Part shown: piece after piece, positions 1-64,000 of the stretch | How positions within the stretch are numbered: position 1 is the first letter of the stretch | Layout: the number at the start of each line of letters is the position of its first letter | Assembly: GCA_017548075.1 (NCBI GenBank) | Contig: JAFYNL010000001.1 | Coordinates: 24,997 to 88,996, forward strand | Length of the DNA stretch: 64,000 nucleotides | Reading direction: 5' to 3' | From: Bacteroidaceae bacterium | Lineage (GTDB): Bacteria; Bacteroidota; Bacteroidia; Bacteroidales; Bacteroidaceae | Position numbers and translations under genes: made by a program | Notes under the pieces: model-generated | Databases searched by the model: none | Told to the model about the DNA's origin: nothing | Seen by the model: the letters and a program-made list of their open reading frames with translations, nothing else

Positions 1-1
1 C

Positions 2-595
2 CACAGTATCGACGAGCAAGTTGGACGGTTGCTCGACTACTTGGAGGCTAACGATTTGATGGACAACACGATGGTAGTCTATACGAGCGACCAGGGTTTC
101 TATATGGGAGAGCACGGCTGGTTCGATAAACGTTTTATGTATGAGGAGTCGTTCCGCACTCCCCTACTCGTCTGTGCACCAGGCATGAAAGGCGGTCAGA
201 AGAGTGATGCTCTTGTTCAGAACATTGACTTTGCTCCAACTTTCCTCGATATTGCGGATGCCGAAAAGCCCCAGCAAATGGTTGGAACTTCGTTGCTACC
301 TATCATGTCGAAAGGCGGCAAGGCACCAAAGAATTGGCGTAAGTATCTGTATTACCATTATTATGATTGTCCTGCGGAACATAATGTGATGCGTCATGAT
401 GGCGTGAGCGATGGCAGATACAAGCTCATTCACTTCTACGGACCTAAGGGTTCTTACGACGAACTCTTTGATTTGAAGAAAGATCCAAACGAGCTTCAGA
501 ACGTCATAGCTGAGAAAAAGTATGCAAAACATTTGGCTCAACTTCAGAAGCAACTCGATGCTTTCCGCATAGAGCAAAAGGTCGATGAATGGTGA
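2..595 (+). CDS. Sulfatase, C-terminal part (5' end outside window)
   Basis: The reading frame is open from the first bases, so the catalytic N-terminus, including the formylglycine site, lies upstream. What remains is the C-terminal third of an alkaline-phosphatase-fold sulfatase. It has the TSDQGFYMGEHGWFDKR segment (metal-binding Asp, and His/Lys of the active site), then a typical tail with SDGRYKLIHFYG and ELFDLKKDPNELQNV, as in the DUF4976 region. Such enzymes are exported and remove sulfate esters from host or algal glycans. The substrate cannot be read from this part. The TGA stop overlaps the left end of an intergenic repeat. Sulfate released here could in principle feed the sulfate-activation genes at 20-28 kb, but that link is only inference. 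Confidence 0.9.
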   Translation, partial: HSIDEQVGRLLDYLEANDLMDNTMVVYTSDQGFYMGEHGWFDKRFMYEESFRTPLLVCAPGMKGGQKSDALVQNIDFAPTFLDIADAEKPQQMVGTSLLPIMSKGGKAPKNWRKYLYYHYYDCPAEHNVMRHDGVSDGRYKLIHFYGPKGSYDELFDLKKDPNELQNVIAEKKYAKHLAQLQKQLDAFRIEQKVDEW

Positions 596-697
596 CGCCA
601 GTTAAGTTGCTCAACGTAACGTGTTATGATTGCAAACGTAACACGTTAACTTTGCCAACTTAACACGTTATGTTTGCCATCGTAACTGCAGTCGTTT
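594..697. repeat. 22-bp-period intergenic repeat, copy A
   Basis: Three 22-bp units carry AACGTGTTA or its complement TAACACGTT. The flanks are degenerate inverted ends (CCAGTTA on the left, TAACTGCAGTCGTTT on the right). It lies between two converging genes, and its left end overlaps the sulfatase stop codon. Six further copies are annotated in this window. Confidence 0.85.
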
Positions 698-710
698 ACT
701 GTAAAGACAC

Positions 711-751
711 AAAAAAGGCAACGCATCCTTGTTGTAAGGTTGCATTGCCTT
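711..751 (-). terminator. Rho-independent terminator of spt
   Basis: On the minus strand, an imperfect stem (AAGGCAA at 715-721 pairing with TTGCCTT at 745-751, plus inner GCA/TGC and CCTT/AAGG pairs) is followed by a run of six T. It lies about 25 bases after the spt stop codon. Confidence 0.8.
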
Positions 752-775
752 AATAGTGATTCGATTATCGTTCGC

Positions 776-1963
776 TTAGAAAATCCCTAATTCCTTGAAG
801 ACTTTCTTAAGTTTAATGACTGATTCGTCGACCTGTTCGCGAGTGTGGTTTGCCATAAGTGCATAGCGAACGAGAGTGTCCTGCGGTGCACAAGCTGGCG
901 GAATAACTGGATTGATGAAGACGCCTTCATTAAATGCCTTAGCAACTGCCATGAAGGTCTTATCCGTATCGCGAACATAAAGAGGAATGATGGGACTTTC
1001 TGTGTCGCCAATCTCGAAGCCTTCTTCGCGGAAACGCTTAAGTGCGTAATTCGTTACACTCCAAAGTGCTTCCAGACGCTCTGGCTCGTTCTGAATGATA
1101 TGAAGTGCTTCGCGAGCCGCTGCAGTTGCAGCTGGAGTACAACTTGCACTGAAGATGTAGGTGCGAGCTGTGTGGCGAAGCCAGTTGATAATGCTGCTGT
1201 CTGCTGCGATGAAACCACCGATGGATGCCAAACTCTTTGAGAATGTGCCCATAATCAGGTCAACTTCATCGGTCAAGCCAAAGTGGTTGCAGACGCCCCT
1301 ACCCTGTTTGCCGAAGACGCCAATGCCGTGAGCTTCGTCTACCATAATGGCAACATTGTCGTACTTCTTCTTCAGTTCAACGATTTCAGGCAATTTGCAG
1401 AGGTCACCTTCCATGCTGAATACACCATCCACGACAATGAGTTTAACGCGATCAGGCTCGCACTTCTGGATCATCTTCTCCAGATCATCCATATCATTAT
1501 GCTTGTACTTGAGCTGCGTTGCAAAGCTGAGACGACGACCATCTACGATGCTCGCGTGGTCGCGGTCATCGCAGATAACATAGTCGTTACGGTCAACGAG
1601 TTGACTTATGACGCCGCTATTAACTGTGAAACCAGTTGCAAAGCAGAGCGCTTCATCTTTGCCAACAAACTCTGCAAGCTCTTTCTCGAGCTGAACATGA
1701 ATGTCGAGCGTGCCATTAAGGAAACGGCTGCCAGCGCAACCGCTACCATATTTCTGCATAGCTGCGCAACCTGCATCAATAACGCGCTGGTCACCAGTCA
1801 AGCCTGTATATGCATTTGAGCCAAACATCAACACTCGGCGACCTTCCATAATCACCTCAGTGCCTTGCTTGCCTTCTATCTCGCGAAAGTAAGGGTAAAT
1901 ACCCTGTGCCATAAACTCTTGAGGGAGAGTATATTTGGCACATCTGTCTTGTAATAATCCCAT
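776..1963 (-). CDS. spt: Serine palmitoyltransferase (alpha-oxoamine synthase family)
   Basis: A 395-residue PLP enzyme of the alpha-oxoamine synthase family, which condenses an acyl-CoA with an amino acid. Visible are the stacking His136 in DRDHAS, the DEAH motif at 209-212 and the PLP lysine K243 in GTFSKSLASIGGF. The N-terminus (MGLLQDRCAKY) and overall sequence look like the Bacteroides serine palmitoyltransferase, which makes 3-ketosphinganine, the first step of sphingolipid synthesis. The close relative 2-amino-3-ketobutyrate CoA ligase (Kbl) is the main alternative, and annotation pipelines often confuse the two. A lipid kinase starts 164 bases away on the other strand, which favours a lipid role. 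A -7 box lies at 2006-2013 and a terminator follows the gene. The protein is cytosolic or peripheral. Confidence 0.85.
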   Translation of the reverse strand: MGLLQDRCAKYTLPQEFMAQGIYPYFREIEGKQGTEVIMEGRRVLMFGSNAYTGLTGDQRVIDAGCAAMQKYGSGCAGSRFLNGTLDIHVQLEKELAEFVGKDEALCFATGFTVNSGVISQLVDRNDYVICDDRDHASIVDGRRLSFATQLKYKHNDMDDLEKMIQKCEPDRVKLIVVDGVFSMEGDLCKLPEIVELKKKYDNVAIMVDEAHGIGVFGKQGRGVCNHFGLTDEVDLIMGTFSKSLASIGGFIAADSSIINWLRHTARTYIFSASCTPAATAAAREALHIIQNEPERLEALWSVTNYALKRFREEGFEIGDTESPIIPLYVRDTDKTFMAVAKAFNEGVFINPVIPPACAPQDTLVRYALMANHTREQVDESVIKLKKVFKELGIF

Positions 1964-2005
1964 AAAATTCTTTTACCTCACCCTTAAAAGGGTTAAATTC
2001 GACTG

Positions 2006-2013
2006 CAAAGGTA
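2006..2013 (-). promoter_or_regulatory. -7 box for spt (TACCTTTG)
   Basis: The Bacteroidetes -7 consensus TAnnTTTG on the minus strand, 43 bases upstream of the spt start codon. Confidence 0.7.
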
Positions 2014-2108
2014 CTCCTTTTTCTTGAAATATTACCCATCTTATCGGAAAAAAAATGCATAGTGTGTCTATTTATATAAATAATGTACGAGAATTGAACA
2101 TTTTTCCT

Positions 2109-2116
2109 TACCTTTG
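2109..2116 (+). promoter_or_regulatory. -7 box for lipid kinase (TACCTTTG)
   Basis: TACCTTTG followed by CACC, ending 11 bases before the ATG at 2128. With the minus-strand box at 2006-2013 it forms a compact divergent promoter region. Confidence 0.75.
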
Positions 2117-2127
2117 CACCACGAAAT

Positions 2128-3183
2128 ATGGAGAAAAAGACCAAAATAGTATTCATCGTAAACCCTATATCGGGTACTTCGGACAAGCAACATATCATCG
2201 ACCTTATCCCGAAGTATTTGGATAGTCGCCTGTTTGAGTGGACCATCTGCAAGACCGAACACAAAGGTCATGCTGCAGAGTTCGTTGGAAAGGCCATTCA
2301 GGACGGAGCCGACATAGCTGTGGCTGTGGGCGGAGACGGTACTGTTAATGAGGTTGCGCGAAGTCTGATTCATACTGATACAGCACTTGGAATCATTCCT
2401 TGTGGCAGCGGAAACGGGCTGGCTCGTCACCTTTATATTCCGATGAATCCTGATGGCGCTCTCCAAGTTCTTGCGGATTGCCACATTGAGAGCCTCGATT
2501 ATGGCATCATCGACCAGCAGCCTTTCTTCTGCACTTGTGGCGTAGGTTTCGACGCATTCATTAGTGACCGCTTTGCCAAAAGCAATCGTCGAGGTCTTCT
2601 TACATATATCGAGAATACACTCAAAGAGGGTTTGAAGTACAAACCGGACACTTATGAGATAACGATTGATGGCGAGCGTCAAGTTTATAAAGCATTCCTC
2701 ATTGCATGCGCAAATGCCAATCAGTACGGAAACAACGTTTATATTGCGCCCTATGCAAGTATGAGTGATGGTTTGATGGATGTTACTTTGATTGAACCCT
2801 TTACCGTACTGGAGGCTCCTCAAATGGCTATTCAGCTCTTTAACAAGACGATAACGACCAACAGCCGCATTCATTCGTTCCGTTGTCAGCATTTGCATAT
2901 TAAGAGAAGTGCTCCTGGAGTGATTCATTTCGATGGCGATCCGAAGGATGCTGGCGAGGAACTTGATGTAAGATTGGTGCCGAAAGGAATCAAAATGGTT
3001 GTCAATACGAAGGAACAACCTTACCTTCCTCCCCTACTTCGAACTTTTGCGGACTTCTATCATGGAGTGAACGAGGAGATTTCTACCTTTAGTGCCGACC
3101 TGAAAGCAGACTTCAAAGAAGGTCAAAGACGCATCAGCACAATTAACAAAGAATTGTTGCGAAAATTAAGGAAGAAGCCTTAA
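2128..3183 (+). CDS. Diacylglycerol/sphingosine-kinase-like lipid kinase
   Basis: A 351-residue protein with the DAGK catalytic fold. The nucleotide loop GGDGT is at 68-72 (VGGDGTVNEVAR) and the second glycine motif GSGNGLAR at 93-100. The all-beta C-terminal half has the acidic IHFDGDP segment typical of YegS/DgkB-type kinases. The family phosphorylates diacylglycerol, sphingoid bases or similar lipids at the inner membrane. It is transcribed divergently from serine palmitoyltransferase, so a sphingolipid or ceramide substrate is a reasonable inference, but the sequence does not fix it. The 3' end overlaps the converging small gene by 18 bases. The last 50 residues are basic (RKLRKKP end) and could aid membrane contact. 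Confidence 0.9.
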   Translation: MEKKTKIVFIVNPISGTSDKQHIIDLIPKYLDSRLFEWTICKTEHKGHAAEFVGKAIQDGADIAVAVGGDGTVNEVARSLIHTDTALGIIPCGSGNGLARHLYIPMNPDGALQVLADCHIESLDYGIIDQQPFFCTCGVGFDAFISDRFAKSNRRGLLTYIENTLKEGLKYKPDTYEITIDGERQVYKAFLIACANANQYGNNVYIAPYASMSDGLMDVTLIEPFTVLEAPQMAIQLFNKTITTNSRIHSFRCQHLHIKRSAPGVIHFDGDPKDAGEELDVRLVPKGIKMVVNTKEQPYLPPLLRTFADFYHGVNEEISTFSADLKADFKEGQRRISTINKELLRKLRKKP

Positions 3184-3366
3184 TTCCTTCTCAAAACACT
3201 TTAAGATGGCATCCTTCTGCTCACTTGTGAGAGAAGGCTCTGCTTGTTCCAAAGCAAGACGAAGTGCCTCGATTGCCTTTGTCTTAGCTTGTTGTTGCCC
3301 CATCCTAACGCCACTTCTGTAAGGAGTGGATGGAAGTAAAGCTCTATTGAAGTTTCCGTCGCTCAT
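3166..3366 (-). CDS. Small conserved hypothetical protein (66 aa)
   Basis: A 66-residue soluble protein starting MSDGNFNRALLP, with no signal peptide or membrane segment. The middle is Lys/Gln-rich (RMGQQQAKTKAIEAL) and the C-terminus is predicted helical and acidic. I recognise the N-terminal pattern as one seen in small Bacteroidales proteins of unknown function. It starts 33 bases after the rarA stop on the same strand, so the two are probably co-transcribed. Its 3' end overlaps the lipid-kinase 3' end by 18 bases in the opposite direction. No function can be given. Confidence 0.75.
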   Translation of the reverse strand: MSDGNFNRALLPSTPYRSGVRMGQQQAKTKAIEALRLALEQAEPSLTSEQKDAILKCFEKELRLLP

Positions 3367-3399
3367 CTTTGACTCTTTAAAATGGTTCTCCTAAAAGCA

Positions 3400-4680
3400 T
3401 TACTTCTTCTCATATTTGTCCTTTCCCCAGCACTTTTCCATTTGTGCGCGAAGCCTATCCTCAGCCACATTGTTCTGAGGTTGCCAGAATTGTTGCCCCT
3501 TTAATTCATCGGGGAGGAACTGCTGAAGAACGAAATTGCCTTCATAGTCGTGAGCATACTTATATCCTTTGCTGTAACCCAGATCTTTCATCAACGATGT
3601 GGGAGCATTTCTAAGGTGAAGAGGCACAGGTTGATTGCCGGTTTCCTGAACATTTTGAAGTGCGTCGTTGATAGCCATATATGCAGAATTGCTCTTCGGA
3701 CTTGTGGCAAGATAGATGGTTGCTTCAGCTAAAGGGATGCGACCTTCTGGCCAACCTATCTTCATGACCGCGTCGAAAGCGGCATTGGCCAACAGAAGGG
3801 CATTCGGATTGGCGAGTCCAATATCCTCACTCGCGCTAATGACAAGCCTTCTGGCTATGAAAGCAGGGTCTTCCCCACCCTCAATCATTCGGGCCAGCCA
3901 ATAGATTGCGGCATCCGGATCGCTTCCTCGAATACTCTTGATGAAGGCCGAAATGATGTCGTAATGCATCTCGCCATCCTTATCGTAAGCAAGCGGATTC
4001 TGTTGCAAGCAATTCGCCACAATCTCATCCTTAATCTCTATATCGCCATCTTTGGGAGCCGACTCATATACAAGCTCAAGAATGTTAAGAAGTTTACGAG
4101 CGTCACCTGCGCTATATCGAAGCAAAGCACCCGTTTCTGTGAAATGGAATACGCGCTTACTCAACTCGATGTCATGCTCAACAGTATAGTGAGCAAGTTG
4201 CATCAAATCGTCTTCTTCGAGCGGCTTTAATGTATAAACCTGGCAACGGGAAAGAAGCGGACGAATCACTTCGAAAGAAGGATTCTCCGTTGTTGCGCCG
4301 ATAAGTGTGACGACTCCCTGCTCTACAGCCCCAAGCAAAGAGTCTTGTTGCGACTTAGAGAAACGGTGAATCTCGTCGATGAAAAGAATGGGATTGTTCT
4401 GGTTGAAGAATCGCGAAGAACGGGCCTTTTCGATGATATCTCGCACATCCTTAACTCCGCTTGTAACTGCGCTCAGAGTAAAGAAAGGCACTTCCAACTT
4501 ACGGGCTATAATGCTTGCAAGCGTGGTCTTTCCAACTCCAGGAGGTCCCCAGAGTATGAAGCTGTTAACGTGACCGCTCTCCAACATTTTACGGAGTACC
4601 GCACCTGGTCCTACCAAGTGTTTTTGTCCGATATAATTGTCGAGCGTCAACGGACGCATTCTTTCTGCTAAAGGTTGCAT
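3400..4680 (-). CDS. rarA: Replication-associated recombination protein A (AAA+ ATPase)
   Basis: A 426-residue AAA+ clamp-loader-like ATPase of the RarA/MgsA/WRNIP1 family, which acts at stalled replication forks. The Walker A GPPGVGKT is at 45-52, and the Walker B is LFIDEIHR with sensor motif GATTENPSFEV. Next come the lid domain and the C-terminal tetramerisation region (SASEDIGLANP, YLATSPKSN). The start was set at the ATG giving MQPLAERMRP, not an in-frame codon 33 bases upstream, because a -7 box at 4689-4696 would leave the upstream codon outside the transcript. The leader would be only a few bases long. It is probably co-transcribed with the small gene downstream. Confidence 0.95.
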   Translation of the reverse strand: MQPLAERMRPLTLDNYIGQKHLVGPGAVLRKMLESGHVNSFILWGPPGVGKTTLASIIARKLEVPFFTLSAVTSGVKDVRDIIEKARSSRFFNQNNPILFIDEIHRFSKSQQDSLLGAVEQGVVTLIGATTENPSFEVIRPLLSRCQVYTLKPLEEDDLMQLAHYTVEHDIELSKRVFHFTETGALLRYSAGDARKLLNILELVYESAPKDGDIEIKDEIVANCLQQNPLAYDKDGEMHYDIISAFIKSIRGSDPDAAIYWLARMIEGGEDPAFIARRLVISASEDIGLANPNALLLANAAFDAVMKIGWPEGRIPLAEATIYLATSPKSNSAYMAINDALQNVQETGNQPVPLHLRNAPTSLMKDLGYSKGYKYAHDYEGNFVLQQFLPDELKGQQFWQPQNNVAEDRLRAQMEKCWGKDKYEKK

Positions 4681-4688
4681 AACGAGTG

Positions 4689-4696
4689 CAAAGATA
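4689..4696 (-). promoter_or_regulatory. -7 box for rarA (TATCTTTG)
   Basis: The box ends 8 bases before the rarA ATG at 4680. A start site 5-8 bases downstream would give a nearly leaderless transcript, and this position decides the start codon. Confidence 0.7.
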
Positions 4697-4754
4697 CGAA
4701 GAAAAAAGGACAAAAAGAAATTAAGGATGAAGAAAATTAAGGTAGTTTGAAAAT

Positions 4755-4857
4755 AGCCTAGTTAAGTCGGCCAACTTAACACGTTAACTTTGCAAACTTA
4801 ACACGTTAAAATCGTCAACAACCCACGTTAACTTTGGCAACGACACTAGAGTTGTTT
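4755..4857. repeat. 22-bp-period intergenic repeat, copy B
   Basis: Three 22-bp units with AACACGTTA or a near variant. The left end is AGCCTAGTTA and the right end is ACGACACTAGAGTTGTTTG. The flanking TAGTTTGAAAATAG and TTTGAAAACTAT sequences resemble each other. It fills the gap between the rarA promoter and the 3' end of the glycosyltransferase gene. Confidence 0.85.
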
Positions 4858-4862
4858 GAAAA

Positions 4863-5681
4863 CTATCCTTGAACCTTTTGATTTTGTGACACGAAATAGC
4901 CCAATTTGTAGAATGCAAAGAGGGTTTGGTTAGGGTGCTTCCCCAGTAAATTTAAGCGGAGAAGAGGTTTGCAAATTTTGAAAACAAAACGCACAAAACC
5001 CTGTAGACAGAAACGCTTCAACCTTTGTGCCAGAGCCGAAACTCGGACATTTTCCTGTTGTTCAAGCGGCATAAATGCAAGAGAACGAAGCGCAACCTCT
5101 GTCTTTTGAAGATATTCGTCAGCATCTTCAAGCCCCAGATGAGTCAGTTTATTATCGATATGTAGGATGTTTATGCCTCTTTTCTTCAACTCCAAACCAA
5201 AGAGAGTGTCTTCGTGACCATAATCTTTCAGTCGCTCATCGAAGAGGATAGATAGAAACAGATTGCGTTCAATCAGGAAGTTAAAAGTGGTAAAACCTAT
5301 GTAAGGATGTTTTTGTCGATGTTCTAAGGTCAGGCGTTTCTCTGCCTTTACTTCATAATCATAGCGAAGACGGGCTTTGGCGCGAGGACATTCAGGCAAG
5401 TTTCCTGTTCCTCCACAAACAACTTGAGCTTGTTTTGAAGCAGCCAGATAGTCGGCAATGAAGTGCGAACTTCGCACCTGAGCATCAGCATCTATGAATA
5501 ACAGCCACTCTCCTTTTGCCTCTCGAGCAAGAGCATTTCGCCTTGCAGCCCTTCCAAGATTATGAGGAGGGCTATCGTCGCCAACAATTATCTCTGCATC
5601 TTCTGGCAATTGTTGTTGCAGTTGTTGCACAAGTTGGCTGCAATCGTAGTTGTATGTAGGAATGAGGATGGAGAGTTTCAC
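4863..5681 (-). CDS. Family 2 glycosyltransferase
   Basis: A 272-residue GT-A fold transferase. It opens with KLSILIPTYNYD (nucleotide-sugar site), then VGDDSPPHNLGRAARRN, and the metal-binding FIDADAQV (DxD-like) motif. It also has ARLRYDYEVKAEKR and the acceptor-side KDYGHEDTLFGLELKKRG. It should transfer a sugar at the inner face of the membrane onto a lipid or surface glycan. Donor and acceptor are unknown. The GTG at 5681 was chosen as start because it puts the conserved KLSILIP at the N-terminus. A TTG 30 bases upstream is the alternative. It follows tamL by 35 bases on the same strand and is probably translated from that transcript. Confidence 0.88.
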   Translation of the reverse strand: MKLSILIPTYNYDCSQLVQQLQQQLPEDAEIIVGDDSPPHNLGRAARRNALAREAKGEWLLFIDADAQVRSSHFIADYLAASKQAQVVCGGTGNLPECPRAKARLRYDYEVKAEKRLTLEHRQKHPYIGFTTFNFLIERNLFLSILFDERLKDYGHEDTLFGLELKKRGINILHIDNKLTHLGLEDADEYLQKTEVALRSLAFMPLEQQENVRVSALAQRLKRFCLQGFVRFVFKICKPLLRLNLLGKHPNQTLFAFYKLGYFVSQNQKVQG

Positions 5682-5716
5682 AATTTCAAAATTTATAAGT
5701 TCACATTTCAAAACAG

Positions 5717-7981
5717 CTAGAACGGCATTCCGACTGCAAAATGGAAAGTAAAGTCGCGTTTGAACTTAGGATGAATAATTGGGAAATGTCTGTGGCTATC
5801 GGTATAAGCAGGATGAACCGCTTTCATGCCTCCATCAAGTCGCAGGATGAAATAGTTGAAGTTGAGTCGAAGTCCGAGACCATAGGAAACGGCGATTTGA
5901 CGCCAGAATTCGTCGAACTTAAACTGGCCTCCAGGCTGGTCTTTATAGTCCCTGATTGTCCAGATATTACCTGCATCAATAAAGGCTGCGCCATCGAATT
6001 TCCAGAAGAGATGAGTTCTGTACTCCACATTCAAGTCGAGCTTGATGTCGCCAGTCTGGTTGATGAAGTCGATTCGACCATCCGAACCTTGAAAACTGCC
6101 TGGTCCTAACTCTCGAACACTCCAGCCTCGAACACTATTTGCACCTCCGCTGAAGTAACGTTTTTCATAAGGCAGAATGTGGGAATTGCCGTATGGATAG
6201 GCGATTCCGAGAGCCGCATGAAGCGCCAATGAATTATTCTTGTTGATGAGGAAGCTCTTGCAATAAGCAATATCGAACTTTGCATATTGAGCATAAGCGA
6301 TGTTGAAGAGCGTATATTGCCCTTCTGCATTCTGCTGAGTATGGGCTGCGCTCGTAATTCCATAAAGGAAATTGCCTGCGGTTTCGATGCCAAGTCGGAG
6401 AGTATAGGCATTTGTTCCGTAGTTCGAAGCTGAAGCACCAAGAGGCATCGAAGTGTAGGCAAAGTGGTAAGCCCAGTTCATGATGAAGAGGTTCTCGTAG
6501 TTGTACTTCAGGATTGCGTTGCGATTCTGCGGGTCGCTAAGGTATTTCTCGCGGAATGTATCACTTATCCAAGGCATGAAGACATAGTCGAGATTCAAGA
6601 GGTCGAAGCGATGCTGAAGCTGCCTATTCATGCGTGTCCAACGATATCGAAGCACTCCAGTAAGGACTCGACGATGGAACTCAGGTCGGTCTTGCGAATC
6701 ATAAGCCACATTCACCTCGGTTGTGGCTTGAGCATTTCTGCGGAAAGATGGATTGATGAAAGGCAGTTTGAAGTCAGGGAAAGTGATACCGGTCTCAACA
6801 CTATACTCGATGAAGTTCTGGTCGGCATAACCACTCAGACCTTTAATCGCTTCGAAAGCGCCACGAACCTTAATATTAAAGAGTTCCGAACCTCGGAAAA
6901 GATTACGATTCTGGTAGGTTAGACTGGCTGCGGCACCAAAGTCTCCAGCCGAGTTAGTGCCTTCCAATTCCGCACTAAACGAGTTTGGCTTGTTTGGAGA
7001 CAACGATACATTCACATCCAAAGTGTCACTATCGTCTTCTCGAGGCTGGACGCGAACATTCGCTCCTGCAACGGCACTAAGTCGCGACAAACGAGAATAG
7101 GTTTCATGCATCTCGGATTCGCGATAGAGTTGGCCACTACTGATGGCCGTCGCATTCCTTACAACTTTGGGGCGAAGGAAGGTCTTTCCGTCAGCATAAT
7201 CATAAGTAATGTCCCCAATATGGTAGCGATGATGCGAGAGATCAAGAGAATCGGAATTACCTTGAGCCTGCTTCACAATCATTTCCACATCGGCAAGATG
7301 GTGGCCAAGAGTAGTATCTACGCGGAAATGAATGTATTCTTTGTTGAACTTATAGTAGCCGTTTTCGATGAGCAAACCATATAAGCGACTTCGCTCAGCA
7401 TCCAATCCATTCACACTATATGGCTGAGTTCCCAAACCGTAACCTTGACTCAGAGTCGGCTTATAGTTGAGACTATCGAGTGTTTGCTTGAGAGAATCGT
7501 CCTGAACATTCAGCGTAAAATCTCGGATATAATAGCGTTCATGCGGAATGATGCGGTAGTAGATTTTCATCTTGTTCTTCTTCGTCTTCTCCAAAAGCAG
7601 GACTTCCGCATTCAGATAACCCATGTTGCGGACACTCATCTGCATATTGTTGCAGGCCTGAATAGTTCGTTCTCTGTCGTAAATGACTGGAGCTTCGCCA
7701 AGATGACGCAGGAAACGATTGAAACGTTTTGTGCTATCTCGACCAGAAAGACTGTAGATGCCGAGAGGAACCTTGAAGAGAGAGAACCATTTATTATTGG
7801 GGCGTTGAGGCATATAAGCCTGCAACTCGTCTGTTCCAACCTGTTTTCCTTCAGTTGTAATGACGGTTCCCGTAAGCAAATAACTGTCTTCTGGAATGAA
7901 ACGAGAAGTCTTGCATCCACTCAAAAGAATGAGGAAATGCAGCAGAACAAATGCCTTTATGTATCGTTTAACGAAATTCAC
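5717..7981 (-). CDS. tamL: TamL-type outer-membrane lipoprotein of the BamA/TamA family
   Basis: A 754-residue protein with a lipoprotein signal peptide (lipobox LLSGC, about residues 18-22), POTRA-like repeats and a C-terminal 16-strand Omp85 barrel. The barrel part has FSGGANSVRGWSVRELGPG (the L6 region, RGW) and ends in GMPF with a terminal aromatic residue. Bacteroidetes carry this lipidated TamA variant, which together with TamB is thought to help insert proteins or move lipid at the outer membrane. No tamB is visible here. The frame extends much further upstream, but those codons overlap trmH, so the GTG at 7981, directly after a -7 box, was taken as start. Confidence 0.88.
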   Translation of the reverse strand: MNFVKRYIKAFVLLHFLILLSGCKTSRFIPEDSYLLTGTVITTEGKQVGTDELQAYMPQRPNNKWFSLFKVPLGIYSLSGRDSTKRFNRFLRHLGEAPVIYDRERTIQACNNMQMSVRNMGYLNAEVLLLEKTKKNKMKIYYRIIPHERYYIRDFTLNVQDDSLKQTLDSLNYKPTLSQGYGLGTQPYSVNGLDAERSRLYGLLIENGYYKFNKEYIHFRVDTTLGHHLADVEMIVKQAQGNSDSLDLSHHRYHIGDITYDYADGKTFLRPKVVRNATAISSGQLYRESEMHETYSRLSRLSAVAGANVRVQPREDDSDTLDVNVSLSPNKPNSFSAELEGTNSAGDFGAAASLTYQNRNLFRGSELFNIKVRGAFEAIKGLSGYADQNFIEYSVETGITFPDFKLPFINPSFRRNAQATTEVNVAYDSQDRPEFHRRVLTGVLRYRWTRMNRQLQHRFDLLNLDYVFMPWISDTFREKYLSDPQNRNAILKYNYENLFIMNWAYHFAYTSMPLGASASNYGTNAYTLRLGIETAGNFLYGITSAAHTQQNAEGQYTLFNIAYAQYAKFDIAYCKSFLINKNNSLALHAALGIAYPYGNSHILPYEKRYFSGGANSVRGWSVRELGPGSFQGSDGRIDFINQTGDIKLDLNVEYRTHLFWKFDGAAFIDAGNIWTIRDYKDQPGGQFKFDEFWRQIAVSYGLGLRLNFNYFILRLDGGMKAVHPAYTDSHRHFPIIHPKFKRDFTFHFAVGMPF

Positions 7982-7985
7982 GCTA

Positions 7986-7993
7986 CAAAGATA
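7986..7993 (-). promoter_or_regulatory. -7 box for tamL (TATCTTTG)
   Basis: The box ends 4 bases before the chosen GTG start, implying an almost leaderless message. It is part of a 66-base divergent region shared with trmH. Confidence 0.65.
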
Positions 7994-8015
7994 CTGCTTT
8001 TTCCGCAAAAAAACA

Positions 8016-8023
8016 TAACTTTG
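8016..8023 (+). promoter_or_regulatory. -7 box for trmH (TAACTTTG)
   Basis: A TAnnTTTG match 24 bases upstream of the ATG at 8048. Confidence 0.7.
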
Positions 8024-8047
8024 CCTCAAAATTCTAACTCGATAACG

Positions 8048-8806
8048 ATGATAAGCAAGGCTCGCATCAAATGGATTAAGTCGCTCGAAATGCGCAAGTT
8101 TCGTCTGCAACACCAAGCTTTTGTGGCAGAAGGACCAAAACTTGTAGGCGAATTGCTTCCCTACTCTACCCCGCTCTATATCGCTGCCACAAAGGATTGG
8201 CTGACTCAAAACACTAGCCTGATTGGTAAGGTTAAAGAGGTGGATGAAGTGAGTCAGGCAGAACTGGAAAGAGCAAGCCTTCTTCGAACTCCACAAAGTG
8301 TCTTGGCTGTAATGCCTATTCCACAAAGGAAACTCGACATTTCATTTTTGCAAGATCAACTCGTTATTGCTCTCGATGGTGTGCAAGACCCTGGGAATCT
8401 GGGAACTATCCTAAGGATTGCCGATTGGTTTGGCATTCATAAAGTCCTTTGTTCAGAGGGAACGGCAGATGTTTTCAATCCTAAATGCGTTCAATCTTGT
8501 ATGGGTGCTTTGGCAAGAGTCGAGGTCTTCTACTGCAATCTGACTGAGGTTCTGAATGAAGTTGAAATGCCAGTTTATGGCACTTTCCTCGATGGGACTG
8601 ATATTTATAAGGAAGAACTCTCACAAAACGGCATTATTGTGATGGGAAACGAAGGAAACGGAATTAGCGAAGAAGTGTCGAAACTCATCAATCGACGCCT
8701 TTATGTTCCCAACTTCCCACAAGGCTCACAAACTACTGAAAGCCTGAATGTTGCAGTCGCAACCGGCATTGTTTGTGCTGAGTTCCGCAGAAGGATGCAA
8801 AACTAA
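8048..8806 (+). CDS. TrmH/SpoU-family RNA 2'-O-methyltransferase
   Basis: A 252-residue SPOUT methyltransferase. The N-terminal substrate-binding part (KSLEMRKFRLQHQAFVAEG) resembles the L7Ae/L30e-like domain of TrmH-type rRNA methylases. The catalytic knot follows: DGVQDPGNLGTILRIADWFG at 110-129, the SAM-binding IVMGNEGNGIS, and SLNVAVATGI. The family methylates ribose 2'-OH groups in tRNA or rRNA; the exact site is not readable from the sequence. The ATG at 8048 was preferred over a longer frame because it fits the family N-terminus and follows its own -7 box. It is divergent from tamL. Confidence 0.9.
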   Translation: MISKARIKWIKSLEMRKFRLQHQAFVAEGPKLVGELLPYSTPLYIAATKDWLTQNTSLIGKVKEVDEVSQAELERASLLRTPQSVLAVMPIPQRKLDISFLQDQLVIALDGVQDPGNLGTILRIADWFGIHKVLCSEGTADVFNPKCVQSCMGALARVEVFYCNLTEVLNEVEMPVYGTFLDGTDIYKEELSQNGIIVMGNEGNGISEEVSKLINRRLYVPNFPQGSQTTESLNVAVATGIVCAEFRRRMQN

Positions 8807-8834
8807 ACTAGCCTAGTTAGGAAACTAGGCTAGT
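8807..8834. terminator. Perfect 12-bp hairpin right after trmH
   Basis: ACTAGCCTAGTT, a 4-base loop and AACTAGGCTAGT, starting at the base after the trmH stop codon. There is no T run on either strand. Its right arm is shared with the left end of repeat copy C. It may end or stabilise the message, or be part of the repeat. Confidence 0.55.
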
Positions 8835-8944
8835 GTCGTTGGCAAAGTTAACACAGTTAAAATAAAAAGTTAACGTGTTACGTTTGCAATCTTAACGTGT
8901 TAAGTTGGCGAAGTTAACGTGTTATGTTTTCAGATGACCTTAGG
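8822..8944. repeat. 22-bp-period intergenic repeat, copy C
   Basis: Units at 22-bp spacing carry AACACAGTT, then three AACGTGTTA. The left part (CTAGTGTCGTTGGC) is the complement of the right end of copy B. An inner CAGTTAAAATAAAAAGTTAA matches the left end of copy D. It lies between converging genes. Confidence 0.85.
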
Positions 8945-8974
8945 GATATAAAAAGATGAAGAATTTTTCATCTC

Positions 8975-9805
8975 TTATTCTTCCTCGTCTTCGCTTTCGT
9001 TAACATCTTCTATGGAAAGCCCTTCTTCTTCGAGGTCTTTCACGTCAGCTTCAGGAGTAAGGCTGCTGAAGTAGGTGTCGTCGTTCTCGAGTCCGTCTTC
9101 TTCATTCTCTTCTCCCATATCTTGTCCATCCGAAAGAGGAATCAGGTTACCATCTTCATCGTATTCCCTTTCTGGCAAATCCATGTGAATCTTCTCGACA
9201 GGATCTTTCTTCTTAGCAAAGATGGCTTCAATCCAAGTTCCTTTGGGAATCTCGAGGACATCGAAACCTTGAGCTTTCTTCTTCTCTACCGTGCCTCCAG
9301 GAGCGTGGATGCGACTTGCTGGAAGTTGAGTGGTACTTATCTCGAAGCCTGTTTCAATGATGTCGCGAATGGCAAGAGCAATGGAGTCCCAACCGCCACC
9401 AAAGTTGCGATCAATGAGTTCCAAAAGCATAGCAGTTGAGATGTGTCTGATGTTCTCGTAGCTCAGGTCAGTTATGCGCTCGATAGCCTTGCGGCGAATG
9501 GCGACGCAGCCTTTCGTTGGATCGCAATGTGTAACCTTTGCCCAGCCTCCGTTCTCGTATTTCTTGGCTTCGCGTTCGTCTTCAGGATTATAGTGTACAA
9601 CCTCGAAAGCAAGTCTTATGGTATTGAGAAGCTTCTGCTCACTAATGCTGAAATCCTCTCCCTCGCGGTCTTTCTCCCATGCATCAGCAATGGCGAACTC
9701 GTCCAAATCCCAAATGTTGTTGGCATTCAGATCGAGTATGCTTTCCAATGTTTTGACGTTCTTCTTTGTCGCTTTCTTCTTTTCGACTTTCGTTTCTTCC
9801 TTCAT
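8975..9805 (-). CDS. Conserved hypothetical protein with basic N-terminus and acidic tail (276 aa)
   Basis: I do not recognise a named family. It has a Lys-rich start (KEETKVEKKKATKKN), a globular middle with DLDEFAIADAWEKDREGEDFS, two Cys (CDPTKGC) and FGGGWDSIALAIRDIIETGF, then a basic stretch (GTVEKKKAQG, FAKKKDP). The last 70 residues are strongly acidic (EENEEDGLENDD, ending NESEDEEE). There is no signal peptide or membrane segment. The charge pattern resembles nucleic-acid-associated proteins with acidic tails, but this is only an impression. It is divergent from uvrB across 103 bases, and both genes have a -7 box there. Confidence 0.8.
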   Translation of the reverse strand: MKEETKVEKKKATKKNVKTLESILDLNANNIWDLDEFAIADAWEKDREGEDFSISEQKLLNTIRLAFEVVHYNPEDEREAKKYENGGWAKVTHCDPTKGCVAIRRKAIERITDLSYENIRHISTAMLLELIDRNFGGGWDSIALAIRDIIETGFEISTTQLPASRIHAPGGTVEKKKAQGFDVLEIPKGTWIEAIFAKKKDPVEKIHMDLPEREYDEDGNLIPLSDGQDMGEENEEDGLENDDTYFSSLTPEADVKDLEEEGLSIEDVNESEDEEE

Positions 9806-9838
9806 ATTATAATAATGGTATATTTACGTTTGGATGCA

Positions 9839-9846
9839 CAAAAGTA
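9839..9846 (-). promoter_or_regulatory. -7 box for the acidic-tail protein (TACTTTTG)
   Basis: A TAnnTTTG match on the minus strand, 33 bases before the ATG. Confidence 0.6.
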
Positions 9847-9889
9847 CAAAATATTTTTGAAAAGTTGCCGTCAGCAAGAAAAAAAATAC

Positions 9890-9897
9890 TAATTTTG
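9890..9897 (+). promoter_or_regulatory. -7 box for uvrB (TAATTTTG)
   Basis: A TAnnTTTG match ending 11 bases before the ATG at 9909. Confidence 0.65.
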
Positions 9898-9908
9898 CTT
9901 ATTAAAGC

Positions 9909-11912
9909 ATGAAAACATTCGAACTTATATCTGATTATAAACCTACTGGCGACCAGCCTGAGGCAATTGAGCAACTTACTGAAGGCATTCGTCAAGGAGT
10001 GAAAGCGCAGACTTTGCTGGGTGTTACAGGTAGCGGCAAGACGTTTACCATTGCCAATGTCATCCGCAATATTGGACGCCCCACCCTCATTCTGTCGCAT
10101 AACAAAACGCTTGCGGCTCAGTTATATGGCGAGATGAAGCAATTCTTTCCGCACAATGCGGTTGAGTACTATGTCAGCTACTACGACTACTATCAGCCAG
10201 AAGCCTATATGCCTTCAACTGATACTTATATCGAGAAGGACTTGGCTATCAACGACGAGATTGACAAGATGCGTCTTTCTGCCACAAGTGCTTTGCTTTC
10301 AGGAAGATCGGATGTGATTGTTGTAAGTAGTGTTTCGTGCATCTATGGAATGGGCAATCCTGCTTCTTTCTACGAGACTGTACTCGAACTTTATGCAGGA
10401 CAGAAGATTGACAGAAATGAACTTCTTCGCCGACTCAACGAACTCCTTTATGTTCGCAACGATATTTCCATATCAAGAGGAGAATATCGAGTAAAAGGAG
10501 ATACTGTGGATATTGCCCTCGCTTATAGTGATTTCTTGCTTAGAATAACCTTTTGGGGAGATGAAATTGAAGGAATAGAAGAACTTGATTATGAGACACT
10601 TGTCTGCATTCATCTCTACGATTGCTATAAGGTCTATCCTGCTAACCTCTTCATGACAACAAAAGATGCTCAGGAGCGTGCCATTGTGCAGATTCAAGAA
10701 GACCTTCGCGAGCAAGTTACCTTCTTTGAAAGTCAAGGGAAAGAACTAGAAGCAAAGCGTTTGTTTGAGCGAGTTACCTACGATATCGAAATGATTCGCG
10801 AGCTTGGACATTGCTCTGGAATTGAGAACTATAGCCGTTACTTCGATGGCCGCAAACCTGGTGAACGCCCCTATTGTTTGCTCGACTTCTTCCCCAAAGA
10901 CTATCTTCTTGTTGTAGATGAAAGTCATGTGTCTATGCCTCAACTGCATGCAATGTATGGAGGAGACCATGCTCGCAAGACAACTCTCGTGGATTATGGC
11001 TTCCGTTTACCTGCAGCAAAAGATAATCGTCCTCTTAAGTTCGAGGAGTTCCAGGAGATGACTAACCAAGTAATTTACGTTAGTGCGACTCCTGCCGATT
11101 ATGAGATTGCCGAGAGCGAAGGTGTTGTAGTAGAACAAGTTATCCGTCCAACAGGCCTTCTCGACCCTAAGATAGATGTCCGTCCAACAGAGAATCAAGT
11201 GGATGATCTCATGGAAGAGATTCAACAATGTGTGGAAAGGAAGGAGCGAGTCCTTGTTGTCACTCTCACCAAGAGAATGGCAGAAGAACTGACGGAATAC
11301 CTTTTGGGCGTTGGCATTCAGACTGCATATATCCATAGCGATGTGGATACTTTGGAGCGAGTGCGTATTCTAACAGAACTTCGCTCAGGCATTTATGATG
11401 TACTCGTTGGCGTAAACCTCTTGAGAGAAGGTCTCGATTTGCCAGAAGTTTCTTTGGTCGCTATTCTCGATGCCGATAAAGAAGGCTTCCTTCGTAATGC
11501 GAGAAGCTTGACTCAAACAATAGGAAGAGCCGCTCGAAACGTGAATGGTCGTGCAATTATGTATGCTGATACGATTACAGACAGTATGGCTGCCACCATC
11601 AACGAGACGAATCGTAGAAGAGAGAAGCAACTAAAATATAATGAAAAACACGGCATCACACCTCAGCAGATTCGCAAAGCTCAGACGATGGGCGACCTTA
11701 TGCAACATGGTCAACAAGCCGAACAAAGAGCTTATGTTGAACCTCATTACGAAGTACTAGCAGTTGCAGAAGCAGAAACATTAACTGTAGAGCAAAAGAA
11801 AAAGCGTATAGAAAGCCTAAGACGCAAGATGCAAGAAGCAGCTAAGAGAATGGAGTTTGTAGATGCAGCCATCCTTCGCGACGAGATGCTAAGGCTGCAA
11901 GCAGAACTATAA
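9909..11912 (+). CDS. uvrB: Excinuclease ABC subunit B
   Basis: A 667-residue helicase-like subunit of the UvrABC nucleotide excision repair complex, which loads damaged DNA and recruits UvrC. Visible features are the Walker A GVTGSGKT at 38-45, the damage-probing beta-hairpin YYDYYQPEAYMPSTD near 91-105, the DESH box in VVDESHVSMPQ, and helicase motifs VLVGVNLLREGLDLPEVSLV and TQTIGRAARNVNG. A C-terminal UVR domain (AAKRMEFVDAAILRDEML) binds UvrC. Length is normal. Its TAA directly abuts the stop codon of the converging operon with no spacer or hairpin, so the transcripts must overlap. Confidence 0.98.
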   Translation: MKTFELISDYKPTGDQPEAIEQLTEGIRQGVKAQTLLGVTGSGKTFTIANVIRNIGRPTLILSHNKTLAAQLYGEMKQFFPHNAVEYYVSYYDYYQPEAYMPSTDTYIEKDLAINDEIDKMRLSATSALLSGRSDVIVVSSVSCIYGMGNPASFYETVLELYAGQKIDRNELLRRLNELLYVRNDISISRGEYRVKGDTVDIALAYSDFLLRITFWGDEIEGIEELDYETLVCIHLYDCYKVYPANLFMTTKDAQERAIVQIQEDLREQVTFFESQGKELEAKRLFERVTYDIEMIRELGHCSGIENYSRYFDGRKPGERPYCLLDFFPKDYLLVVDESHVSMPQLHAMYGGDHARKTTLVDYGFRLPAAKDNRPLKFEEFQEMTNQVIYVSATPADYEIAESEGVVVEQVIRPTGLLDPKIDVRPTENQVDDLMEEIQQCVERKERVLVVTLTKRMAEELTEYLLGVGIQTAYIHSDVDTLERVRILTELRSGIYDVLVGVNLLREGLDLPEVSLVAILDADKEGFLRNARSLTQTIGRAARNVNGRAIMYADTITDSMAATINETNRRREKQLKYNEKHGITPQQIRKAQTMGDLMQHGQQAEQRAYVEPHYEVLAVAEAETLTVEQKKKRIESLRRKMQEAAKRMEFVDAAILRDEMLRLQAEL

Positions 11913-12818
11913 TTACCTCTTTATCTTTTCCCATGTGTTGCTTTGGGAAGCATCGATGGCGAAAAGGATTTCATATGCTCTGTCCTTCTCGTCGTTAGTG
12001 CCTTTCTTAGCAAAGATGTTGACGAGTTCGTCGCGCTTGTATTCTGTAAAGAGTTGCGCCACTTTGGTCATATTCTTTGCGGTATTAGCCTCGTGGAGCA
12101 TCTCAAGCGCATCGCAAATAGTGGCTCTAGCACTATCGGGAGCCTCTACCATACGGTCAAGTCCTTTGCGATGATATACGTAGTTGAACTCGCGCATTAC
12201 TTCCATCGAACCATCCATATAGTCGTGCAAAAGAGCATAACGATTGCCACTATCACCAAAAGTCTTCCATCCAGGGAATCCCATACTTTCCCCTGCGGTC
12301 GCAATATCCTCAGCTATAGTGAAGCAATCGGTACCACCTTTTAGAGCCATTGTGTCGAGGTCCATGCCGATTATCATATAAGCATAATAGGCAAGGAGGG
12401 CTACGAGGTTGTTGTCGATTTGGTTCTCCTGATACTCAAGCTGGTCGAACTCGTTGAATTCGAAAGTAAAATCCACATCGTTTACAGCATAAGCAACAGT
12501 ATTATAGGTGCTTCCATAGACAGGTCGACTACTGTTCATAAGCAGAGTGCACTCTAAAACATTCTCATCCTGCTTGTAGGTATTAACGGTAATATTGAAG
12601 TTGCATTGTATCTTCTCGTTCTCGCGGAAAGGAATCTCCGTCCATTTATGGTTGTTGAGGAACTCCGTGAGCTTCGTCTTCAAAGCATCAAACACCTCTG
12701 TTCGAGTGGTTTCAATCTTAGTATAATTAATGTTCACGCGAGCATCAAGCTCTTGAGCACTCATGATGGAACATTGCCACAAGAGTAGAGATATCAAGAA
12801 AAGAATACGATGTTTCAT
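11913..12818 (-). CDS. porD: DUF4835 family protein, PorD-like
   Basis: A 301-residue exported protein with signal peptide MKHRILFLISLLLWQCSIMS and a likely cut before QELDARV. It has no transmembrane segment after that. The body (VNINYTKIETTRTEVFDALK, VDFTFEFNEFDQL, NLVALLAYYAYMIIGMDLD) matches what I know as DUF4835. In Bacteroidetes this family usually sits after coaBC, and members have been named PorD for a role in type IX secretion. That functional label rests on memory of the family, not on motifs. Its ATG overlaps the coaBC stop by 4 bases (ATGA). A protein with a type IX sorting tail is encoded at 52.7 kb. Confidence 0.78.
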   Translation of the reverse strand: MKHRILFLISLLLWQCSIMSAQELDARVNINYTKIETTRTEVFDALKTKLTEFLNNHKWTEIPFRENEKIQCNFNITVNTYKQDENVLECTLLMNSSRPVYGSTYNTVAYAVNDVDFTFEFNEFDQLEYQENQIDNNLVALLAYYAYMIIGMDLDTMALKGGTDCFTIAEDIATAGESMGFPGWKTFGDSGNRYALLHDYMDGSMEVMREFNYVYHRKGLDRMVEAPDSARATICDALEMLHEANTAKNMTKVAQLFTEYKRDELVNIFAKKGTNDEKDRAYEILFAIDASQSNTWEKIKR

Positions 12819-14011
12819 TTCAGCAACTGGCTTAAGTGTTCCACAATATCTTCTGCTACTTCCCTCTTCGACTTTGTATCAAAGGCTGTGAGGCCGTGAC
12901 TATCAAGAATTGTCACCTTGTTTGTATCAACTCGAAAGCCTGCGCCCTTATCTTGAAGACTATTCATAACAATGAAGTCGAGGTTCTTACGCTTCATCTT
13001 ATCGCGAGCATTCTTGAGTTCGTCGTTGGTTTCGAGCGCAAAGCCCACAAGCACTTGCTTCTTTTTCTTGGCGGCACCAAGAGCTGCGGCAATGTCTTGG
13101 GTTGGTTGCAGTTCGAGTTTCAGGTTGTCCCCTTTACGCTTAATCTTCTTGTCGGCAGTAACCTTAGGTGTGAAGTCTGCGACGGCTGCACAGAGAATAG
13201 CAATATCTGCTTTAGGAAAACATTTGGTCGCAGCATTATACATCTCTGCGGCACTCTCCACATCTATCCTTTTGATGGCAGGATGCTTGGTTGTCAACGA
13301 GACAGGACCGCTAACGAGTGTCACTTCAGCTCCCTGCTCAGCACACACTTCAGCAAGAGCAAACCCCATCTTTCCGCTGCTGTAATTGCCGATAAAGCGG
13401 ACAGGATCAATCTTTTCGTAGGTAGGTCCAGCAGTAATGAGGACCTTCTTTCCTGCTAACAAAGACTGTTTTGCGAAGTATTGCTCTATGGCTTCCACAA
13501 TCTTTTCGGGCTCTTCCATGCGGCCTTTGCCTTCGAGGTTAGAAGCAAGAAAACCTGTGCCTGGCTCGATGATATGGTTGCCGTAACTGGCCAGCTTCTT
13601 GAGGTTTTGCTGAGTCGTAGGATGAGCATACATATCGAGATCCATTGCAGGAGCAACAAAGACGGGTGCTTTCATGCTGAGATATGTGGTAATAAGCATG
13701 TTGTCGGCAACTCCGTTTGCCATCTTGCCAATCGTACTTGCTGAGGCAGGAGCCACAATCATAGCATCTGCCCAAAGCCCAAGACTGACGTGAGAATGCC
13801 AACTTCCATCTCTACGGTCGAAGAACTCACTAACGACAGGCTTCTGCGTCAAAGTAGAAAGTGTGAGTGGAGTGATGAACTCCTTTGCTGCGGGAGTCAT
13901 TACAACCTGAACTTCGGCACCTTTCTTGATGAGAAGTCGAACAAGAATGCAAGCCTTATAGGCAGCTATGCTTCCTGTTATGCCCAGTACTATCTTCTTA
14001 TTTTTCAGCAT
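12815..14011 (-). CDS. coaBC: Bifunctional phosphopantothenoylcysteine decarboxylase / phosphopantothenate-cysteine ligase
   Basis: A 398-residue fused enzyme for two steps of coenzyme A synthesis. The N-terminal flavoprotein decarboxylase has GSIAAYKA, the catalytic His in SWHSHVSLG, APASASTIGKMANGVADN and PAMDLDMY. The C-terminal ligase has AGPTYEKIDPVRFIGNYSS and the CTP-site KIKRKGDNLKLEL. The segment GFLASNLEGKGRMEEP sits where E. coli CoaC has its reactive Cys lid (ACGD), and that Cys is absent here. The start MLKNKKIVLG overlaps the exonuclease stop by 14 bases. It is the third gene of a dnaN operon. Confidence 0.95.
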   Translation of the reverse strand: MLKNKKIVLGITGSIAAYKACILVRLLIKKGAEVQVVMTPAAKEFITPLTLSTLTQKPVVSEFFDRRDGSWHSHVSLGLWADAMIVAPASASTIGKMANGVADNMLITTYLSMKAPVFVAPAMDLDMYAHPTTQQNLKKLASYGNHIIEPGTGFLASNLEGKGRMEEPEKIVEAIEQYFAKQSLLAGKKVLITAGPTYEKIDPVRFIGNYSSGKMGFALAEVCAEQGAEVTLVSGPVSLTTKHPAIKRIDVESAAEMYNAATKCFPKADIAILCAAVADFTPKVTADKKIKRKGDNLKLELQPTQDIAAALGAAKKKKQVLVGFALETNDELKNARDKMKRKNLDFIVMNSLQDKGAGFRVDTNKVTILDSHGLTAFDTKSKREVAEDIVEHLSQLLK

Positions 14012-14765
14012 ATTTAAGCGCAAGTCGCTCAAGTGTTTGTTTAGTATTCTGTGTGAAGTCACCCTGAAGCATCCAGACTTTGTAGTTAGGATCTTTCTTG
14101 AGGATATCTTTTACTGCTTGTCCTTTGTATTTTCCGAAGTTGATTATCTCCAAACCTTTCTCGTCATAAACGAAACGACAGGCAAGGTCAACACCTCGAA
14201 ACATTCGGGTAAAGTCGGCTAGATATGCGACATCATTCTTCAGTTCAGGATAGCGATCCAGTTGCGCCTCGAGCACTTCGAGTGTGGCTCGAGTATCGGC
14301 AAGAGCACTATGAGCATTTTCGAGATCCTTCCCACAATAGAACTTGTAAGCAGCCACAAGGGTGCGTTGTTCCATTTTATGGAAGATGTTCTGCACATCG
14401 ACCATTTTCTTCTCATTGATATGGATGTCTATGCCGCAAATAGCAAACTCCTCAGCAAGCATTGGAACATCGAAACGATTGCTGTTATAGCCGGCAAGGT
14501 CGCAGTCTTCGAACACCTTTGCAAGTTCCTCAGCCTTTTCCGCGAAGGTGGGACAGTCTTTAACATCCTTATCGGTAATGCCGTGAACTGCACTTGCCTC
14601 TTTAGGAATGGGCATACCTGGATTGAAGCGCAGAGTCTCTGCACGTTCACATCCATTCGGCTCGAGACGGATATAACACAATTCTACGATATGATCCTTA
14701 CCAATCGCCAGACCTGTCGTCTCGAGGTCGAAGAAGATAATGGGTCTCTCGAGCTTGAGTTTCAT
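13998..14765 (-). CDS. DnaQ-like 3'-5' exonuclease with C-terminal DUF3820-like domain
   Basis: A 255-residue DEDDh exonuclease. ExoI is FFDLETTG (D13, E15), ExoII is GYNSNRFDVPML, and the ExoIII region has the catalytic His of NAHSALADTRAT. It resembles the epsilon proofreading subunit of DNA polymerase III. The last 50 residues (IINFGKYKGQAVKDILKKDP, YKVWMLQGDF) form a small domain seen attached to such nucleases. It follows dnaN by 14 bases, so the sliding clamp and a possible proofreader are made together. A role in replication or repair is a well-supported inference; whether it is the main proofreading subunit is open. Confidence 0.92.
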   Translation of the reverse strand: MKLKLERPIIFFDLETTGLAIGKDHIVELCYIRLEPNGCERAETLRFNPGMPIPKEASAVHGITDKDVKDCPTFAEKAEELAKVFEDCDLAGYNSNRFDVPMLAEEFAICGIDIHINEKKMVDVQNIFHKMEQRTLVAAYKFYCGKDLENAHSALADTRATLEVLEAQLDRYPELKNDVAYLADFTRMFRGVDLACRFVYDEKGLEIINFGKYKGQAVKDILKKDPNYKVWMLQGDFTQNTKQTLERLALKYAEK

Positions 14766-14779
14766 TACAGTTTAATTGC

Positions 14780-15904
14780 TTAGTCTTCCACGCGCATCGG
14801 CATGAGGAGCATCAGAACCTCATCCTCAGGGTTATCGTCGGCAGGACGAATCACACCAGGACGGCTGGGATCTGCCACCTCGACCTTCAGCGTTTCGCTA
14901 TCAAGAATGCCTGCAATCTCGAGCAGGAAAGTGCAGCTGAAGCCAATGCTGATGGGGTTGCTGGTGTACTCACAAACGATAAACTCCTCTGCGCGAGTAG
15001 AGTATTCGTTGTCCTGACCAGTAAGTTTGATGTTGTTATTGCCGAGTTCAAGCTTCACGAGACCGCTGCTTTGGTTGCAGAAGACGCTCACACGCTTCAG
15101 AGCACTAATGAGAGCCTGACGATCGACGCGAGCCGAGAATGGATTGTTCTCAGGAATAACGGCATTGTAGTTCGGGTAGCGACCTTCGATGAGGCGGAAG
15201 TGCATCGTCATATCAGGAGAAGTAATCGAAGCCTTCTCTGAGTCGAAAGCGATGGTGATATTCTCCTCTTCCTTCGTCAGGACTGCCTTCAAGATGGCAG
15301 AAACCTTTTTCTGAAGGATGAAACCTGCGGTCAGACCACTCTTGACGGTACGATTCGTGTTGCGAACCAGCTTACGACCATCAGTTCCGGCAAACACGAT
15401 GCTATCGGGTTTGATGTCGACATAGATGCCATTCATCACGAGACGAATCTCATCGTTTGCAGTTGCGAAGAGGCAACGATTGATACCGTTCAGCAGAACG
15501 CTTGCAGGCATTTCGATGCGGGTAGCGTCGTCACCCACAGTCTTTGCCATTGGATAAGGAGCTGCGTCCATAGCCATAACGACAAACGAACCTGAGTTGT
15601 GAACCACCTTAACTTCTTGAGTATCGGGATTGTAACCAATGTTGAGGGGCTGTTCGGCCAGTTCCTTCATCGACTCAATAATGGTCTTTGCAGGAATGCA
15701 GAAGCGAGCGTCACCACTTTGCTCGATGGCTGGAACGGAGGTAATGAAATACTTCTCGCTATCGGAAGCAGTAATAGTAATCGTTCCGTTAGCTACATCG
15801 AGCAGGAAACAATCTAGAATGGGCATAGAGTTCTTGCTGGCCATCACTTTGCTGGCAGCAGTCAGACGGCCATACAAAGCCGTGCTAGATACTTTGAAAT
15901 TCAT
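14780..15904 (-). CDS. dnaN: DNA polymerase III sliding clamp (beta subunit)
   Basis: A 374-residue beta clamp of normal length with three repeated domains. It has NSMPILDCFLLDV, a middle domain with GTDGRKLVRNTNR, and EGRYPNYNAVIPEN. The C-terminus MLLMPMRVED is typical of the family (usual end is M-P-M-R). It rings the DNA and tethers polymerase and repair enzymes. It is the first gene of the operon dnaN > exonuclease > coaBC > porD-like, with overlaps or gaps of 14 bases or less. A -7 box lies 35 bases upstream. dnaA is not adjacent, so this is not a classic dnaA-dnaN origin arrangement. Confidence 0.97.
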   Translation of the reverse strand: MNFKVSSTALYGRLTAASKVMASKNSMPILDCFLLDVANGTITITASDSEKYFITSVPAIEQSGDARFCIPAKTIIESMKELAEQPLNIGYNPDTQEVKVVHNSGSFVVMAMDAAPYPMAKTVGDDATRIEMPASVLLNGINRCLFATANDEIRLVMNGIYVDIKPDSIVFAGTDGRKLVRNTNRTVKSGLTAGFILQKKVSAILKAVLTKEEENITIAFDSEKASITSPDMTMHFRLIEGRYPNYNAVIPENNPFSARVDRQALISALKRVSVFCNQSSGLVKLELGNNNIKLTGQDNEYSTRAEEFIVCEYTSNPISIGFSCTFLLEIAGILDSETLKVEVADPSRPGVIRPADDNPEDEVLMLLMPMRVED

Positions 15905-15938
15905 ATTGCTTTTTAGTTATGTGTATACTTTTGCACGA

Positions 15939-15946
15939 CAAAGATA
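15939..15946 (-). promoter_or_regulatory. -7 box for the dnaN operon (TATCTTTG)
   Basis: A TAnnTTTG match on the minus strand, followed by TCG, 35 bases before the ATG. Confidence 0.75.
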
Positions 15947-16002
15947 GTTTTTTTTCGTGCGACAACAAAGAAAAGAGGAGAAAAAAACACGCAAAAACAA
16001 AA

Positions 16003-16040
16003 ACTTTAAACTTTAAACTTTATTCTTTAAACTTTATTTT
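16003..16040. repeat. 7-bp tandem repeat (AAACTTT units)
   Basis: About five units of AAACTTT with minor changes, directly upstream of the -7 box of the DUF3127 gene. It is one of several 7-bp-period tracts in this window. Confidence 0.7.
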
Positions 16041-16041
16041 G

Positions 16042-16049
16042 TACCTTTG
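16042..16049 (+). promoter_or_regulatory. -7 box for DUF3127 gene (TACCTTTG)
   Basis: TACCTTTG followed by CAGG, ending 27 bases before the ATG at 16077. Confidence 0.75.
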
Positions 16050-16076
16050 CAGGCAAAATTTAAAAAAATACACATT

Positions 16077-16472
16077 ATGGAATTAACAGGAAAGATTATT
16101 GCCGAGTTCAATGAGCGAGGCGGAGTAAGCAACAGAACTGGCAACGAATGGAAGGCTAAATCATACGTTTTGGAGGTACCTGGAGACTATCCCAGAAAGT
16201 TGGTTTTCGATGTTTTCGGAGCTGACCGTCTGCAGGCTTTCAACCTTCAGATTGGCGAAACAGTAACGGTTAGCTTTGATATCGATGCTCATGAATACAA
16301 CGGACGTTGGTTCAACGATGTTCGCGCTTTCCGAATCGACAGAGGTCAGGCCGCTCCAACTGCTTCTGCAGAAGCTGCTCCAACTCCAGACGCCGCTCCA
16401 GTTGCCCCAATGGCTGAGCCCGCTCCCATACCTTTCGAGGCTCCCGCTCCAACAGACGAACTCCCCTTCTAA
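16077..16472 (+). CDS. DUF3127 family OB-fold protein with SSB-like tip
   Basis: A 131-residue protein. Residues 1-85 look like the small OB-fold DUF3127 family (MELTGKIIAEF, YVLEVPGDYPRKLVFDVFG, VSFDIDAHEYNGRWFNDVRA). A Pro/Ala-rich linker of about 40 residues follows, and the chain ends DELPF. The layout copies single-stranded DNA-binding protein, whose flexible linker ends in an acidic D-x-x-P-F tip that docks DNA repair enzymes. A DNA-binding or partner-recruiting role is inferred, not shown. The start was set at the ATG after the -7 box rather than an upstream in-frame codon. tRNA-Arg follows 16 bases later. Confidence 0.85.
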   Translation: MELTGKIIAEFNERGGVSNRTGNEWKAKSYVLEVPGDYPRKLVFDVFGADRLQAFNLQIGETVTVSFDIDAHEYNGRWFNDVRAFRIDRGQAAPTASAEAAPTPDAAPVAPMAEPAPIPFEAPAPTDELPF

Positions 16473-16488
16473 GAGCCTAAACCACTCT

Positions 16489-16562
16489 GGCTCCGTAGCT
16501 TAGCTGTATAGAGCGTCAGATTCCGGTTCTGAAGGTCGAGGGTTAGAATCCCTCCGGAGTCA
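16489..16562 (+). tRNA. tRNA-Arg (anticodon CCG)
   Basis: A complete 74-base cloverleaf. The acceptor is GGCTCCG/CGGAGTC (one G-U pair), the D arm is GCTTAGCTGTATAGAGC, the anticodon stem is TCAGA/TCTGA with loop TTCCGGT, and the T arm is GAGGG/CCCTC. The discriminator is A and CCA is not encoded. It reads CGG codons. A hairpin terminator follows. Confidence 0.95.
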
Positions 16563-16573
16563 CTTGAACAAGC

Positions 16574-16614
16574 ATTAGGACTGCGACTTTCCGAGTTGCG
16601 GCCCTAATTGTTTT
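16574..16614 (+). terminator. Hairpin terminator after tRNA-Arg
   Basis: The stem ATTAGG/CCTAAT is extended by CTGCGACT/AGTTGCGG (two G-U pairs) with loop TTCCG, followed by TGTTTT. Confidence 0.75.
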
Positions 16615-16683
16615 GAGTCCAGAAAAATGGCTCAAATACACATTATATATTTTAATAAGGAAGAGACTTTTAAGCGAGGAAGA

Positions 16684-16792
16684 AAACGACCCTCAGTTAA
16701 AATCAAAAGTTAACGTGTTACGTTGGCAAACTTAACGAGTTAAGATTGCAATCGTAACGTGTTATGTTTGGCAACGACACTGGGGTTGTTTT
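16684..16792. repeat. 22-bp-period intergenic repeat, copy D
   Basis: The left end AACGACCCTCAGTTAAAATC and right end GGCAACGACACTGGGG plus TTGTTT flank three 22-bp units with AACGTGTTA or AACGAGTTA. It is the best-preserved copy together with F and G, and lies between the tRNA-Arg terminator and the tex promoter. Confidence 0.88.
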
Positions 16793-16856
16793 GAGGTTCG
16801 ACATTTTATCTCGATTATTTTTTCCTGAGTTGTTTCTTCTTTTCATTTCTTTTTCG

Positions 16857-16864
16857 TAAATTTG
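16857..16864 (+). promoter_or_regulatory. -7 box for tex (TAAATTTG)
   Basis: A TAnnTTTG match ending 22 bases before the ATG at 16887. Confidence 0.7.
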
Positions 16865-16886
16865 CACTCTGTAAAGAGTGAAGAGA

Positions 16887-19019
16887 ATGAATTACGAACT
16901 GATTGCCGAACGAACTGGCCTCAAGGAGAAATATGTGCGACAAGTTGTGGATTTGTTGCAGGATGGGGCTACTGTGCCCTTCATCAGCCGTTATCGCAAG
17001 GAAGCAACTGGCGGAATGACCGATGTCGAGGTGGCTCAAGTGGCTACAGAACTCGACAATGTAACAGAGCTTGAGCATCGTAAGAAGTTCATTCTCACCA
17101 CTATCGAAGGACAGGGAAAGCTCACTCCCGAACTACGAAAAAGGATTGAGGAATGTTGGGACGAGACGACTCTGGAAGACATTTATCTGCCATACAAACA
17201 AAAGCGCAGAACCAGAGCACAAGTCGCAAGAGAAGCCGGACTTGAGCCCTTTGCCGAAGCCATCTTGAAGCAAAGTTATACGCCTCTGAAGCAACTTGCC
17301 GACAAGACACTCGATGGCTTCGAAGGAAGCTATGAGGATGCTCTGCAAGGAGCAAAAGATATAATCGCCGAAAAAGTGAGTGAAGACGAACGAGCAAGGC
17401 AAACTCTCAGGACGACCTTCTCGATTCATGCTCAGATTCAGAGCAAACTCATCAAAGGCAAAGACGTAGAAGGCCAAAACTTCCGCGATTATTTCGATTG
17501 GCAAGAACCCTTGAAACGCTGTTCCAGCCATCGTTTGCTGGCAATGAGGCGTGGTGAGGCTGAAGGCATACTGAGGGTTTCGATTTGTGTTGACGATGAG
17601 CCGGCGATGGAACGAATCGCTCGTCAGTTCGTCAGAGGCAATAGCGAGAGCAGTCAGGCTGTGCGAGAAGCCGTCGAGGATGGTTATAAGCGACTCCTCG
17701 AACCCAGCATCAGCAACGAGTTTGGCGCTTCGTCGAAGCAGAAAGCAGACGAGGAAGCCATCCGTATCTTCGTTAGAAATTTGGAACAATTGCTCATGGC
17801 TTCGCCTCTCGGACAAAAGCGTGTAATGGGCATCGACCCGGGTTTTCGAACTGGTTGCAAGGTGGTTTGCCTCGACGCAGAAGGCAATCTCCTCCATCAC
17901 GACGTCATCTTCCCCCACCCTCCTCGAGCTGAGCGAGTTAAGGCGATGCTGACCGTCCAGAATCTTGTCGAGAAATATGGTGTTCAGGCCATCAGTATCG
18001 GCAACGGAACTGCAGGTCGCGAGACTGAAGATTTCGTTCGTCACCTCGACCTTCCCGATAATGTGGAGGTTTATAGCGTGAGCGAGGACGGAGCCAGCAT
18101 CTATAGTGCAAGCGAGATTGCCCGCGAAGAGTTCCCCAACGAGGATGTGACCGTTCGCGGAGCCGTCAGCATAGGTCGGCGTTTGATGGACCCACTTGCC
18201 GAACTCGTAAAGATAGATCCGTCGAGTATCGGCGTGGGGCAGTACCAGAAAGACGTCAATCAAACTGCCCTCAAAAAGAGCCTCGAAGAGACTGTGGTTG
18301 CTTGTGTGAACAGAGTTGGCGTGAACCTCAATACTGCAAGCCAATGGCTCTTGACTTATGTGAGTGGCCTCGGACCTTCACTTGCCCAGAATATCGTTCG
18401 CTATCGACGTGAGAATGGGCCTTTCCACTCTCGAAAAGAGTTGATGAAAGTGCCTCGTCTTGGAGCAAAAGCCTTCGAGCAATCAGCTGGTTTCCTTCGC
18501 ATAAAAGGCGGAGATGAGCCGCTCGACAATAGTGCAGTTCATCCCGAAAGATACGAATTGGTTGAGCAAATGGCTCACGACCAAAAGTGTTCTGTGGCGG
18601 AACTTATGGCAGATAAGTCGCTCAGAGACAAGATAGATGTGAATCAATATGTGAGTAGAGAGGTGGGACTCCCTACCCTTCAAGACATTATGACTGAGCT
18701 GGATAAGCCTGGACTCGACCCTCGACAGCCTTTGCATGCTTTCGCTTTCGACCCAACAGTTCATGAAATAGGCGACCTTCGCGAGGGAATGGTGCTGCCT
18801 GGAATCGTGACAAACATCACAAACTTTGGCGCTTTCGTTGATATCGGCGTCCATGAGAAGGGTTTGGTGCATGTTTCGCAACTCGCCGACCACTATGTGA
18901 AAGACCCTACAACTGTGGTGAAAGTCCAGCAACAAGTAATGGTTCGAGTCATTGGAGTTGACCTCCAAAGGCAACGAATCTCGTTAAGTATGAAACACAT
19001 TCAAGATGGCAAAGGATAA
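16887..19019 (+). CDS. tex: Tex family transcription accessory protein
   Basis: A 710-residue RNA-binding protein of the Tex/Spt6-like family. It has the N-terminal Tex helices (VPFISRYRKEATGGM), a YqgF/RuvC-like nuclease fold (MGIDPGFRTGCKVVCLDAEG, ISIGNGTAGRETEDF), helix-hairpin-helix repeats (YVSGLGPSLAQNIVRYR), and a C-terminal S1 RNA-binding domain (GMVLPGIVTNITNFGAFVDI). The family affects transcription and RNA handling. The ATG at 16887 was chosen; an in-frame GTG lies 9 bases upstream. It overlaps radA by 14 bases, indicating coupled translation. Confidence 0.95.
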   Translation: MNYELIAERTGLKEKYVRQVVDLLQDGATVPFISRYRKEATGGMTDVEVAQVATELDNVTELEHRKKFILTTIEGQGKLTPELRKRIEECWDETTLEDIYLPYKQKRRTRAQVAREAGLEPFAEAILKQSYTPLKQLADKTLDGFEGSYEDALQGAKDIIAEKVSEDERARQTLRTTFSIHAQIQSKLIKGKDVEGQNFRDYFDWQEPLKRCSSHRLLAMRRGEAEGILRVSICVDDEPAMERIARQFVRGNSESSQAVREAVEDGYKRLLEPSISNEFGASSKQKADEEAIRIFVRNLEQLLMASPLGQKRVMGIDPGFRTGCKVVCLDAEGNLLHHDVIFPHPPRAERVKAMLTVQNLVEKYGVQAISIGNGTAGRETEDFVRHLDLPDNVEVYSVSEDGASIYSASEIAREEFPNEDVTVRGAVSIGRRLMDPLAELVKIDPSSIGVGQYQKDVNQTALKKSLEETVVACVNRVGVNLNTASQWLLTYVSGLGPSLAQNIVRYRRENGPFHSRKELMKVPRLGAKAFEQSAGFLRIKGGDEPLDNSAVHPERYELVEQMAHDQKCSVAELMADKSLRDKIDVNQYVSREVGLPTLQDIMTELDKPGLDPRQPLHAFAFDPTVHEIGDLREGMVLPGIVTNITNFGAFVDIGVHEKGLVHVSQLADHYVKDPTTVVKVQQQVMVRVIGVDLQRQRISLSMKHIQDGKG

Positions 19020-20382
19020 GACAGTTTATGTTTGCGAGTACTGTGGACAGGAAAGCGTGAAGTGGATGGGCAAATGTCCTGCCTGTGGACGTTGGGACAC
19101 GATGAAAGAGTTTAAGGTCGCTCCATCCAAACCTTCCTCAAAGTCGCTGAATATCCCCTCCTCTTCTTCGGAAAAGGCTGCAGGACGCATACCTCTTCAC
19201 CAAATTGATTCTACTTCCGAGCCGCGAATGAATATGGGCGACGAAGAGTTGAATCGCGTTCTAGGCGGAGGTCTTGTGCCAGGAAGTCTCGTGCTTCTTG
19301 GTGGCGAACCTGGAATTGGAAAGAGTACACTCTCGCTTCAAACTGTCCTAAAACTGCAAGGAAAACGCATTCTCTATGTGAGTGGCGAAGAAAGTGCAAG
19401 GCAGATAAAACTAAGGGCGGACAGATTAGGTCCAGCCAACGAAGGGCTTTTCGTGCTTTGCGAGACGTCTCTCGAACAGATTTTCCTGCACATCGAAGAG
19501 ATGAAGCCTGACCTCGTTGTTATCGACTCCATCCAAACTGTGCAGACCGAAACCGTCGAGTCTTCCGCAGGCTCGCTTGCACAGATTCGAGAATGCGCGG
19601 CAGCTCTCCTGAGATACGCAAAGACGGGAGGCGTTTCCATTCTCCTAATCGGCCATATTAATAAGGAAGGAGCGCTGGCAGGCCCCAAAGTTTTGGAGCA
19701 TATTGTTGATGTCGTTCTGCAATTCGAAGGCGACCAACACCACCTTTACCGCATCTTGCGAAGCATTAAGAACCGCTTCGGAAGTACCAGTGAGATAGGC
19801 ATTTATGAAATGCGACACGATGGCTTGAGGCAGGTGAGCAACCCAAGCGAACTGCTCCTCACGGACAATCGCGAAGGACTTTCAGGTGTGGCCATTTCCT
19901 GCTCGATAGAAGGTGTCCGTCCTATCCTGATTGAGACACAAGCTTTGGTTAGCACGGCGGCTTACGGAACTGCCCAAAGAAGTACGACTGGCTTTGATGG
20001 AAGGCGACTGAACATGCTCCTTGCCGTTCTCGAGAAGAGAGTTGGCTTCAAGCTTGCACAGAAAGATGTCTTCCTAAACATTGCTGGAGGACTTCGCGTC
20101 ACAGACCCCGCCATCGACTTGAGTGTGGTTGCAGCCGTCCTTTCGAGCAATGGAGATATGCCTATCGAAGGCGATGTTTGCATGGCTGGCGAGGTTGGCT
20201 TGAGCGGAGAGATAAGGCCTGTTTCTCGAATAGAACAGAGGATTACAGAGGCTCAAAAGCTTGGTTTCAAGCGCATACTCATTCCTTCGCATAACATGAA
20301 CGGACTCAATCCTAAGGGATACAAAATAGAACTCGTGCCAGTTCGCAGAGTGGTAGAAACTGTAAGAGAACTATTCGGATGA
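19006..20382 (+). CDS. radA: DNA repair protein RadA
   Basis: A 458-residue RecA-like ATPase that helps branch migration in recombination and DNA repair. It has the N-terminal C4 zinc finger (C10, C13, C24, C27 in CEYCGQESVKWMGKCPACG), the Walker A GGEPGIGKST at 99-108, the RadA signature KNRFGS, and a Lon-protease-like C-terminal domain with DPAIDLSVVAAVLSS. Length is normal. It is translationally coupled to tex, and an SLC13 permease follows 20 bases later without an evident separate promoter, so the transcript may continue into the sulfate genes. Confidence 0.97.
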   Translation: MAKDKTVYVCEYCGQESVKWMGKCPACGRWDTMKEFKVAPSKPSSKSLNIPSSSSEKAAGRIPLHQIDSTSEPRMNMGDEELNRVLGGGLVPGSLVLLGGEPGIGKSTLSLQTVLKLQGKRILYVSGEESARQIKLRADRLGPANEGLFVLCETSLEQIFLHIEEMKPDLVVIDSIQTVQTETVESSAGSLAQIRECAAALLRYAKTGGVSILLIGHINKEGALAGPKVLEHIVDVVLQFEGDQHHLYRILRSIKNRFGSTSEIGIYEMRHDGLRQVSNPSELLLTDNREGLSGVAISCSIEGVRPILIETQALVSTAAYGTAQRSTTGFDGRRLNMLLAVLEKRVGFKLAQKDVFLNIAGGLRVTDPAIDLSVVAAVLSSNGDMPIEGDVCMAGEVGLSGEIRPVSRIEQRITEAQKLGFKRILIPSHNMNGLNPKGYKIELVPVRRVVETVRELFG

Positions 20383-20402
20383 CTTCAACAATAATATAAA
20401 AT

Positions 20403-21971
20403 ATGTCATTTAGCGTTATATTTGTAGCATTTTGCTTGGTGTTCATGATTTGGGCACTTATTGCAGACCGTTTGAAGCCAGGACTCATCCTTTTCTCCTG
20501 CGTTGTGATGATGCTTTGTGCAGGCATCCTGCAGCCGAAAGAGTGTCTGGAAGGCTTCTCAAACAAGGGAATGATAACCGTTGCCCTACTCTTCCTCGTG
20601 AGCGAAGGCGTTCGCAGGAGTGGCATCCTTGAGCAAATCATTCTCAAACTGCTTCCCATCAAGCATACCACAGTTACTCGAGCCAACGCAAAGCTCCTGC
20701 CAACCATCGCTGCGCTTTCAGCTTTCCTCAACAACACACCAGTAGTCGTCATCTTTGCTCCCATCATCAAGAACTGGGCGAGGAAGGTTGGACTTTCGCA
20801 CACGAAGTTCCTCATTCCTTTGAGCTATGCAACAGTTCTTGGCGGCATTTGTACCTTGATTGGTACGAGCACGAACCTTGTTGTAGATGGCCTTATCATC
20901 GATTCTGGCAGAGAGGGAATGTCGATGTTTGAGTTGGGTAAAGTCGGTATCATAATCTGCATTGTTGGCCTTGCTTACCTCATCTTCTACAGCCATTATC
21001 TCTTGCCCGACAATCGCGAGAGCGAGACGGAAGATGACGAGAAGGCAGAGGGCGTTCATCGCGTCGAAATTGTGCTGAGAAGCCGATTCAAGGGACTTGG
21101 CCAAACACTTCGTGAATTCGACTTCTATCGCCAATATGGTGCTACGGTTCGAAGTATTCGCAGAGGAAGTGTCTTGCTAAGTGGTGACTGGATGAATATG
21201 CCGCTTGAGAACCACGATACACTCTTGCTTGATACTGACGAAAAATTCGTTCAAACTTATAACGAATCGTCATCGTTCCTCATTTCCAGTTACGATGCCG
21301 ACAATCAGCCGCTTGCCCACCACAAACGCTATCTTGCCCTCATCCTGCTCGTCTTCATGATAACGGGAGCCACTATAGGCGAACTTCCTTTCGTAAGAGA
21401 TGCTGTGCCTAGCTTCAAGTTCGATATGTTCTTCTTTGTATGTCTCACTACCGTCATCATGGCTTGGGCAAAGATATTCAACCCTCGCAGGTATAGCAAA
21501 TATGTCTCGTGGGATGTTCTTGTGACAATTGCCTGTGCTTTCGCCATTTCAAAAGGCATGCAGAACTCAGGTTTTGCCGACTGCATAGCCGACATCATCA
21601 TCGCTTGTGCCGATGCAATTGGGCAATCCGAGCACGGCTCGTACGCTATGTTGGCAATACTCTTCATTATTACCAATCTCTTTACTGAGCTGATTACGAA
21701 CAACGCAGCAGCAGCCCTCTCCTTCCCATTGGCTTTGGCCGTAGCAGAGAAGTTGGGAGTCGACCCGATGCCCTTCTTCATCTGCATTTGTGTAGCTGCA
21801 AGCGCAGCCTTCAGCACACCGATTGGCTATCAAACAAACCTCCTCGTGCAAGGCATCGGCGGCTATCGCTTCACCGATTATACAAAAGTCGGTCTGCCCC
21901 TCAACATCATCGTCTTCCTCATCAGCGTATTTGTCATACCAATGATTTGGCCCATCGTACCAATACATTAA
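20403..21971 (+). CDS. SLC13-type anion permease, probable sulfate transporter
   Basis: A 522-residue inner-membrane protein with about 10-11 hydrophobic segments split into two halves. Each half carries the family signature (SAFLNNTPVVVIFAPI and ITNNAAAALSFPLALA; substrate loops GTSTNLVVDG and STPIGYQTNLLVQG). Between the halves, about residues 220-290, is one soluble RCK_C/TrkA_C-like domain. This form of SLC13/DASS protein is often found beside sulfate assimilation genes, and here cysC starts 31 bases downstream. Sulfate uptake is therefore inferred from context plus family. Other divalent anions are possible. Confidence 0.85.
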   Translation: MSFSVIFVAFCLVFMIWALIADRLKPGLILFSCVVMMLCAGILQPKECLEGFSNKGMITVALLFLVSEGVRRSGILEQIILKLLPIKHTTVTRANAKLLPTIAALSAFLNNTPVVVIFAPIIKNWARKVGLSHTKFLIPLSYATVLGGICTLIGTSTNLVVDGLIIDSGREGMSMFELGKVGIIICIVGLAYLIFYSHYLLPDNRESETEDDEKAEGVHRVEIVLRSRFKGLGQTLREFDFYRQYGATVRSIRRGSVLLSGDWMNMPLENHDTLLLDTDEKFVQTYNESSSFLISSYDADNQPLAHHKRYLALILLVFMITGATIGELPFVRDAVPSFKFDMFFFVCLTTVIMAWAKIFNPRRYSKYVSWDVLVTIACAFAISKGMQNSGFADCIADIIIACADAIGQSEHGSYAMLAILFIITNLFTELITNNAAAALSFPLALAVAEKLGVDPMPFFICICVAASAAFSTPIGYQTNLLVQGIGGYRFTDYTKVGLPLNIIVFLISVFVIPMIWPIVPIH

Positions 21972-22002
21972 CCCTACTCCCTAATCTCTAATCCCTAATC
22001 TA
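21971..22002. repeat. 7-bp tandem repeat (CCCTAAT units)
   Basis: About four to five units, CCCTACT, CCCTAAT, CTCTAAT, CCCTAAT, fill the whole spacer between the permease stop and the cysC start codon. Confidence 0.7.
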
Positions 22003-22584
22003 ATGGAAATTTTCCCTATTTTCGATAAAATGCTAACTCGCCAGGACAAAGAACAATTGCTTGGTCAGCGAGGCATCATGATATGGATGACAGGTCTCAG
22101 TGGCAGCGGAAAAAGTACTGTCGCTATTGGCGTAGAGCGAGAGTTGCAGAAGCGAGGCATTCTTTGTCGTATCCTCGATGGCGACAACATCCGAGCAGGC
22201 ATCAACTCCAATCTCGGCTTCTCGGCAGAAGACAGAAAGGAGAACATCCGTCGTATCGCAGAAATAGGCAAACTCTTCGTCGATACGGGCATTGTCACGA
22301 TTGCCTGCTTTGTTTCCCCCACCCTTGAACTTCGTCAGATGGCACGCGAGATAATCGGTCCCGACGACTTCCGTGAAGTCTATATCGCAACGCCTTTGGA
22401 GGAATGTGAACGCAGGGATGTAAAAGGGTTGTATGCTCGTGCCAGAAAGGGAGAAGTGAAGGATTTCACAGGCATTAGTGCCCCCTTCGAAGCTCCCACG
22501 AATCCCGACCTCAGCCTCGATACCAGTCAAATGACACTCAAAGATGAAGTCGAAGCTGTAGTGGACCTTTGCCTAAGAAGCTAA
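22003..22584 (+). CDS. cysC: Adenylylsulfate (APS) kinase
   Basis: A 193-residue kinase that converts APS and ATP to PAPS, the universal sulfonate donor. The Walker A GLSGSGKST is at 31-39; LDGDNIRAGINSNLGFS and ENIRRIAEIGKLF (APS binding) and the KGLYARARKGEVKDFTGI lid loop are present. The N-terminus MEIFPIFDKMLTRQD fits relatives I know from Bacteroides. Because PAPS is made but no PAPS reductase (cysH) is seen here, the product probably serves the sulfotransferase at 27.7 kb. Its stop is one base from the stop of the oppositely oriented GH27 gene, which separates it from cysD. Confidence 0.95.
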   Translation: MEIFPIFDKMLTRQDKEQLLGQRGIMIWMTGLSGSGKSTVAIGVERELQKRGILCRILDGDNIRAGINSNLGFSAEDRKENIRRIAEIGKLFVDTGIVTIACFVSPTLELRQMAREIIGPDDFREVYIATPLEECERRDVKGLYARARKGEVKDFTGISAPFEAPTNPDLSLDTSQMTLKDEVEAVVDLCLRS

Positions 22585-22585
22585 A

Positions 22586-24814
22586 TTAGAACCACACTTT
22601 CAGATACCTGCATCCGTGTAATGGAATGGTGCAGTTAAGTTCGCTTTCGGAGAGGTCTTTCTGACGCCAGAGGTCACGAACATTCTTTGCAGGCTTCTCT
22701 GAAGGAATGAGTTTCTTCATATCTACCTGCCGGTCCGTTTCACCAACGTTGAAGATGCCTACAGCAATCGCTCCGTCTGCCAAAGGACGGCTCCAAACCT
22801 CAATGTCACCTTCCTTCAGGGCACGGTCGGCCTGCTTGCCCAAGAGGTCTTGGTCGATGGCATTTACCTCGTTGTTGCAGAGGAGATTTAGTGTAAAGTC
22901 ATCCATCTGTGCGATGTCGCAGCCAATGAGCATATTGGAAGAAACGAGAGTCCAAAGCGTGATGTGAGTGTATTGTTCATCAGGCGTCAGACGCGTTTCG
23001 CGAAGGCCTTTTGTGTTCTCGCCCAAACCATAACCAACTTTGCCCACAACAAGCATATCGGGGTCATTCCAATGGCCGATAGAAGAATATTGGGATTTAC
23101 CCAATTGCTGACGAAAACCCACATCATAGATTGAATGCCATGTGTCGTTGATGTCCTGAGCCGTACGCCAACTGTTGCCGTCGCAATAAAGTCCCCACAG
23201 ATAGACCTGCGTTCCGCCCAAGGGACCGAGGCTGTAGAAGATGTCTCGAGGTTGCTGGCGCAAGAACTTCTGCATCAAGAGATAGGGACGAATGCAGCTG
23301 GCAAAGCCATAATCGTTCTCTTGGGCTCGCACATTCTCGTAGCTGCACCAGTCGTATTTTAGGTAATCCACGCCCCATTTGTTCCATACCTCAGCATCCT
23401 CTTTCTCGTAACCGAGGCTACCAAGATAGCCACCACATGTGGTTGCACCAGGCGCGCTGTAGATGCCGAACTTCAGTCCGCGCTCGTGGAGCCAATCAAC
23501 CAGTCCCTTCATCGATGGGAACTTTTGGTTTGCGTCGAGCGTGCCGTCGGGGTTGCGCTCTGGAGCTTCCCATCCATCATCGATGTTGATGTAGCTATAA
23601 CCATATTCGGCCAAGCCTTTATCGATAAGCGCCTGCGTAGAAGCCATTACCTTCTCCTGCGTTACAGTCAGTCCCCAGCAGTTCCACGAATTCCAGCCCA
23701 TCGGCGGAGTCTGGCCAATCATGTCTGCACCCACTTTCAGAGTGAACTCCTGCGAAGCCTTTCCTTTTGCATTCTCAGCCACGACGGTAAAGGTCAGGAC
23801 AGCTGGCTTGCCGATTTTTCCGCTCAAAACACCACTTTCTGTGAGTTGAAGGCCTGCAGGAAGGTCGTTACAAGTGAATTTCATAGGCTTTTCGCCCGAT
23901 ACGGGGAAACGATAGATGACGGGAGAGCCTGGACGTACACCAAATACAGGAGCGCCGTTGAAACGAGGTGTTGCAGGAGCTGCTGGTGTCAGGACGTATT
24001 TCAGTTGTTTGCTTTCGCTGAGCACCTTTCCCGTCTTGGCATCGGTATAGGTTGCCGTGAGCTGACACATTTTATCCATATTATAAGGTACAGTCACGCG
24101 CACGGGCTTGTTTCGCTTGAGGGAAAGCTTCTTGCTCAGGGACTTCACCTTGGCTCCCGTCTCACGGTCTATAATCGTGACGTCCAGCGTTCCATTTGTT
24201 GCCGTTGAATAAGCGTTGTTGACCTCTATATCGTAATGGTATTGCCCGACATTTGTGTCTGATAGACGCATGGAAAGACCTTCGGCAGCCTTGGGGCAGG
24301 TAATCGTCAGAGGATTGTTGTACAAACCGCCAGAACCTCCGCGATTATAGACTCGAACAGCAATCACATTCTCCGCATCCAAGCGGACGCAATCTTCTTT
24401 GATGTTGACTACATAGTTGCGAACGTCATTGCTGGCAGGGAAATAGCCCGCAGCATTTGTCGGCATACGTCCAGTCGAGCCAATCAGTTTGCCATTCAGG
24501 TAGCACTCGTCCACATCATCGGCTTTTGGCATGTTCAGGATGAGAGCATTCTGCTGGTCAGCGCCCTGGAACACGCTTTTGGGAATAGTCACGTGAATGC
24601 GATACCAGCCGTAAGCCTTGGTGTTCTGAGGAAAGCCTTGCTCGTCCCATCTCTTGGTGATGTCAACCTCGCTCCAAGAGGTATCATCCATTTCGGGCTT
24701 AGCCCAATTCAAATCGTCACCCTGCTTGAGAAGCCCCTTGCTGACAGTTACATTTTGCGCATCCAGTTGCAGTCCCATCAAGGCCATCAATGCTACTAAA
24801 AACAGCTTTTTCAT
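22586..24814 (-). CDS. GH27 alpha-galactosidase with N-terminal accessory domains
   Basis: A 742-residue exported glycosidase with signal peptide MKKLFLVALMALMGLQLDAQ. Residues about 25-190 form a beta-sandwich resembling GH2/GBD sugar-binding modules (NKAYGWYRIHVTIP, DVDECYLNGKLIG). Ig-like or cadherin-like modules follow. The GH27 barrel starts at QTPPMGWNSWNCWG, with the nucleophile D488 in YLKYDWC and the acid/base Asp in HWNDPDM. A small C-terminal beta domain ends the chain. It should release terminal alpha-galactose; beta-arabinopyranosidase activity also occurs in this family. It lies in the opposite direction between cysC and cysD, splitting the sulfate genes, and has its own -7 box. 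Confidence 0.93.
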   Translation of the reverse strand: MKKLFLVALMALMGLQLDAQNVTVSKGLLKQGDDLNWAKPEMDDTSWSEVDITKRWDEQGFPQNTKAYGWYRIHVTIPKSVFQGADQQNALILNMPKADDVDECYLNGKLIGSTGRMPTNAAGYFPASNDVRNYVVNIKEDCVRLDAENVIAVRVYNRGGSGGLYNNPLTITCPKAAEGLSMRLSDTNVGQYHYDIEVNNAYSTATNGTLDVTIIDRETGAKVKSLSKKLSLKRNKPVRVTVPYNMDKMCQLTATYTDAKTGKVLSESKQLKYVLTPAAPATPRFNGAPVFGVRPGSPVIYRFPVSGEKPMKFTCNDLPAGLQLTESGVLSGKIGKPAVLTFTVVAENAKGKASQEFTLKVGADMIGQTPPMGWNSWNCWGLTVTQEKVMASTQALIDKGLAEYGYSYINIDDGWEAPERNPDGTLDANQKFPSMKGLVDWLHERGLKFGIYSAPGATTCGGYLGSLGYEKEDAEVWNKWGVDYLKYDWCSYENVRAQENDYGFASCIRPYLLMQKFLRQQPRDIFYSLGPLGGTQVYLWGLYCDGNSWRTAQDINDTWHSIYDVGFRQQLGKSQYSSIGHWNDPDMLVVGKVGYGLGENTKGLRETRLTPDEQYTHITLWTLVSSNMLIGCDIAQMDDFTLNLLCNNEVNAIDQDLLGKQADRALKEGDIEVWSRPLADGAIAVGIFNVGETDRQVDMKKLIPSEKPAKNVRDLWRQKDLSESELNCTIPLHGCRYLKVWF

Positions 24815-24838
24815 AATTGTTTATATGTTTTCGAATGA

Positions 24839-24846
24839 CAAAGATA
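24839..24846 (-). promoter_or_regulatory. -7 box for GH27 gene (TATCTTTG)
   Basis: A TAnnTTTG match on the minus strand, 25 bases before the ATG. Confidence 0.7.
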
Positions 24847-24874
24847 CGACTTTCCTTTCATACTTGCAAGCGAG

Positions 24875-25085
24875 AAAGTCAGAAAGTCATAAAATCATAA
24901 TTCTACAGGAATGGCTTTTCAGTTAGTTCTGCCGCGGTAAAGAAGAGATAATAATTATTATCTATTATTTATATTATAATATTATTAATAATAAAACTCT
25001 ATTAATAATCTTATACTCGTGTAGTAATTCAGTCACTTTCGCTTCCTGTAGATATATGATTATATGATTAAGTGATTATCTCCCC
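24875..25085. other. AT-rich spacer with near-palindromic A/T tract and 8-bp repeats
   Basis: The 500-base gap between the GH27 and cysD starts holds three things besides promoters. There are two 8-bp-period tracts (GAAAGTCA units near 24882, GATTATAT-like units near 25055-25080). There is an almost pure A/T stretch at about 24945-25013 with several short palindromes such as TAATAATTATTA. Copy E of the 22-bp repeat follows at 25124-25230. I see no gene here. Confidence 0.6.
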
Positions 25086-25123
25086 CGCGAAGACCCCGAA
25101 AAAACTCGTCTAAGGTAATCCGA

Positions 25124-25230
25124 AAACATTACACGTGATGTTTGCAAACATCGCACGCGAAAATGGCCAACGTCACACGTTAAAATCGTCGACGTAACAC
25201 GCTATGTTTGCAAACAACACTAATTGTTGA
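25124..25230. repeat. 22-bp-period intergenic repeat, copy E (degenerate)
   Basis: Units at 22-bp spacing carry ACACGTGATG, GCACGCGAAA, ACACGTTAAA and ACACGCTATG, with GTTTGCAAAC palindromes. The right end is CACTAATTGTTG. It is the most diverged copy and lies in the divergent region upstream of cysD. Confidence 0.75.
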
Positions 25231-25275
25231 GAAATAATATGTGCAAATATATTTGGCTTTTTGCTCACTTATTCG

Positions 25276-25283
25276 TAACTTTG
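25276..25283 (+). promoter_or_regulatory. -7 box for cysD (TAACTTTG)
   Basis: TAACTTTG followed by CAGG, 31 bases before the ATG at 25315. Confidence 0.75.
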
Positions 25284-25314
25284 CAGGCGAAAATGTAAAT
25301 GACTAAATAATTTA

Positions 25315-26223
25315 ATGGAAGAATATCGTTTAAGTCACCTGCAGGAACTCGAGGCTGAGTCGATTCACATCATCCGTGAGGTGGCGGCTGAGTTCGAGAA
25401 TCCTGTCATGCTCTACAGCATCGGCAAGGACAGCTCCGTGATGGTGCGACTGGCCGAGAAGGCTTTCGCTCCGGGCAAAGTGCCGTTCCCACTCATGCAC
25501 ATCGACAGCAAATGGAAGTTCCGCGAGATGATTGAGTTCCGCGACAGCTATGCCAAGGAGCACGGATGGAACCTGATTGTGGAGAGCAACATGGAAGCCT
25601 TCAACGCTGGCGTAGGGCCTTTCACTCATGGCAGCAAAGTGCATACCGACCTGATGAAGACAAAGGCGCTGCTCGATGCCCTGAACAAATGGAAGTTCGA
25701 TGCCGCTTTCGGTGGCGCTCGTCGTGATGAAGAAAAATCGAGAGCAAAGGAGCGCATCTTCAGCTTCCGTGACCAATTCAACCAGTGGGACCCCAAGAAC
25801 CAGCGACCTGAGCTTTGGGACATCTACAACAGCCGCGTCCACAAGGGCGAGAGCATCCGCGTCTTCCCCCTCAGCAACTGGACTGAGCTTGATGTCTGGC
25901 AGTACATCCGCCTCGAAAACATCCCCATCGTGCCCCTCTACTTCGCAAAGGAAAGGCCTTGTGTAGAGATTGACGGCAACCTCATCATGGCCGACGACGA
26001 CCGTTTGCCGAAGGAGCTTGTGCCGAAGATTCACAACCGCATGGTCCGCTTCCGCACACTTGGCTGCTGGCCTCTGACGGGAGCTGTAGAAAGCAACGCC
26101 ACCACCATAGAGGAGATTGTGGAAGAGATGATGACCACCACAAAGAGCGAACGCACAACCCGCGTCATCGACTTCGACCAGGAAGCCTCGATGGAGCAGA
26201 AAAAGAGGGAGGGATACTTCTGA
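25315..26223 (+). CDS. cysD: Sulfate adenylyltransferase subunit 2
   Basis: A 302-residue PP-loop ATPase subunit that joins sulfate and ATP to APS, driven by the GTPase CysN. The PP-loop is SIGKDSS at 35-41. Further family motifs are [45 protein letters not shown] and [12 protein letters not shown]. Length is normal. It starts the second half of the sulfate-activation set with its own -7 box. The spacer to cysN is filled by 7-bp repeats. Confidence 0.97.
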
Positions 26224-26300
26224 GAAGAATGAAGAATGAAGAGTGAAGAGTGAAGAATTTGCTACCGCTCTAATGTTCAATGTTCAATTGTCAACGTTCA
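26223..26300. repeat. Two 7-bp tandem repeats between cysD and cysN
   Basis: Five GAAGAAT/GAAGAGT units (about 26224-26259) are followed by GTTCAAT, GTTCAAT, TGTCAAC, GTTCAAT units that run up to the cysN start codon. Confidence 0.75.
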
Positions 26301-27725
26301 ATGAAACAAAATATACGCGAATTCCTTGATGCTGACGAGCGAAAGTCGCTCCTCAGATTACTTACTGCCGGCAGTGTGGACGACGGAAAATCCACGCTCA
26401 TTGGTCGTCTGCTCTTCGATAGCAAGAAACTCTACGAGGACCAGTTGCAGGCTCTGGAGCGCGACTCCAAGCGTGTGGGCAATGCCGGTGCAGGACAAAT
26501 TGACTACGCTCTCCTACTCGATGGCTTGAAGGCTGAACGAGAAGAAGGCATCACCATCGATGTGGCTTATCGCTACTTCTCTACGAACCTGCGAAAGTTC
26601 ATCATTGCCGATACTCCGGGGCACGAGCAATACACCCGAAACATGATTACAGGCGGCTCTACTGCCAACCTCGCAATCATCCTCGTGGATGCCCGAACCG
26701 GTGTCATCACACAAACACGGCGCCACACCTTCCTCGTCTCGTTGCTCGGCATCAAACACATCGTTCTTGCCGTCAATAAGATGGACCTCGTGGACTTCTC
26801 GGAAGAGGTGTTCAACGACATCCGGGACGAGTACCTTGCCCTCACCAATCATCTTGGCATAGAGGATGTTACGTGCTTCCCCATCTCGGCTCTCGAAGGC
26901 GATAATGTGGTGGAAAAGAGCGACAGAACACCTTGGTTCGAGGGTGTTTCCCTGCTCGAGTTCCTTGAAACTGTCCCCATAGACCGCGACAGAAACATGC
27001 AGGACTTCCGTTTCCCAGTCCAGTACGTTTTGCGTCCCAACCTCGACTTCCGTGGCTTCTGCGGAAAGGTGGCAAGCGGCGTCATACACAAAGGCGACGA
27101 GATAATGGCTCTGCCCAGTCGCAAAACAAGTCGAGTGAAGAGCATCGTCACTTACGACGGCGAACTGGATTACGCTTTCTGTCCGCAATGCGTTACCATC
27201 ACTCTCGAAGACGAGATTGACATCAGCAGAGGCGAAATGCTCGTCAAACCCAACAATCTGCCCTTCATTGGTCGCCACCTTCAGACAAAGCTCGTATGGA
27301 TGGACGAAGAACCAATGGACCGCAGCAAGCAGTTCTTCCTCAAGGCAAACACAAACACAACTAGAGCCACTATCAGTGCAATCGATTACCGTATTGATGT
27401 GAACACAATGGAGCACTTGCCTGGAGCCGATTTCAAGCTCAACGAGATAGGTCAGGTGCAGATTACAACGGCAAAGACACTCTTCTTCGATGCTTACAAA
27501 AAGAACCGCGCAACTGGTGCTTTCGTCCTCATCGACCCCATCACAAACAACACAAGTGCAGTGGGAATGATTGAGAATCCGCTTGCCGAAGAAGACCTTT
27601 TGGAAGAGGATTTGCCAACGCTCGACCTTCCCAAGCTCGGCATCGGACCAGAGCACTACGAAGCCATCGAGAAGGCTGTGAAAGAGCTTAGTAAACAAGG
27701 ATTGGAGATTGTAATAAAGAAGTAA
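26301..27725 (+). CDS. cysN: Sulfate adenylyltransferase subunit 1 (GTPase)
   Basis: A 474-residue EF-Tu-like GTPase that couples GTP hydrolysis to APS formation by CysD. G1 is [10 protein letters not shown] (about 23-32), followed by [14 protein letters not shown]3 [13 protein letters not shown]4 NKMDL, and beta-barrel domains with [16 protein letters not shown]. There is no C-terminal APS kinase domain; that activity is the separate cysC. The ATG giving [10 protein letters not shown] was chosen; an in-frame start 21 bases upstream would translate the repeat. The sulfotransferase starts one base after its stop codon. Confidence 0.96.
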
Positions 27726-27726
27726 A

Positions 27727-28836
27727 ATGGGCCTATTTAAATTCGACGCACTTCCTGTAAACACCCTCGTCGGAGCCGATTGGAAGACATTCAAGAAAAT
27801 AACCGAAGGTCAGCATATCGCTAAGGACAAGAAGTCAAGTTACCGACTCACTAAAACCATCTGCCGCATCCTTAGTCCTTTTGTAGCTTTACAAGAACGA
27901 AAGTATCGTAAGCAATTAGCAGACAAGCCCTTACAGAATGACCCCGTTTTCATCCTTGGTCATTGGAGAAGCGGCACGACTTTCGTCCACAACATCTTCG
28001 CTCAAGACAAACATTTCGGCTACACAACGACCTATCAGACCGTCTTTCCGCACTATATCATGTCGATGCAAGGTCTGTTCAAGCCATGCATGAAAGTATT
28101 CATGCCCAATAAGCGCCCAACAGACAACATGGAATTGGCTCCCGATCTTCCTCAAGAAGAAGAATTCTCGCTTGCCAACATGACACCCTACAATTACTAC
28201 AACTTCTGGTTCTTCCCCGAAAGGATGCAGGAGTGGTGCGACCGCTTCCTGACCTTCAAAAATATCAAAGACGACGAGTTGCAGGAGTTCAAGCAGACCT
28301 TCGAAAAGCTTGTAAAGATAAGCCTTTGGAATACTGGCGGCACTCAATACTTGAGCAAGAATCCACCCCACACAGGTCGCATCAAAGCCCTTACGGAACT
28401 CTTCCCAAATGCGAAGTTCGTCTATCTGATGCGCAATCCCTACACTGTCTTCGAGAGCACAAGGTCCTTCTTCCTCAACACCATCAAGCCCCTGGAGTTC
28501 CACACCATTACAGACGAAGAGATGGAGCAGAACATCCTTCGCAACTACATGGAACTCTATCATGCCTATAAGGAACAGAAGCAAGTTCTACCCGAAGGTG
28601 CACTCTATGAGGTCCGCTTTGAAGACATCGAGCAAGATGCATTGGCCATCACGGAAGACATCTACAAAAAACTCGATATTCCCGGTTGGGAAGAAGCAAA
28701 GCCTGCAATCGAGAAGTACATCCAAAGCAAGAAGGGTTACAAGAAGAATAAGTATCAATATGACCCTCGAACTGTTCAACTCGTGAACGAACATTGGGGC
28801 GAAGTTCTCGACGAATGGGGCTACGAAAGGCTATAA
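27727..28836 (+). CDS. PAPS-dependent sulfotransferase
   Basis: A 369-residue sulfotransferase-fold protein. The 5'-phosphosulfate loop is ILGHWRSGTTFVHN (about 76-89), the 3'-phosphate site is FVYLMRNPYTVFESTRS, and a candidate catalytic residue lies in YTTTYQTVFPHY. The C-terminal region is YKKNKYQYDP, basic, as in substrate- or PAPS-lid segments. There is no signal peptide, so it is cytosolic. The gene is one base after cysN, so PAPS supply and use are in one transcript. As I recall, Bacteroides thetaiotaomicron has a similar cluster whose sulfotransferase (BT_0416) sulfonates cholesterol and steroids. Homology to that enzyme is likely but the substrate here is unproven; lipids such as sulfonated sphingolipids are an alternative. 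Confidence 0.88.
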   Translation: MGLFKFDALPVNTLVGADWKTFKKITEGQHIAKDKKSSYRLTKTICRILSPFVALQERKYRKQLADKPLQNDPVFILGHWRSGTTFVHNIFAQDKHFGYTTTYQTVFPHYIMSMQGLFKPCMKVFMPNKRPTDNMELAPDLPQEEEFSLANMTPYNYYNFWFFPERMQEWCDRFLTFKNIKDDELQEFKQTFEKLVKISLWNTGGTQYLSKNPPHTGRIKALTELFPNAKFVYLMRNPYTVFESTRSFFLNTIKPLEFHTITDEEMEQNILRNYMELYHAYKEQKQVLPEGALYEVRFEDIEQDALAITEDIYKKLDIPGWEEAKPAIEKYIQSKKGYKKNKYQYDPRTVQLVNEHWGEVLDEWGYERL

Positions 28837-28924
28837 AACGCACTCAAAACACCTCAGAATTACTTTTTTAGCACAAAAACACAAAATTTTGAATTAGGTT
28901 TTTTGAATTTTAAATTATTAGTCT

Positions 28925-28932
28925 TACCTTTG
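28925..28932 (+). promoter_or_regulatory. -7 box for HU gene (TACCTTTG)
   Basis: TACCTTTG followed by CATC, with a leader of about 45 bases before the ATG at 28981. Confidence 0.75.
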
Positions 28933-28980
28933 CATCACTTTTCCGAACAAATCGTATAATTACATATAAAACAAACAATT

Positions 28981-29262
28981 ATGACTAAAATTGAACTTGT
29001 AAAGAAAGTCGCCGAAAAGACTGGCATCGACCAGCCCACAGCATTGGCTGCTGTAGAAGGCTTCATCGACTCACTCAAGGAGTCTCTCATTCAGAAGGAA
29101 AACGTGTATATCCGCGGCTGGGGTACTTGGACACTCAAACATCGCGCTAAGAAGACTGCACGCAATATCACCAAGAATACGACTATCGTTATTCCTGCTC
29201 ACGATATTCCTTACTTCAAGCCCTGCAAGGACTTCCAGGATGCAGTGGGTAAGAAGAAATAA
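28981..29262 (+). CDS. HU-family DNA-binding protein
   Basis: A 93-residue nucleoid protein of the HU/IHF fold. It has the dimerising helices (MTKIELVKKVAEKTGIDQPT), the beta-arm signature RGWGTWTLKHRAKKTARNI, and a Pro-containing arm tip replaced by TTIVIPAHDIPYFKPCKDF. It bends and coats DNA without much sequence specificity. It is monocistronic: its own -7 box precedes it and two hairpins follow. A Cys near the C-terminus (KPCKDF) is unusual but not diagnostic. Confidence 0.95.
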   Translation: MTKIELVKKVAEKTGIDQPTALAAVEGFIDSLKESLIQKENVYIRGWGTWTLKHRAKKTARNITKNTTIVIPAHDIPYFKPCKDFQDAVGKKK

Positions 29263-29277
29263 TAAACCACACACAAA

Positions 29278-29332
29278 CCTCCCCCATTAAGGGGAGGCTT
29301 AATAAGCTTCCTCAAAACGGGAAGCTTTTTTT
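29278..29332 (+). terminator. Two hairpins in tandem after HU gene
   Basis: The first hairpin is CCTCCCC/GGGGAGG (7 bp, 29278-29297). The second is AAGCTTCC/GGAAGCTT (8 bp, 29304-29327), followed by seven T. The second is a classic rho-independent terminator. Confidence 0.9.
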
Positions 29333-29347
29333 ATATATAATAGAATC

Positions 29348-31663
29348 ATGAAGAAATATATTTTATTCAGTCTGTTGTCGGTTGTCTCTTGTCTGTTGTC
29401 CGCACAAGGCGTAATAGACTATGTCAATCCCATCATCGGCACAAACGGCATGGGACACACTTTCCCTGGTGCTTGCGTACCATTTGGTATTGTGCAGCTA
29501 AGTCCTGAAACAGATACGATTCCTCACAATGTGGATGGCCGCTATCAAGGCAGAGTCTATGAGTACTGCGCAGGCTATCAACACAAGGACAAGACCATCG
29601 TGGGCTTCTCTCACACTCATCTTTCTGGCACAGGCCACTCTGATTTGGGCGACATTCTCATCATGCCTACAACAGGTAAGATACAAACGAATCCGGGTAC
29701 AGCAAATAATCCGGAGGCTGGCTATCGTTCTCGCTTCTCTCACGACACAGAGAAATGCACTCCTGGCTACTACGAGGTGAAGCTCGAGGACTACGACATT
29801 CTTGCTCAATTGACCGCGACACAGAGAGTCGGCGTTCATCAATACACTTTCCCAAAAGAAGAGGCTCAGTTTATTCTCGACCTTGGTCACGGCATCTACA
29901 ACTACGATGGCAAGACGCTTTGGAGCTATCTTCGCGTTGAGAACGATACACTTCTCACGGGCTATCGCATCACAAATGGTTGGGCAAGACAGAACTACAC
30001 TTACTTCGCCATCTCGCTTTCCGAGCCTATTCAGCAGTATGGCTACAAGGACAAGCAAAGGATGAAGTATTCGGGCTTCTGGCGCAAGAACGACATTCAT
30101 CACAACTTCCCAGATATGGCTGGCCGAGAAATGACGGCTTACTTCCAGACAAAGCTTCCTGCAAGCCACAAGTTGACTATCAAGGTTGCACTTTCTGCAG
30201 TTAGTCAGAGTGGTGCTCTTGCCAACCTCAAAGCAGAGGCAGCAGATCTCACTTTTGAGCAAGCCAAGGCAAAAGCCACAGAGCAATGGACGAAGGAACT
30301 CACTGGGCTTGAAATTGAAGGTACAGACGACCAGAAAGCTCTGTTCTACACTTCCCTCTATCACACTATGATTAACCCCTCTGTCTATATGGATGTGGAC
30401 GGAAAGTATCGTGGCAACGATATGGAAATTCATCAGGCCGATAGTTTCACAAACTACACCATCTTCTCTCTTTGGGACACTTATCGTGCTGAGCATCCGC
30501 TACTTAACCTCATCAAGCCAAAACAAGGAGCCGATATGGCTGAGAGCATGATTCGCATTCAGCAACAAAGCGCGCTCCACCTCTTGCCCGTTTGGTATCT
30601 GATGGCAAACGAAGGCTGGTGCATGAGCGGCTATCATTCGGTTGCAGTCCTTTCTGATGTCGCCAAAAAACTCGGTATAAAGGACAAGAAAGCTATGCTT
30701 GAAGCAATGAAAGCTACTGCCAACTCCAAGTGGATGGAAGGCCTCACAGATTACATTCAATACGGCTATGTGCCTTATGATAGATGTGGTACGAGTGCAA
30801 GCAACACACTTGAATATGCTTATGACGACTGGGCAATCTATCAGGCGGCTCTTGATGCAGGCGATAACGAAATGGCTGAGACCTTCAAGAAGCGTGCCCT
30901 TAATTATAAGAATGTGTTCAATCCCGCTTTAGGCCTCGCTTGTCCGAAGTACAAGGACGGCAGTTGGAAGAAGGATTTCTCTCCTCTTCAGACCTATGGC
31001 GAAGGCTTTATCGAGGGCAATAGTGCCAACTATTCGTTCCATGTTCCACATGATGTGAAGGGTATGATTGCGTGCTTTGGTGGCGACAAGAAGTTCATCG
31101 AACGTCTCGACAATCTCTTTGCTGAGCCTCTCGACAAGAAGTATTACGAGGATAACGAGGACATCGAGGAAGAATGTCTGCTTGGCGGTTACGTTCACGG
31201 CAACGAGCCCAGCCATCATATTCCTTATCTGTATGCATGGACTTCTCAACCATGGAAGGCTCAGTACTGGCTTCGCGAGATTATGAACCACATGTATGTC
31301 AACAACATAGATGGTCTTCATGGTAATGACGACTGCGGACAAATGTCGGCTTGGTACATCTTTACGGCAATGGGTTTCTATCCTGTTTGTCCAGGAAGCG
31401 ACCAATATGTGCTTGGAGCACCTTATGTTCCGAGCTGCAAACTCACCCTTCCCAATGGAAAAACCTTCCTCATCAAGGCTCCAGGAGTCAGCGATAAGAA
31501 GCGTTATGTAAAGGAAGTGAAGCTCAACGGAAAGACGTATGACAAACTTTATCTCACGCATTCAGACATCATGAACGGAGGCACGCTCGAATTCGTCATG
31601 AGTCCCACTCCCAACAAAAAGCGTTGCATTACCACAGGCAAGCCCTACTCTCTTAGTGACTAA
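29348..31663 (+). CDS. GH92 alpha-mannosidase
   Basis: A 771-residue exported enzyme of the calcium-dependent exo-alpha-mannosidase family. The signal peptide is MKKYILFSLLSVVSCLLSAQ. Family landmarks are IDYVNPIIGTNGMGHTFPGA near the start, GFSHTHLSGTGHSDLGD, YTSLYHTMINPS, FSLWDTYRAEHP, and FIEGNSANYSFHVPHD with E556 at the position I expect for the general acid. GNDDCGQMSAWY carries D661/D662, near the expected base. The signal peptide coding region is itself a 7-bp repeat. It probably trims mannose from N-glycans or fungal mannan. It is not part of an evident polysaccharide locus; it stands between HU and a redox pair. Confidence 0.94.
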   Translation: MKKYILFSLLSVVSCLLSAQGVIDYVNPIIGTNGMGHTFPGACVPFGIVQLSPETDTIPHNVDGRYQGRVYEYCAGYQHKDKTIVGFSHTHLSGTGHSDLGDILIMPTTGKIQTNPGTANNPEAGYRSRFSHDTEKCTPGYYEVKLEDYDILAQLTATQRVGVHQYTFPKEEAQFILDLGHGIYNYDGKTLWSYLRVENDTLLTGYRITNGWARQNYTYFAISLSEPIQQYGYKDKQRMKYSGFWRKNDIHHNFPDMAGREMTAYFQTKLPASHKLTIKVALSAVSQSGALANLKAEAADLTFEQAKAKATEQWTKELTGLEIEGTDDQKALFYTSLYHTMINPSVYMDVDGKYRGNDMEIHQADSFTNYTIFSLWDTYRAEHPLLNLIKPKQGADMAESMIRIQQQSALHLLPVWYLMANEGWCMSGYHSVAVLSDVAKKLGIKDKKAMLEAMKATANSKWMEGLTDYIQYGYVPYDRCGTSASNTLEYAYDDWAIYQAALDAGDNEMAETFKKRALNYKNVFNPALGLACPKYKDGSWKKDFSPLQTYGEGFIEGNSANYSFHVPHDVKGMIACFGGDKKFIERLDNLFAEPLDKKYYEDNEDIEEECLLGGYVHGNEPSHHIPYLYAWTSQPWKAQYWLREIMNHMYVNNIDGLHGNDDCGQMSAWYIFTAMGFYPVCPGSDQYVLGAPYVPSCKLTLPNGKTFLIKAPGVSDKKRYVKEVKLNGKTYDKLYLTHSDIMNGGTLEFVMSPTPNKKRCITTGKPYSLSD

Positions 31664-31731
31664 GTATCAAACATCGGATTAAACCATTTCGTTTCGCGCG
31701 TGTCATAATTATATATAAAAAGGGTTTGGAC

Positions 31732-33120
31732 ATGAAAAAGAAATGCAATGATGCACACGAGATGAATCGTCGCCAGTTCTTGGAGCGATTAGGCATTGGT
31801 TCGGCCACAGCTATATCGTTGATGGCAGTTGGACCTTTGCAAGTTATTGCTTCGCCTAGCACAGTCAGGAAGGCTCTCGAAGATGATACTTCTGAGGGAG
31901 TGAAGATGACTTACCGCACACAAAACGGTACAGGCGAGAAAATCTCTTTACTTGGCTTCGGCATGATGCGCTTGCCTCGCGAGCAGGAACAGGTTAACGA
32001 ACTGGTGGATTACGCTCTGGCTCATGGAGTTAACTACTTTGATACTGCCCCTATGTATGGTGGAGGCAGCAACGAAACAGCCACAGGTATTGCCCTGAGT
32101 CGCCATCCTCGCAACACTTATTATGTTGCAACAAAGATGTCCAACCAGAACGAAGCACTTTGGGACTTTGAGAAAGCCAAGGAGATGTACGAGAACTCGT
32201 TCCGCAAGTTGCAAGTGGACTACATCGACTATTACCTGTTGCATAGCGTTGGTGGTGGCGGTTTAGACAATCTGAAAGGACGCTTCATCAACAACGGACT
32301 CTTGGATTTCCTCTTGGAAGAGCGTAAAGCTGGTCGCATCCGTCATCTTGGCTTCAGCTATCATGGCGATGTGAAGGTATTCGATTGGTTGCTCGACAAC
32401 AACGACAAATATCATTGGGACTTCGTACAAATCCAGATGAACTACCTCGACTGGAATTATGCACAAAGACGAGGAAGGCGTGGCAGAGGTGATGCAAATG
32501 CTGAATATCTCTATGACAGACTCGAGAAGTTGGGTATTCAAGCAGTCATTATGGAGCCATTAAGAGGTGGTTCTCTTGCAAATGTGAATGACGATGTTCG
32601 TGAGCAATTGAGTCGTGCCCGTAAGGACGACACACCTGCAAAGTGGGGCTTCCGTTGGGTAGCTTCTCATCCAGATGTTCTGACTACCTTGAGCGGCATG
32701 AATCGTATGGAGCACCTCAAAGAGAACTTGGAAACCTTTTCGCCACTTGACCCGTGTACCACAGTGGATAATGAGCTTTTGGCTCGCATCGCAGATAAAA
32801 TGGCAGGTCTTCCAACCATTGGATGCACCACTTGTGCATATTGTATGCCTTGCAAACATGGCGTCGATATTCCTGGCAATTTTGCTTTCTATAACAAGGC
32901 TGTCGTAGAAGGTAGTTTGCCTCTCCCCGATAGTTCTGCACCTGATTTCGAAGAAAAGCGACAGGCTTATGTTGCCGCATATCAAGCTGCAATTCCAAGC
33001 AAAGCAAGAGCAAACAGATGTCAAGACTGCGGAGAATGTCTAAGTAAATGTCCGCAACAACTTCCCATCCCAACGAACTTGAGCAAACTCGTAGAGATGA
33101 CAAGAAAGAAACAAGCATAA
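31732..33120 (+). CDS. Exported aldo/keto reductase with two 4Fe-4S ferredoxin motifs
   Basis: A 462-residue protein. The N-terminus has a twin-arginine-type motif (NRRQFLERLG) followed by a hydrophobic stretch, so Tat export is likely. The aldo/keto reductase barrel follows, with the catalytic Asp/Tyr in YFDTAPMYGGG and Lys in YYVATKM, plus YIDYYLLHSVG. The C-terminus carries Cys clusters, CTTCAYCMPCKHGVDIP and CQDCGECLSKCPQQLPIP, for one or two Fe-S centres. The ATG at 31732 was chosen. An FMN-binding protein starts 10 bases downstream, suggesting an envelope electron-transfer pair. The substrate is unknown. Confidence 0.88.
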   Translation: MKKKCNDAHEMNRRQFLERLGIGSATAISLMAVGPLQVIASPSTVRKALEDDTSEGVKMTYRTQNGTGEKISLLGFGMMRLPREQEQVNELVDYALAHGVNYFDTAPMYGGGSNETATGIALSRHPRNTYYVATKMSNQNEALWDFEKAKEMYENSFRKLQVDYIDYYLLHSVGGGGLDNLKGRFINNGLLDFLLEERKAGRIRHLGFSYHGDVKVFDWLLDNNDKYHWDFVQIQMNYLDWNYAQRRGRRGRGDANAEYLYDRLEKLGIQAVIMEPLRGGSLANVNDDVREQLSRARKDDTPAKWGFRWVASHPDVLTTLSGMNRMEHLKENLETFSPLDPCTTVDNELLARIADKMAGLPTIGCTTCAYCMPCKHGVDIPGNFAFYNKAVVEGSLPLPDSSAPDFEEKRQAYVAAYQAAIPSKARANRCQDCGECLSKCPQQLPIPTNLSKLVEMTRKKQA

Positions 33121-33130
33121 AAGAATCGAA

Positions 33131-33538
33131 ATGAACAAGAATAGAATACTGATTTCGTTTGCTCTCATCGGAGCATTCTTCTTCCTTACAAGTCAAACTA
33201 CAAACGAACCGATACTGACTAAACAGAAAGACATTACCATCATCAACACTACATCCCTTGCCACAGACATAGAAGGATATGTTGCTCAAACACCCGTAAA
33301 GGTCTACATACAAGGCGATAAAGTATTGCGAATCGAGGCTCTCGAGAACGAAGAAACGCCGAAGTACTTCGATATGGTGGTAAAAGGTCTCCTCAAGAAA
33401 TGGAATGGAAAGCCTGTCAAGGTTGCTGAAAAGCAGAAGGTGGACGTTGTTACAGGCGCAACTGTTTCGTCTGAAGCTGTTATAGAAAACGTTCGGCGAG
33501 GCATCAGCTATTACATCTACGCTAATAAAAAGAAGTAA
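33131..33538 (+). CDS. Exported FMN-binding domain protein
   Basis: A 135-residue protein with an N-terminal signal or anchor (about residues 5-20, ILISFALIGAFFFLTS). The FMN_bind domain has the flavinylation-type motif DVVTGATVSSEAV, in which the Thr of TGAT is expected to carry FMN covalently, added by ApbE. It resembles small periplasmic subunits of NqrC/RnfG type. Coupling to the upstream Fe-S aldo/keto reductase is inferred from the 10-base spacing and shared export. No apbE is visible in the window. A terminator follows. Confidence 0.85.
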   Translation: MNKNRILISFALIGAFFFLTSQTTNEPILTKQKDITIINTTSLATDIEGYVAQTPVKVYIQGDKVLRIEALENEETPKYFDMVVKGLLKKWNGKPVKVAEKQKVDVVTGATVSSEAVIENVRRGISYYIYANKKK

Positions 33539-33558
33539 GAAATCACAAACTGCAAAGC

Positions 33559-33594
33559 AAACCCCGAAAGTCCATCAAACGACTCTCGGGGTTT
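33559..33594. terminator. Bidirectional hairpin terminator
   Basis: AAACCCCGA at 33559-33567 pairs with TCGGGGTTT at 33586-33594, with an inner AGTC/GACT. It lies between the 3' end of the FMN protein and the 3' end of tRNA-Gly and can serve both; neither side has a long T run. Confidence 0.75.
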
Positions 33595-33614
33595 ATCATT
33601 CTCATTCGCAACAG

Positions 33615-33687
33615 AGCGATAGACGGGGCTCGAACCCGCGACCTTTGGCTTGGGAAGCCAAAGCTCTACCAACTGAGCTACTATCGC
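33615..33687 (-). tRNA. tRNA-Gly (anticodon CCC)
   Basis: A 73-base cloverleaf on the minus strand. The acceptor is GCGATAG/CTATCGC, the D arm is GCTCAGTTGGTAGAGC, the anticodon stem is TTGGC/GCCAA with loop TTCCCAA, and the T arm has loop TTCGAGC. The discriminator is T as usual for Gly. CCA is not encoded. Confidence 0.95.
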
Positions 33688-33706
33688 AATTGTATGTTTC
33701 TCGCTA

Positions 33707-33714
33707 CAAAGTTA
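33707..33714 (-). promoter_or_regulatory. -7 box for tRNA-Gly (TAACTTTG)
   Basis: A TAnnTTTG match on the minus strand, 19 bases before the mature 5' end. Confidence 0.7.
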
Positions 33715-33778
33715 CGAAAAAATAGTTAAAGGATAATAAATAATAAAGGAAAAACATTCATTGTATGCAGAAAAACAC

Positions 33779-33786
33779 TATATTTG
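33779..33786 (+). promoter_or_regulatory. -7 box for rubrerythrin (TATATTTG)
   Basis: A TAnnTTTG match with a 54-base leader. The leader is A/C/T-rich and nearly repeats every 7 bases (AACTTA/AAACCT-like). Confidence 0.7.
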
Positions 33787-33840
33787 CATCAAATATAACT
33801 CATAAACATATTAACTTACAAACCTAAAAACTTAACCATT

Positions 33841-34398
33841 ATGAAGAAGAAATTCATTTGCGCCGTTTGTGGATATATCTATGAAGGCGATGCAGCTCCC
33901 GAACAATGCCCAATCTGTAAGGCTCCTGCCTCTAAGTTTTCTGAACTGAAAGATGATGGAGATGTTACATATGCTACCGTTCACAAGATTGGCGACGGCA
34001 AGCCTGAAGGTGTTTCAGAGGAGATGATTAACGACCTGAGAGCCCACTTCAACGGAGAATGTGGCGAGGTTGGTATGTATCTGGCAATGGCTCGTCAGGC
34101 TGACCGCGAAGGTTATCCCGAGATTGCTGAGGCTTTCAAGCGTTATGCTTTCGAAGAGGCTGATCATGCAAGCCGCTTCGCAGAGTTGCTTGGCGAGTGT
34201 GTTTGGGACACTAAGACAAATCTTGAAAAGCGCGCAGCTGCTGAGGCTGGTGCTTGCGAGGACAAGTTCCGCATCGCTAAGAATGCTAAGGCTGCAGGCT
34301 TTGATGCCATTCACGACACGGTTCACGAGATGGCTAAGGACGAAGCCCGTCATGGTGCTGGCTTCGCAGGCTTGCTGAAACGCTACTTCGGCAAGTAA
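33841..34398 (+). CDS. Reverse rubrerythrin (peroxide-scavenging)
   Basis: A 185-residue non-haem iron protein. The N-terminal rubredoxin domain has [11 protein letters not shown] and CPICKAP. A four-helix diiron domain follows, with Glu/His ligands in [31 protein letters not shown] and [10 protein letters not shown]. The rubredoxin-first order defines the reverse type found in anaerobes. It reduces hydrogen peroxide at the expense of NADH through rubredoxin-type electron carriers. It is monocistronic with its own -7 box, and its stop is 3 bases from the stop of the converging acetyltransferase. Confidence 0.94.
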
Positions 34399-34401
34399 AC
34401 T

Positions 34402-34914
34402 TTAGAAAACAAGCTGATAGACAACTACCGACTGCCATCCTTTGGGACTATTCAACCAATCCTGAAGGGTGGCAGTTTCTTTGTAGCCACATTTCTTGAA
34501 GAGAGCCAAAGAAGCCGAATTATCTTGTGGAACAAGGGCATAGAGTTGGTGAATGCCAAGATGAGCAGACACATACTTTGCAAGCAGACGAAGAGCTTCT
34601 GTCGCCAAACCTTTCCTCTGTTGCTCTGGAACCACAACGATTCCTACTTCTGCTCGATGATGAAGAGGGTCGTAATTCTGCAAATCCACAAAACCCACAC
34701 TCGTTCCTTCAGCAGTTTCGAGCACCAATCTCAACTGACGGTCATGGAAGAAATCGTTGCTACTCTCGGCTATGTACTGCTTTAGGGCATAGTATGAGAA
34801 TGGCACAGAAGCCTGTCCGCAAGGCCACAACTCGGTATCATTCTCAATGAGATACATCAAGTCGAGGTCCTCAGGCTCAACGGCTCTCAACTTTAGCTTG
34901 CTACTCTTTAGCAT
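34402..34914 (-). CDS. GNAT family N-acetyltransferase
   Basis: A 170-residue RimJ/SpeG-like acetyltransferase. It starts KLKLRAVEPEDLDLMYLIEN. Acetyl-CoA binding is through VGIVVVPEQQRKGLATEALRLL (Q/R-x-x-G-x-A loop), followed by LGIHQLYALVPQDNSASLALFKKCGY. Relatives acetylate polyamines or protein N-termini; the substrate here is unknown. The ATG at 34914 was chosen over an upstream TTG. It overlaps the end of the small membrane protein gene by 14 bases, so the two are translationally coupled. Confidence 0.88.
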   Translation of the reverse strand: MLKSSKLKLRAVEPEDLDLMYLIENDTELWPCGQASVPFSYYALKQYIAESSNDFFHDRQLRLVLETAEGTSVGFVDLQNYDPLHHRAEVGIVVVPEQQRKGLATEALRLLAKYVSAHLGIHQLYALVPQDNSASLALFKKCGYKETATLQDWLNSPKGWQSVVVYQLVF

Positions 34915-35140
34915 TTCGCTTGATGTCAATTAACGGAAATATGAAAGCGATTGCCAAGATGCCCAGGCCATACAGCTGTGATGTGTTGTCGTACTTGAAG
35001 TAAAGCACCAACACAAAGAGAGCAGAAAAAGCAAGTGCAGCCAGACGAAGCCAGGCATTTACCTTCCTGTAACGAATCGCGAAAAATGCCGCAAGCAGAA
35101 TAGTTGCCGCGCAAATCAAGGTTAGAATATAAGTCAGCAT
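34901..35140 (-). CDS. Small membrane protein (79 aa)
   Basis: A 79-residue protein with three hydrophobic segments (about 3-21, 31-47, 54-72). Positive loops are IRYRKVNAW and the C-terminal DIKRNAKE, the latter placed in the cytoplasm by the positive-inside rule. No family recognised. It is coupled to the GNAT gene. Repeat copy F lies between it and recR. I find no TAnnTTTG box directly upstream, so it may be read through from recR. Confidence 0.75.
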   Translation of the reverse strand: MLTYILTLICAATILLAAFFAIRYRKVNAWLRLAALAFSALFVLVLYFKYDNTSQLYGLGILAIAFIFPLIDIKRNAKE

Positions 35141-35157
35141 AGTGTCGTTTTTAGATT

Positions 35158-35260
35158 TAACGTAGGTAAATTCAAAAGTTAACGTGTTACGTTGGTCATT
35201 TTAACGTGTTATGTTTGCAAACTTAACGTGTTACGTTTGGCATCGTAACTGGGGTTGTTT
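35158..35260. repeat. 22-bp-period intergenic repeat, copy F
   Basis: Three clean 22-bp units, each beginning AACGTGTTA, with left end GGTAAATTCAAAAGTTAACG and right end CATCGTAACTGGGG plus TTGTTT. The right end runs into the recR stop codon at 35259-35261. Confidence 0.88.
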
Positions 35261-35873
35261 ATTTCCCAAACGGGATTCGCCCTGCAAGGGCTCTGCCGAG
35301 GGTCACTTCGTCGGTATATTGTAGTTCATCATTTTGCGCAATTCCTCGAGCTATGACAGTCACTTTGACGCCTGTCTCTTCGAGTTTGCGGTAGATGAAA
35401 TAGTTGGTTGTATCGCCTTCCATCGTAGGACTTAGAGCAAGAATCACTTCTTCCACCCCACCCTTTTTCACGCGTTCCACTAGGCTTTCAATCTGCAAAT
35501 CGCTCGGACCAATGCCATCCATCGGACTAATGACGCCGCCAAGAACATGATACAAACCTCTGTACTGCATCGTGTTCTCGATAGCCATTACATCCTGAAC
35601 ATTCTCAACCACACAAACAAGACTGCTGTCTCGAGTCGGATTGCTACAAATCTCACACTTTTCTTCGTCGCAGATATTGTAGCAAACCTTGCAATAATGA
35701 ACTCCCTTTCGCATTTCCACAAGGCTCTCAGCCAAAGCCTCCACCCTCTCTTCATCCTGACGAAGCAAATGAAGAGCAAGCCTCAAAGCCGTCTTACTAC
35801 CGATTCCAGGCAGACGATTGATTTCGTTTACGGCTTTCTCGAGAAGCTCTGAAGAGTAGTGTGACTGCAACAT
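35259..35873 (-). CDS. recR: Recombination mediator protein RecR
   Basis: A 204-residue RecR. It has an N-terminal helix-hairpin-helix ([20 protein letters not shown]), the C4 zinc finger ([16 protein letters not shown]), a Toprim domain ([16 protein letters not shown]) and a C-terminal Walker-B-like segment. With RecO and RecF it loads RecA on gapped DNA; recF lies 5 kb away at 40.5 kb. It starts one base after the hisB stop and so seems to be the last gene of the his transcript. Confidence 0.96.
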
Positions 35874-35874
35874 C

Positions 35875-36942
35875 CTACAAAACGCCTTTACTTGATGGAA
35901 GTTGGAAATGTGTTACATCTCTACGGACAGCCATTCTGAGGCTGCGAGCAAAGGCTTTGAAGATGCCTTCTATCTTGTGGTGCTCGTTCTCTCCTTCTGC
36001 CTTTATATTAAGGTTTATAGCGGCACTATCGGACAGACTCTTGAAGAAGTGGAGAAACATTTCAGTAGGCATTTCGCCAACTTTCTCGCGACGAAACTCT
36101 GCATCCCAAACGAGCCATGGACGACCTCCAAAGTCAATTGCAACTTGACAAAGGCAATCATCCATCGGCAAACAGAAGCCGTAACGTTCAATGCCTCGCT
36201 TATCGCCAAGTGCTTTCTTGATGCACTCGCCAAGAGCAAGTGCCACATCCTCGATTGTATGATGTTCATCCACCTCCAAATCGCCTTTACAACGGACATA
36301 GAGGTCAATCATGCCGTGCTTTGCAATCTGTTCCAACATATGGTCGAAAAAGCCAAGTCCTGTCTGAATATCGCTCTTTCCGTCGCCATCAAGACACACC
36401 CGAACCTCAATATCTGTTTCCTTTGTGGTACGCTTGACTGTTGCATTTCGTTCCCCAGTAAAGAGCAACTCGGCAATCTTCTCCCAAGTCAAGTCGTTAC
36501 TAAGAATGAGACTATTGCATCCAAGGTTCTCTGCAAGCTTTGCATCCGTTTGTCTGTCGCCAATAACAAAGCTGCCAGCCAAGTCATAATCCTCTGTCAT
36601 ATAGGCAGTAAGCATGCCTATACCTGGCTTTCGAGTCGGCAGATTGTCCTTCGGAAGACTCCTGTCAATATGTATTGCATCGAAGGTAAAGCCCTCGCCT
36701 TTCAGGATGTCGAGCATAAGATTTTGTGTCGGCCAAAAGTCCTCCTCGGGGTAACTCTCTGTACCAAGTCCGTCCTGATTGCTGACCATCACAAAGAGGA
36801 AGTCTGTATGCTGGCGAAGGAAGCGTAAAGCACTAATAGCACCAGGCACAAAACTGAACTTCTCGAAGCTATCTATCTGCTCGTCAGCAGGTTCGCGAAG
36901 TATTGTGCCGTCTCTGTCGATGAAAAGAATTCGCTGTTTCAT
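35875..36942 (-). CDS. hisB: Bifunctional histidinol-phosphatase / imidazoleglycerol-phosphate dehydratase
   Basis: A 355-residue fused HisB catalysing steps 6 and 8 of histidine synthesis. The N-terminal HAD phosphatase has [12 protein letters not shown] (D9 nucleophile, D11) and [14 protein letters not shown]. The C-terminal dehydratase has the two metal-binding His motifs [13 protein letters not shown] and [14 protein letters not shown], plus [14 protein letters not shown]. It starts 6 bases after hisC ends. Confidence 0.97.
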
Positions 36943-36948
36943 AGGCTT

Positions 36949-37983
36949 TTATTTGTAGAAGCGCAACGCTCCAAGCAGTTCATTATTCTCTTGTCTTGTG
37001 CCAATCGTAATGCGAAGGCAGTTCTCGCAAAGTTGGACACGACTGCGATTGCGCACCACAATACCCTTCTCTATCAAGTAGCGATAGATACTGTTGGCAT
37101 CGGTCACTCGGACAAGAACAAAGTTTGCATCAGTTGGGTAGACTTTCAGGACGATTGGCAACTCATAGAGTGCAGGCAAAACATTCTCTTTCTCCCGACG
37201 AATTTGAGCCATCCAACTGTCGATTGTGCCGAGGTCACTCAGCAAAGCACAAGCTTTCTCTTGAGTAAGCAGATTAACATTGTAAGGATATTTGACCTTA
37301 TTGAAGAGTGCGATAATCTCTTCGCTTGCAAACGCCATACCCAATCGGATAGCTGCCGAAGCCCAAGCCTTACTGAAAGTATTCAGGACAATCAGGTTAG
37401 GATACTTGTCAAGCACACTACGGAAAGGCTGATTCGTCGAGAAGTCAGAATAGGCTTCATCCACAACAACAATACCTTCGAAATTCGTCAACACTTCGTG
37501 AATGACTTCACGAGGGATATCGTTGCCAGTAGGATTGTTGGGTGAACATATCCAGATGACCTTTGTCCTTGCATCAGTTGCCTCAAGAAGAGCTTTAGGG
37601 TCGAGTTGCCAATCGTCTGATAATGGAACACTTCTGTATTCAACATTATTGATATCCGCACACACTTTATACATGCCATAAGTCGGAGCCATTGCAACCA
37701 CATTATCCTTTTCCGGGTTGCAGAAGATCCGATAGACAAGGTCGATGGCTTCGTCACTTCCGTTACCAAGGAATATCTGCGAGGGACGCACTCCCTTCAA
37801 GGGTGCAAGACGCGCCTTCAACTTCTCTTGCAATGGGTCGGGATAGCGGTTTATCGGGTCATTGTAAGGATTCTCGTTGGCATCAAGAAAGACGTGTGCA
37901 TCCATTCCCTTGAATTCATCTCGGGCACAACTGTATGGTTCAAGCGCCCAGATATTAGGGCGAACAAGTGATTCTAAGTTCAT
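36949..37983 (-). CDS. hisC: Histidinol-phosphate aminotransferase
   Basis: A 344-residue fold-type I PLP aminotransferase (step 7 of histidine synthesis). It has [53 protein letters not shown] and the PLP lysine in [17 protein letters not shown]. It overlaps the hisD stop by 4 bases (ATGA). Confidence 0.96.
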
Positions 37984-39260
37984 AGGCTCTTCATTCTTAG
38001 CGTCATTGCATTCTTGTGAGCATCAAGTCCCTCGGCTTCGGCCATCAGTTCTACGGCTCTACCTATTGCTTTAATGCCTTCAGGTTGAATATGCTGGAAG
38101 GTTATCTTGCGGCAGAAACTGTCGAGATTGACTCCGCTATAAGCCACAGCATAGCCGTTTGTCGGCAAAGTATGATTCGTTCCACTAGCATAATCGCCGG
38201 CGCTTTCTGGCGTTAACGAGCCGAGAAAGACACTTCCGGCATTCATTACCTTCTTGGCAAGTTCCATGTAATTGGCAGTCTCGATGATGAGATGTTCTGG
38301 AGCATAACGATTCGTGACTTCCATCATCTCGTCGTCATTATGGACAACGATTGCTTTGCTATGTTCAAGTGCCTGAGCCGCAATATCTTTTCTGGGCAGT
38401 AGAGTTAATTGACGCACCACTTCTGCTTCTACCTTTCGAGCAGTTTCTTCACTCTTGCAAACAAGCAGGACTTGGCTGTCTATGCCGTGTTCTGCTTGAC
38501 TGAGAAGGTCGGCAGCAACGAAAGAAATGTTGCTCGTTTCGTCTGCAAGCACTTCAACTTCACTCGGACCAGCAGGCATATCTATGGCAACATCATGCAA
38601 GCTGACTTGTTGCTTAGCACACATAACGAACTGATTGCCAGGGCCGAATATCTTATAAACCTTTGGCACACTCTCAGTTCCGTAGGCCATCGCCCCAATT
38701 GCCTGAACGCCACCAATCTTGTAGATGCGGCTCACTCCCGCAACCTTTGCGGCAACAAGGATGGCGGGATTAACATTTCCATCTTTTGAAGGCGGCGTAC
38801 AAAGCACAATCTCCTTGCATCCAGCTATTTTTGCAGGTGTTGCGAGCATAAGAACTGTACTGAAAAGAGGAGCGGTACCGCCAGGAATGTAGAGACCTAC
38901 ACGCTCGATGGCAACTGACTTCTGCCAACATTCCACACCTTCTGTCACTTGAACATGCTCTCCTTCAAAGCGTTGCTTAGCATGGAAGCGTTCAATGTTC
39001 TGATGAGCAAGACGGATAGCCTGTTTGAGCTCCTCGCTTACAAGGCTTTCGGCAGCAAGCATCTCAGCTTCCGAAACTGCCAAATCATCTAGGCGAACCT
39101 TATCAAAACGCTCCTCATACTCGCGAACTGCCGCATCGCCTCTTTGCTTAACATTCTGAAGGACTGCAGAGACGGTTGCATTCAGTTCTGAAGCATCGCG
39201 AACAGGACGCTTCAACAAAGCATCAAGTTCAGCAGATGTTGGATATTTATAGATGTTCAT
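37980..39260 (-). CDS. hisD: Histidinol dehydrogenase
   Basis: A 426-residue zinc enzyme performing the last two oxidations to histidine. Recognised by [67 protein letters not shown], the metal-site [12 protein letters not shown], and APEHLII with [10 protein letters not shown]-like [10 protein letters not shown]. The ATG giving [12 protein letters not shown], 14 bases after the hisG stop, was taken as start; an in-frame TTG lies 18 bases upstream. Confidence 0.96.
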
Positions 39261-39274
39261 GTTCAAAGAATCAC

Positions 39275-40126
39275 TCAAGGAATCATTTTCTCAATCGGCA
39301 CAACAAGGATACCTTCCGCGCCAAGACTCTTCAGTTCACGGATAATCTCCCAGAAACGTTTCTCGTCGATAACTGTGTGAACGCTGCTCCAACCCTCAGT
39401 TGCGAGAGGCATAACAGTAGGACTCTTGACACCAGGCAGAACTGCGACAATCTCTTTCAGACGGTCTGTAGGCACATTCATCAGGACATATTTCTTGTCT
39501 TCCGCAGCCTTGACTGCTTCTATTCGGAACAGGAGTTCATCCAACACAGCCCGCTTTTCCTCGTCGAGATTCTTGTTGGCAATAAGGAGAGCCTCACTTT
39601 GCATTACCGTTTCCACCTCAACAAGATTGTTGCTGACGAGTGTGGAACCGCTGCTGACAATATCGAAGATCGCATCTGCAAGGCCGATACCCGGACTTAT
39701 CTCAACGCTTCCAGTAATGACATGAATGTCTGCAGCAATTCGATTCTTCTGCATGAAGCGGCGAAGGATATTGGGATAACTCGTGGCAATCTTCTTGCCT
39801 TCGAACCACTTCAAGCCGTAATAATCCTCACCTTTGGGAACTGCTAAAGAGAGACGACATTTGCTAAAACCAAGAGCGCGAACCACTTCCGCATCTTCTG
39901 CCCTTTCTTCAAACTCGTTTTGGCCAACTATTCCGAGGTCTGCCACTCCACTTGCCACGCTTTGAGGAATGTCATCATCGCGAAGATAGAGGATTTCGAC
40001 AGGGAAATTGCTGCTCTGCACAAGAAGTGTGCGTCTGCTACTGCCCACCTTTATGCCTGCTTCAGCAAGCAAAGATATTGTATCTTCAAAGAGTCGTCCT
40101 TTCGACTGAACTGCTATTCTCAACAT
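39275..40126 (-). CDS. hisG: ATP phosphoribosyltransferase, long form
   Basis: A 283-residue HisG, the first and feedback-controlled step of histidine synthesis. The catalytic part has MLRIAVQSKGRLFEDTI, RDDDIPQSVASGVADLGIVG, KIATSYPNILRRF, and the PRPP loop EISPGIGLADAIFDIVSSGS. The extra C-terminal regulatory ACT-like domain (about 210-283, KYVLMNVPTDRLKEIVAVLP) marks the long, self-sufficient form that binds histidine and needs no HisZ. It is the first gene of hisGDCB-recR, with a -7 box about 32 bases upstream. Confidence 0.97.
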   Translation of the reverse strand: MLRIAVQSKGRLFEDTISLLAEAGIKVGSSRRTLLVQSSNFPVEILYLRDDDIPQSVASGVADLGIVGQNEFEERAEDAEVVRALGFSKCRLSLAVPKGEDYYGLKWFEGKKIATSYPNILRRFMQKNRIAADIHVITGSVEISPGIGLADAIFDIVSSGSTLVSNNLVEVETVMQSEALLIANKNLDEEKRAVLDELLFRIEAVKAAEDKKYVLMNVPTDRLKEIVAVLPGVKSPTVMPLATEGWSSVHTVIDEKRFWEIIRELKSLGAEGILVVPIEKMIP

Positions 40127-40157
40127 TTCTTTTACCTTATTATATTATTTCGCGCTG

Positions 40158-40165
40158 CAAAGGTA
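40158..40165 (-). promoter_or_regulatory. -7 box for the his operon (TACCTTTG)
   Basis: TACCTTTG on the minus strand followed by CAGC, 31 bases before the hisG ATG. I see no attenuator-like leader peptide rich in His codons in the short leader. Confidence 0.75.
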
Positions 40166-40206
40166 CGAAGAAATAATGAAATAATAAAGAAAGAAGGTAT
40201 GAAATA

Positions 40207-40497
40207 TCAAAAGAAACAAACATCGCTTATCACATACGAGCCAACATGTTCGTTAAGCTTTTGGGCAATGCGTTTGTGCTCCATCATAAGGTTTTGACGA
40301 AGCGATGGGTTGTTGAGTTGCACTTGCAACTTGCCTTCTCGCACAAAAACCTGCTTTGTGTAACGACCAATCACTTCGCCCATCACTTCCTGCCAAGCTT
40401 GAGTGATGCGATATTCAAGAAGCGGAGTCTCCAAACCTTCTTCGCGAAGGAAAGCCAGCAAAGCATCATGCATGGAATGCGTATTGGTCTTAATCAT
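40207..40497 (-). CDS. DUF721 (DciA-like) protein
   Basis: A 96-residue protein of the DUF721 family. It has LLEYRITQAWQEVMGEVIGRYTKQVFVREGKLQVQL and LRQNLMMEHKRIAQKLNE as family core (shown in part). In other bacteria DciA, a DUF721 protein, loads the replicative helicase, and actinobacterial members sit beside recF and gyrase genes. The ATG overlaps the recF stop by 4 bases, so it is co-translated with recF. A DNA replication role is inferred from family and neighbour. Confidence 0.85.
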   Translation of the reverse strand: MIKTNTHSMHDALLAFLREEGLETPLLEYRITQAWQEVMGEVIGRYTKQVFVREGKLQVQLNNPSLRQNLMMEHKRIAQKLNEHVGSYVISDVCFF

Positions 40498-41591
40498 GAT
40501 TTCACCTCTCCTTTCTCCACAAAGAAAATCTTGCTGTCGCTCTCCATCGAAGCAAGGATGGCATCAAGATGGTCGCGATTTGTGTCTGTGATAAAGATTT
40601 GTCCGAAGCGCTCTCCACTAACTAACTTCACAATCTGCTCAACCCTTTCTGCGTCGAGCTTGTCGAAAATGTCGTCCAACAAAAGCAGAGGCGTTGTCCG
40701 AGAGCCAGTTCTGCTGAGGAAATCAAATTGAGCGAGCTTCAAAGCAATGAGGAAAGTCTTGCTCTGACCTTGCGAGCCCTCTCTGCGAACAGGATAGCCG
40801 CCTTGCAACATCTCGAGGTCGTCCTTGTGAATTCCATGCAGAGAATAACCAACGGCTCTGTCCTTGAAACGACCAGTTGTGAGTTGCTCCAGCAGAGGAC
40901 CTCGCTGTAAATGAGAGACATAGCGCAGTTCAACCTGCTCTTTGTTCTGCGAAATCTGGTTGTAAAACTGCTGGAAGATGGGGATAAGTTCAGAGATATA
41001 TTCGTTTCGTTTCTTGAAGATATACTCACCTTCACGAGCCATCTGTTCTTCCCAAATCAGGTAGATTTCCTGGTCGAACTCTTCTTCCTGCTTGAGTAGG
41101 GCATTTCTCTGTTGCAGAGCCTTGTTGTAACGCATCAAAGACTCTGTGTAAGCTGAGTCGTACTGACAAATCACCATATCCACAAAACGACGCCTTTCCT
41201 CACTCCCACCCGAAACAAGCATCTGGTCTGCAGGCGAAACCATCACAAGAGGAATGAGTCCTATGTGTTCTGAAAGCTTGCGATAAGCCTTCTTTCCTCT
41301 GCGAACAACCTTCTTCTGCCCCACTTTCAAGCCCAAATGAATGTCTTCCTTTGTCCCATCTTCGTTCTCATAAAGGCCTTGAAGAGACATGAATTCCTGT
41401 CCATGACGAACGCTCAGCATATCAATACTGCTGCTGTAACTTCGACAGAAACTCAGGAAATGAATGGCATCGAGCACATTTGTCTTGCCCTGACCATTGC
41501 CTCCGATGAAGCAATTCAAGTTTGGCGAAAAGCGCAACTGTGCCTCCGCAATGTTCTTATAATTAAATATGGTAAGTTCCTTAAGCTTCAT
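40494..41591 (-). CDS. recF: DNA replication and repair protein RecF
   Basis: A 365-residue SMC-like ATPase that helps load RecA at gaps. It has the N-terminal MKLKELTIFNYKNIAEAQL, Walker A FIGGNGQGKTNVLDAIHFL, the ABC signature region GSQGQSKTFLIALKLAQ, and Walker B PLLLLDDIFDKLD. A start 135 bases further upstream is open, but the ATG at 41591 fits the family N-terminus and lies just after a -7 box. The implied leader is only a few bases. DUF721 is coupled downstream. Confidence 0.95.
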   Translation of the reverse strand: MKLKELTIFNYKNIAEAQLRFSPNLNCFIGGNGQGKTNVLDAIHFLSFCRSYSSSIDMLSVRHGQEFMSLQGLYENEDGTKEDIHLGLKVGQKKVVRRGKKAYRKLSEHIGLIPLVMVSPADQMLVSGGSEERRRFVDMVICQYDSAYTESLMRYNKALQQRNALLKQEEEFDQEIYLIWEEQMAREGEYIFKKRNEYISELIPIFQQFYNQISQNKEQVELRYVSHLQRGPLLEQLTTGRFKDRAVGYSLHGIHKDDLEMLQGGYPVRREGSQGQSKTFLIALKLAQFDFLSRTGSRTTPLLLLDDIFDKLDAERVEQIVKLVSGERFGQIFITDTNRDHLDAILASMESDSKIFFVEKGEVKS

Positions 41592-41599
41592 ATCTTTTG

Positions 41600-41607
41600 C
41601 AAAGATA
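41600..41607 (-). promoter_or_regulatory. -7 box for recF (TATCTTTG)
   Basis: The box ends 8 bases before the recF ATG and fixes the start choice; the message would be nearly leaderless. Confidence 0.7.
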
Positions 41608-41650
41608 CAAAAAAAATAGAGATTGAAGATGGGGATTAAAGATTTTTTCA

Positions 41651-41658
41651 TAAATTTG
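41651..41658 (+). promoter_or_regulatory. -7 box for SemiSWEET (TAAATTTG)
   Basis: A TAnnTTTG match 21 bases before the ATG at 41680. It forms a divergent pair with the recF promoter. Confidence 0.65.
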
Positions 41659-41679
41659 CAATGAATTAAGCATAAAAAG

Positions 41680-41970
41680 ATGGAACAAACTACATTTACC
41701 GACATTTGCGGCATCGTGGCAAGCATAGGATTGATACTGGGTTATCTGCCACAAGCGATACAGACCATTCGCACTCGAAACACTGATGGAATCGCACTTC
41801 CCACCTTCTTGATGACGGCCATAGGAGGTATTGCCTTCATGCTTCAAGGCCTCCTTCACAAGCCCGACATCATCTGGTCGCTCGTGCTCACCAACTTTAT
41901 CACAACAGTCTGCAGCATCATCGTCTTCGGCATCAAAATCTACAACGACTACTTCAAAAACAGAGGATAA
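41680..41970 (+). CDS. SemiSWEET sugar transporter
   Basis: A 96-residue membrane protein with three hydrophobic helices and one PQ-loop motif (LILGYLPQAIQTIRTRNTDG). This is the size and layout of bacterial SemiSWEETs, which dimerise to form a passive sugar pore. Asn in VLTNFITTVCS of the third helix may line the pore, as in studied family members. Substrate sugar unknown. It is followed directly by repeat copy G. Confidence 0.9.
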   Translation: MEQTTFTDICGIVASIGLILGYLPQAIQTIRTRNTDGIALPTFLMTAIGGIAFMLQGLLHKPDIIWSLVLTNFITTVCSIIVFGIKIYNDYFKNRG

Positions 41971-41983
41971 AAGGAGGGAGGCG

Positions 41984-42091
41984 AAACAACCCCAGTTACG
42001 TTGCCAAAGTTAACGTGTTAAGTTGGCCATTTTAACGTGTTAAGTTCGCAAACTTAACGTGTTACGTTTTGATTTTAACTGAGGGTCGTTT
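41984..42091. repeat. 22-bp-period intergenic repeat, copy G (inverted relative to D and F)
   Basis: The left end AACAACCCCAGTTACGTTGC and right end GATTTTAACTGAGGGTCGTT are the complements of the right and left ends of copy D. Three 22-bp units with AACGTGTTA lie between. This pairing shows that the ends belong to the element. Confidence 0.9.
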
Positions 42092-42212
42092 GGAAACATT
42101 ACTAATGAAGTTGACCTATGCTGGCAGCTTCATTTTGTTTTTTTATTGGTAGAAAATTGCTGCAAATGTAAAAAATTTTCTTAAAAAAATATGCTTGTAT
42201 TATAGAAAACAC

Positions 42213-42220
42213 TATATTTG
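42213..42220 (+). promoter_or_regulatory. -7 box for GDPD gene (TATATTTG)
   Basis: TATATTTG followed by CAGC, 31 bases before the ATG at 42252. Confidence 0.7.
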
Positions 42221-42251
42221 CAGCGGAAAACCATATATAACATTATATAAT

Positions 42252-43013
42252 ATGTATAGGATTTTTACATTTTCTCTGCTTTTAATCAGCTCCATGATTG
42301 CTCTTGGACAGCCTAATATTGTAGCCCATCGCGGCTTTTGGCGTACCGATGGAAGTGCTCAAAATTCTATTGCATCTTTCCAGAAAGCTGCGGAAATTGG
42401 TTGTTGGGGCAGCGAGTTTGATGTCTGGATGACTGCTGACGGGGTGCCTGTAGTCTTTCACGATGCAATTGTGGAAGGCATTCGCATTGAGGATACAACT
42501 TATGCTACTTTGATGAACATTCGTCTGCAAAATGGTGAGTTCATCCCTACTCTGCAACAGTATCTTGTCGAGGCTCAGAAGTGGCCTAACTGCAGGCTGA
42601 TATTTGAAATTAAATCTCATCGCAATGCAAAGCGAGACAATATGATTTCAGACCTTTCTGTTGAGCTGATAAATATGCTTGGATTGGCCGACAGAACTGA
42701 CTACATCTCGTTCAGCAAGCAGGTTTGCAAACGACTTCACGAGATTGCTCCAGAGGCTAAGGTTGCCTATCTGAGTGGAGACCTCTCTCCAAAAGAGGTG
42801 AAGGACCAGGGTTGGACAGGCATCGACTATAGTATAAAGACTTTTGAAAAGCATCCGGAATGGCCTGAAGAGGCAAAGAAAATTGGCCTCGAGGTTAATG
42901 TCTGGACTGTGGATGGCGAAGAAGAACTCAAGCATTTTGCAGATATGAAGGGCATTGACATTATCACAACCAATGACCCCGACAAGCTTAAGGAAATAAA
43001 TAAAAAGCAATAA
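42252..43013 (+). CDS. Exported glycerophosphodiester phosphodiesterase
   Basis: A 253-residue TIM-barrel enzyme with signal peptide MYRIFTFSLLLISSMIALGQ. It has the catalytic pair in VAHRGFWRTDGSAQNS, metal-binding acids in GSEFDVWMTADGVPVVFHD, and C-terminal VNVWTVDGEEELKHFADMKG. It hydrolyses glycerophosphodiesters to an alcohol and glycerol-3-phosphate in the periplasm or outside. The ATG after the -7 box was used; the frame is open 57 bases further upstream. An AraC-type gene begins one base after its stop. Confidence 0.93.
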   Translation: MYRIFTFSLLLISSMIALGQPNIVAHRGFWRTDGSAQNSIASFQKAAEIGCWGSEFDVWMTADGVPVVFHDAIVEGIRIEDTTYATLMNIRLQNGEFIPTLQQYLVEAQKWPNCRLIFEIKSHRNAKRDNMISDLSVELINMLGLADRTDYISFSKQVCKRLHEIAPEAKVAYLSGDLSPKEVKDQGWTGIDYSIKTFEKHPEWPEEAKKIGLEVNVWTVDGEEELKHFADMKGIDIITTNDPDKLKEINKKQ

Positions 43014-43014
43014 C

Positions 43015-43554
43015 ATGAAGTACAACATCACTGAAAAGAAGGAGAAGAAGTCTGCTCTCTCTTACAAAAACTCCATTTCTCCGGAGTTGGTGGATGATAT
43101 CTCAACGAGAATTATCATCAAACTGTTGATTGAGAAGAAGTATCGCGACCCCAACTACTCAGCTAAACTCCTTGCAAAAGACCTTGGAGTGAACATGCGA
43201 CACATCAGTGCTGTGGTCAGTTTGCGTTTCCAACAGAACTATGCAGAACTGGTTGGTACAATGCGTATCCAGGAAGCCAAGTACATGCTTCAGGACTCGA
43301 ACTATGCTGACATGAAGATGGAGGACATTGCCATCAATGTTGGATTCACAACGCGACAAAGCTTCTATGCCACATTCTACCGTTTGTGTGGAATGACTCC
43401 CAAAGAATACAGGCAAAAGTTTGGAGTTTTGCCCAAACCCAAGCCTGCTCCAAAGAAAAAGAAGAAGGTAAAGAAGGCTGCTCCAAAGAAGAGAGGCAGA
43501 AAGCCCAAAGCAGCTTCCAAAGCCACTCCTAAAAGGAAGAGCACAAAGAAGTAA
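43015..43554 (+). CDS. AraC-type DNA-binding protein with histone-H1-like basic tail
   Basis: A 179-residue protein. Residues about 25-135 form an AraC double helix-turn-helix (SAKLLAKDLGVNMRHISAVV and MEDIAINVGFTTRQSFYATF, ending PKEYRQKFG). The last 43 residues are almost only Lys, Pro, Ala, Arg and Ser (PKKKKKVKKAAPKKRGRKPK), including an AT-hook-like core RGRKP. There is no ligand or receiver domain. It may bind DNA both specifically and through the minor groove, as a small nucleoid-type regulator. The stop overlaps the next ATG by one base (TAATG). Confidence 0.85.
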   Translation: MKYNITEKKEKKSALSYKNSISPELVDDISTRIIIKLLIEKKYRDPNYSAKLLAKDLGVNMRHISAVVSLRFQQNYAELVGTMRIQEAKYMLQDSNYADMKMEDIAINVGFTTRQSFYATFYRLCGMTPKEYRQKFGVLPKPKPAPKKKKKVKKAAPKKRGRKPKAASKATPKRKSTKK

Positions 43555-45482
43555 TGATGCGCTCTTTCGAAACTTTGCAGGAAAGATTTGCCGACCTGCA
43601 ACTGTTGCGCTATGAGGTGCCAGACTTCCAGCTGTTGCCTCTCAAGCAAAAGTTGTATGTCTATTACCTTGCAGAAGCAGCCCTCTTAGGTCGTGACATT
43701 CTGTGGGACCAGAATTGCAAGTACGGACTTCTGCTCAGACAGGCTCTGGAGGCCATTTACACGCATTATGACGGACCAAAAGATGATGCTGATTGGCAGG
43801 CTTTTGTGGTCTATCTGAAGCGTGTTTGGTTCTCAAACGGCATCCATCATCACTATAGTTACCAGAAGTTCGAACCTGGCTTCAGCAAGGAGTTTCTCGA
43901 AGAGAGACTACGGACTACGGACAACAGTCAACAGACAATTGACAAGATTGTTGAGCTCATCTTCAATCCTGAAGTGATGCCAAAGCGCGTCAATCAGGCT
44001 GATGGAGAGGATTTGCTGCTCACTTCCTCTTGCAATTACTATGCTGAAGGCATTACGCAAGCAGAGGCAGAGGCTTTCTATGCCGACCTGAAGAGTAAAG
44101 TTGACGCAAACAGGCCTCCCATGCTGGGTTTGAACAGTCGTCTGGAACGCAAGGAAGATGGCTCTCTTTATGAGAATGTCTGGCGTTCAGGAGGTCTTTA
44201 TGGAAAGGCTATTGAACGCATTTGCGGGATGCTTGGCAAGGCTCGCAAGTATGCTGAGAATGCCCATCAGCAAAGGGTTATAGACAAACTCATGGAGTTC
44301 TACAGGACAGGTGACTTGAAGACCTTCGATGAATATGCCATCCTTTGGGTTGGAGAGACTGATGGCGAGATTGATTTCACCAATGGATTCACAGAAGTAT
44401 ATGGCGACCCGCTTGGTTTGAAGGCAAGTTGGGAAGGCTATGTCAACATCATAGACCATGAAGCAAGCCGTAGAGCTAAAGCTTTAAGTGATAATGCGCA
44501 ATGGTTTGAAAATCAATCGCCTGTAGATGAAAGATTTAAAAAGAAAGAGTGCAAAGGCGTGAGTGCAAAGGTCATTAGTGCAGCCATGCTTGGTGGCGAG
44601 CTCTACCCCAGTAGCGCCATTGGCATCAACCTCCCTAATAGCAACTGGATTAGAGCAGAATATGGTAGCAAGAGTGTGACGATTGCCAACCTGACTCATG
44701 CTTATAACCTGGCAGCCAAAGGCTCTGGAATGCGCGAGGAGTTTGTTATAGACGAGGAAACAAGGCAGCTTCTCAGCCAATATGGAGATGTTTGTGATGA
44801 CCTTCACACAGATTTGCATGAGTGCCTGGGACACGGAAGCGGACAACTTCTGCCTGGTGTGGATGCTGATGCGCTCAAGGCTTATGGAAGCACGCTCGAG
44901 GAAGCCAGAGCCGACCTCTTTGGCCTCTATTACATTGCTGACCAGAAGCTTGTAGAGTTGGGCCTGACACCTAATGATGAAGCATACAAGTCGCAGTATT
45001 ACAGCTACTTGATGAATGGCTTGCTGACACAAATGGTTCGCATTGAGGAAGGTCATCAGATTGAGGAAGCCCACATGCGAAACAGGGCACTCATCTCTCG
45101 TTGGACACTTGAACACTACCCCGAGGCAGTTCAGATTGTGGAAAAGGATGGCAAGCATTATGTTCAGGTCAACGACTATCCTTTGCTCAGAAATGCATTC
45201 GGAGAGCTGCTTGCAGAGGTACAACGCATCAAGAGTGAGGGTGACTTTGAGGCTGCAAGGCAACTTGTTGAGAAGTATGGCATCAAGCTTGACGCAAAGC
45301 TGCACAAAGAGATTCGCGAGCGTTACCAAAAACTCAATCTTGCCCCCTATAAAGGCTTCATCAATCCGAGGTATAAACTTGTGCAAGATGCAGAAGGAAA
45401 CATCACAGATGTGAGCATTTCCTACGATGAAGCTTATGATGAGCAAATGCTGCGTTACAGCCAAGAATACAATACGTTATAA
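43554..45482 (+). CDS. Dipeptidyl peptidase III-like zinc peptidase (M49)
   Basis: A 642-residue peptidase with no signal peptide. The zinc motif HECLGH is at 422-427, the M49 form HExxGH with one extra residue. The third ligand Glu is in STLEEARADLFGLYY. These are the family hallmarks; the enzyme removes dipeptides from the N-terminus of short peptides. Residues encoded near 43913-43950 (LRTTDNSQQTIDK) come from a 7-bp repeat tract and may be an insertion in a surface loop. It is coupled to the AraC-type gene; whether that gene regulates it is unknown. Confidence 0.93.
   Translation: MMRSFETLQERFADLQLLRYEVPDFQLLPLKQKLYVYYLAEAALLGRDILWDQNCKYGLLLRQALEAIYTHYDGPKDDADWQAFVVYLKRVWFSNGIHHHYSYQKFEPGFSKEFLEERLRTTDNSQQTIDKIVELIFNPEVMPKRVNQADGEDLLLTSSCNYYAEGITQAEAEAFYADLKSKVDANRPPMLGLNSRLERKEDGSLYENVWRSGGLYGKAIERICGMLGKARKYAENAHQQRVIDKLMEFYRTGDLKTFDEYAILWVGETDGEIDFTNGFTEVYGDPLGLKASWEGYVNIIDHEASRRAKALSDNAQWFENQSPVDERFKKKECKGVSAKVISAAMLGGELYPSSAIGINLPNSNWIRAEYGSKSVTIANLTHAYNLAAKGSGMREEFVIDEETRQLLSQYGDVCDDLHTDLHECLGHGSGQLLPGVDADALKAYGSTLEEARADLFGLYYIADQKLVELGLTPNDEAYKSQYYSYLMNGLLTQMVRIEEGHQIEEAHMRNRALISRWTLEHYPEAVQIVEKDGKHYVQVNDYPLLRNAFGELLAEVQRIKSEGDFEAARQLVEKYGIKLDAKLHKEIRERYQKLNLAPYKGFINPRYKLVQDAEGNITDVSISYDEAYDEQMLRYSQEYNTL
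43913..43950. repeat. 7-bp repeat inside the M49 peptidase gene
   Basis: ACTACGG, ACTACGG, ACAACAG, TCAACAG, ACAATTG, ACAAG. The phase is 7, so the encoded peptide is not itself a simple repeat. Confidence 0.65.
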
Positions 45483-45516
45483 GTGAAGAGTGAAAAGTGA
45501 AGAGTGAAGAATTTTT
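45483..45516. repeat. 7-bp tandem repeat (GTGAAGA units)
   Basis: Four GTGAAGA or GTGAAAA units starting at the M49 stop codon. They supply the GTG start and first codons of the next gene. The tract is nearly identical to those at 26224 and 47896. Confidence 0.75.
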
Positions 45517-46069
45517 CGCCACGGACCAAGTGCTCAAGGACTTAAAGAAAGAGCTTAGGGCAAGCATGAACGGTATCCTCTCTGCAAGGATGCGGGAGGC
45601 TGGCATGCCCTTCAAACTCATCTTTGGTGTGGAGTTGCCAAGGCTTCAAAATATTGCTGCCGAGTTTCCTCAGGATGCGGAACTTGCCCAACAACTCTGG
45701 AGCCAGAACATCAGGGAGACCAGACTGCTGGCCATCATGCTCATGCCTGTAGAAGCCTTCACAGCTGAGGTTGCAAACTCGTGGGCTGAAACGTTGCTGA
45801 CTGCCGAAGAAGCACAAGTCCTGGCTATGCTTTTGCTCTCTAAGACCAAGCACGCCAAAGCGACCTGCCTGAGCTGGCTCAACACAGGAAAGTCCCTACC
45901 CTCAGTCTGTGCCTGCCTTTGCCTGAGACGTATGCTTGTTCAAGGAACAAAACTTGAGCAAAAGGAAGCCGAAATCATCGGAGAATGCACCACAAAAATG
46001 CTTCCAACGACAAATCTTCACCTCAGAAAAGCCATTCAAACTCTCAAAGAAGCTCTCAACGCAAAATAA
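45497..46069 (+). CDS. DNA alkylation repair (AlkD-like) HEAT-repeat protein
   Basis: A 190-residue all-helical protein resembling the AlkD family of HEAT-repeat DNA glycosylases. It has RMREAGMPFKLIFGVELPRL, LAQQLWSQNIRETRLLAIML and ANSWAETLLTAEEAQVLAML. It is shorter than AlkD proper (about 230 residues), and I cannot identify the catalytic acid with confidence, so it may lack glycosylase activity. The first codons (GTG, then KSEEF) are made of repeat DNA. A GTG at 45530 is an alternative start nearer the conserved part. Confidence 0.75.
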   Translation: MKSEEFFATDQVLKDLKKELRASMNGILSARMREAGMPFKLIFGVELPRLQNIAAEFPQDAELAQQLWSQNIRETRLLAIMLMPVEAFTAEVANSWAETLLTAEEAQVLAMLLLSKTKHAKATCLSWLNTGKSLPSVCACLCLRRMLVQGTKLEQKEAEIIGECTTKMLPTTNLHLRKAIQTLKEALNAK

Positions 46070-46105
46070 TTCTTCCCACTTCACGCTTCTTTGTTCTTTT
46101 TTTTG

Positions 46106-46113
46106 TATATTTG
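46106..46113 (+). promoter_or_regulatory. -7 box for fur-like gene (TATATTTG)
   Basis: TATATTTG followed by CACC, ending 9 bases before the ATG at 46123. Confidence 0.7.
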
Positions 46114-46122
46114 CACCTTGGT

Positions 46123-46647
46123 ATGGACAAGAAGCAACTTCCACTTGCTCCATTGCGCGACAGACTGACGCAATATGTGAAAGAGCATGACTTGCGCAAG
46201 ACTCCTGAGAGGTACGAGATTCTGCGTGTGGCTGAGCTTGCTGAGACCATCTTCACCATCGATGACCTCATGCAACTCATGAAGAAGCATGCCAAGTTCC
46301 AGGTGAGTCGTGGCACAATATTCAACACCATGGAGCTGTTCTACGATGCAGGTCTGATTATCAAGCACGCGTTGGCAACTGCAGCCCATTATGAGTTGCG
46401 AACTGATTGCAACCCAAAGGCTTACACCATCTGCCACCAGTGTAACAGCATCGCAAAAGTCTCTACCAGCACGGCAAAACTTGCCCTTCAGAACCTGAAG
46501 GTTCGCTACTTCAACACAGAGGACAAGTTGCTCTACATCCATGGCATTTGCCGCAACTGTCAGGCAAAGAACCGACAAGAGGCAAGGAAGAAGAAACAAG
46601 AATTAAACAAACAGGACAAGAATAAAAATGGGAAAAGGAAAAGTTGA
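46123..46647 (+). CDS. Fur-family transcriptional regulator
   Basis: A 174-residue regulator. The winged helix has LRKTPERYEILRVAELAETI and MKKHAKFQVSRGTIFNTMEL. The dimer domain has the structural zinc Cys pairs ICHQCNS and ICRNCQA. The tail (EARKKKQELNKQDKNKNG) is unusually Lys-rich. The family senses iron, zinc or peroxide; few of the usual His ligands are obvious here, so the signal is unclear. A start further upstream is open, but the -7 box at 46106-46113 supports 46123. It overlaps purA by 20 bases. Confidence 0.88.
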   Translation: MDKKQLPLAPLRDRLTQYVKEHDLRKTPERYEILRVAELAETIFTIDDLMQLMKKHAKFQVSRGTIFNTMELFYDAGLIIKHALATAAHYELRTDCNPKAYTICHQCNSIAKVSTSTAKLALQNLKVRYFNTEDKLLYIHGICRNCQAKNRQEARKKKQELNKQDKNKNGKRKS

Positions 46648-47896
46648 TGCTCTTCTGGGCATTGTTTTTGGCGACGAAGGAAAAGGTAAGGTAGTGGATG
46701 TCTTCACTCCTAAATACGATATTGTTGCACGTTTTGCAGGTGGCCCCAATGCTGGTCACACCATCATCTTCGAAGGAAAGAAGTTTGTGCTCCGCAGCAT
46801 TCCCAGTGGCATCTTCGATGAGGGCAAGCTCAACATCATAGGCAATGGCTGTGTGATTGCTCCCGACCTCTTCATGCAGGAAGCCAAGGAGCTGGAGGCT
46901 GCTGGCTATGACCTCAAGAGCCGTCTGCACATCAGCAAGCGGGCACACCTCATTCTGCCCACACACCGTGTGCTGGACCGTGCTTACGAGGCTGCCAAGG
47001 GCAAGAACAAAGTCGGCACTACAGGCAAGGGCATTGGTCCCACTTATAGTGAGAAAGCCAGCCGTACTGGCCTCCGCGTTGGTGACATTCTGGAGAACTT
47101 CGAGGAGAAGTACCAGACTCTGAAGGCCCGTCATGAGCAGGTTTTGCGCGACCTAAACTATACAGATTATGACATCACAGACGAGGAGAAGCTCTGGATG
47201 GAAGGCATCAAATACATGCAGCAGTTCCCCCTCACAGACACGGAGATTGAGCTTGGCAAAGCCCTTCAGGAAGGCAAGAAGGTGCTTGCAGAAGGTGCTC
47301 AGGGCACTATGCTCGACATTGACCACGGCACCTATCCCTATGTCTCTTCCTCCAACACAGTCAGCGGTGGTGTCTGCACAGGTCTTGGCGTGGCTCCCAA
47401 TGCCATTGGCGAGGTGTTTGGCATCTTCAAGGCCTACTCCACTCGCGTTGGCTCTGGTCCTTTCCCTGTAGAACTCTTTGATGAGACAGGCGACAAGATT
47501 CGTGAGATAGGTCATGAGTATGGAGCAGTGACAGGCAGAAACCGCCGTTGTGGCTGGCTCGACCTTGTGGCTCTCAAGTATGCCATCATGATAAATGGCG
47601 TCACTCAGCTCATTATGATGAAGAGCGATGTGCTTGACAGTTTTGCCAAGATTAAGGTCTGCACCAAGTACACCAAGAACGGCATCACAACAGAGGAAAT
47701 GCCCTACAACACAGAGGGTTGGGAGGCAGTATATGAGACGCTTCCTGGCTGGCAGACAGACCTCACACAGATGACAAGCGAGAGCCAGTTCCCCAAAGAG
47801 CTGAAGGACTACATCGCCTACATAGAGAAAGCCACAGGAACCCCCATTACCATTGTATCCGTAGGCCCAGACCGCGAACAGACAATCACACGTTAA
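46628..47896 (+). CDS. purA: Adenylosuccinate synthetase
   Basis: A 422-residue GTP-dependent enzyme joining IMP and aspartate on the way to AMP. It has GIVFGDEGKGKVVDVF (P-loop, catalytic Asp16), GGPNAGHTI, TTGKGIGPTYSEKASRTGLR, EGAQGTMLDIDHGTYPYVS, and the C-terminal SVGPDREQTI. Length is normal. Its start lies inside the end of the fur-like gene (20-base overlap), implying coupled translation. Confidence 0.97.
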   Translation: MGKGKVDALLGIVFGDEGKGKVVDVFTPKYDIVARFAGGPNAGHTIIFEGKKFVLRSIPSGIFDEGKLNIIGNGCVIAPDLFMQEAKELEAAGYDLKSRLHISKRAHLILPTHRVLDRAYEAAKGKNKVGTTGKGIGPTYSEKASRTGLRVGDILENFEEKYQTLKARHEQVLRDLNYTDYDITDEEKLWMEGIKYMQQFPLTDTEIELGKALQEGKKVLAEGAQGTMLDIDHGTYPYVSSSNTVSGGVCTGLGVAPNAIGEVFGIFKAYSTRVGSGPFPVELFDETGDKIREIGHEYGAVTGRNRRCGWLDLVALKYAIMINGVTQLIMMKSDVLDSFAKIKVCTKYTKNGITTEEMPYNTEGWEAVYETLPGWQTDLTQMTSESQFPKELKDYIAYIEKATGTPITIVSVGPDREQTITR

Positions 47897-47966
47897 AGTG
47901 AAGAATGAAGAGTGAAGAGTGAAGAATGCGAAAGCAGTCTCGACGAAGTCAAGAGTGAAGAATTTA
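47894..47966. repeat. 7-bp tandem repeat (GTGAAGA units) after purA
   Basis: GTGAAGA, ATGAAGA, GTGAAGA, GTGAAGA, ATGCGAA, then an irregular part ending GAGTGAAGAATTTAAAGG. It begins at the purA stop codon and ends just before the TPR gene start. Confidence 0.75.
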
Positions 47967-47977
47967 AAGGAAAAAAT

Positions 47978-48802
47978 GTGAAAAGGTTTTCTTATTTTCT
48001 TATTCTCTTATTCTCATTTTCACTTCTACAGGCTCAAAGCCTTTATGAGCTTGGTGTGAAGCAAATCATCGAGGCGCTTGCCGTTGATTCTTTGCAGAAG
48101 GCTGAGGGACTGATACAAGAGACTATCAAGCTCGACCCAATGAGGAAGAGCAATGCTGTGCTGTATCAGTATCTTGGCGAAATCTACCAGCGGCAAGGCA
48201 AGAACGAGCAAGCCCTGGAGGCTTATACAAAAGGCATTGACCTCTCCCCTACCACACTCGACCTCTTCCTGAGCCGCAGTTCTCTCTATCTGCAGCTGAA
48301 CAATCAGGACAGAGCCTTACAGGACTACAACAAAGTCCTTGAGGCAGAGCCTGACAACGAGGAAGCACTCTTCTTTCGTGCCTTCATTCTGTCCGCTCAG
48401 AGGAAGTATAAGGAGGCTCGGACTGACTACAGGCACCTGCTGGAACTGAACCCCATGCACGAGGATGCAAGGCTTGGCTTGGCAATCCTGAACAGCAAGG
48501 ACGGCAGACCAAAGGAGGCAATGGAGCAGCTCGATGCCTTGGTGCATTTCTATCCCAATCATGCCAAGCACTACCTGGCTCGCTGCAGTTTGTTGGAGCA
48601 GCGGAAGGACTACGAAAGGGCAAAGAAAGACATCAGCATGGCGCTGGAACTGGAGCCAGAAAACCCTGAGTGCTATTTGACAAGAGCCTCGCTCTATCTC
48701 GCCATGAAGAAGAAAAAACTTGCCCAGCAAGACTGCAAAACCGCCATCCGCCTAGGAGCCACCCCCGAACAAGTCACCTCAATATTGGGGGCAATAAAAT
48801 AA
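47978..48802 (+). CDS. Exported tetratricopeptide-repeat protein
   Basis: A 274-residue protein with signal peptide (V/M)KRFSYFLILLFSFSLLQAQ and about six TPR units of 34 residues, such as AVLYQYLGEIYQRQGKNEQA, LDLFLSRSSLYLQLNNQDRA and EALFFRAFILSAQRKYKEAR. TPRs are protein-docking scaffolds; the partner is unknown. The GTG at 47978 was taken as start because it begins the signal peptide. The frame is open upstream to 47912, but those codons are repeat DNA. The signal peptide coding bases are also roughly 7-periodic (TTTCTTA-like). Confidence 0.85.
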   Translation: MKRFSYFLILLFSFSLLQAQSLYELGVKQIIEALAVDSLQKAEGLIQETIKLDPMRKSNAVLYQYLGEIYQRQGKNEQALEAYTKGIDLSPTTLDLFLSRSSLYLQLNNQDRALQDYNKVLEAEPDNEEALFFRAFILSAQRKYKEARTDYRHLLELNPMHEDARLGLAILNSKDGRPKEAMEQLDALVHFYPNHAKHYLARCSLLEQRKDYERAKKDISMALELEPENPECYLTRASLYLAMKKKKLAQQDCKTAIRLGATPEQVTSILGAIK

Positions 48803-48806
48803 CAAA

Positions 48807-48834
48807 AGAGGCGCTGCCAATCGGTAACGCCTCT
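48807..48834. terminator. Hairpin after TPR gene
   Basis: AGAGGCG/CGCCTCT, a 7-bp stem with a 14-base loop and an A/T-rich right side. It lies between the converging TPR gene and the LRR remnant and could serve both. Confidence 0.65.
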
Positions 48835-48841
48835 AATTATT

Positions 48842-49244
48842 TTACTTCAGCAAGAGTTTCTTGCCATCCTTAATATAGATTCCATTTCTTGGATTAGTAG
48901 TCATTCGGCCTTGCAGGTCAAAGTGTATCATATTATTTTCACTTCCTACTTTTACTATTCCTGTTGGATCATCGTCTGTAAGAGCAACAATGTTGCCAAA
49001 ACCACTCCAAGGTTCTGTATTTCTGTATAAATCAACTGAAGACTTTGGTACATGAAGTGTGGAAGAAGCAAGTGGTATCTCTTTAAAGACATCTTTTCCT
49101 GTAGTGGGTACATTCTCTGCATAACAATAGACATCTGCAAGGTTACTACAACCATAGAAAGCATAATTTCCAATATTATTCACGTTACTGCCGATAATGA
49201 CAGAGGTTAGTCCTGTGCAATTATCGTATTTGCAAATGTTTTTA
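48842..49244 (-). pseudogene. C-terminal remnant of a BspA-like leucine-rich-repeat surface protein
   Basis: The minus-strand frame reads back to an in-frame stop near 49243 and has no convincing start; a GTG at 49183 would make 113 residues. The content is one or two LRR_5 units (CTGLTSVIIGSNVNNIG, YAFYGCSNLADVYCYAENVP), a BspA-type beta segment (STLHVPKSSVDLYRNTEPW) and a type IX-like tail (NGIYIKDGKKLLLK). The signal peptide and most repeats are missing, so this is a 5'-deleted relic of a secreted adhesin-type protein. Confidence 0.75.
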
Positions 49245-49245
49245 T

Positions 49246-49321
49246 ATCAGCTACTTACGTCTTAAACGATAGAAAAGTGACGGCGAAGATTTTGGAGAGA
49301 TTGGAAAAGATGAAGATTTAA
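49246..49321 (+). other. Possible relic of a second gene end, plus unassigned spacer to 49585
   Basis: A plus-strand frame gives ATYVLNDRKVTAKILERLEK and a stop at 49319-49321, looking like a protein C-terminus without its body. It abuts the LRR remnant. I cannot name the family. From 49322 to the -7 box at 49586 the sequence is A/T-rich and I see no gene, tRNA or repeat. Confidence 0.25.
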
Positions 49322-49585
49322 CGGTTTTAACTTTTTATAACAGGATGCGAATTCAACAAGCAACTGCATATTAATAGATGGGTATGGCTGTAGTCTGAAT
49401 AAGAGTGTTTACATTGTTCATTTTTTGAAAGAGAAATATATTGATCCGCATAGCTTTTTCAATCCTGTCCCTTCCTCATGACTTGAGTTTGTCTCATTTT
49501 GCAAATAAGTGTTAAGAAATAAGTGTTTTCGTGTCGTTTGCTTCATCTTTGTCGCTATCAGGTTTCCTCATCCACTTTTTTTTCT

Positions 49586-49593
49586 TACCTTTG
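49586..49593 (+). promoter_or_regulatory. -7 box for sensor-regulator gene (TACCTTTG)
   Basis: TACCTTTG followed by CAAC, 28 bases before the ATG at 49622. Confidence 0.7.
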
Positions 49594-49621
49594 CAACAAT
49601 AAAAACAACATTATTCGTACC

Positions 49622-52513
49622 ATGTACAATTATTTTGCACGATTAATAGGCAGAATGATAATGCTCGCGTTATTCCTCTTTTGTCACTGTGTTATGTTGG
49701 TAGCAAGTATAGGCAGCGATGTTTTGCGGCATGTGAACATTGACGAGGGCCTGACAGGAGACTGTGTGTATAGTATTCTGCGGGACTCACGCGGCCTAAC
49801 GTGGGTAGGGACAAATAATGGCGTTTGTCTGTATGATGGTCGCAAGGTGCAACCTATACCTTGCGATGCCAGACGCAGTTTAAATCTGGTGTATGATCTG
49901 GTAGAACTCCCGGACGGAAGTATTGTGGCAGCCATGAGGGGGGGACTCTTCATCTTGCAGGTGTCTCACGATAATTCATATACAAAAGACGGGGAATGGA
50001 AGTTTATACGTTGTCCGCTATCCATGCCTGTAACAGATATACGTTCATTGCTCGTAATGGGTGACTCGCTTCTCGTTGGGAGTAGCAGCGGCTTACTATT
50101 ATTGAAGTATGCCAGAGATTGGAAAGTTACTCCCGTAATATTGGGTAACAGCCGGATGTCCCGCGATAACCGAATAATTGACGTGTGTGCTGACGGAAAT
50201 GGAGGTGCATGGATTATGAGCAATTCTGCGCTTTATCATTTGGATCAGCATTTAAATGCCACTCGCATTGATGCCGATTTCAGTATGGTTCGCGACGGGA
50301 TGCGATGTCTCTGTGCCGTAGGTGGGAAAGTATATATCGGCACCAGTTGGCAGGGCTTGCTCTGCTACGATTCCGCCCGACGTAATCTTAAGGTGATTGA
50401 AGCGGTGGCTGACGGTGTAGTCGCCGACCTGCACAGCGATGGTCAGGGTAAACTGTTTGTGGCATTGGATGGAGCAGGTGCAGTGGTCCTCAATACCCAT
50501 ACAGATAGTGTGGTACAGCGCTACGCGCATGACGATGCCAATGGAGGGCTACCCTCGAACAGCGTCTATACCTTCTGGCAGGACAGCAACCTCGGGGTTT
50601 CGTTTTTTGGATTCTTCCGTCAGGGATTTGCTCACAGTTTAGCAGTACATCCGATGGCTACAACATATCAATCCGGCTCATTTAATAGTTGCGGACTCCC
50701 TGTGCGCAGTTTCTGCATTCATGCACCATGGAAGGCTATAGGCACACGCGAGGGCCTGTGGCTTGTGGATGAGAATACTGGCTCGGCACGACATTTCAAC
50801 AGCACAGAGTTAGGAGGAGCCAACGTGTTGAGCATCGCATGGTTCGCCGAGAGGTTTGTGGTGGCAACGTTCGATGGCGGTCTGTGTAGTATTGACCCAG
50901 AGAGGGGCGTGGCCATACGACCTGATGAGGCTGTGTTGCGCAAAGGAAATTTCACGAAAGTGGGAACGATGACATCATCACATCTTATGGCAATCTCAGA
51001 GCGCATCGTCATCCTTGACGAGCAGTTGCATGTCATCCAGGCTTACGACAGCCGTAATTCAGGACTTCAGAGTGGTGTACTGACAGATTTTCTTTTCGAT
51101 TCCAAGGGCAAGGCATGGCTCTCTGGCAGCAATGGTCTCGCACTCTACGACCCCGTGAATGGAATAATACAGCAATCGGGATTCCCTAACGGTTTTTTCA
51201 ACCATGAGGTGGCTGTAAACTTCGCCTTAGACAAGAGGGGCGATGTACTGGCGGTCAGCGAGAACGGGCTTTACCGTAGTTCTGACGATCTTAGTCGCTG
51301 GGACAGCATTGATATCGTCAGCCATCTGGATGTGAACAGCGTGACTTTTGTCGCCAGACAGGACGACGGCTACTGGATTGGAACAGACCGCGGTCTATTC
51401 CTAATGGACAGCCTTTTCCAGCGTTTCCGACACTATGGTTTGGCAGAGGGGCTGCCATCTCTCTTTTGCAACAGTCAAAGTTGGCAATGCACAACCGACG
51501 GAACTTTCTGGTTCTCTACGGACAAGGGATTATGTCAGGTGATGAATAAAAACGTGAAACGTGATAGTTCAGGTTACGCACCACTCTATTTCTCGTCCAT
51601 TGTTGTTGACGGACGTGCGCTACCATTAGCCACCTGTATCGGAATGGCGGAAGAGCGGACAATAAAAACAGGCTGGAACTTTGGCCAAGAAGTCGTGGAA
51701 ATGACGGCAACACCACTGGATTATTCCGACGGACGCGCCACCTATCTGGAGTGGTGTGTTGATGACGGTCCCATGCAAGTCACCACGGACCGACGACCTA
51801 TTCGTCTAACCGGTTTGTCGTTAGGGCGTCACCATCTTAAACTTTTCATCCCCGGCAGTGAAGAAGCACAGACCTATATCGTCAGTGTCTGGCCTAATGC
51901 CGCGTTTTGGTTCGAGGTCGCATTTGTTCTATTGCTTCTTATCAGCATACCCTTACTAATAGGATACCAACGTAGGGTGATGCGTGCTCGGGCGTTACGA
52001 AAACGTAAACGTGCCATAGAGATGGAAGTCCATGCCCGCAAAGCGGTGGAACGTCATATTCAGGAGGAGGAACAGCAACGGCACGAAGTTGAAGAGGCAC
52101 GACGAGCAATGATGTACCAGCGGGCGCGCTCCTCGCAAGAGGAATACCGCCGACTGCTGCGCGAACTGAAACATCTGATGGAGAACGAACGTCCTTATCG
52201 TCAGGCCGACCTCCGTGTGGCCGATGTAGCGCACGCACTCCATTCCACCCCCAACAAACTATCGCAGATGCTCTCGCAGTACGCTGAGGCAACCTTCTAT
52301 GACTTCATCAACGATTATCGCATCGAGGAGTTCAAGCGTAGGGCATTGGATGGGAAGTTTGCGCACCTTAGCACCTTGGCCATCGCGGAAAAGTGTGGGT
52401 TTAAGAAGACCTCCTTCTATACGGCTTTTGCCAAGAAAGAAGGCTGTTCGCCTGCCGAGTGGATAAGGCGAAACAGGAGTTCGTCCAAGCCTGACGGACA
52501 AAGTTCGTCTTAG
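49622..52513 (+). CDS. Propeller sensor / AraC regulator without kinase (membrane one-component regulator)
   Basis: A 963-residue protein. The N-terminal hydrophobic segment (about 13-28) is a signal or anchor. Two-component-regulator propeller repeats follow (ILRDSRGLTWVGTNNGVCLY; LFDSKGKAWLSGSNGLALYD), then a Y_Y_Y-type beta domain. One membrane helix lies near 758-782 (FEVAFVLLLLISIPLLIGY). A charged coiled coil of about 75 residues follows, and an AraC HTH near 860-950 (LRVADVAHALHSTPNKLSQM; STLAIAEKCGFKKTSFYTAF). HisKA, HATPase and receiver domains of hybrid two-component systems are absent, so ligand binding outside must reach the DNA-binding domain through the coiled coil. It probably controls the adjoining glycan genes. 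Confidence 0.88.
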   Translation: MYNYFARLIGRMIMLALFLFCHCVMLVASIGSDVLRHVNIDEGLTGDCVYSILRDSRGLTWVGTNNGVCLYDGRKVQPIPCDARRSLNLVYDLVELPDGSIVAAMRGGLFILQVSHDNSYTKDGEWKFIRCPLSMPVTDIRSLLVMGDSLLVGSSSGLLLLKYARDWKVTPVILGNSRMSRDNRIIDVCADGNGGAWIMSNSALYHLDQHLNATRIDADFSMVRDGMRCLCAVGGKVYIGTSWQGLLCYDSARRNLKVIEAVADGVVADLHSDGQGKLFVALDGAGAVVLNTHTDSVVQRYAHDDANGGLPSNSVYTFWQDSNLGVSFFGFFRQGFAHSLAVHPMATTYQSGSFNSCGLPVRSFCIHAPWKAIGTREGLWLVDENTGSARHFNSTELGGANVLSIAWFAERFVVATFDGGLCSIDPERGVAIRPDEAVLRKGNFTKVGTMTSSHLMAISERIVILDEQLHVIQAYDSRNSGLQSGVLTDFLFDSKGKAWLSGSNGLALYDPVNGIIQQSGFPNGFFNHEVAVNFALDKRGDVLAVSENGLYRSSDDLSRWDSIDIVSHLDVNSVTFVARQDDGYWIGTDRGLFLMDSLFQRFRHYGLAEGLPSLFCNSQSWQCTTDGTFWFSTDKGLCQVMNKNVKRDSSGYAPLYFSSIVVDGRALPLATCIGMAEERTIKTGWNFGQEVVEMTATPLDYSDGRATYLEWCVDDGPMQVTTDRRPIRLTGLSLGRHHLKLFIPGSEEAQTYIVSVWPNAAFWFEVAFVLLLLISIPLLIGYQRRVMRARALRKRKRAIEMEVHARKAVERHIQEEEQQRHEVEEARRAMMYQRARSSQEEYRRLLRELKHLMENERPYRQADLRVADVAHALHSTPNKLSQMLSQYAEATFYDFINDYRIEEFKRRALDGKFAHLSTLAIAEKCGFKKTSFYTAFAKKEGCSPAEWIRRNRSSSKPDGQSSS

Positions 52514-52617
52514 ATGCAAATCCTTGAAAACCAATATGAAATTAAGAATTGAATCCGATGCACTATGTATGAACAAAATAAGTGCATCGGATTTTGCATA
52601 TTAAGGGAGTGTTGTCG

Positions 52618-52625
52618 TACCTTTG
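52618..52625 (+). promoter_or_regulatory. -7 box for the glycan-degradation genes (TACCTTTG)
   Basis: TACCTTTG 32 bases before the ATG at 52658. No similar box is evident before the following genes, so this may drive the whole run. Confidence 0.7.
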
Positions 52626-52657
52626 TAGCGTGTTAACATAAATAATTACATAAAAAT

Positions 52658-55600
52658 ATGTTTAAACGAAACCTGATTGCGTTATTATTGACGGCCACCT
52701 CATTGCATGTCATGTCACAGGTTACCGACCGCATCCTTCTCGGCAACACCGAGAGCGAAGCGACACACGGCCTTATTACCTATTGTCCAGACAATACAGC
52801 TGTCACTGAGAACGGATTCCTCGGACAGACGGGACGCTATGTGAAACCCTTTGCCAAGAACCCGTTCTGTGGCGAATATGACGGCATCTATGGCGGCGAA
52901 TACTCGTTTGTGCTGCGCGTGGATGGTACGACGCAGAACTACTTGACGTTGCGCACTAATGGCGGTGACGGCTATACTGACGGCTCGCGCTACCATATCC
53001 AAATTGAAGGCAAGAACTTGCAGGACTACACCCGTGATGCTGTGGCCTTCAGCGCGGACAAGGCTCCAGGCGTGTTTGCCTACTCCACACTGGTCATCCC
53101 GCAAGCTGTGACGAAAGGTAAAAAGCAAGTCGTGGTACGGGTACGCTCATTGGGACGCTACTGGGGCTATGCCCCCATCGGCAACTTCGCCCGCTACCAA
53201 TATGCGATGGAGAGCGACCTGCCACCCATCTATGCCATCTACACCTCCACCAATCCCAATTTCGAACTCACAGACGAGGTGCAGGGTAAGCTGGCATCGT
53301 ATGCCGAAGCGCCAGCCAAAAAGAACGCCAAGACGCTCACTGCCATCCGCAACGCCGTGAAGTCCGCCCTGACGACTGCCATACGCGGCGAGGTGACGGG
53401 CAACGACTTCAAGCCCGCCTACATGAACAATAACTTCAACGTGGTGCAGTGCATGGGCTACGCCTACCGCCGTGGCATCTACGGCACCACGCAGGAGGCA
53501 CTGGCCAAGAAGATACAGGTGGCCATCGACTCAATGGTGTATATCAACAACCTGTGCAAGGGCGGAGCCACCATCAGCATCAGCGCCAAGGGACAGACAG
53601 CCACGCAGCAGAGTGCCACCTCTGGTTGGGGCGGACTCTTCGGCGGACAGGGCATGGGTATGTACCTGCTTTGGCAAGCAGGTGGCCTCTCGGATGAGTT
53701 CCTCGATGCTGAAGTCGATTTAGGTAAAGGCACAGCCACTCGTCGCAGCCAGTGGATAGCTGCCTTCCGCGAGAGCTTCGACGCAGGACTCACCCTCAGC
53801 GGACGCCGCTATATTGCCAACCAATGCATGGAATCGGCGCACAGCGTCTACGGCGCCGCCCTCGCCCTCTATGCCCTCGACCCGCAGACCTACCACAACG
53901 CCCCGAAGCTAGGCTTACAGTTCATGCGCGAGGCCGTGGGAGTGGATGTGTGGACGGGCGTTCCCACAAATGCCAAGTTCACCACCACGCTGAAGGACGC
54001 CGACGGCTACCCCACCTACAAGCTGGGCAGCCCCACGTCCACCGACACGAAGCTCAACTACTGGGGCAAGAACTTCCACGTCATCACCGCCTGCGGCAAC
54101 GGACGCGAACAGGGCTACACCTGCACCTCGTGCTACGGCAATCTGGCCGGACGTATGTGCGACATGTACCTGGCCACCCTTTATGACCCGTATGTGGGCA
54201 CTGATGCAGGTGGTGAAGGTGATAAAGACATCCTCCAGATGGCACTCACCAACACCAAGTGGCAGTCCTATTACACCTATCCCACTGTCGACAGCGACGG
54301 CTACCGCGGCATCATCGGCGAGAGCTCCGTCTGCTGGCGCAACCGCTACGACCCGGGCAAGAACTACTATGGTTCGCTCATTGCAGGGGCGCTCTCCGGC
54401 GACGAGGAGGTGCTGGGGCACATCCTGCAAGCCTACAAGGAAGGAAACTACGACCCCGACACCAGTGGTAAGCTCTTTGCCTACGAATCTCACAGCTATT
54501 GGCTGGCCGATGCCCTTGACCAACTCATTGCCTACGCTTCCGAGCACGACAGCGACTACACGCCCATGCCTTCTACCGACGGACAACCCGACTACGCCGT
54601 GGGCGACCCCCAGGATGGGGTCGTAGCGGTGAAGCATGGCGACAACCACATCTTCGTCAACTTCCTCTCCAACGACTGCCCGCTCTGGTCGTGCGCCGCA
54701 CACGTCATCACGCCCACGACGGTCAAGACCATCCAGTTCGGAGCCGAAGTGCGCAAGCAGTTCAACTCCTCTGAGACGATAACGATGCCGCAGACCTACT
54801 GGAACGGCAACCACAAGATCACCTACCCCGATAACCCGCAGATGGCATACGGCGGCATGACGTACCGCTATCCCGCCTACGATGCCGCCGGAAACTATAT
54901 CTCCTCCCGTACAAGCAGCCAGTATTATCAACAATTGCTCGGACAGTACCTGATAGCGCAGAACTGTTCCGAGACAAAGACCTACAACCTCGAACTTGCC
55001 GAAGGCTTCAACGGCGGGAAGGCCATAGACCTGACGACAGGAGAGACGGTCACGCTCAGTAATGACATCGCCCTCGCACCCCTCACTACCAAGGTCTATG
55101 CCCTTACAGCACTCGCCGAAGGACAGACATTGAGTGCGGTCGGCACTTCCGGTGCCGACGCCTCCGCCCTGCAAGCCCGCGTCACGGAACTCCTCGCTTT
55201 CGCACAGACAGCCGCCACACAACTCAGCACCGACGGCGCACCGCAGACCTACCAGACCTCGGCCTTTATGCCCTTCTTCCAGGAACTGACGCTGGCCACT
55301 TACATCGCGCAGTCGGGTGCTGCCACGGAAGATGAGATTACAGCAGAAACGGCTAAACTGGAGAAAGCCTACCAGACCTTCATCGCAACGCTGACGGCCT
55401 ACGATGCCTGTGAGGTGCCGGGAAGGCTGGACTATTCCAAGAATATCGGAAAGACGGGAACCGCCACCGTGGCCAAGGCAAGTATCAGCAGTGTCAAGGC
55501 CGGAGCAATGGTCTATGTACCCGTTATCGCAACTCAAGACGGTGACTACCTCTTCACCGTGCGGGCACGAAATCAGGCAGGCAACAGCTACACTTCATCG

Positions 55601-56713
55601 CTCAACCTGGAGTTGGTCACGCCGCAGGAAGCCTACGATGCCAGCGTCGCCATCGACGAATCGCACACACGAACGATCAATTCCACCGCCTTCGAGCAAT
55701 ATAACTGGTGCTTCCACCTGAAGGCGGGCGAAGTTGCGGTGATTCGCTACGCCTTTGACGGCACATCCACCACCAACACCGTCTATGCCTCCTATACCGA
55801 TGTTGCCGAGGCTACCTTGGCCGAGAAACTGGAAGTGGAAATCACCTCCGCGCAATCCCTCACCGTGCTCGGCGGTTTACCCGCCGAGGTTGACAACGAG
55901 CGCGCTGCCCTCACCGCAGCCATCACTCAGGCACAGGCCGCACTCGACAGCAGCGACGAGACACAGATGCAGGAGGCCTACAATGCCCTCGTGGCAGCTG
56001 AAGCCGCCTTCAAAACCGTCATCGCCGTGTGGCAAACACCTGTTGAAGCACACTACAACGCAGCCCTCACCGCTGTCCCCGATGGTGAGTATCGTATATA
56101 TGTTGAGCTGGATGGCACTCGCTACTATCTGCAAGCCGTCAACCCCTCTGCCGCCGAGAGCAACGGTGCGCAGTTCACCACTCGCGAAGCCAATGCTTCT
56201 ACCTTCACCATCGAGCAGACCAATGTCACGGGTGGATATGTAGGCCGTAGTTGGAAAATAACTTCTGGAAAGAAATATAGCAACAAACTCGTCTATTTCA
56301 CCAATCCTGCCATGTCCGGCGGCAACATCAGCAACGGCGGTTACCTGCGCACGCATAACCGCGGCAATCGCTGGGACTACGACTCGCAGGTACTCTATTA
56401 CAACGGTACTGCTTTCGCAGTCCGCGCTACCAATGCCGCGGCAGGATCATGGGGCGAAGGCTCCTTCTGGCGTCAGCTCACCAACAAGAAGGTGGGCTAC
56501 CTTGCTGAATCTGCCTTTATCTGGCACTTCGAGGACATCAACAAGCCTGTGGGAATCTGGGAAGTGAAAAATGAAATGGTAAATGGTAAATCGTCAAATA
56601 GTAAATTCATTTATGACCTCAGTGGACGAAAAATCGTAAATGGCAAATCGTCAAATGGTAAATTGAACAAGGGACTGTATATTGTGAATGGCCGCAAGGT
56701 TGTTGTTCGTTAG
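52658..56713 (+). CDS. Large secreted protein of unrecognised catalytic family with FIVAR modules and type IX sorting tail (1351 aa)
   Basis: Signal peptide MFKRNLIALLLTATSLHVMS. Residues about 20-180 look beta-rich and sugar-binding-like. Residues about 200-700 look mostly helical, with aromatic-rich segments (GWGGLFGGQGMGMYLLWQAG, RRYIANQCMESAHSVYG, TCTSCYGNLAGRMCDMYLAT, YESHSYWLADALDQLIAYA) as in alpha/alpha-toroid lyases or glycosidases. A beta region follows (VAVKHGDNHIFVNFLSNDC). FIVAR-like helical modules sit near 830-911 and 1078-1124. The C-terminus (FIYDLSGRKI, GLYIVNGRKVVVR) is a type IX secretion sorting domain. I cannot assign a CAZy family. Position and architecture suggest a cell-surface polysaccharide-degrading enzyme. 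Confidence 0.8.
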   Translation: MFKRNLIALLLTATSLHVMSQVTDRILLGNTESEATHGLITYCPDNTAVTENGFLGQTGRYVKPFAKNPFCGEYDGIYGGEYSFVLRVDGTTQNYLTLRTNGGDGYTDGSRYHIQIEGKNLQDYTRDAVAFSADKAPGVFAYSTLVIPQAVTKGKKQVVVRVRSLGRYWGYAPIGNFARYQYAMESDLPPIYAIYTSTNPNFELTDEVQGKLASYAEAPAKKNAKTLTAIRNAVKSALTTAIRGEVTGNDFKPAYMNNNFNVVQCMGYAYRRGIYGTTQEALAKKIQVAIDSMVYINNLCKGGATISISAKGQTATQQSATSGWGGLFGGQGMGMYLLWQAGGLSDEFLDAEVDLGKGTATRRSQWIAAFRESFDAGLTLSGRRYIANQCMESAHSVYGAALALYALDPQTYHNAPKLGLQFMREAVGVDVWTGVPTNAKFTTTLKDADGYPTYKLGSPTSTDTKLNYWGKNFHVITACGNGREQGYTCTSCYGNLAGRMCDMYLATLYDPYVGTDAGGEGDKDILQMALTNTKWQSYYTYPTVDSDGYRGIIGESSVCWRNRYDPGKNYYGSLIAGALSGDEEVLGHILQAYKEGNYDPDTSGKLFAYESHSYWLADALDQLIAYASEHDSDYTPMPSTDGQPDYAVGDPQDGVVAVKHGDNHIFVNFLSNDCPLWSCAAHVITPTTVKTIQFGAEVRKQFNSSETITMPQTYWNGNHKITYPDNPQMAYGGMTYRYPAYDAAGNYISSRTSSQYYQQLLGQYLIAQNCSETKTYNLELAEGFNGGKAIDLTTGETVTLSNDIALAPLTTKVYALTALAEGQTLSAVGTSGADASALQARVTELLAFAQTAATQLSTDGAPQTYQTSAFMPFFQELTLATYIAQSGAATEDEITAETAKLEKAYQTFIATLTAYDACEVPGRLDYSKNIGKTGTATVAKASISSVKAGAMVYVPVIATQDGDYLFTVRARNQAGNSYTSSLNLELVTPQEAYDASVAIDESHTRTINSTAFEQYNWCFHLKAGEVAVIRYAFDGTSTTNTVYASYTDVAEATLAEKLEVEITSAQSLTVLGGLPAEVDNERAALTAAITQAQAALDSSDETQMQEAYNALVAAEAAFKTVIAVWQTPVEAHYNAALTAVPDGEYRIYVELDGTRYYLQAVNPSAAESNGAQFTTREANASTFTIEQTNVTGGYVGRSWKITSGKKYSNKLVYFTNPAMSGGNISNGGYLRTHNRGNRWDYDSQVLYYNGTAFAVRATNAAAGSWGEGSFWRQLTNKKVGYLAESAFIWHFEDINKPVGIWEVKNEMVNGKSSNSKFIYDLSGRKIVNGKSSNGKLNKGLYIVNGRKVVVR
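56571..56668. repeat. 7-bp repeats inside the sorting-tail coding region
   Basis: Two tracts of GGTAAAT/CGTCAAA-like units (about 56577-56607 and 56633-56666) encode a duplicated VNGKSSNSK / VNGKSSNGK around the conserved IYDLSGRKI of the sorting domain. Confidence 0.7.
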
Positions 56714-56738
56714 CTCATTAATTACACCGTCAGAAATA

Positions 56739-56970
56739 ATGAAGCACGGTCTCCTATTCCTTTTCTTCTTGCAGGCAATCATCCTTGCCGCCCAGACATC
56801 TCCCAAGCCCACAGGACAATGGGGCGACCAGGGCGACGGTAACTTCCGCAACCCCATCCTGCGGGCTGACTACAGCGATCCCGACCCGTTGCGTGTGGGC
56901 GTACAACACCGGGGCCGACGAGGGCATTGCGGATTTCGACTATTTCAAATACCAAGTCAACAACAGATAA
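56739..56970 (+). pseudogene. GH43 glycosidase reduced to its two ends
   Basis: The start reads MKHGLLFLFFLQAIILAAQ (signal peptide), then DGNFRNPILRADYSDPDP, the conserved opening of GH43 beta-xylosidases/arabinofuranosidases with the catalytic base Asp. Near 56890-56905 the frame jumps, and another frame reads AYNTGADEGIADFDYFKYQV then NNR and a stop, the usual end of the same family. Roughly 450-500 codons are missing in between. The junction lies in GCGTGTGGGCGTAC and leaves the two parts out of frame, so the gene is dead, unless the gap is an assembly error. Confidence 0.8.
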
Positions 56971-56996
56971 CCTTAACTGAATCATATTAAAACGCA

Positions 56997-58958
56997 ATGA
57001 AACGGACAACACTGCTTTTATTTATCTTCTCTGTGGCGACTCTGCTATCGCAAGCCAAGACCTATCCTGCAACCGCGGGCGGCAAGGCCATCAGCCGCGA
57101 GCTGTGGGGCATCTTCTTCGAGGACATCAACTATGCGGGCGACGGAGGGCTGTATGCCGAGATGGTGCAGAACCACTCGTTCGAGTATTCGCTCGCAGAA
57201 CATGAGGGCTGGGGACCGACCACCGCCTGGCGGTTCGTGAAGCCCGGACATTCGGCGGGCGATGTGACCGTCAACATGGATCGTCCTTTGCATCCCAACA
57301 ACCCGCACTATGTCACGCTCGAGGCTGAAGTCGTGGGACTGTTCCGCGGCGACAGTCCTCTGCACGGTGTAGGTCTTCAGAACGCGGGCTTCGACGGCAT
57401 GTCGCTCAAGGCTGGCGAACGCTATAACGTCTCATTGTGGGCGCGTGGACGGATGCCGTTGGTGGTGGCTCTATTGGATGGCAAGGGCAAGCCGCTGGGC
57501 AGCGACACTATCCGCGTGGACAACGACGGATGGCAGCAGTACACCACCCACTTCACCTGCGACACGACAGTCACCGACGGGCAACTGGCGGTGTTGGCCG
57601 TAGAGCGGGGACGCGTGGACCTGGACATGATTTCACTTTTCCCACAACACACCTACAAGGAACGTCCCAACGGCCTGCGTGCCGACATGATGGAGGCCCT
57701 GCGCTCGCTGCATCCCCGCTTCATGCGCTTCCCCGGCGGATGTCTGGTACACGGGCCTGGGCTGAAGCACATGTACAACTGGAAGAACGGCATCGGCCCC
57801 GTGGAGACGCGCAAGAGCCAGCCCAACTGCTGGGAGTACCACAACACGATGGGCCTGGGCTACTATGAATACTTCCTGATGTGCGAGGACCTGAGGTGCA
57901 AGCCAGTGCCGGTGATTCATGCCGGCGTGACCTGTCAGGGCGATGCCAAGGGGTGGAACATCCCCGGCACGGGACAGCACTCGCTGACCGAGGCCGAGAT
58001 GCGCGTCTATGTGCAGGACATCCTCGACATGATAGAGTGGGCAACGGGCAGTGCCGACTCCCGCTGGGGACGCCTGCGTGCCGAGGCCGGTCATCCCGAG
58101 CCGTTCCAACTGGAGTATATCGCCATCGGCAACGAGGAGAACGTGACGGACTCGCTCGTGCGCAACCTGACGATGCTCTACCAGGCCATCCACAGCCGTT
58201 ACCCCGCCATCACTGTCATCGGCACCTGCGGATACACCGCCAACGGCAAGAGCCACGACCGCGGCTGGGCATTGACACGCGAACTGGGGATGAAGGTCGT
58301 CGATGAGCACTACTTCCAACGCCCCGACTGGTTCATCAAGAACCAGCACCGCTACGACAGCTACGACCGCACGGGGCCGCAGGTCTATTTCGGCGAATAT
58401 GCCACCAAGGACTGCCGTCTCATCAACGCCCTGGCCGAGGCCGTTTATATGACGGGGCTGGAACGCAACGGCGACATCGTGCGCATGGCCTCCTACGCCC
58501 CGCTCTTCGGCAAGCGCGACCACTGCCAGTGGAACCCCAATCTCATCTATTTCGACAACGAACGCCTCTGTCCCACACCGAGCTACTACGTCCAGCAACT
58601 CTTCTCCACCCATGCGGGCGATTACTACTACGGCGATGTCATCCAGGTCGAAGGCGACGTGCCAACGCTGGGGCGCTCCTGTGTGTTCGACAGCCAGTCG
58701 GGCGACGTCATCCTGAAGTTGGCCAATGCCGACAGCGTGACCGTGCAGGTGAGGGCCGACCTCTCCCGCTTCAAGCACATGGGCAAGACCGCTCAGGTCA
58801 TCACCCTCACAGGAACGCCTGACGCACAAAACACCTTCGACGATGCGCGCATCCGTCCGCAGGAGAGCACGATGAAAGTTACTCGCAGCCTCAGCATCGA
58901 GCTCCCGCCTCATACGCTGCAAGTCATCAGAATAACCCGCAAGGCGGCTTCACACTAA
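56997..58958 (+). CDS. GH51 alpha-L-arabinofuranosidase
   Basis: A 653-residue exported enzyme with signal peptide MKRTTLLLFIFSVATLLSQA. The N-terminus reads ISRELWGIFFEDINYAGDGG, typical of GH51. A carbohydrate-binding-like insert follows (about 80-220). Then comes the barrel with LHPRFMRFPGGCLVHG, the acid/base E380 in IAIGNEENV and the nucleophile E467 in VYFGEYATKD, and a C-terminal beta-sandwich. It removes alpha-L-arabinofuranose side chains from arabinan, arabinoxylan or arabinogalactan. It starts 26 bases after the broken GH43, which would have had a related activity. Confidence 0.93.
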   Translation: MKRTTLLLFIFSVATLLSQAKTYPATAGGKAISRELWGIFFEDINYAGDGGLYAEMVQNHSFEYSLAEHEGWGPTTAWRFVKPGHSAGDVTVNMDRPLHPNNPHYVTLEAEVVGLFRGDSPLHGVGLQNAGFDGMSLKAGERYNVSLWARGRMPLVVALLDGKGKPLGSDTIRVDNDGWQQYTTHFTCDTTVTDGQLAVLAVERGRVDLDMISLFPQHTYKERPNGLRADMMEALRSLHPRFMRFPGGCLVHGPGLKHMYNWKNGIGPVETRKSQPNCWEYHNTMGLGYYEYFLMCEDLRCKPVPVIHAGVTCQGDAKGWNIPGTGQHSLTEAEMRVYVQDILDMIEWATGSADSRWGRLRAEAGHPEPFQLEYIAIGNEENVTDSLVRNLTMLYQAIHSRYPAITVIGTCGYTANGKSHDRGWALTRELGMKVVDEHYFQRPDWFIKNQHRYDSYDRTGPQVYFGEYATKDCRLINALAEAVYMTGLERNGDIVRMASYAPLFGKRDHCQWNPNLIYFDNERLCPTPSYYVQQLFSTHAGDYYYGDVIQVEGDVPTLGRSCVFDSQSGDVILKLANADSVTVQVRADLSRFKHMGKTAQVITLTGTPDAQNTFDDARIRPQESTMKVTRSLSIELPPHTLQVIRITRKAASH

Positions 58959-58990
58959 ATATCGAGTAAACCATATCATCACACATAGCA

Positions 58991-60739
58991 ATGAAGAGAC
59001 TTGTTCTGACGACAATGATGATGGCGACGGCAGCCGTCACCATCCAGGCCCAGACATCCAGGGACCTGCCTGTCCTGCCCCCCATGCCCGAGGTCGATGC
59101 TCCCGGGGCTATCGGCAGCGTACCTCTGGGCGATGTCAACACCTTCCGCGAGATACAACTCGACATCCCCATCACCGAAGGCCCCTTCCAGCCCTCGTGG
59201 GAGTCGATAGAGAAGAACTATCCCGGCACGCCGTCGTGGCTGCGCGAGGCCAAGTTCGGCATCTGGGTACACTTCGGTCCGCAGGCGGCCGGGGAGAGCG
59301 GCGACTGGTATGCCCGCAACCTCTACAAGGAAGGACACCACGCATACAACAATCACATGAACCGCTACGGCCATCCCTCAGAGGTGGGCTACAAGGAGGT
59401 GCTGCGCGACTGGAAGCCCGACAAGCTGGACCCCGAGCGGCTGACAGCACTCTACCAGAAGGCCGGCGCACGCTTCCTGCTCATCCAGGGCGTCCACCAC
59501 GACAACTACGACCTGTGGAACTCGCAGTACCAGCCCTGGAACTCAGTGAACGTAGGCCCGAAGCGCGACCTGCTTCGGGAGTGGGCCGATGCGTGCCACA
59601 AGTACAACATGCGCTATGGCGTCACCTTCCACCACGAATACACCTGGTGGTGGTGGCAGACAGCCTTCGGAGCCGACAGCAAGGGTGACAAGGCCGGCAT
59701 CCCCTACGACGGCCACCTGACCCCGGAGGACGGCAAGGGCAAGTGGTGGGAAGGACTGGATCCGCGCCGTCTCTACGGCATCGACCTGCGCGAGTACGAG
59801 GATGTCGATGCCAAGGCCCACACAGGCTGGTCGCCTCCCAGGGACGGCATCATCTGGAACCACCTGGACTATGCCCGATGGTACACCACGCAGTGGGCGC
59901 TGCGCATGATGGACGTGACGCACAGCTACGACCCCGACTTCATCTATACCGACGGCACGATGGAGGGACCATTCTGCGGCACCGGCACCGGCACGCTCTA
60001 CAAGTGCAACGCCATGCCCTTGGTGATGGCCGACTTCTACAACCGCACGCTCCGGACACGTGGCGAAGTGAACACGTTCAGCATCGTGAAGTTCCGCCAT
60101 CCGACCAACGGCACGGTGAACACCGCCGAGTTCGGATGGCCCGACAGCATCAACACGGCCCAGCCCTGGATGCGCGAGGGTGCCGTCGGCGACTGGTTCT
60201 ATGCGCCGGGGTTTGTCTATGACGCTGGCAGCGTCGTCCGATATATCATCGAGAGCATCTGTCGCGACGGCTGTGCCGCCATCAACATCCCGATGAAGCC
60301 CGACGGCTCGATAGAACCCGCCTGTGAGCAGATGCTGGAAGAGGTGGGGCGCTGGATGGAGGTCTGCGGCGAGGCCGTCTATGGCAGCAAGGCATGGACG
60401 ACCTACGGCGAAGGCTCGCTGGACGAGAAAGGCCATCTGCGCAAGCTGCCCGGCCATGCCCTGAAACAGCAGCACGCCGACTTCCCCTTCACGTCGCAGG
60501 ACCTGCGCTTCACCGTGGGCAAGAGCGGTGCCCTCTACGCCTTCTGCATGAAGGCACCCGAGGCAGGACAGACCGTCACCATCCAGTCGATGGGAAAGCA
60601 GCACCTGAAGAGGATCCGCCGTGTATCTCTGCTGGGCTATAGCGGTAAGCTGAAGTGGAAGCACACCACCGACGCCCTGGAGATCACCGCTCCCGCCACC
60701 CTGCCGTTCGCGACCGCCGTGGCGTTCAGGATCGAATGA
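58991..60739 (+). CDS. GH29 alpha-L-fucosidase
   Basis: A 582-residue exported enzyme with signal peptide MKRLVLTTMMMATAAVTIQA. GH29 landmarks are WLREAKFGIWVHFGPQAAGE, FHHEYTWWWWQ, LIQGVHHDNYDLW and the nucleophile Asp in YDPDFIYTDGTM, with a C-terminal beta domain. The acid/base is less clear, as is usual for the family. It should cleave terminal alpha-L-fucose, for example from xyloglucan, arabinogalactan or rhamnogalacturonan II side chains. It lies in the same run as GH51 with a 32-base gap. Confidence 0.88.
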   Translation: MKRLVLTTMMMATAAVTIQAQTSRDLPVLPPMPEVDAPGAIGSVPLGDVNTFREIQLDIPITEGPFQPSWESIEKNYPGTPSWLREAKFGIWVHFGPQAAGESGDWYARNLYKEGHHAYNNHMNRYGHPSEVGYKEVLRDWKPDKLDPERLTALYQKAGARFLLIQGVHHDNYDLWNSQYQPWNSVNVGPKRDLLREWADACHKYNMRYGVTFHHEYTWWWWQTAFGADSKGDKAGIPYDGHLTPEDGKGKWWEGLDPRRLYGIDLREYEDVDAKAHTGWSPPRDGIIWNHLDYARWYTTQWALRMMDVTHSYDPDFIYTDGTMEGPFCGTGTGTLYKCNAMPLVMADFYNRTLRTRGEVNTFSIVKFRHPTNGTVNTAEFGWPDSINTAQPWMREGAVGDWFYAPGFVYDAGSVVRYIIESICRDGCAAINIPMKPDGSIEPACEQMLEEVGRWMEVCGEAVYGSKAWTTYGEGSLDEKGHLRKLPGHALKQQHADFPFTSQDLRFTVGKSGALYAFCMKAPEAGQTVTIQSMGKQHLKRIRRVSLLGYSGKLKWKHTTDALEITAPATLPFATAVAFRIE

Positions 60740-60783
60740 AAGGTCGCGTCTGTCGGCATCTGACTAAACAACAGACAGCCATT

Positions 60784-61584
60784 ATGAACAAAACGATGAG
60801 AATACACCTATTGGCGATTATCGCCTTGCTGCTGGCGATTGGCAGCCGGGCCCAGACGGTGCCGAGCAACCAGCTGTTCTTCGGCGATTTCAACCGCAAG
60901 ACGGGCAAGCGCATCCTCTACATCGGCGACTCCATCACCGACGGCGGCTGGGGCAACAGCGGAGGGTCGGCCAAGCCTTCCGACAAGCGCAACCACTGGG
61001 ATCAGAATCACCTGCTGGGCCACAGCTATGTGATGCTCTGTGCTGCCCGCTACACCGCCGACCACCCTACCGAGGACGCAACCTTCCTGAACCGCGGAAT
61101 CTCCGGCGACTCACTCATGGGGCTGAAGATGCGTTGGCAACAAGACGTACTTGACCTGCACCCCGATGTGCTGTCGGTGCTTATCGGCACGAACGACGTG
61201 AACGAGTGGCTGCGTGGCGGTCACGGGCAGCCCTTTGACTTCGTGCGCTGGGAGGCGGCCTACCGCACGCTGATAGATGCGGCGCGCGGAGCCAACCCCG
61301 CCGTGAAGGTTGTGCTATGCTCACCCTTCGTGGCAGCCTCCGGCAAGGTGGGCCAGGCTGCCGACTTCGCCCTGCGGCAAGAGACGATTGCGCAGTTGGG
61401 CCGCATTGTGGCGCGCATCTGTGTGGATTACAATGCCACCTTCGTCGATTTCCATGCGCTCTATGCCCGTCTGCAAAAGCAGGCACCGCGAGCCGACTAT
61501 TGGATCTGGGATGGCATCCACCCCACACCCGCCGGCCACCAGCAGATGGCTGACTTGTGGCTGTCGGCAACAGCCTTGAAATGA
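60784..61584 (+). CDS. Exported SGNH/GDSL hydrolase (probable carbohydrate esterase)
   Basis: A 266-residue esterase with signal peptide MNKTMRIHLLAIIALLLAIG. Block I is ILYIGDSITDGGWGN (nucleophile Ser), block II FLNRGISGDSLMGL, block III VLIGTNDVNEW, and block V IWDGIHPTPAGHQQ (Asp and His). In glycan clusters such enzymes remove acetyl groups from sugars; the exact ester is unknown. The ATG at 60784 was chosen because it gives a signal peptide; the frame is open further upstream within the GH29 gene. Confidence 0.9.
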   Translation: MNKTMRIHLLAIIALLLAIGSRAQTVPSNQLFFGDFNRKTGKRILYIGDSITDGGWGNSGGSAKPSDKRNHWDQNHLLGHSYVMLCAARYTADHPTEDATFLNRGISGDSLMGLKMRWQQDVLDLHPDVLSVLIGTNDVNEWLRGGHGQPFDFVRWEAAYRTLIDAARGANPAVKVVLCSPFVAASGKVGQAADFALRQETIAQLGRIVARICVDYNATFVDFHALYARLQKQAPRADYWIWDGIHPTPAGHQQMADLWLSATALK

Positions 61585-61616
61585 ACTTTATACTAAACCA
61601 TAATAAATATTGAGAC

Positions 61617-63254
61617 ATGAAAAAGATTCTAACGATTGTACTCTTGGCCGTAGCCAGCGTGGCCTCGGCGCAGGAAGTCAGGATTGACGTGCGGGGCGAG
61701 GGAAGGCCTCTGGAGCATTACTGGAGCGTCGGCACCTGTGCCGGGCGCGTGAACGAGGGACTCCGCACCTCATGGGTCGAGCAGCTGCGCGAGGTCCACG
61801 ACGCTTGCGGCTTTCAGTACCTGCGTATGCACGGCCTCTTTGACGACGATATGTGCGTCTATTTCGAGGATCGCAACGGCAATCCAATCTATAACTGGCA
61901 GTACATCGACGAGGTGTTCGACCGCATGCTTGAAATTGGCGTACGACCCTTCGTGGAGCTATCCTTCTTCCCCGAACTCATCGCCAAAGAGAACAGCCTG
62001 CGCCAGATGTGGTACCGCAACTGCGTGAGCTACGACCCAGCGCGCATCTCCAAGTGGGAAGCACTCGTGCGCGCCTTCACCCAGCATGTCGTGGAGCGCT
62101 ACGGCCTGGACGAGGTGCGCAACTGGTACTTCGAGGTGTGGAACGAACCCAACCTGAACTTCTACCCCAAGGCAGGCTTCTTCGACGGCACCAAGAGCGA
62201 CTATTTCAATCTCTACCGCCTCTCTGTCCGCGCCGTGAAGAGTGTTGACAGCCAGCTGCGCGTGGGTGGGCCCGCCACCAGCAACTTCGTGCCAGACAAC
62301 CGCTATGAGGGCGAAGTCTATGATGCCAACAAAAGCCGTTTCTATGGACAAGATCAGATCAACAAGCAGCAGTGGAAGGGCGCATGGATAGAGGAGTTCC
62401 TCGCGTTCTGCGCCAAGGAAAAGCTGCCAGTGGATTTCATCTCCTGCCACCCTTATCCCACAGACTATGCCCTTGACCCCGTAGCAGGCAAGAGCAAGGA
62501 CGCCGTACGCTACATGAAAGCTCTCTCCGACGATATGACGTGGCTACGCAAGACCGTGGCAGCCAGCGCCTTCCCCAAGGCTGAGATCCATCTCACCGAA
62601 TGGAGCACCAGCCCCAGCAGCCGCGACCCAATGCACGACAACCTGCCACCTGCCGCATTTATCGTCAAAGGCGTACTTGATAATCTCGACGGCAGCAACA
62701 GCCTCATGTATTGGACCTTCACCGACATTTTCGAGGAGAAAGGCGGTGGTCAGACTCCCTTCCACGGCGGCTTCGGCATGATTACTTTCCAAGGGTGGAA
62801 GAAACCCTCGTTCCACGCTTACCGTATGCTTCATCAATTGGGTAATCGTCAGCTTTACTACTCCGACCAGTTGTGCGTGACGCGTAATGACCAGACAGGA
62901 AAAGTTACTGCACTTGCCTTCAACTATCCCGACGAATATATCAACCGCGTACCCTGCTCACGCGATATAAAAAACTACATGCAGGCAACGTCCAAGTCTC
63001 TAGGTTTCACGCTGACAGAGCTACCCGCCAACGCCACCTTCACCATAGAGACACTCGACGACACTCACGGCAACGCCATCCAGGCCTTCCGCTCAATAGG
63101 ATCTCCTTCGGCACCCACCCGCGAACAGACCGCATGGGTGCAAAAGCAATCCGAGGCTACGTTGCAAGAGACTATCCGAGCCGATGCCAACGGTCATCTT
63201 AGCATCCAACGCAAGCTGAAACCTTGGACAGTAATACTCATCTGTCAACAATAA
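61617..63254 (+). CDS. GH39 glycosidase (beta-xylosidase-like)
   Basis: A 545-residue exported enzyme with signal peptide MKKILTIVLLAVASVASAQ. The clan A barrel has the opening YLRMHGLFDDDMCVY, the acid/base E177 in FEVWNEPNLNF and the nucleophile E328 in EIHLTEWSTSPSS. A YWTFTDIFEEKGG aromatic segment and a C-terminal beta domain follow. Most characterised GH39 enzymes are beta-xylosidases; beta-galactosidase and alpha-arabinosidase members exist. It starts 32 bases after the esterase gene. Confidence 0.9.
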   Translation: MKKILTIVLLAVASVASAQEVRIDVRGEGRPLEHYWSVGTCAGRVNEGLRTSWVEQLREVHDACGFQYLRMHGLFDDDMCVYFEDRNGNPIYNWQYIDEVFDRMLEIGVRPFVELSFFPELIAKENSLRQMWYRNCVSYDPARISKWEALVRAFTQHVVERYGLDEVRNWYFEVWNEPNLNFYPKAGFFDGTKSDYFNLYRLSVRAVKSVDSQLRVGGPATSNFVPDNRYEGEVYDANKSRFYGQDQINKQQWKGAWIEEFLAFCAKEKLPVDFISCHPYPTDYALDPVAGKSKDAVRYMKALSDDMTWLRKTVAASAFPKAEIHLTEWSTSPSSRDPMHDNLPPAAFIVKGVLDNLDGSNSLMYWTFTDIFEEKGGGQTPFHGGFGMITFQGWKKPSFHAYRMLHQLGNRQLYYSDQLCVTRNDQTGKVTALAFNYPDEYINRVPCSRDIKNYMQATSKSLGFTLTELPANATFTIETLDDTHGNAIQAFRSIGSPSAPTREQTAWVQKQSEATLQETIRADANGHLSIQRKLKPWTVILICQQ

Positions 63255-63260
63255 ACACGC

Positions 63261-64000
63261 ATGAGACATTCCTTCTTCCTAACAATCTTTGTCATCAGTT
63301 CTGCTTGCTTTGTCCATTCCACGGCGCAGAACATTACAGATTTGGCCGTTATGGCCGACCGAACCGCGAGTATCCAGAATTTGGATGACTGGACCACTGG
63401 ATCCGCCATCGCAGATAGTATCTTTCTGCACCCCGACCGCATCCGATACGACAATCGCTGTCTGCAGATAGAGGGCAAGGACATGTTCCTGTTGAGCGGC
63501 ACGTTCCACTATTTCCGCACACCCGAACCCCTGTGGCGCGACCGCATGCAGAAGATTAGTGCGGCGGGCTTCAACTGTGTGGAGACTTATGTGCCGTGGA
63601 ATTGGCATGAGCGCGAGATGCCTGCCTCCGTCGATGATTTCTCTAAGGTCGATTTGGGCGAACTGGACCGTTTCCTCTCACTGGCCGGGGAACTGGGACT
63701 GTATGTCATCGTGCGTCCCGGTCCGTATATCTGTGCGGAATGGAGCGGTGGCGGTTTCCCGCAGTGGATTATGCAGAAGCGTCCTGCCAAGACGAAGCAC
63801 GAGGTGTGGTTGCAGAGCGATGACCCTGTATTTATGGCTTGGAACGAGCATTGGTACAAGGCTGTGGCACGTGTCACCGAGCCGCACCAGATATACCACC
63901 GGAAGCCCGGCACGGGCGGCGTCATCCTGTGGCAGTTGGAAAACGAGTTCAACCGCGTGAAGTGGATACCGTCGAAGTGCAAACGGGCTTATCTCGAAGA
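63261..64000 (+). CDS. GH35 beta-galactosidase, N-terminal part (runs off the window)
   Basis: The first 246 codons of an exported enzyme, in frame to the window end. The signal peptide is MRHSFFLTIFVISSACFVHS. An extra stretch of about 60 residues precedes the GH35 barrel (FLLSGTFHYFRTP, GFNCVETYVPWNWHE, VIVRPGPYICAEWSGGGFP), with the probable acid/base E229 in LWQLENEFNRV. The nucleophile lies beyond the end. It cleaves terminal beta-galactose, fitting galactan or arabinogalactan side chains. It starts 6 bases after the GH39 stop. Confidence 0.9.
   Translation, partial: MRHSFFLTIFVISSACFVHSTAQNITDLAVMADRTASIQNLDDWTTGSAIADSIFLHPDRIRYDNRCLQIEGKDMFLLSGTFHYFRTPEPLWRDRMQKISAAGFNCVETYVPWNWHEREMPASVDDFSKVDLGELDRFLSLAGELGLYVIVRPGPYICAEWSGGGFPQWIMQKRPAKTKHEVWLQSDDPVFMAWNEHWYKAVARVTEPHQIYHRKPGTGGVILWQLENEFNRVKWIPSKCKRAYLE

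Follow-up and report, generated by a model that had tools for sequence, protein, structure and literature searches.

Intergenic arrays of a 22-bp unit recur along the chromosome of a rumen Bacteroidales bacterium and, among its relatives, keep their step and often their positions while their sequence is replaced, which suggests that they are candidate docking sites for a DNA-binding protein. The source genome (G000) is a 2.66-Mb MAG, 88% complete, and probably holds several hundred arrays, about 300 by extrapolation, lying some 8 kb apart. Seven had been predicted in the window, the 64,000-nucleotide stretch of DNA that was analysed, and all seven are present:

Array A, 594 to 697: core units at 612-677, and outer units as well; overlap with the stop of the open reading frame at 29-595.
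Array B, 4755 to 4857: core units at 4770-4835.
Array C, 8822 to 8944: core units at 8866-8931; in a convergent gap.
Array D, 16684 to 16792: core units at 16706-16771; between a tRNA-Arg and the next plus-strand gene.
Array E, 25124 to 25230: core units at 25124-25211; in a divergent gap.
Array F, 35158 to 35260: core units at 35173-35260; its start coincides with the stop codon of recR, as this gene was named in the original prediction.
Array G, 41984 to 42091: core units at 41984-42071; lies beyond the stop codon of a small gene that was picked out by eye.

As had been noticed from the sequence, two copies touch stop codons, A and F (the latter at 35259). A known structured RNA was rejected as their identity: at Rfam gathering thresholds the window yielded just two tRNAs, neither inside a copy, and the arrays match no family.

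Arrays were parsed in 456.5 kb of G000, comprising the window and 20 further stretches, and low-complexity repeats were removed in every lag scan. Over both strands, 353 unit hits exceed 9 bits in this sample, compared with 18 in the reversed sequence; when one strand is chosen, 189 units are left, of which 179 fall within 54 arrays of at least two units. More than about ten copies had been expected genome-wide, and there are far more: with at most two mismatches the unit pattern has 614 matches in G000, including some near-palindromic units scored on both strands, versus one match for the reversed pattern. The step is exactly 22 bp, as first described, with like-strand spacings of up to 130 bp taking only the values 22 (229 cases), 44 (124), 66 (41), 88 (8) and 110 bp (5). 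A length of about 105 bp proved to be typical but not constant, since arrays contain 2-6 core units.

The 22-bp unit corresponds to two helical turns and consists of a near-perfect 20-bp dyad, AAAC-NTAAC-RY-GTTAN-GTTT, and a GC linker, so that dyads recur every 11 bp. Its centre is asymmetric in 171 of 179 units; the central dinucleotide avoids self-complementarity, and covariation elsewhere in the unit shows little excess pairing. In 45 middle units picked by position and not by their own score, some positions reach 100% (C), 98% (G) and 96% (T), whereas at other positions the top base accounts for only 51-58%; the spread in top-base frequency is 0.165, against 0.061 expected under uniformity. 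This uneven constraint suggests a binding-site-like sequence, and could in part reflect copying from a common pool. We looked for two properties of a cooperative protein-binding array, a constant helical phase and base constraint that varies along the unit, and both are present. The earlier idea of a protein lying along one face of the DNA fits with a period of about 22 bp that persists despite sequence change and with the uneven constraint on the unit.

Units of G000 are 0.69 identical within arrays (0.71 when adjacent) and 0.68 identical between arrays, the latter computed with unit orientations mixed. Because the two values are so similar, the G000 arrays are not recent local duplications, and an ordinary minisatellite grown by local slippage was rejected. 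The arrays of some relatives look locally homogeneous.

The arrays of G000 are evenly spaced. Forty-nine inter-array distances, drawn from 17% of this draft genome, have a mean of 8035 bp, a CV of 0.40 and a minimum of 3529 bp. Gap-based nulls gave CVs of 0.76-0.86 and predicted 11-16 distances below 3.5 kb, where none of the 49 was observed, and spacing as even as that of G000 arose in 0 of 2000 draws under each of seven such nulls. The test omits 10 arrays with a single core unit, some of which are chance matches; adding the two that score at least 25 yields a CV of 0.39 across 51 distances. A sequence-free detector, applied by contig, gave p values of 0.017 (C2), 0.0002 (C15) and 0.012 (C13). 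In the relative G075, contig C1 carries several unrelated unit families and has a CV of 0.47 versus 0.83 under the null (0 of 5000 permutations, with one of 30 arrays dropped because it fell in a predicted gene); two of its inter-array distances are below 3.5 kb. The two genomes are not fully independent tests, because they have some array positions in common. Even spacing is weak in the distant G077 (contig C4, CV 0.50 versus 0.83, p 0.04). The suggestion that the arrays are nucleoid or segregation sites is in keeping with their even distribution along the chromosome.

The predicted intergenic location is borne out by the whole sample: no midpoint of the 54 arrays lies in a predicted gene, though the simple in-house gene caller that set the gene boundaries classes about 90% of the sample as coding. 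Arrays lie mostly at gene 3' ends, with a median core distance of 34 bp to a 3' end versus 179 bp to a gene start. Convergent gaps, of which 21 are at least 100 bp long, hold 14 arrays and divergent gaps hold 10; four arrays at stretch ends have no gap class. Such placement could reflect bidirectional roadblock or hairpin terminators, or insulators, between transcription units, and folding is indeed stronger in G000 arrays (median z -2.2) than in the rest of the intergenic DNA (-0.5). We nevertheless consider this explanation unlikely, as ten arrays occupy divergent gaps, z lies between -1.4 and +1.3 for arrays of G132, G112 (two), G128 and one of G075, and terminator-like hairpins are not depleted at the 3' ends that have an array (10 of 51, versus 7 of 52 without one). 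Terminators, moreover, need not be evenly spaced, and the gap-based nulls reject chance spacing. An RNA hairpin or terminator was rejected as the invariant feature, because folding is strong or absent depending on the family (z from -13 to +1.3 across 24 hand-picked arrays of other genomes). Arrays do not keep to the direction of transcription (12 run with it and 13 against it), and orientation relative to local GC skew is suggestive only (17 same, 31 opposite).

Comparison with relatives was most extensive at array F, where the orthologous recR gap was compared across 20 genomes, G000 included; these were the best matches among 137 matching genomes of 139 searched, and hence a non-random set. 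Ten of the 20 carry a lag-22 array; the ten that lack a full one weigh against the protein-docking explanation. In nine of the ten array-bearing genomes the gap lengths (332, 354, 376 and 442) are equal modulo 22, the tenth being 353, and yet the unit sequences differ between genomes. Judged from such comparisons, the period stays near 22 bp at common loci while the unit sequence is replaced lineage by lineage. Within two pairs of genomes at 92-93% identity (G128/G005 and G132/G094), unit number changes inside arrays by 22-bp steps, three of them direct and one as 18+4. An indel at an array edge in G132/G094 does not fit the 22-bp step, being 65 bp long, and counts against the protein-docking explanation. 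At the loci compared, outer units are more alike between lineages than inner units, and array turnover seems to run inside-out.

The other window loci vary in how far they are shared. G132 and G094 carry an array at the same place as array A, and G005 does at that of array B; the array D gap of G132 and G094 contains degenerate 22-bp units, as read by eye. Of the seven relatives mapped at array C, six have a gap too short to hold an array: G132 and G094 show a 7-bp overlap of the flanking genes, and by match coordinates the gap is 5-9 bp in G112, G128, G005 and G075; in G035 it is 240 bp. From these gap lengths, array C was probably gained in the G000 lineage, another point against protein docking. 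The left anchor of array E was not found in any of the nine relatives searched, and a short array lies within 420 bp upstream of its right gene in one of the nine, G112 (by eye). At the array G locus, read by eye in five relatives, the G112 array overlaps the stop of the same gene, the G128 array lies further downstream, and G005, G035 and G026 have no array within 650 bp. Array E and G positions are mostly non-syntenic in relatives and so are little informative.

Arrays with a period of 21-23 but unrelated sequences turn up repeatedly within the genus and, on rare occasions, in other families. Not every genus member is rich in arrays, which weighs against the protein-docking explanation: no array at lag 20-24 was found in 13 of 31 sampled members (a stretch of up to 20 kb each), and the array-poor G016 has 1-2 arrays in 120 kb. 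The recurrence of arrays with unrelated sequences could arise as a functionless mutational by-product, with tandem duplication and template switching at a preferred two-turn step. The common unit vocabulary across the genome, the diversity within arrays, the uneven base constraint, the asymmetric centre and the even spacing all stand against this, and we regard it as very improbable and already disfavoured.

Units also disperse within lineages. The unit GATTTACTAGTGT... has 217 matches in G132, 135 in G112 and 374 in G094, and 0-7 in ten other genomes (one in G000); TATAGATACATGT..., a near-palindrome whose units may score twice, has 144 matches in G075 and none in nine other genomes. Since lineage-specific units occupy many loci, some copying process exists. 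On one G075 contig, a near-identical three-unit cassette sits at seven places, flanked by variable older units. Dispersed lineage-specific units, some of them near-identical, look like mobile elements, which counts against the protein-docking explanation. The 22-bp-modular cassettes may be MITE-like or minisatellite waves that are spread by a transposase or by recombination, prefer older arrays and serve no host function; their even spacing would then come from target immunity or the re-use of old sites. Clade-specific units at many loci, the nested look of the G075 cassette and the probable gain of array C all favour such waves.

The ends and flanks of the arrays bear on the same question. 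Distinct left and right ends, thought to belong to the unit, were part of the original prediction, and GAC-type inverted end words are indeed found on 32 of 108 array sides, a further point for mobility. They are inconstant overall, occurring on both sides of just eight of the 54 arrays, on one side of 16 and on neither side of 30, so that ends belong to the unit in a minority of arrays only. Target duplications were not found: none of nine arrays whose two ends fit a simple pattern shows a flanking direct repeat (2-10 bp). These results do not support a simple mobile element whose ends are fixed, yet the dispersal of units is clear. Units as diverse within an array as between arrays, and even spacing across unrelated unit families, also weigh against mobility, which we think possible but doubtful.

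REP and BIME elements are present in hundreds of intergenic palindromic copies, form arrays and prefer gene 3' ends, and the G000 arrays are alike in this. REP and BIME elements occur with RAYT (Y1) transposases (PMC2817692, PMC3116915, PMC8266576, as far as the available parts of these papers go). The G000 arrays differ in their exact 22-bp phase, even spacing and rapid sequence replacement. Y1 (PF01797, REP-type), the one transposase family examined, has no match in the 88% of G000 that is assembled and was rejected as the disperser. Eighteen array-rich genomes, G000 included, each with at least 70 array-pattern matches of either arm type, were searched for Y1: 14 lack a match, and G026 has one, G093 two weak ones, G031 two and G101 three. 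Copy D has no homologue at E 0.01 in plasmid and phage collections, and the exact unit is absent from viral contigs. In plasmid iterons and ParR or TubR centromere arrays, an oligomeric protein sits on short tandem sites spaced by about two helical turns; these are single plasmid loci, whereas G000-type arrays occupy hundreds of chromosomal places and vary between species.

Porphyromonas gingivalis belongs to the order Bacteroidales. The closest element in the literature, its minisatellite-bearing BrickBuilt, has been classed as a MITE (PMC4596501), which favours mobility. In the available part of that report, BrickBuilt resembles the G000 arrays as a tandem repeat (23-nt, no spacers) that is always intergenic, occurs at many loci, differs between strains by whole units and has predicted stem-loops; 22- and 41-nt tandem repeats are also mentioned for strain W83 (PMC4596501). 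BrickBuilt occupies 19 loci, against about 300 arrays extrapolated for G000, and has up to 22.8 repeats, against 2-6 core units (PMC4596501). Its leader and tail of up to ~300 nt, IS5-type terminal repeats and occasional target duplications (PMC4596501) were not seen in the G000 arrays, which have the intergenic tandem repeat of about two turns and the whole-unit changes in number but neither defined terminal inverted repeats (8 of 54 on both sides) nor target site duplications (0 of 9). Even spacing and unit replacement between species are not among the features given in the available part (PMC4596501). Non-coding satellites of Leptospira interrogans and Methanocella conradii are tandem repeats that have moved to many places, as here; the part of that work available describes long repeats, in contrast to 22-bp units with a conserved period and a changing sequence (PMC6749651).

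Among the three explanations first offered, protein binding and a nucleoid or segregation site fit best and are partly supported. We tentatively favour, with just under even confidence, phase-locked arrays of putative binding sites that would act as evenly spaced docking sites on the chromosome. A putative DNA-binding protein that oligomerises would bind each array cooperatively, and the arrays, at their regular intervals, may serve as docking or boundary sites, whether they anchor loops, act as topological barriers or mark points of segregation. Co-evolution of the protein and its sites could account for the sequence drift, and new unit variants may pass from array to array through conversion-like events or the copying of cassettes, with the 22-bp phase preserved. 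One could envision, although we judge it quite unlikely, a polycentric chromosome in these rumen bacteria, with a putative filament-forming protein sitting on several hundred arrays that act like mini-centromeres or loop anchors and occur about once per 7-10 kb; the arrays would then resemble eukaryotic centromere satellites in their fixed step, renewal from inside and sequence change between close species through co-evolution of site and protein.

To our knowledge, and within a mainly open-access literature, there is no recognised precedent for a bacterial intergenic repeat evenly spaced along the chromosome, nor do we know of one whose sequence turns over from one related species to another with period and positions retained. 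If the arrays do seat a protein, they would serve as a natural experiment in how chromosomes are organised and how sites and their binders co-evolve, and more than 100 genomes of the genus are available for such comparison.

The seven arrays of 22-bp units that the original prediction described in the window (arrays A–G) were read and aligned, and all are present. They belong to a far larger set: with two mismatches or fewer allowed, the unit pattern matches 614 times, and its reversed control once, across the genome that carries the window (G000; 2,657,075 bases, 66 contigs, 88% completeness). In the window and 20 further stretches (456.5 kb, about 17% of the genome), a 22-bp weight matrix run on both strands gave 353 hits above 9 bits and 18 on the reversed sequence. 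The predicted 22-bp phase holds without exception, as like-strand spacings up to 130 bp in this sample are all multiples of 22. Chaining on one strand yields 54 arrays of 2–6 core units (179 units in total), with 10 single units beside them, part of which are chance matches. Extrapolated from this sample, G000 would carry about 300 arrays. Two exact units also occur in 32 stretches whose MAGs bear the names Bacteroidales, Bacteroidaceae or Prevotellaceae. Yak rumen or omasum is the label of several, and the others belong to the RUG series, which is from rumen; on the basis of these MAGs, we take G000 for a rumen Bacteroidales.

Intergenic placement extends to the whole sample, with none of the 54 array midpoints inside a predicted gene. 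The gaps are tandem (26), convergent (14) or divergent (10), with 4 arrays at stretch ends, and the array core lies a median of 34 bp from a gene 3' end and 179 bp from a start. Transcription direction does not govern array polarity. Array polarity, taken from the GT-centred strand, runs against local GC skew in 31 of 48 cases, which suggests, but does not establish, a tie to replication direction. A separate AT-rich 7-bp repeat (TTTAAAC) followed by promoter-like TACCTTTG lies at window 15981-16079; three stretches in the sample resemble it, as do many in relatives.

Unexpectedly, the sampled arrays are evenly spaced along the chromosome. On five G000 contig stretches, neighbour distances (n=49) average 8035 bp with a CV of 0.40 (minimum 3529, maximum 18,070). 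Seven nulls, each scattering as many arrays over the actual intergenic gaps in 2000 draws, gave mean CVs of 0.76–0.86 and never fell below 0.50; they predict 11–16 distances under 3.5 kb, and none is observed. On contigs outside this test (C17, C18, C20, C21, C22, C25, C26, C27, C29 and C34), no array pair among the 100 exact matches listed is nearer than about 4.2 kb. A sequence-free detector also recovers the spacing in G000 (p = 0.017 on C2, 0.0002 on C15 and 0.012 on C13). On a whole contig of a relative, G075:C1 (210,638 bp), lag 22 gives 30 arrays of several unrelated families at a mean distance of 6.9 kb, and other lags from 16 to 28 give 0–3 arrays each. Spacing there has a CV of 0.47 against a null of 0.83 (0/5000 permutations, one array within a predicted gene left out), with 2 distances under 3.5 kb against 9.3 expected; 11 arrays on G077:C4 have a CV of 0.50 versus 0.83 (p 0.04). 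The spacing rule thus spans sequence families, and the G000 and G075 results are not fully independent, as they have inherited positions in common.

Written out, the unit reads AAAC-NTAAC-RY-GTTAN-GTTT-GC; a dyad of 20 bp is followed by GC, which places dyads every 11 bp. In 179 units the central two bases are AC in 76, GT in 60 and self-complementary in 8 (4% pairing versus 36% expected). When 136 units are oriented by GT, the half-words are unlike, the left mostly AAA(C/G)TTAACG and the right mostly AAC(G/T/A)TAACA. Conservation is again uneven in 45 middle units selected solely because a good unit flanks them on each side: certain positions reach 100% (C), 98% (G) and 96% (T), others 51–58%, and the spread over positions is nearly three times that under uniform drift. 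Outer units in G000 are frequently of other kinds (GACTGCAG, GACCCC and CTAG words). Units are about as unlike within arrays (identity 0.69) as between them (0.68), so the G000 arrays are not fresh tandem duplications. Many G000 units (unit TTACGTTTGC) contain TAnnTTTG, which is the Bacteroidetes -7 promoter consensus; its distance to a -33 TTTG does not fit, and it is absent from the unit type of relative G132.

The original prediction had proposed a bound protein, a mobile element or a nucleoid/segregation site. Because the two-turn phase is fixed, the units are dyads, base constraint is uneven and spacing is even, the arrays most likely seat a putative oligomeric DNA-binding protein and would, as its sites, act at chromosome scale. 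RNA structure, considered as a feature common to the arrays, was rejected since folding is not general.

Among relatives, the period is kept and the sequence replaced. With AAC/GTT alone fixed at the 22-bp phase (up to 1 mismatch), at least 10 matches occur in 26 of 120 same-genus genomes besides G000, up to 276, and the sequences between the fixed bases differ widely among genomes. The reversed pattern is itself abundant in some (361 matches in G008, 579 in G077, 358 in G079), where it marks 22-bp CAA..TTG arrays. When 31 genus members were scanned for lags irrespective of sequence, over 596,497 bp with a single stretch of at most 20 kb per genome, 49 tandem arrays emerged, with period 22 in 19, 21 in 4 and 23 in 3; 18 of the 31 have at least one array of period 20–24. 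Other genera (22 stretches, 21 genomes, 440,000 bp) gave only 10 arrays, of which two have period 22 and two period 23. The two period-21 arrays of G096 (L112, L142) are TTTACGACGTAAATTGTACAA-like and two-fold symmetric as well. Period-23 arrays share stretches L161 and L164 (G016, G001) with period-22 arrays, and a nearly perfect 22-bp array in G036 (L158 4352-4538; CTACTGCTTCAAAGAAAAGCTG) ends in an inverted copy, a potential long hairpin. G016 has 1–2 arrays in 120 kb; array abundance is therefore not genus-wide.

The recR-side gap (array F) bears a lag-22 array in 10 of 20 genomes, G000 included. In nine of these genomes the gap length is 332, 354, 376 or 442, values that leave the same remainder on division by 22; in the tenth it is 353.

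Units of the recR-side gap, by genome
TTAACGTGTTA: G000; with changes in G128, G005 and G034
TTTACTAGTGTGACG: G132, G112 and G094
TCTCACGTGTGAG: G202
CTCGTGTGATG: G026
weaker array: G035

The other ten gaps lack a full array, G019 having a partial lag-22 signal of other sequence. By eye, this gap holds short AT-rich 7-8-bp repeats (TTCGTTA, GATTAAG, ATTGAAC) in several of the relatives that lack an array (array-free gaps include L066, L072, L074 and L076). Unit counts are limited by clade: the G132-type unit has 217 matches in G132, 135 in G112, 374 in G094, one in G000 and 0–7 in nine other genomes, and TATAGATACATGT, with 144 in G075, gives no match in nine other genomes. Together with the recR gap, these counts indicate that unit sequences are replaced lineage by lineage, at many loci and in partly fixed places.

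Close pairs (G128/G005 and G132/G094; 92-93% identity; 22 indels of at least 9 bp) show unit number changing inside arrays in 22-bp steps, three directly and one as 18+4. A 65-bp indel at one array's edge is not a multiple of 22, and the remainder fall mostly in low-complexity or non-array DNA. At array A, the outer parts are near-identical between G132 and G094, and the middle units are unlike in sequence and one more in number in one genome than in the other (227 against 205 bp). A single G075 contig has, at seven places, a nearly uniform three-unit cassette between variable flanking units. Turnover may thus run from the inside out, a reading that rests on few loci.

Among published elements, BrickBuilt of Porphyromonas gingivalis comes nearest, with intergenic 23-nt tandem repeats that change copy number by whole units (PMC4596501). 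Unlike the G000 arrays, BrickBuilt has defined inverted ends of an IS5-like kind together with target duplications, and its arrays are longer and occupy few loci (PMC4596501). In a literature search, the partial texts available held no description of evenly spaced 22-bp arrays that we recognised. G000, as an 88% complete genome, gave no match to a REP-type Y1 transposase.

Array C (8822-8944), which fills a convergent gap at window 8793-8975, was probably gained in G000, judging from gene arrangements in relatives. G132 and G094 lack it, their copies of the two genes overlapping; by match coordinates the gap is only 5–9 bp in G112, G128, G005 and G075, and 240 bp in G035. A clean target duplication is not visible at array C. 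The dispersal of new units and this probable gain show that copying occurs; it may proceed through a transposase, by gene conversion or in some other way. The array C locus offers an opportunity to observe how an array is gained.
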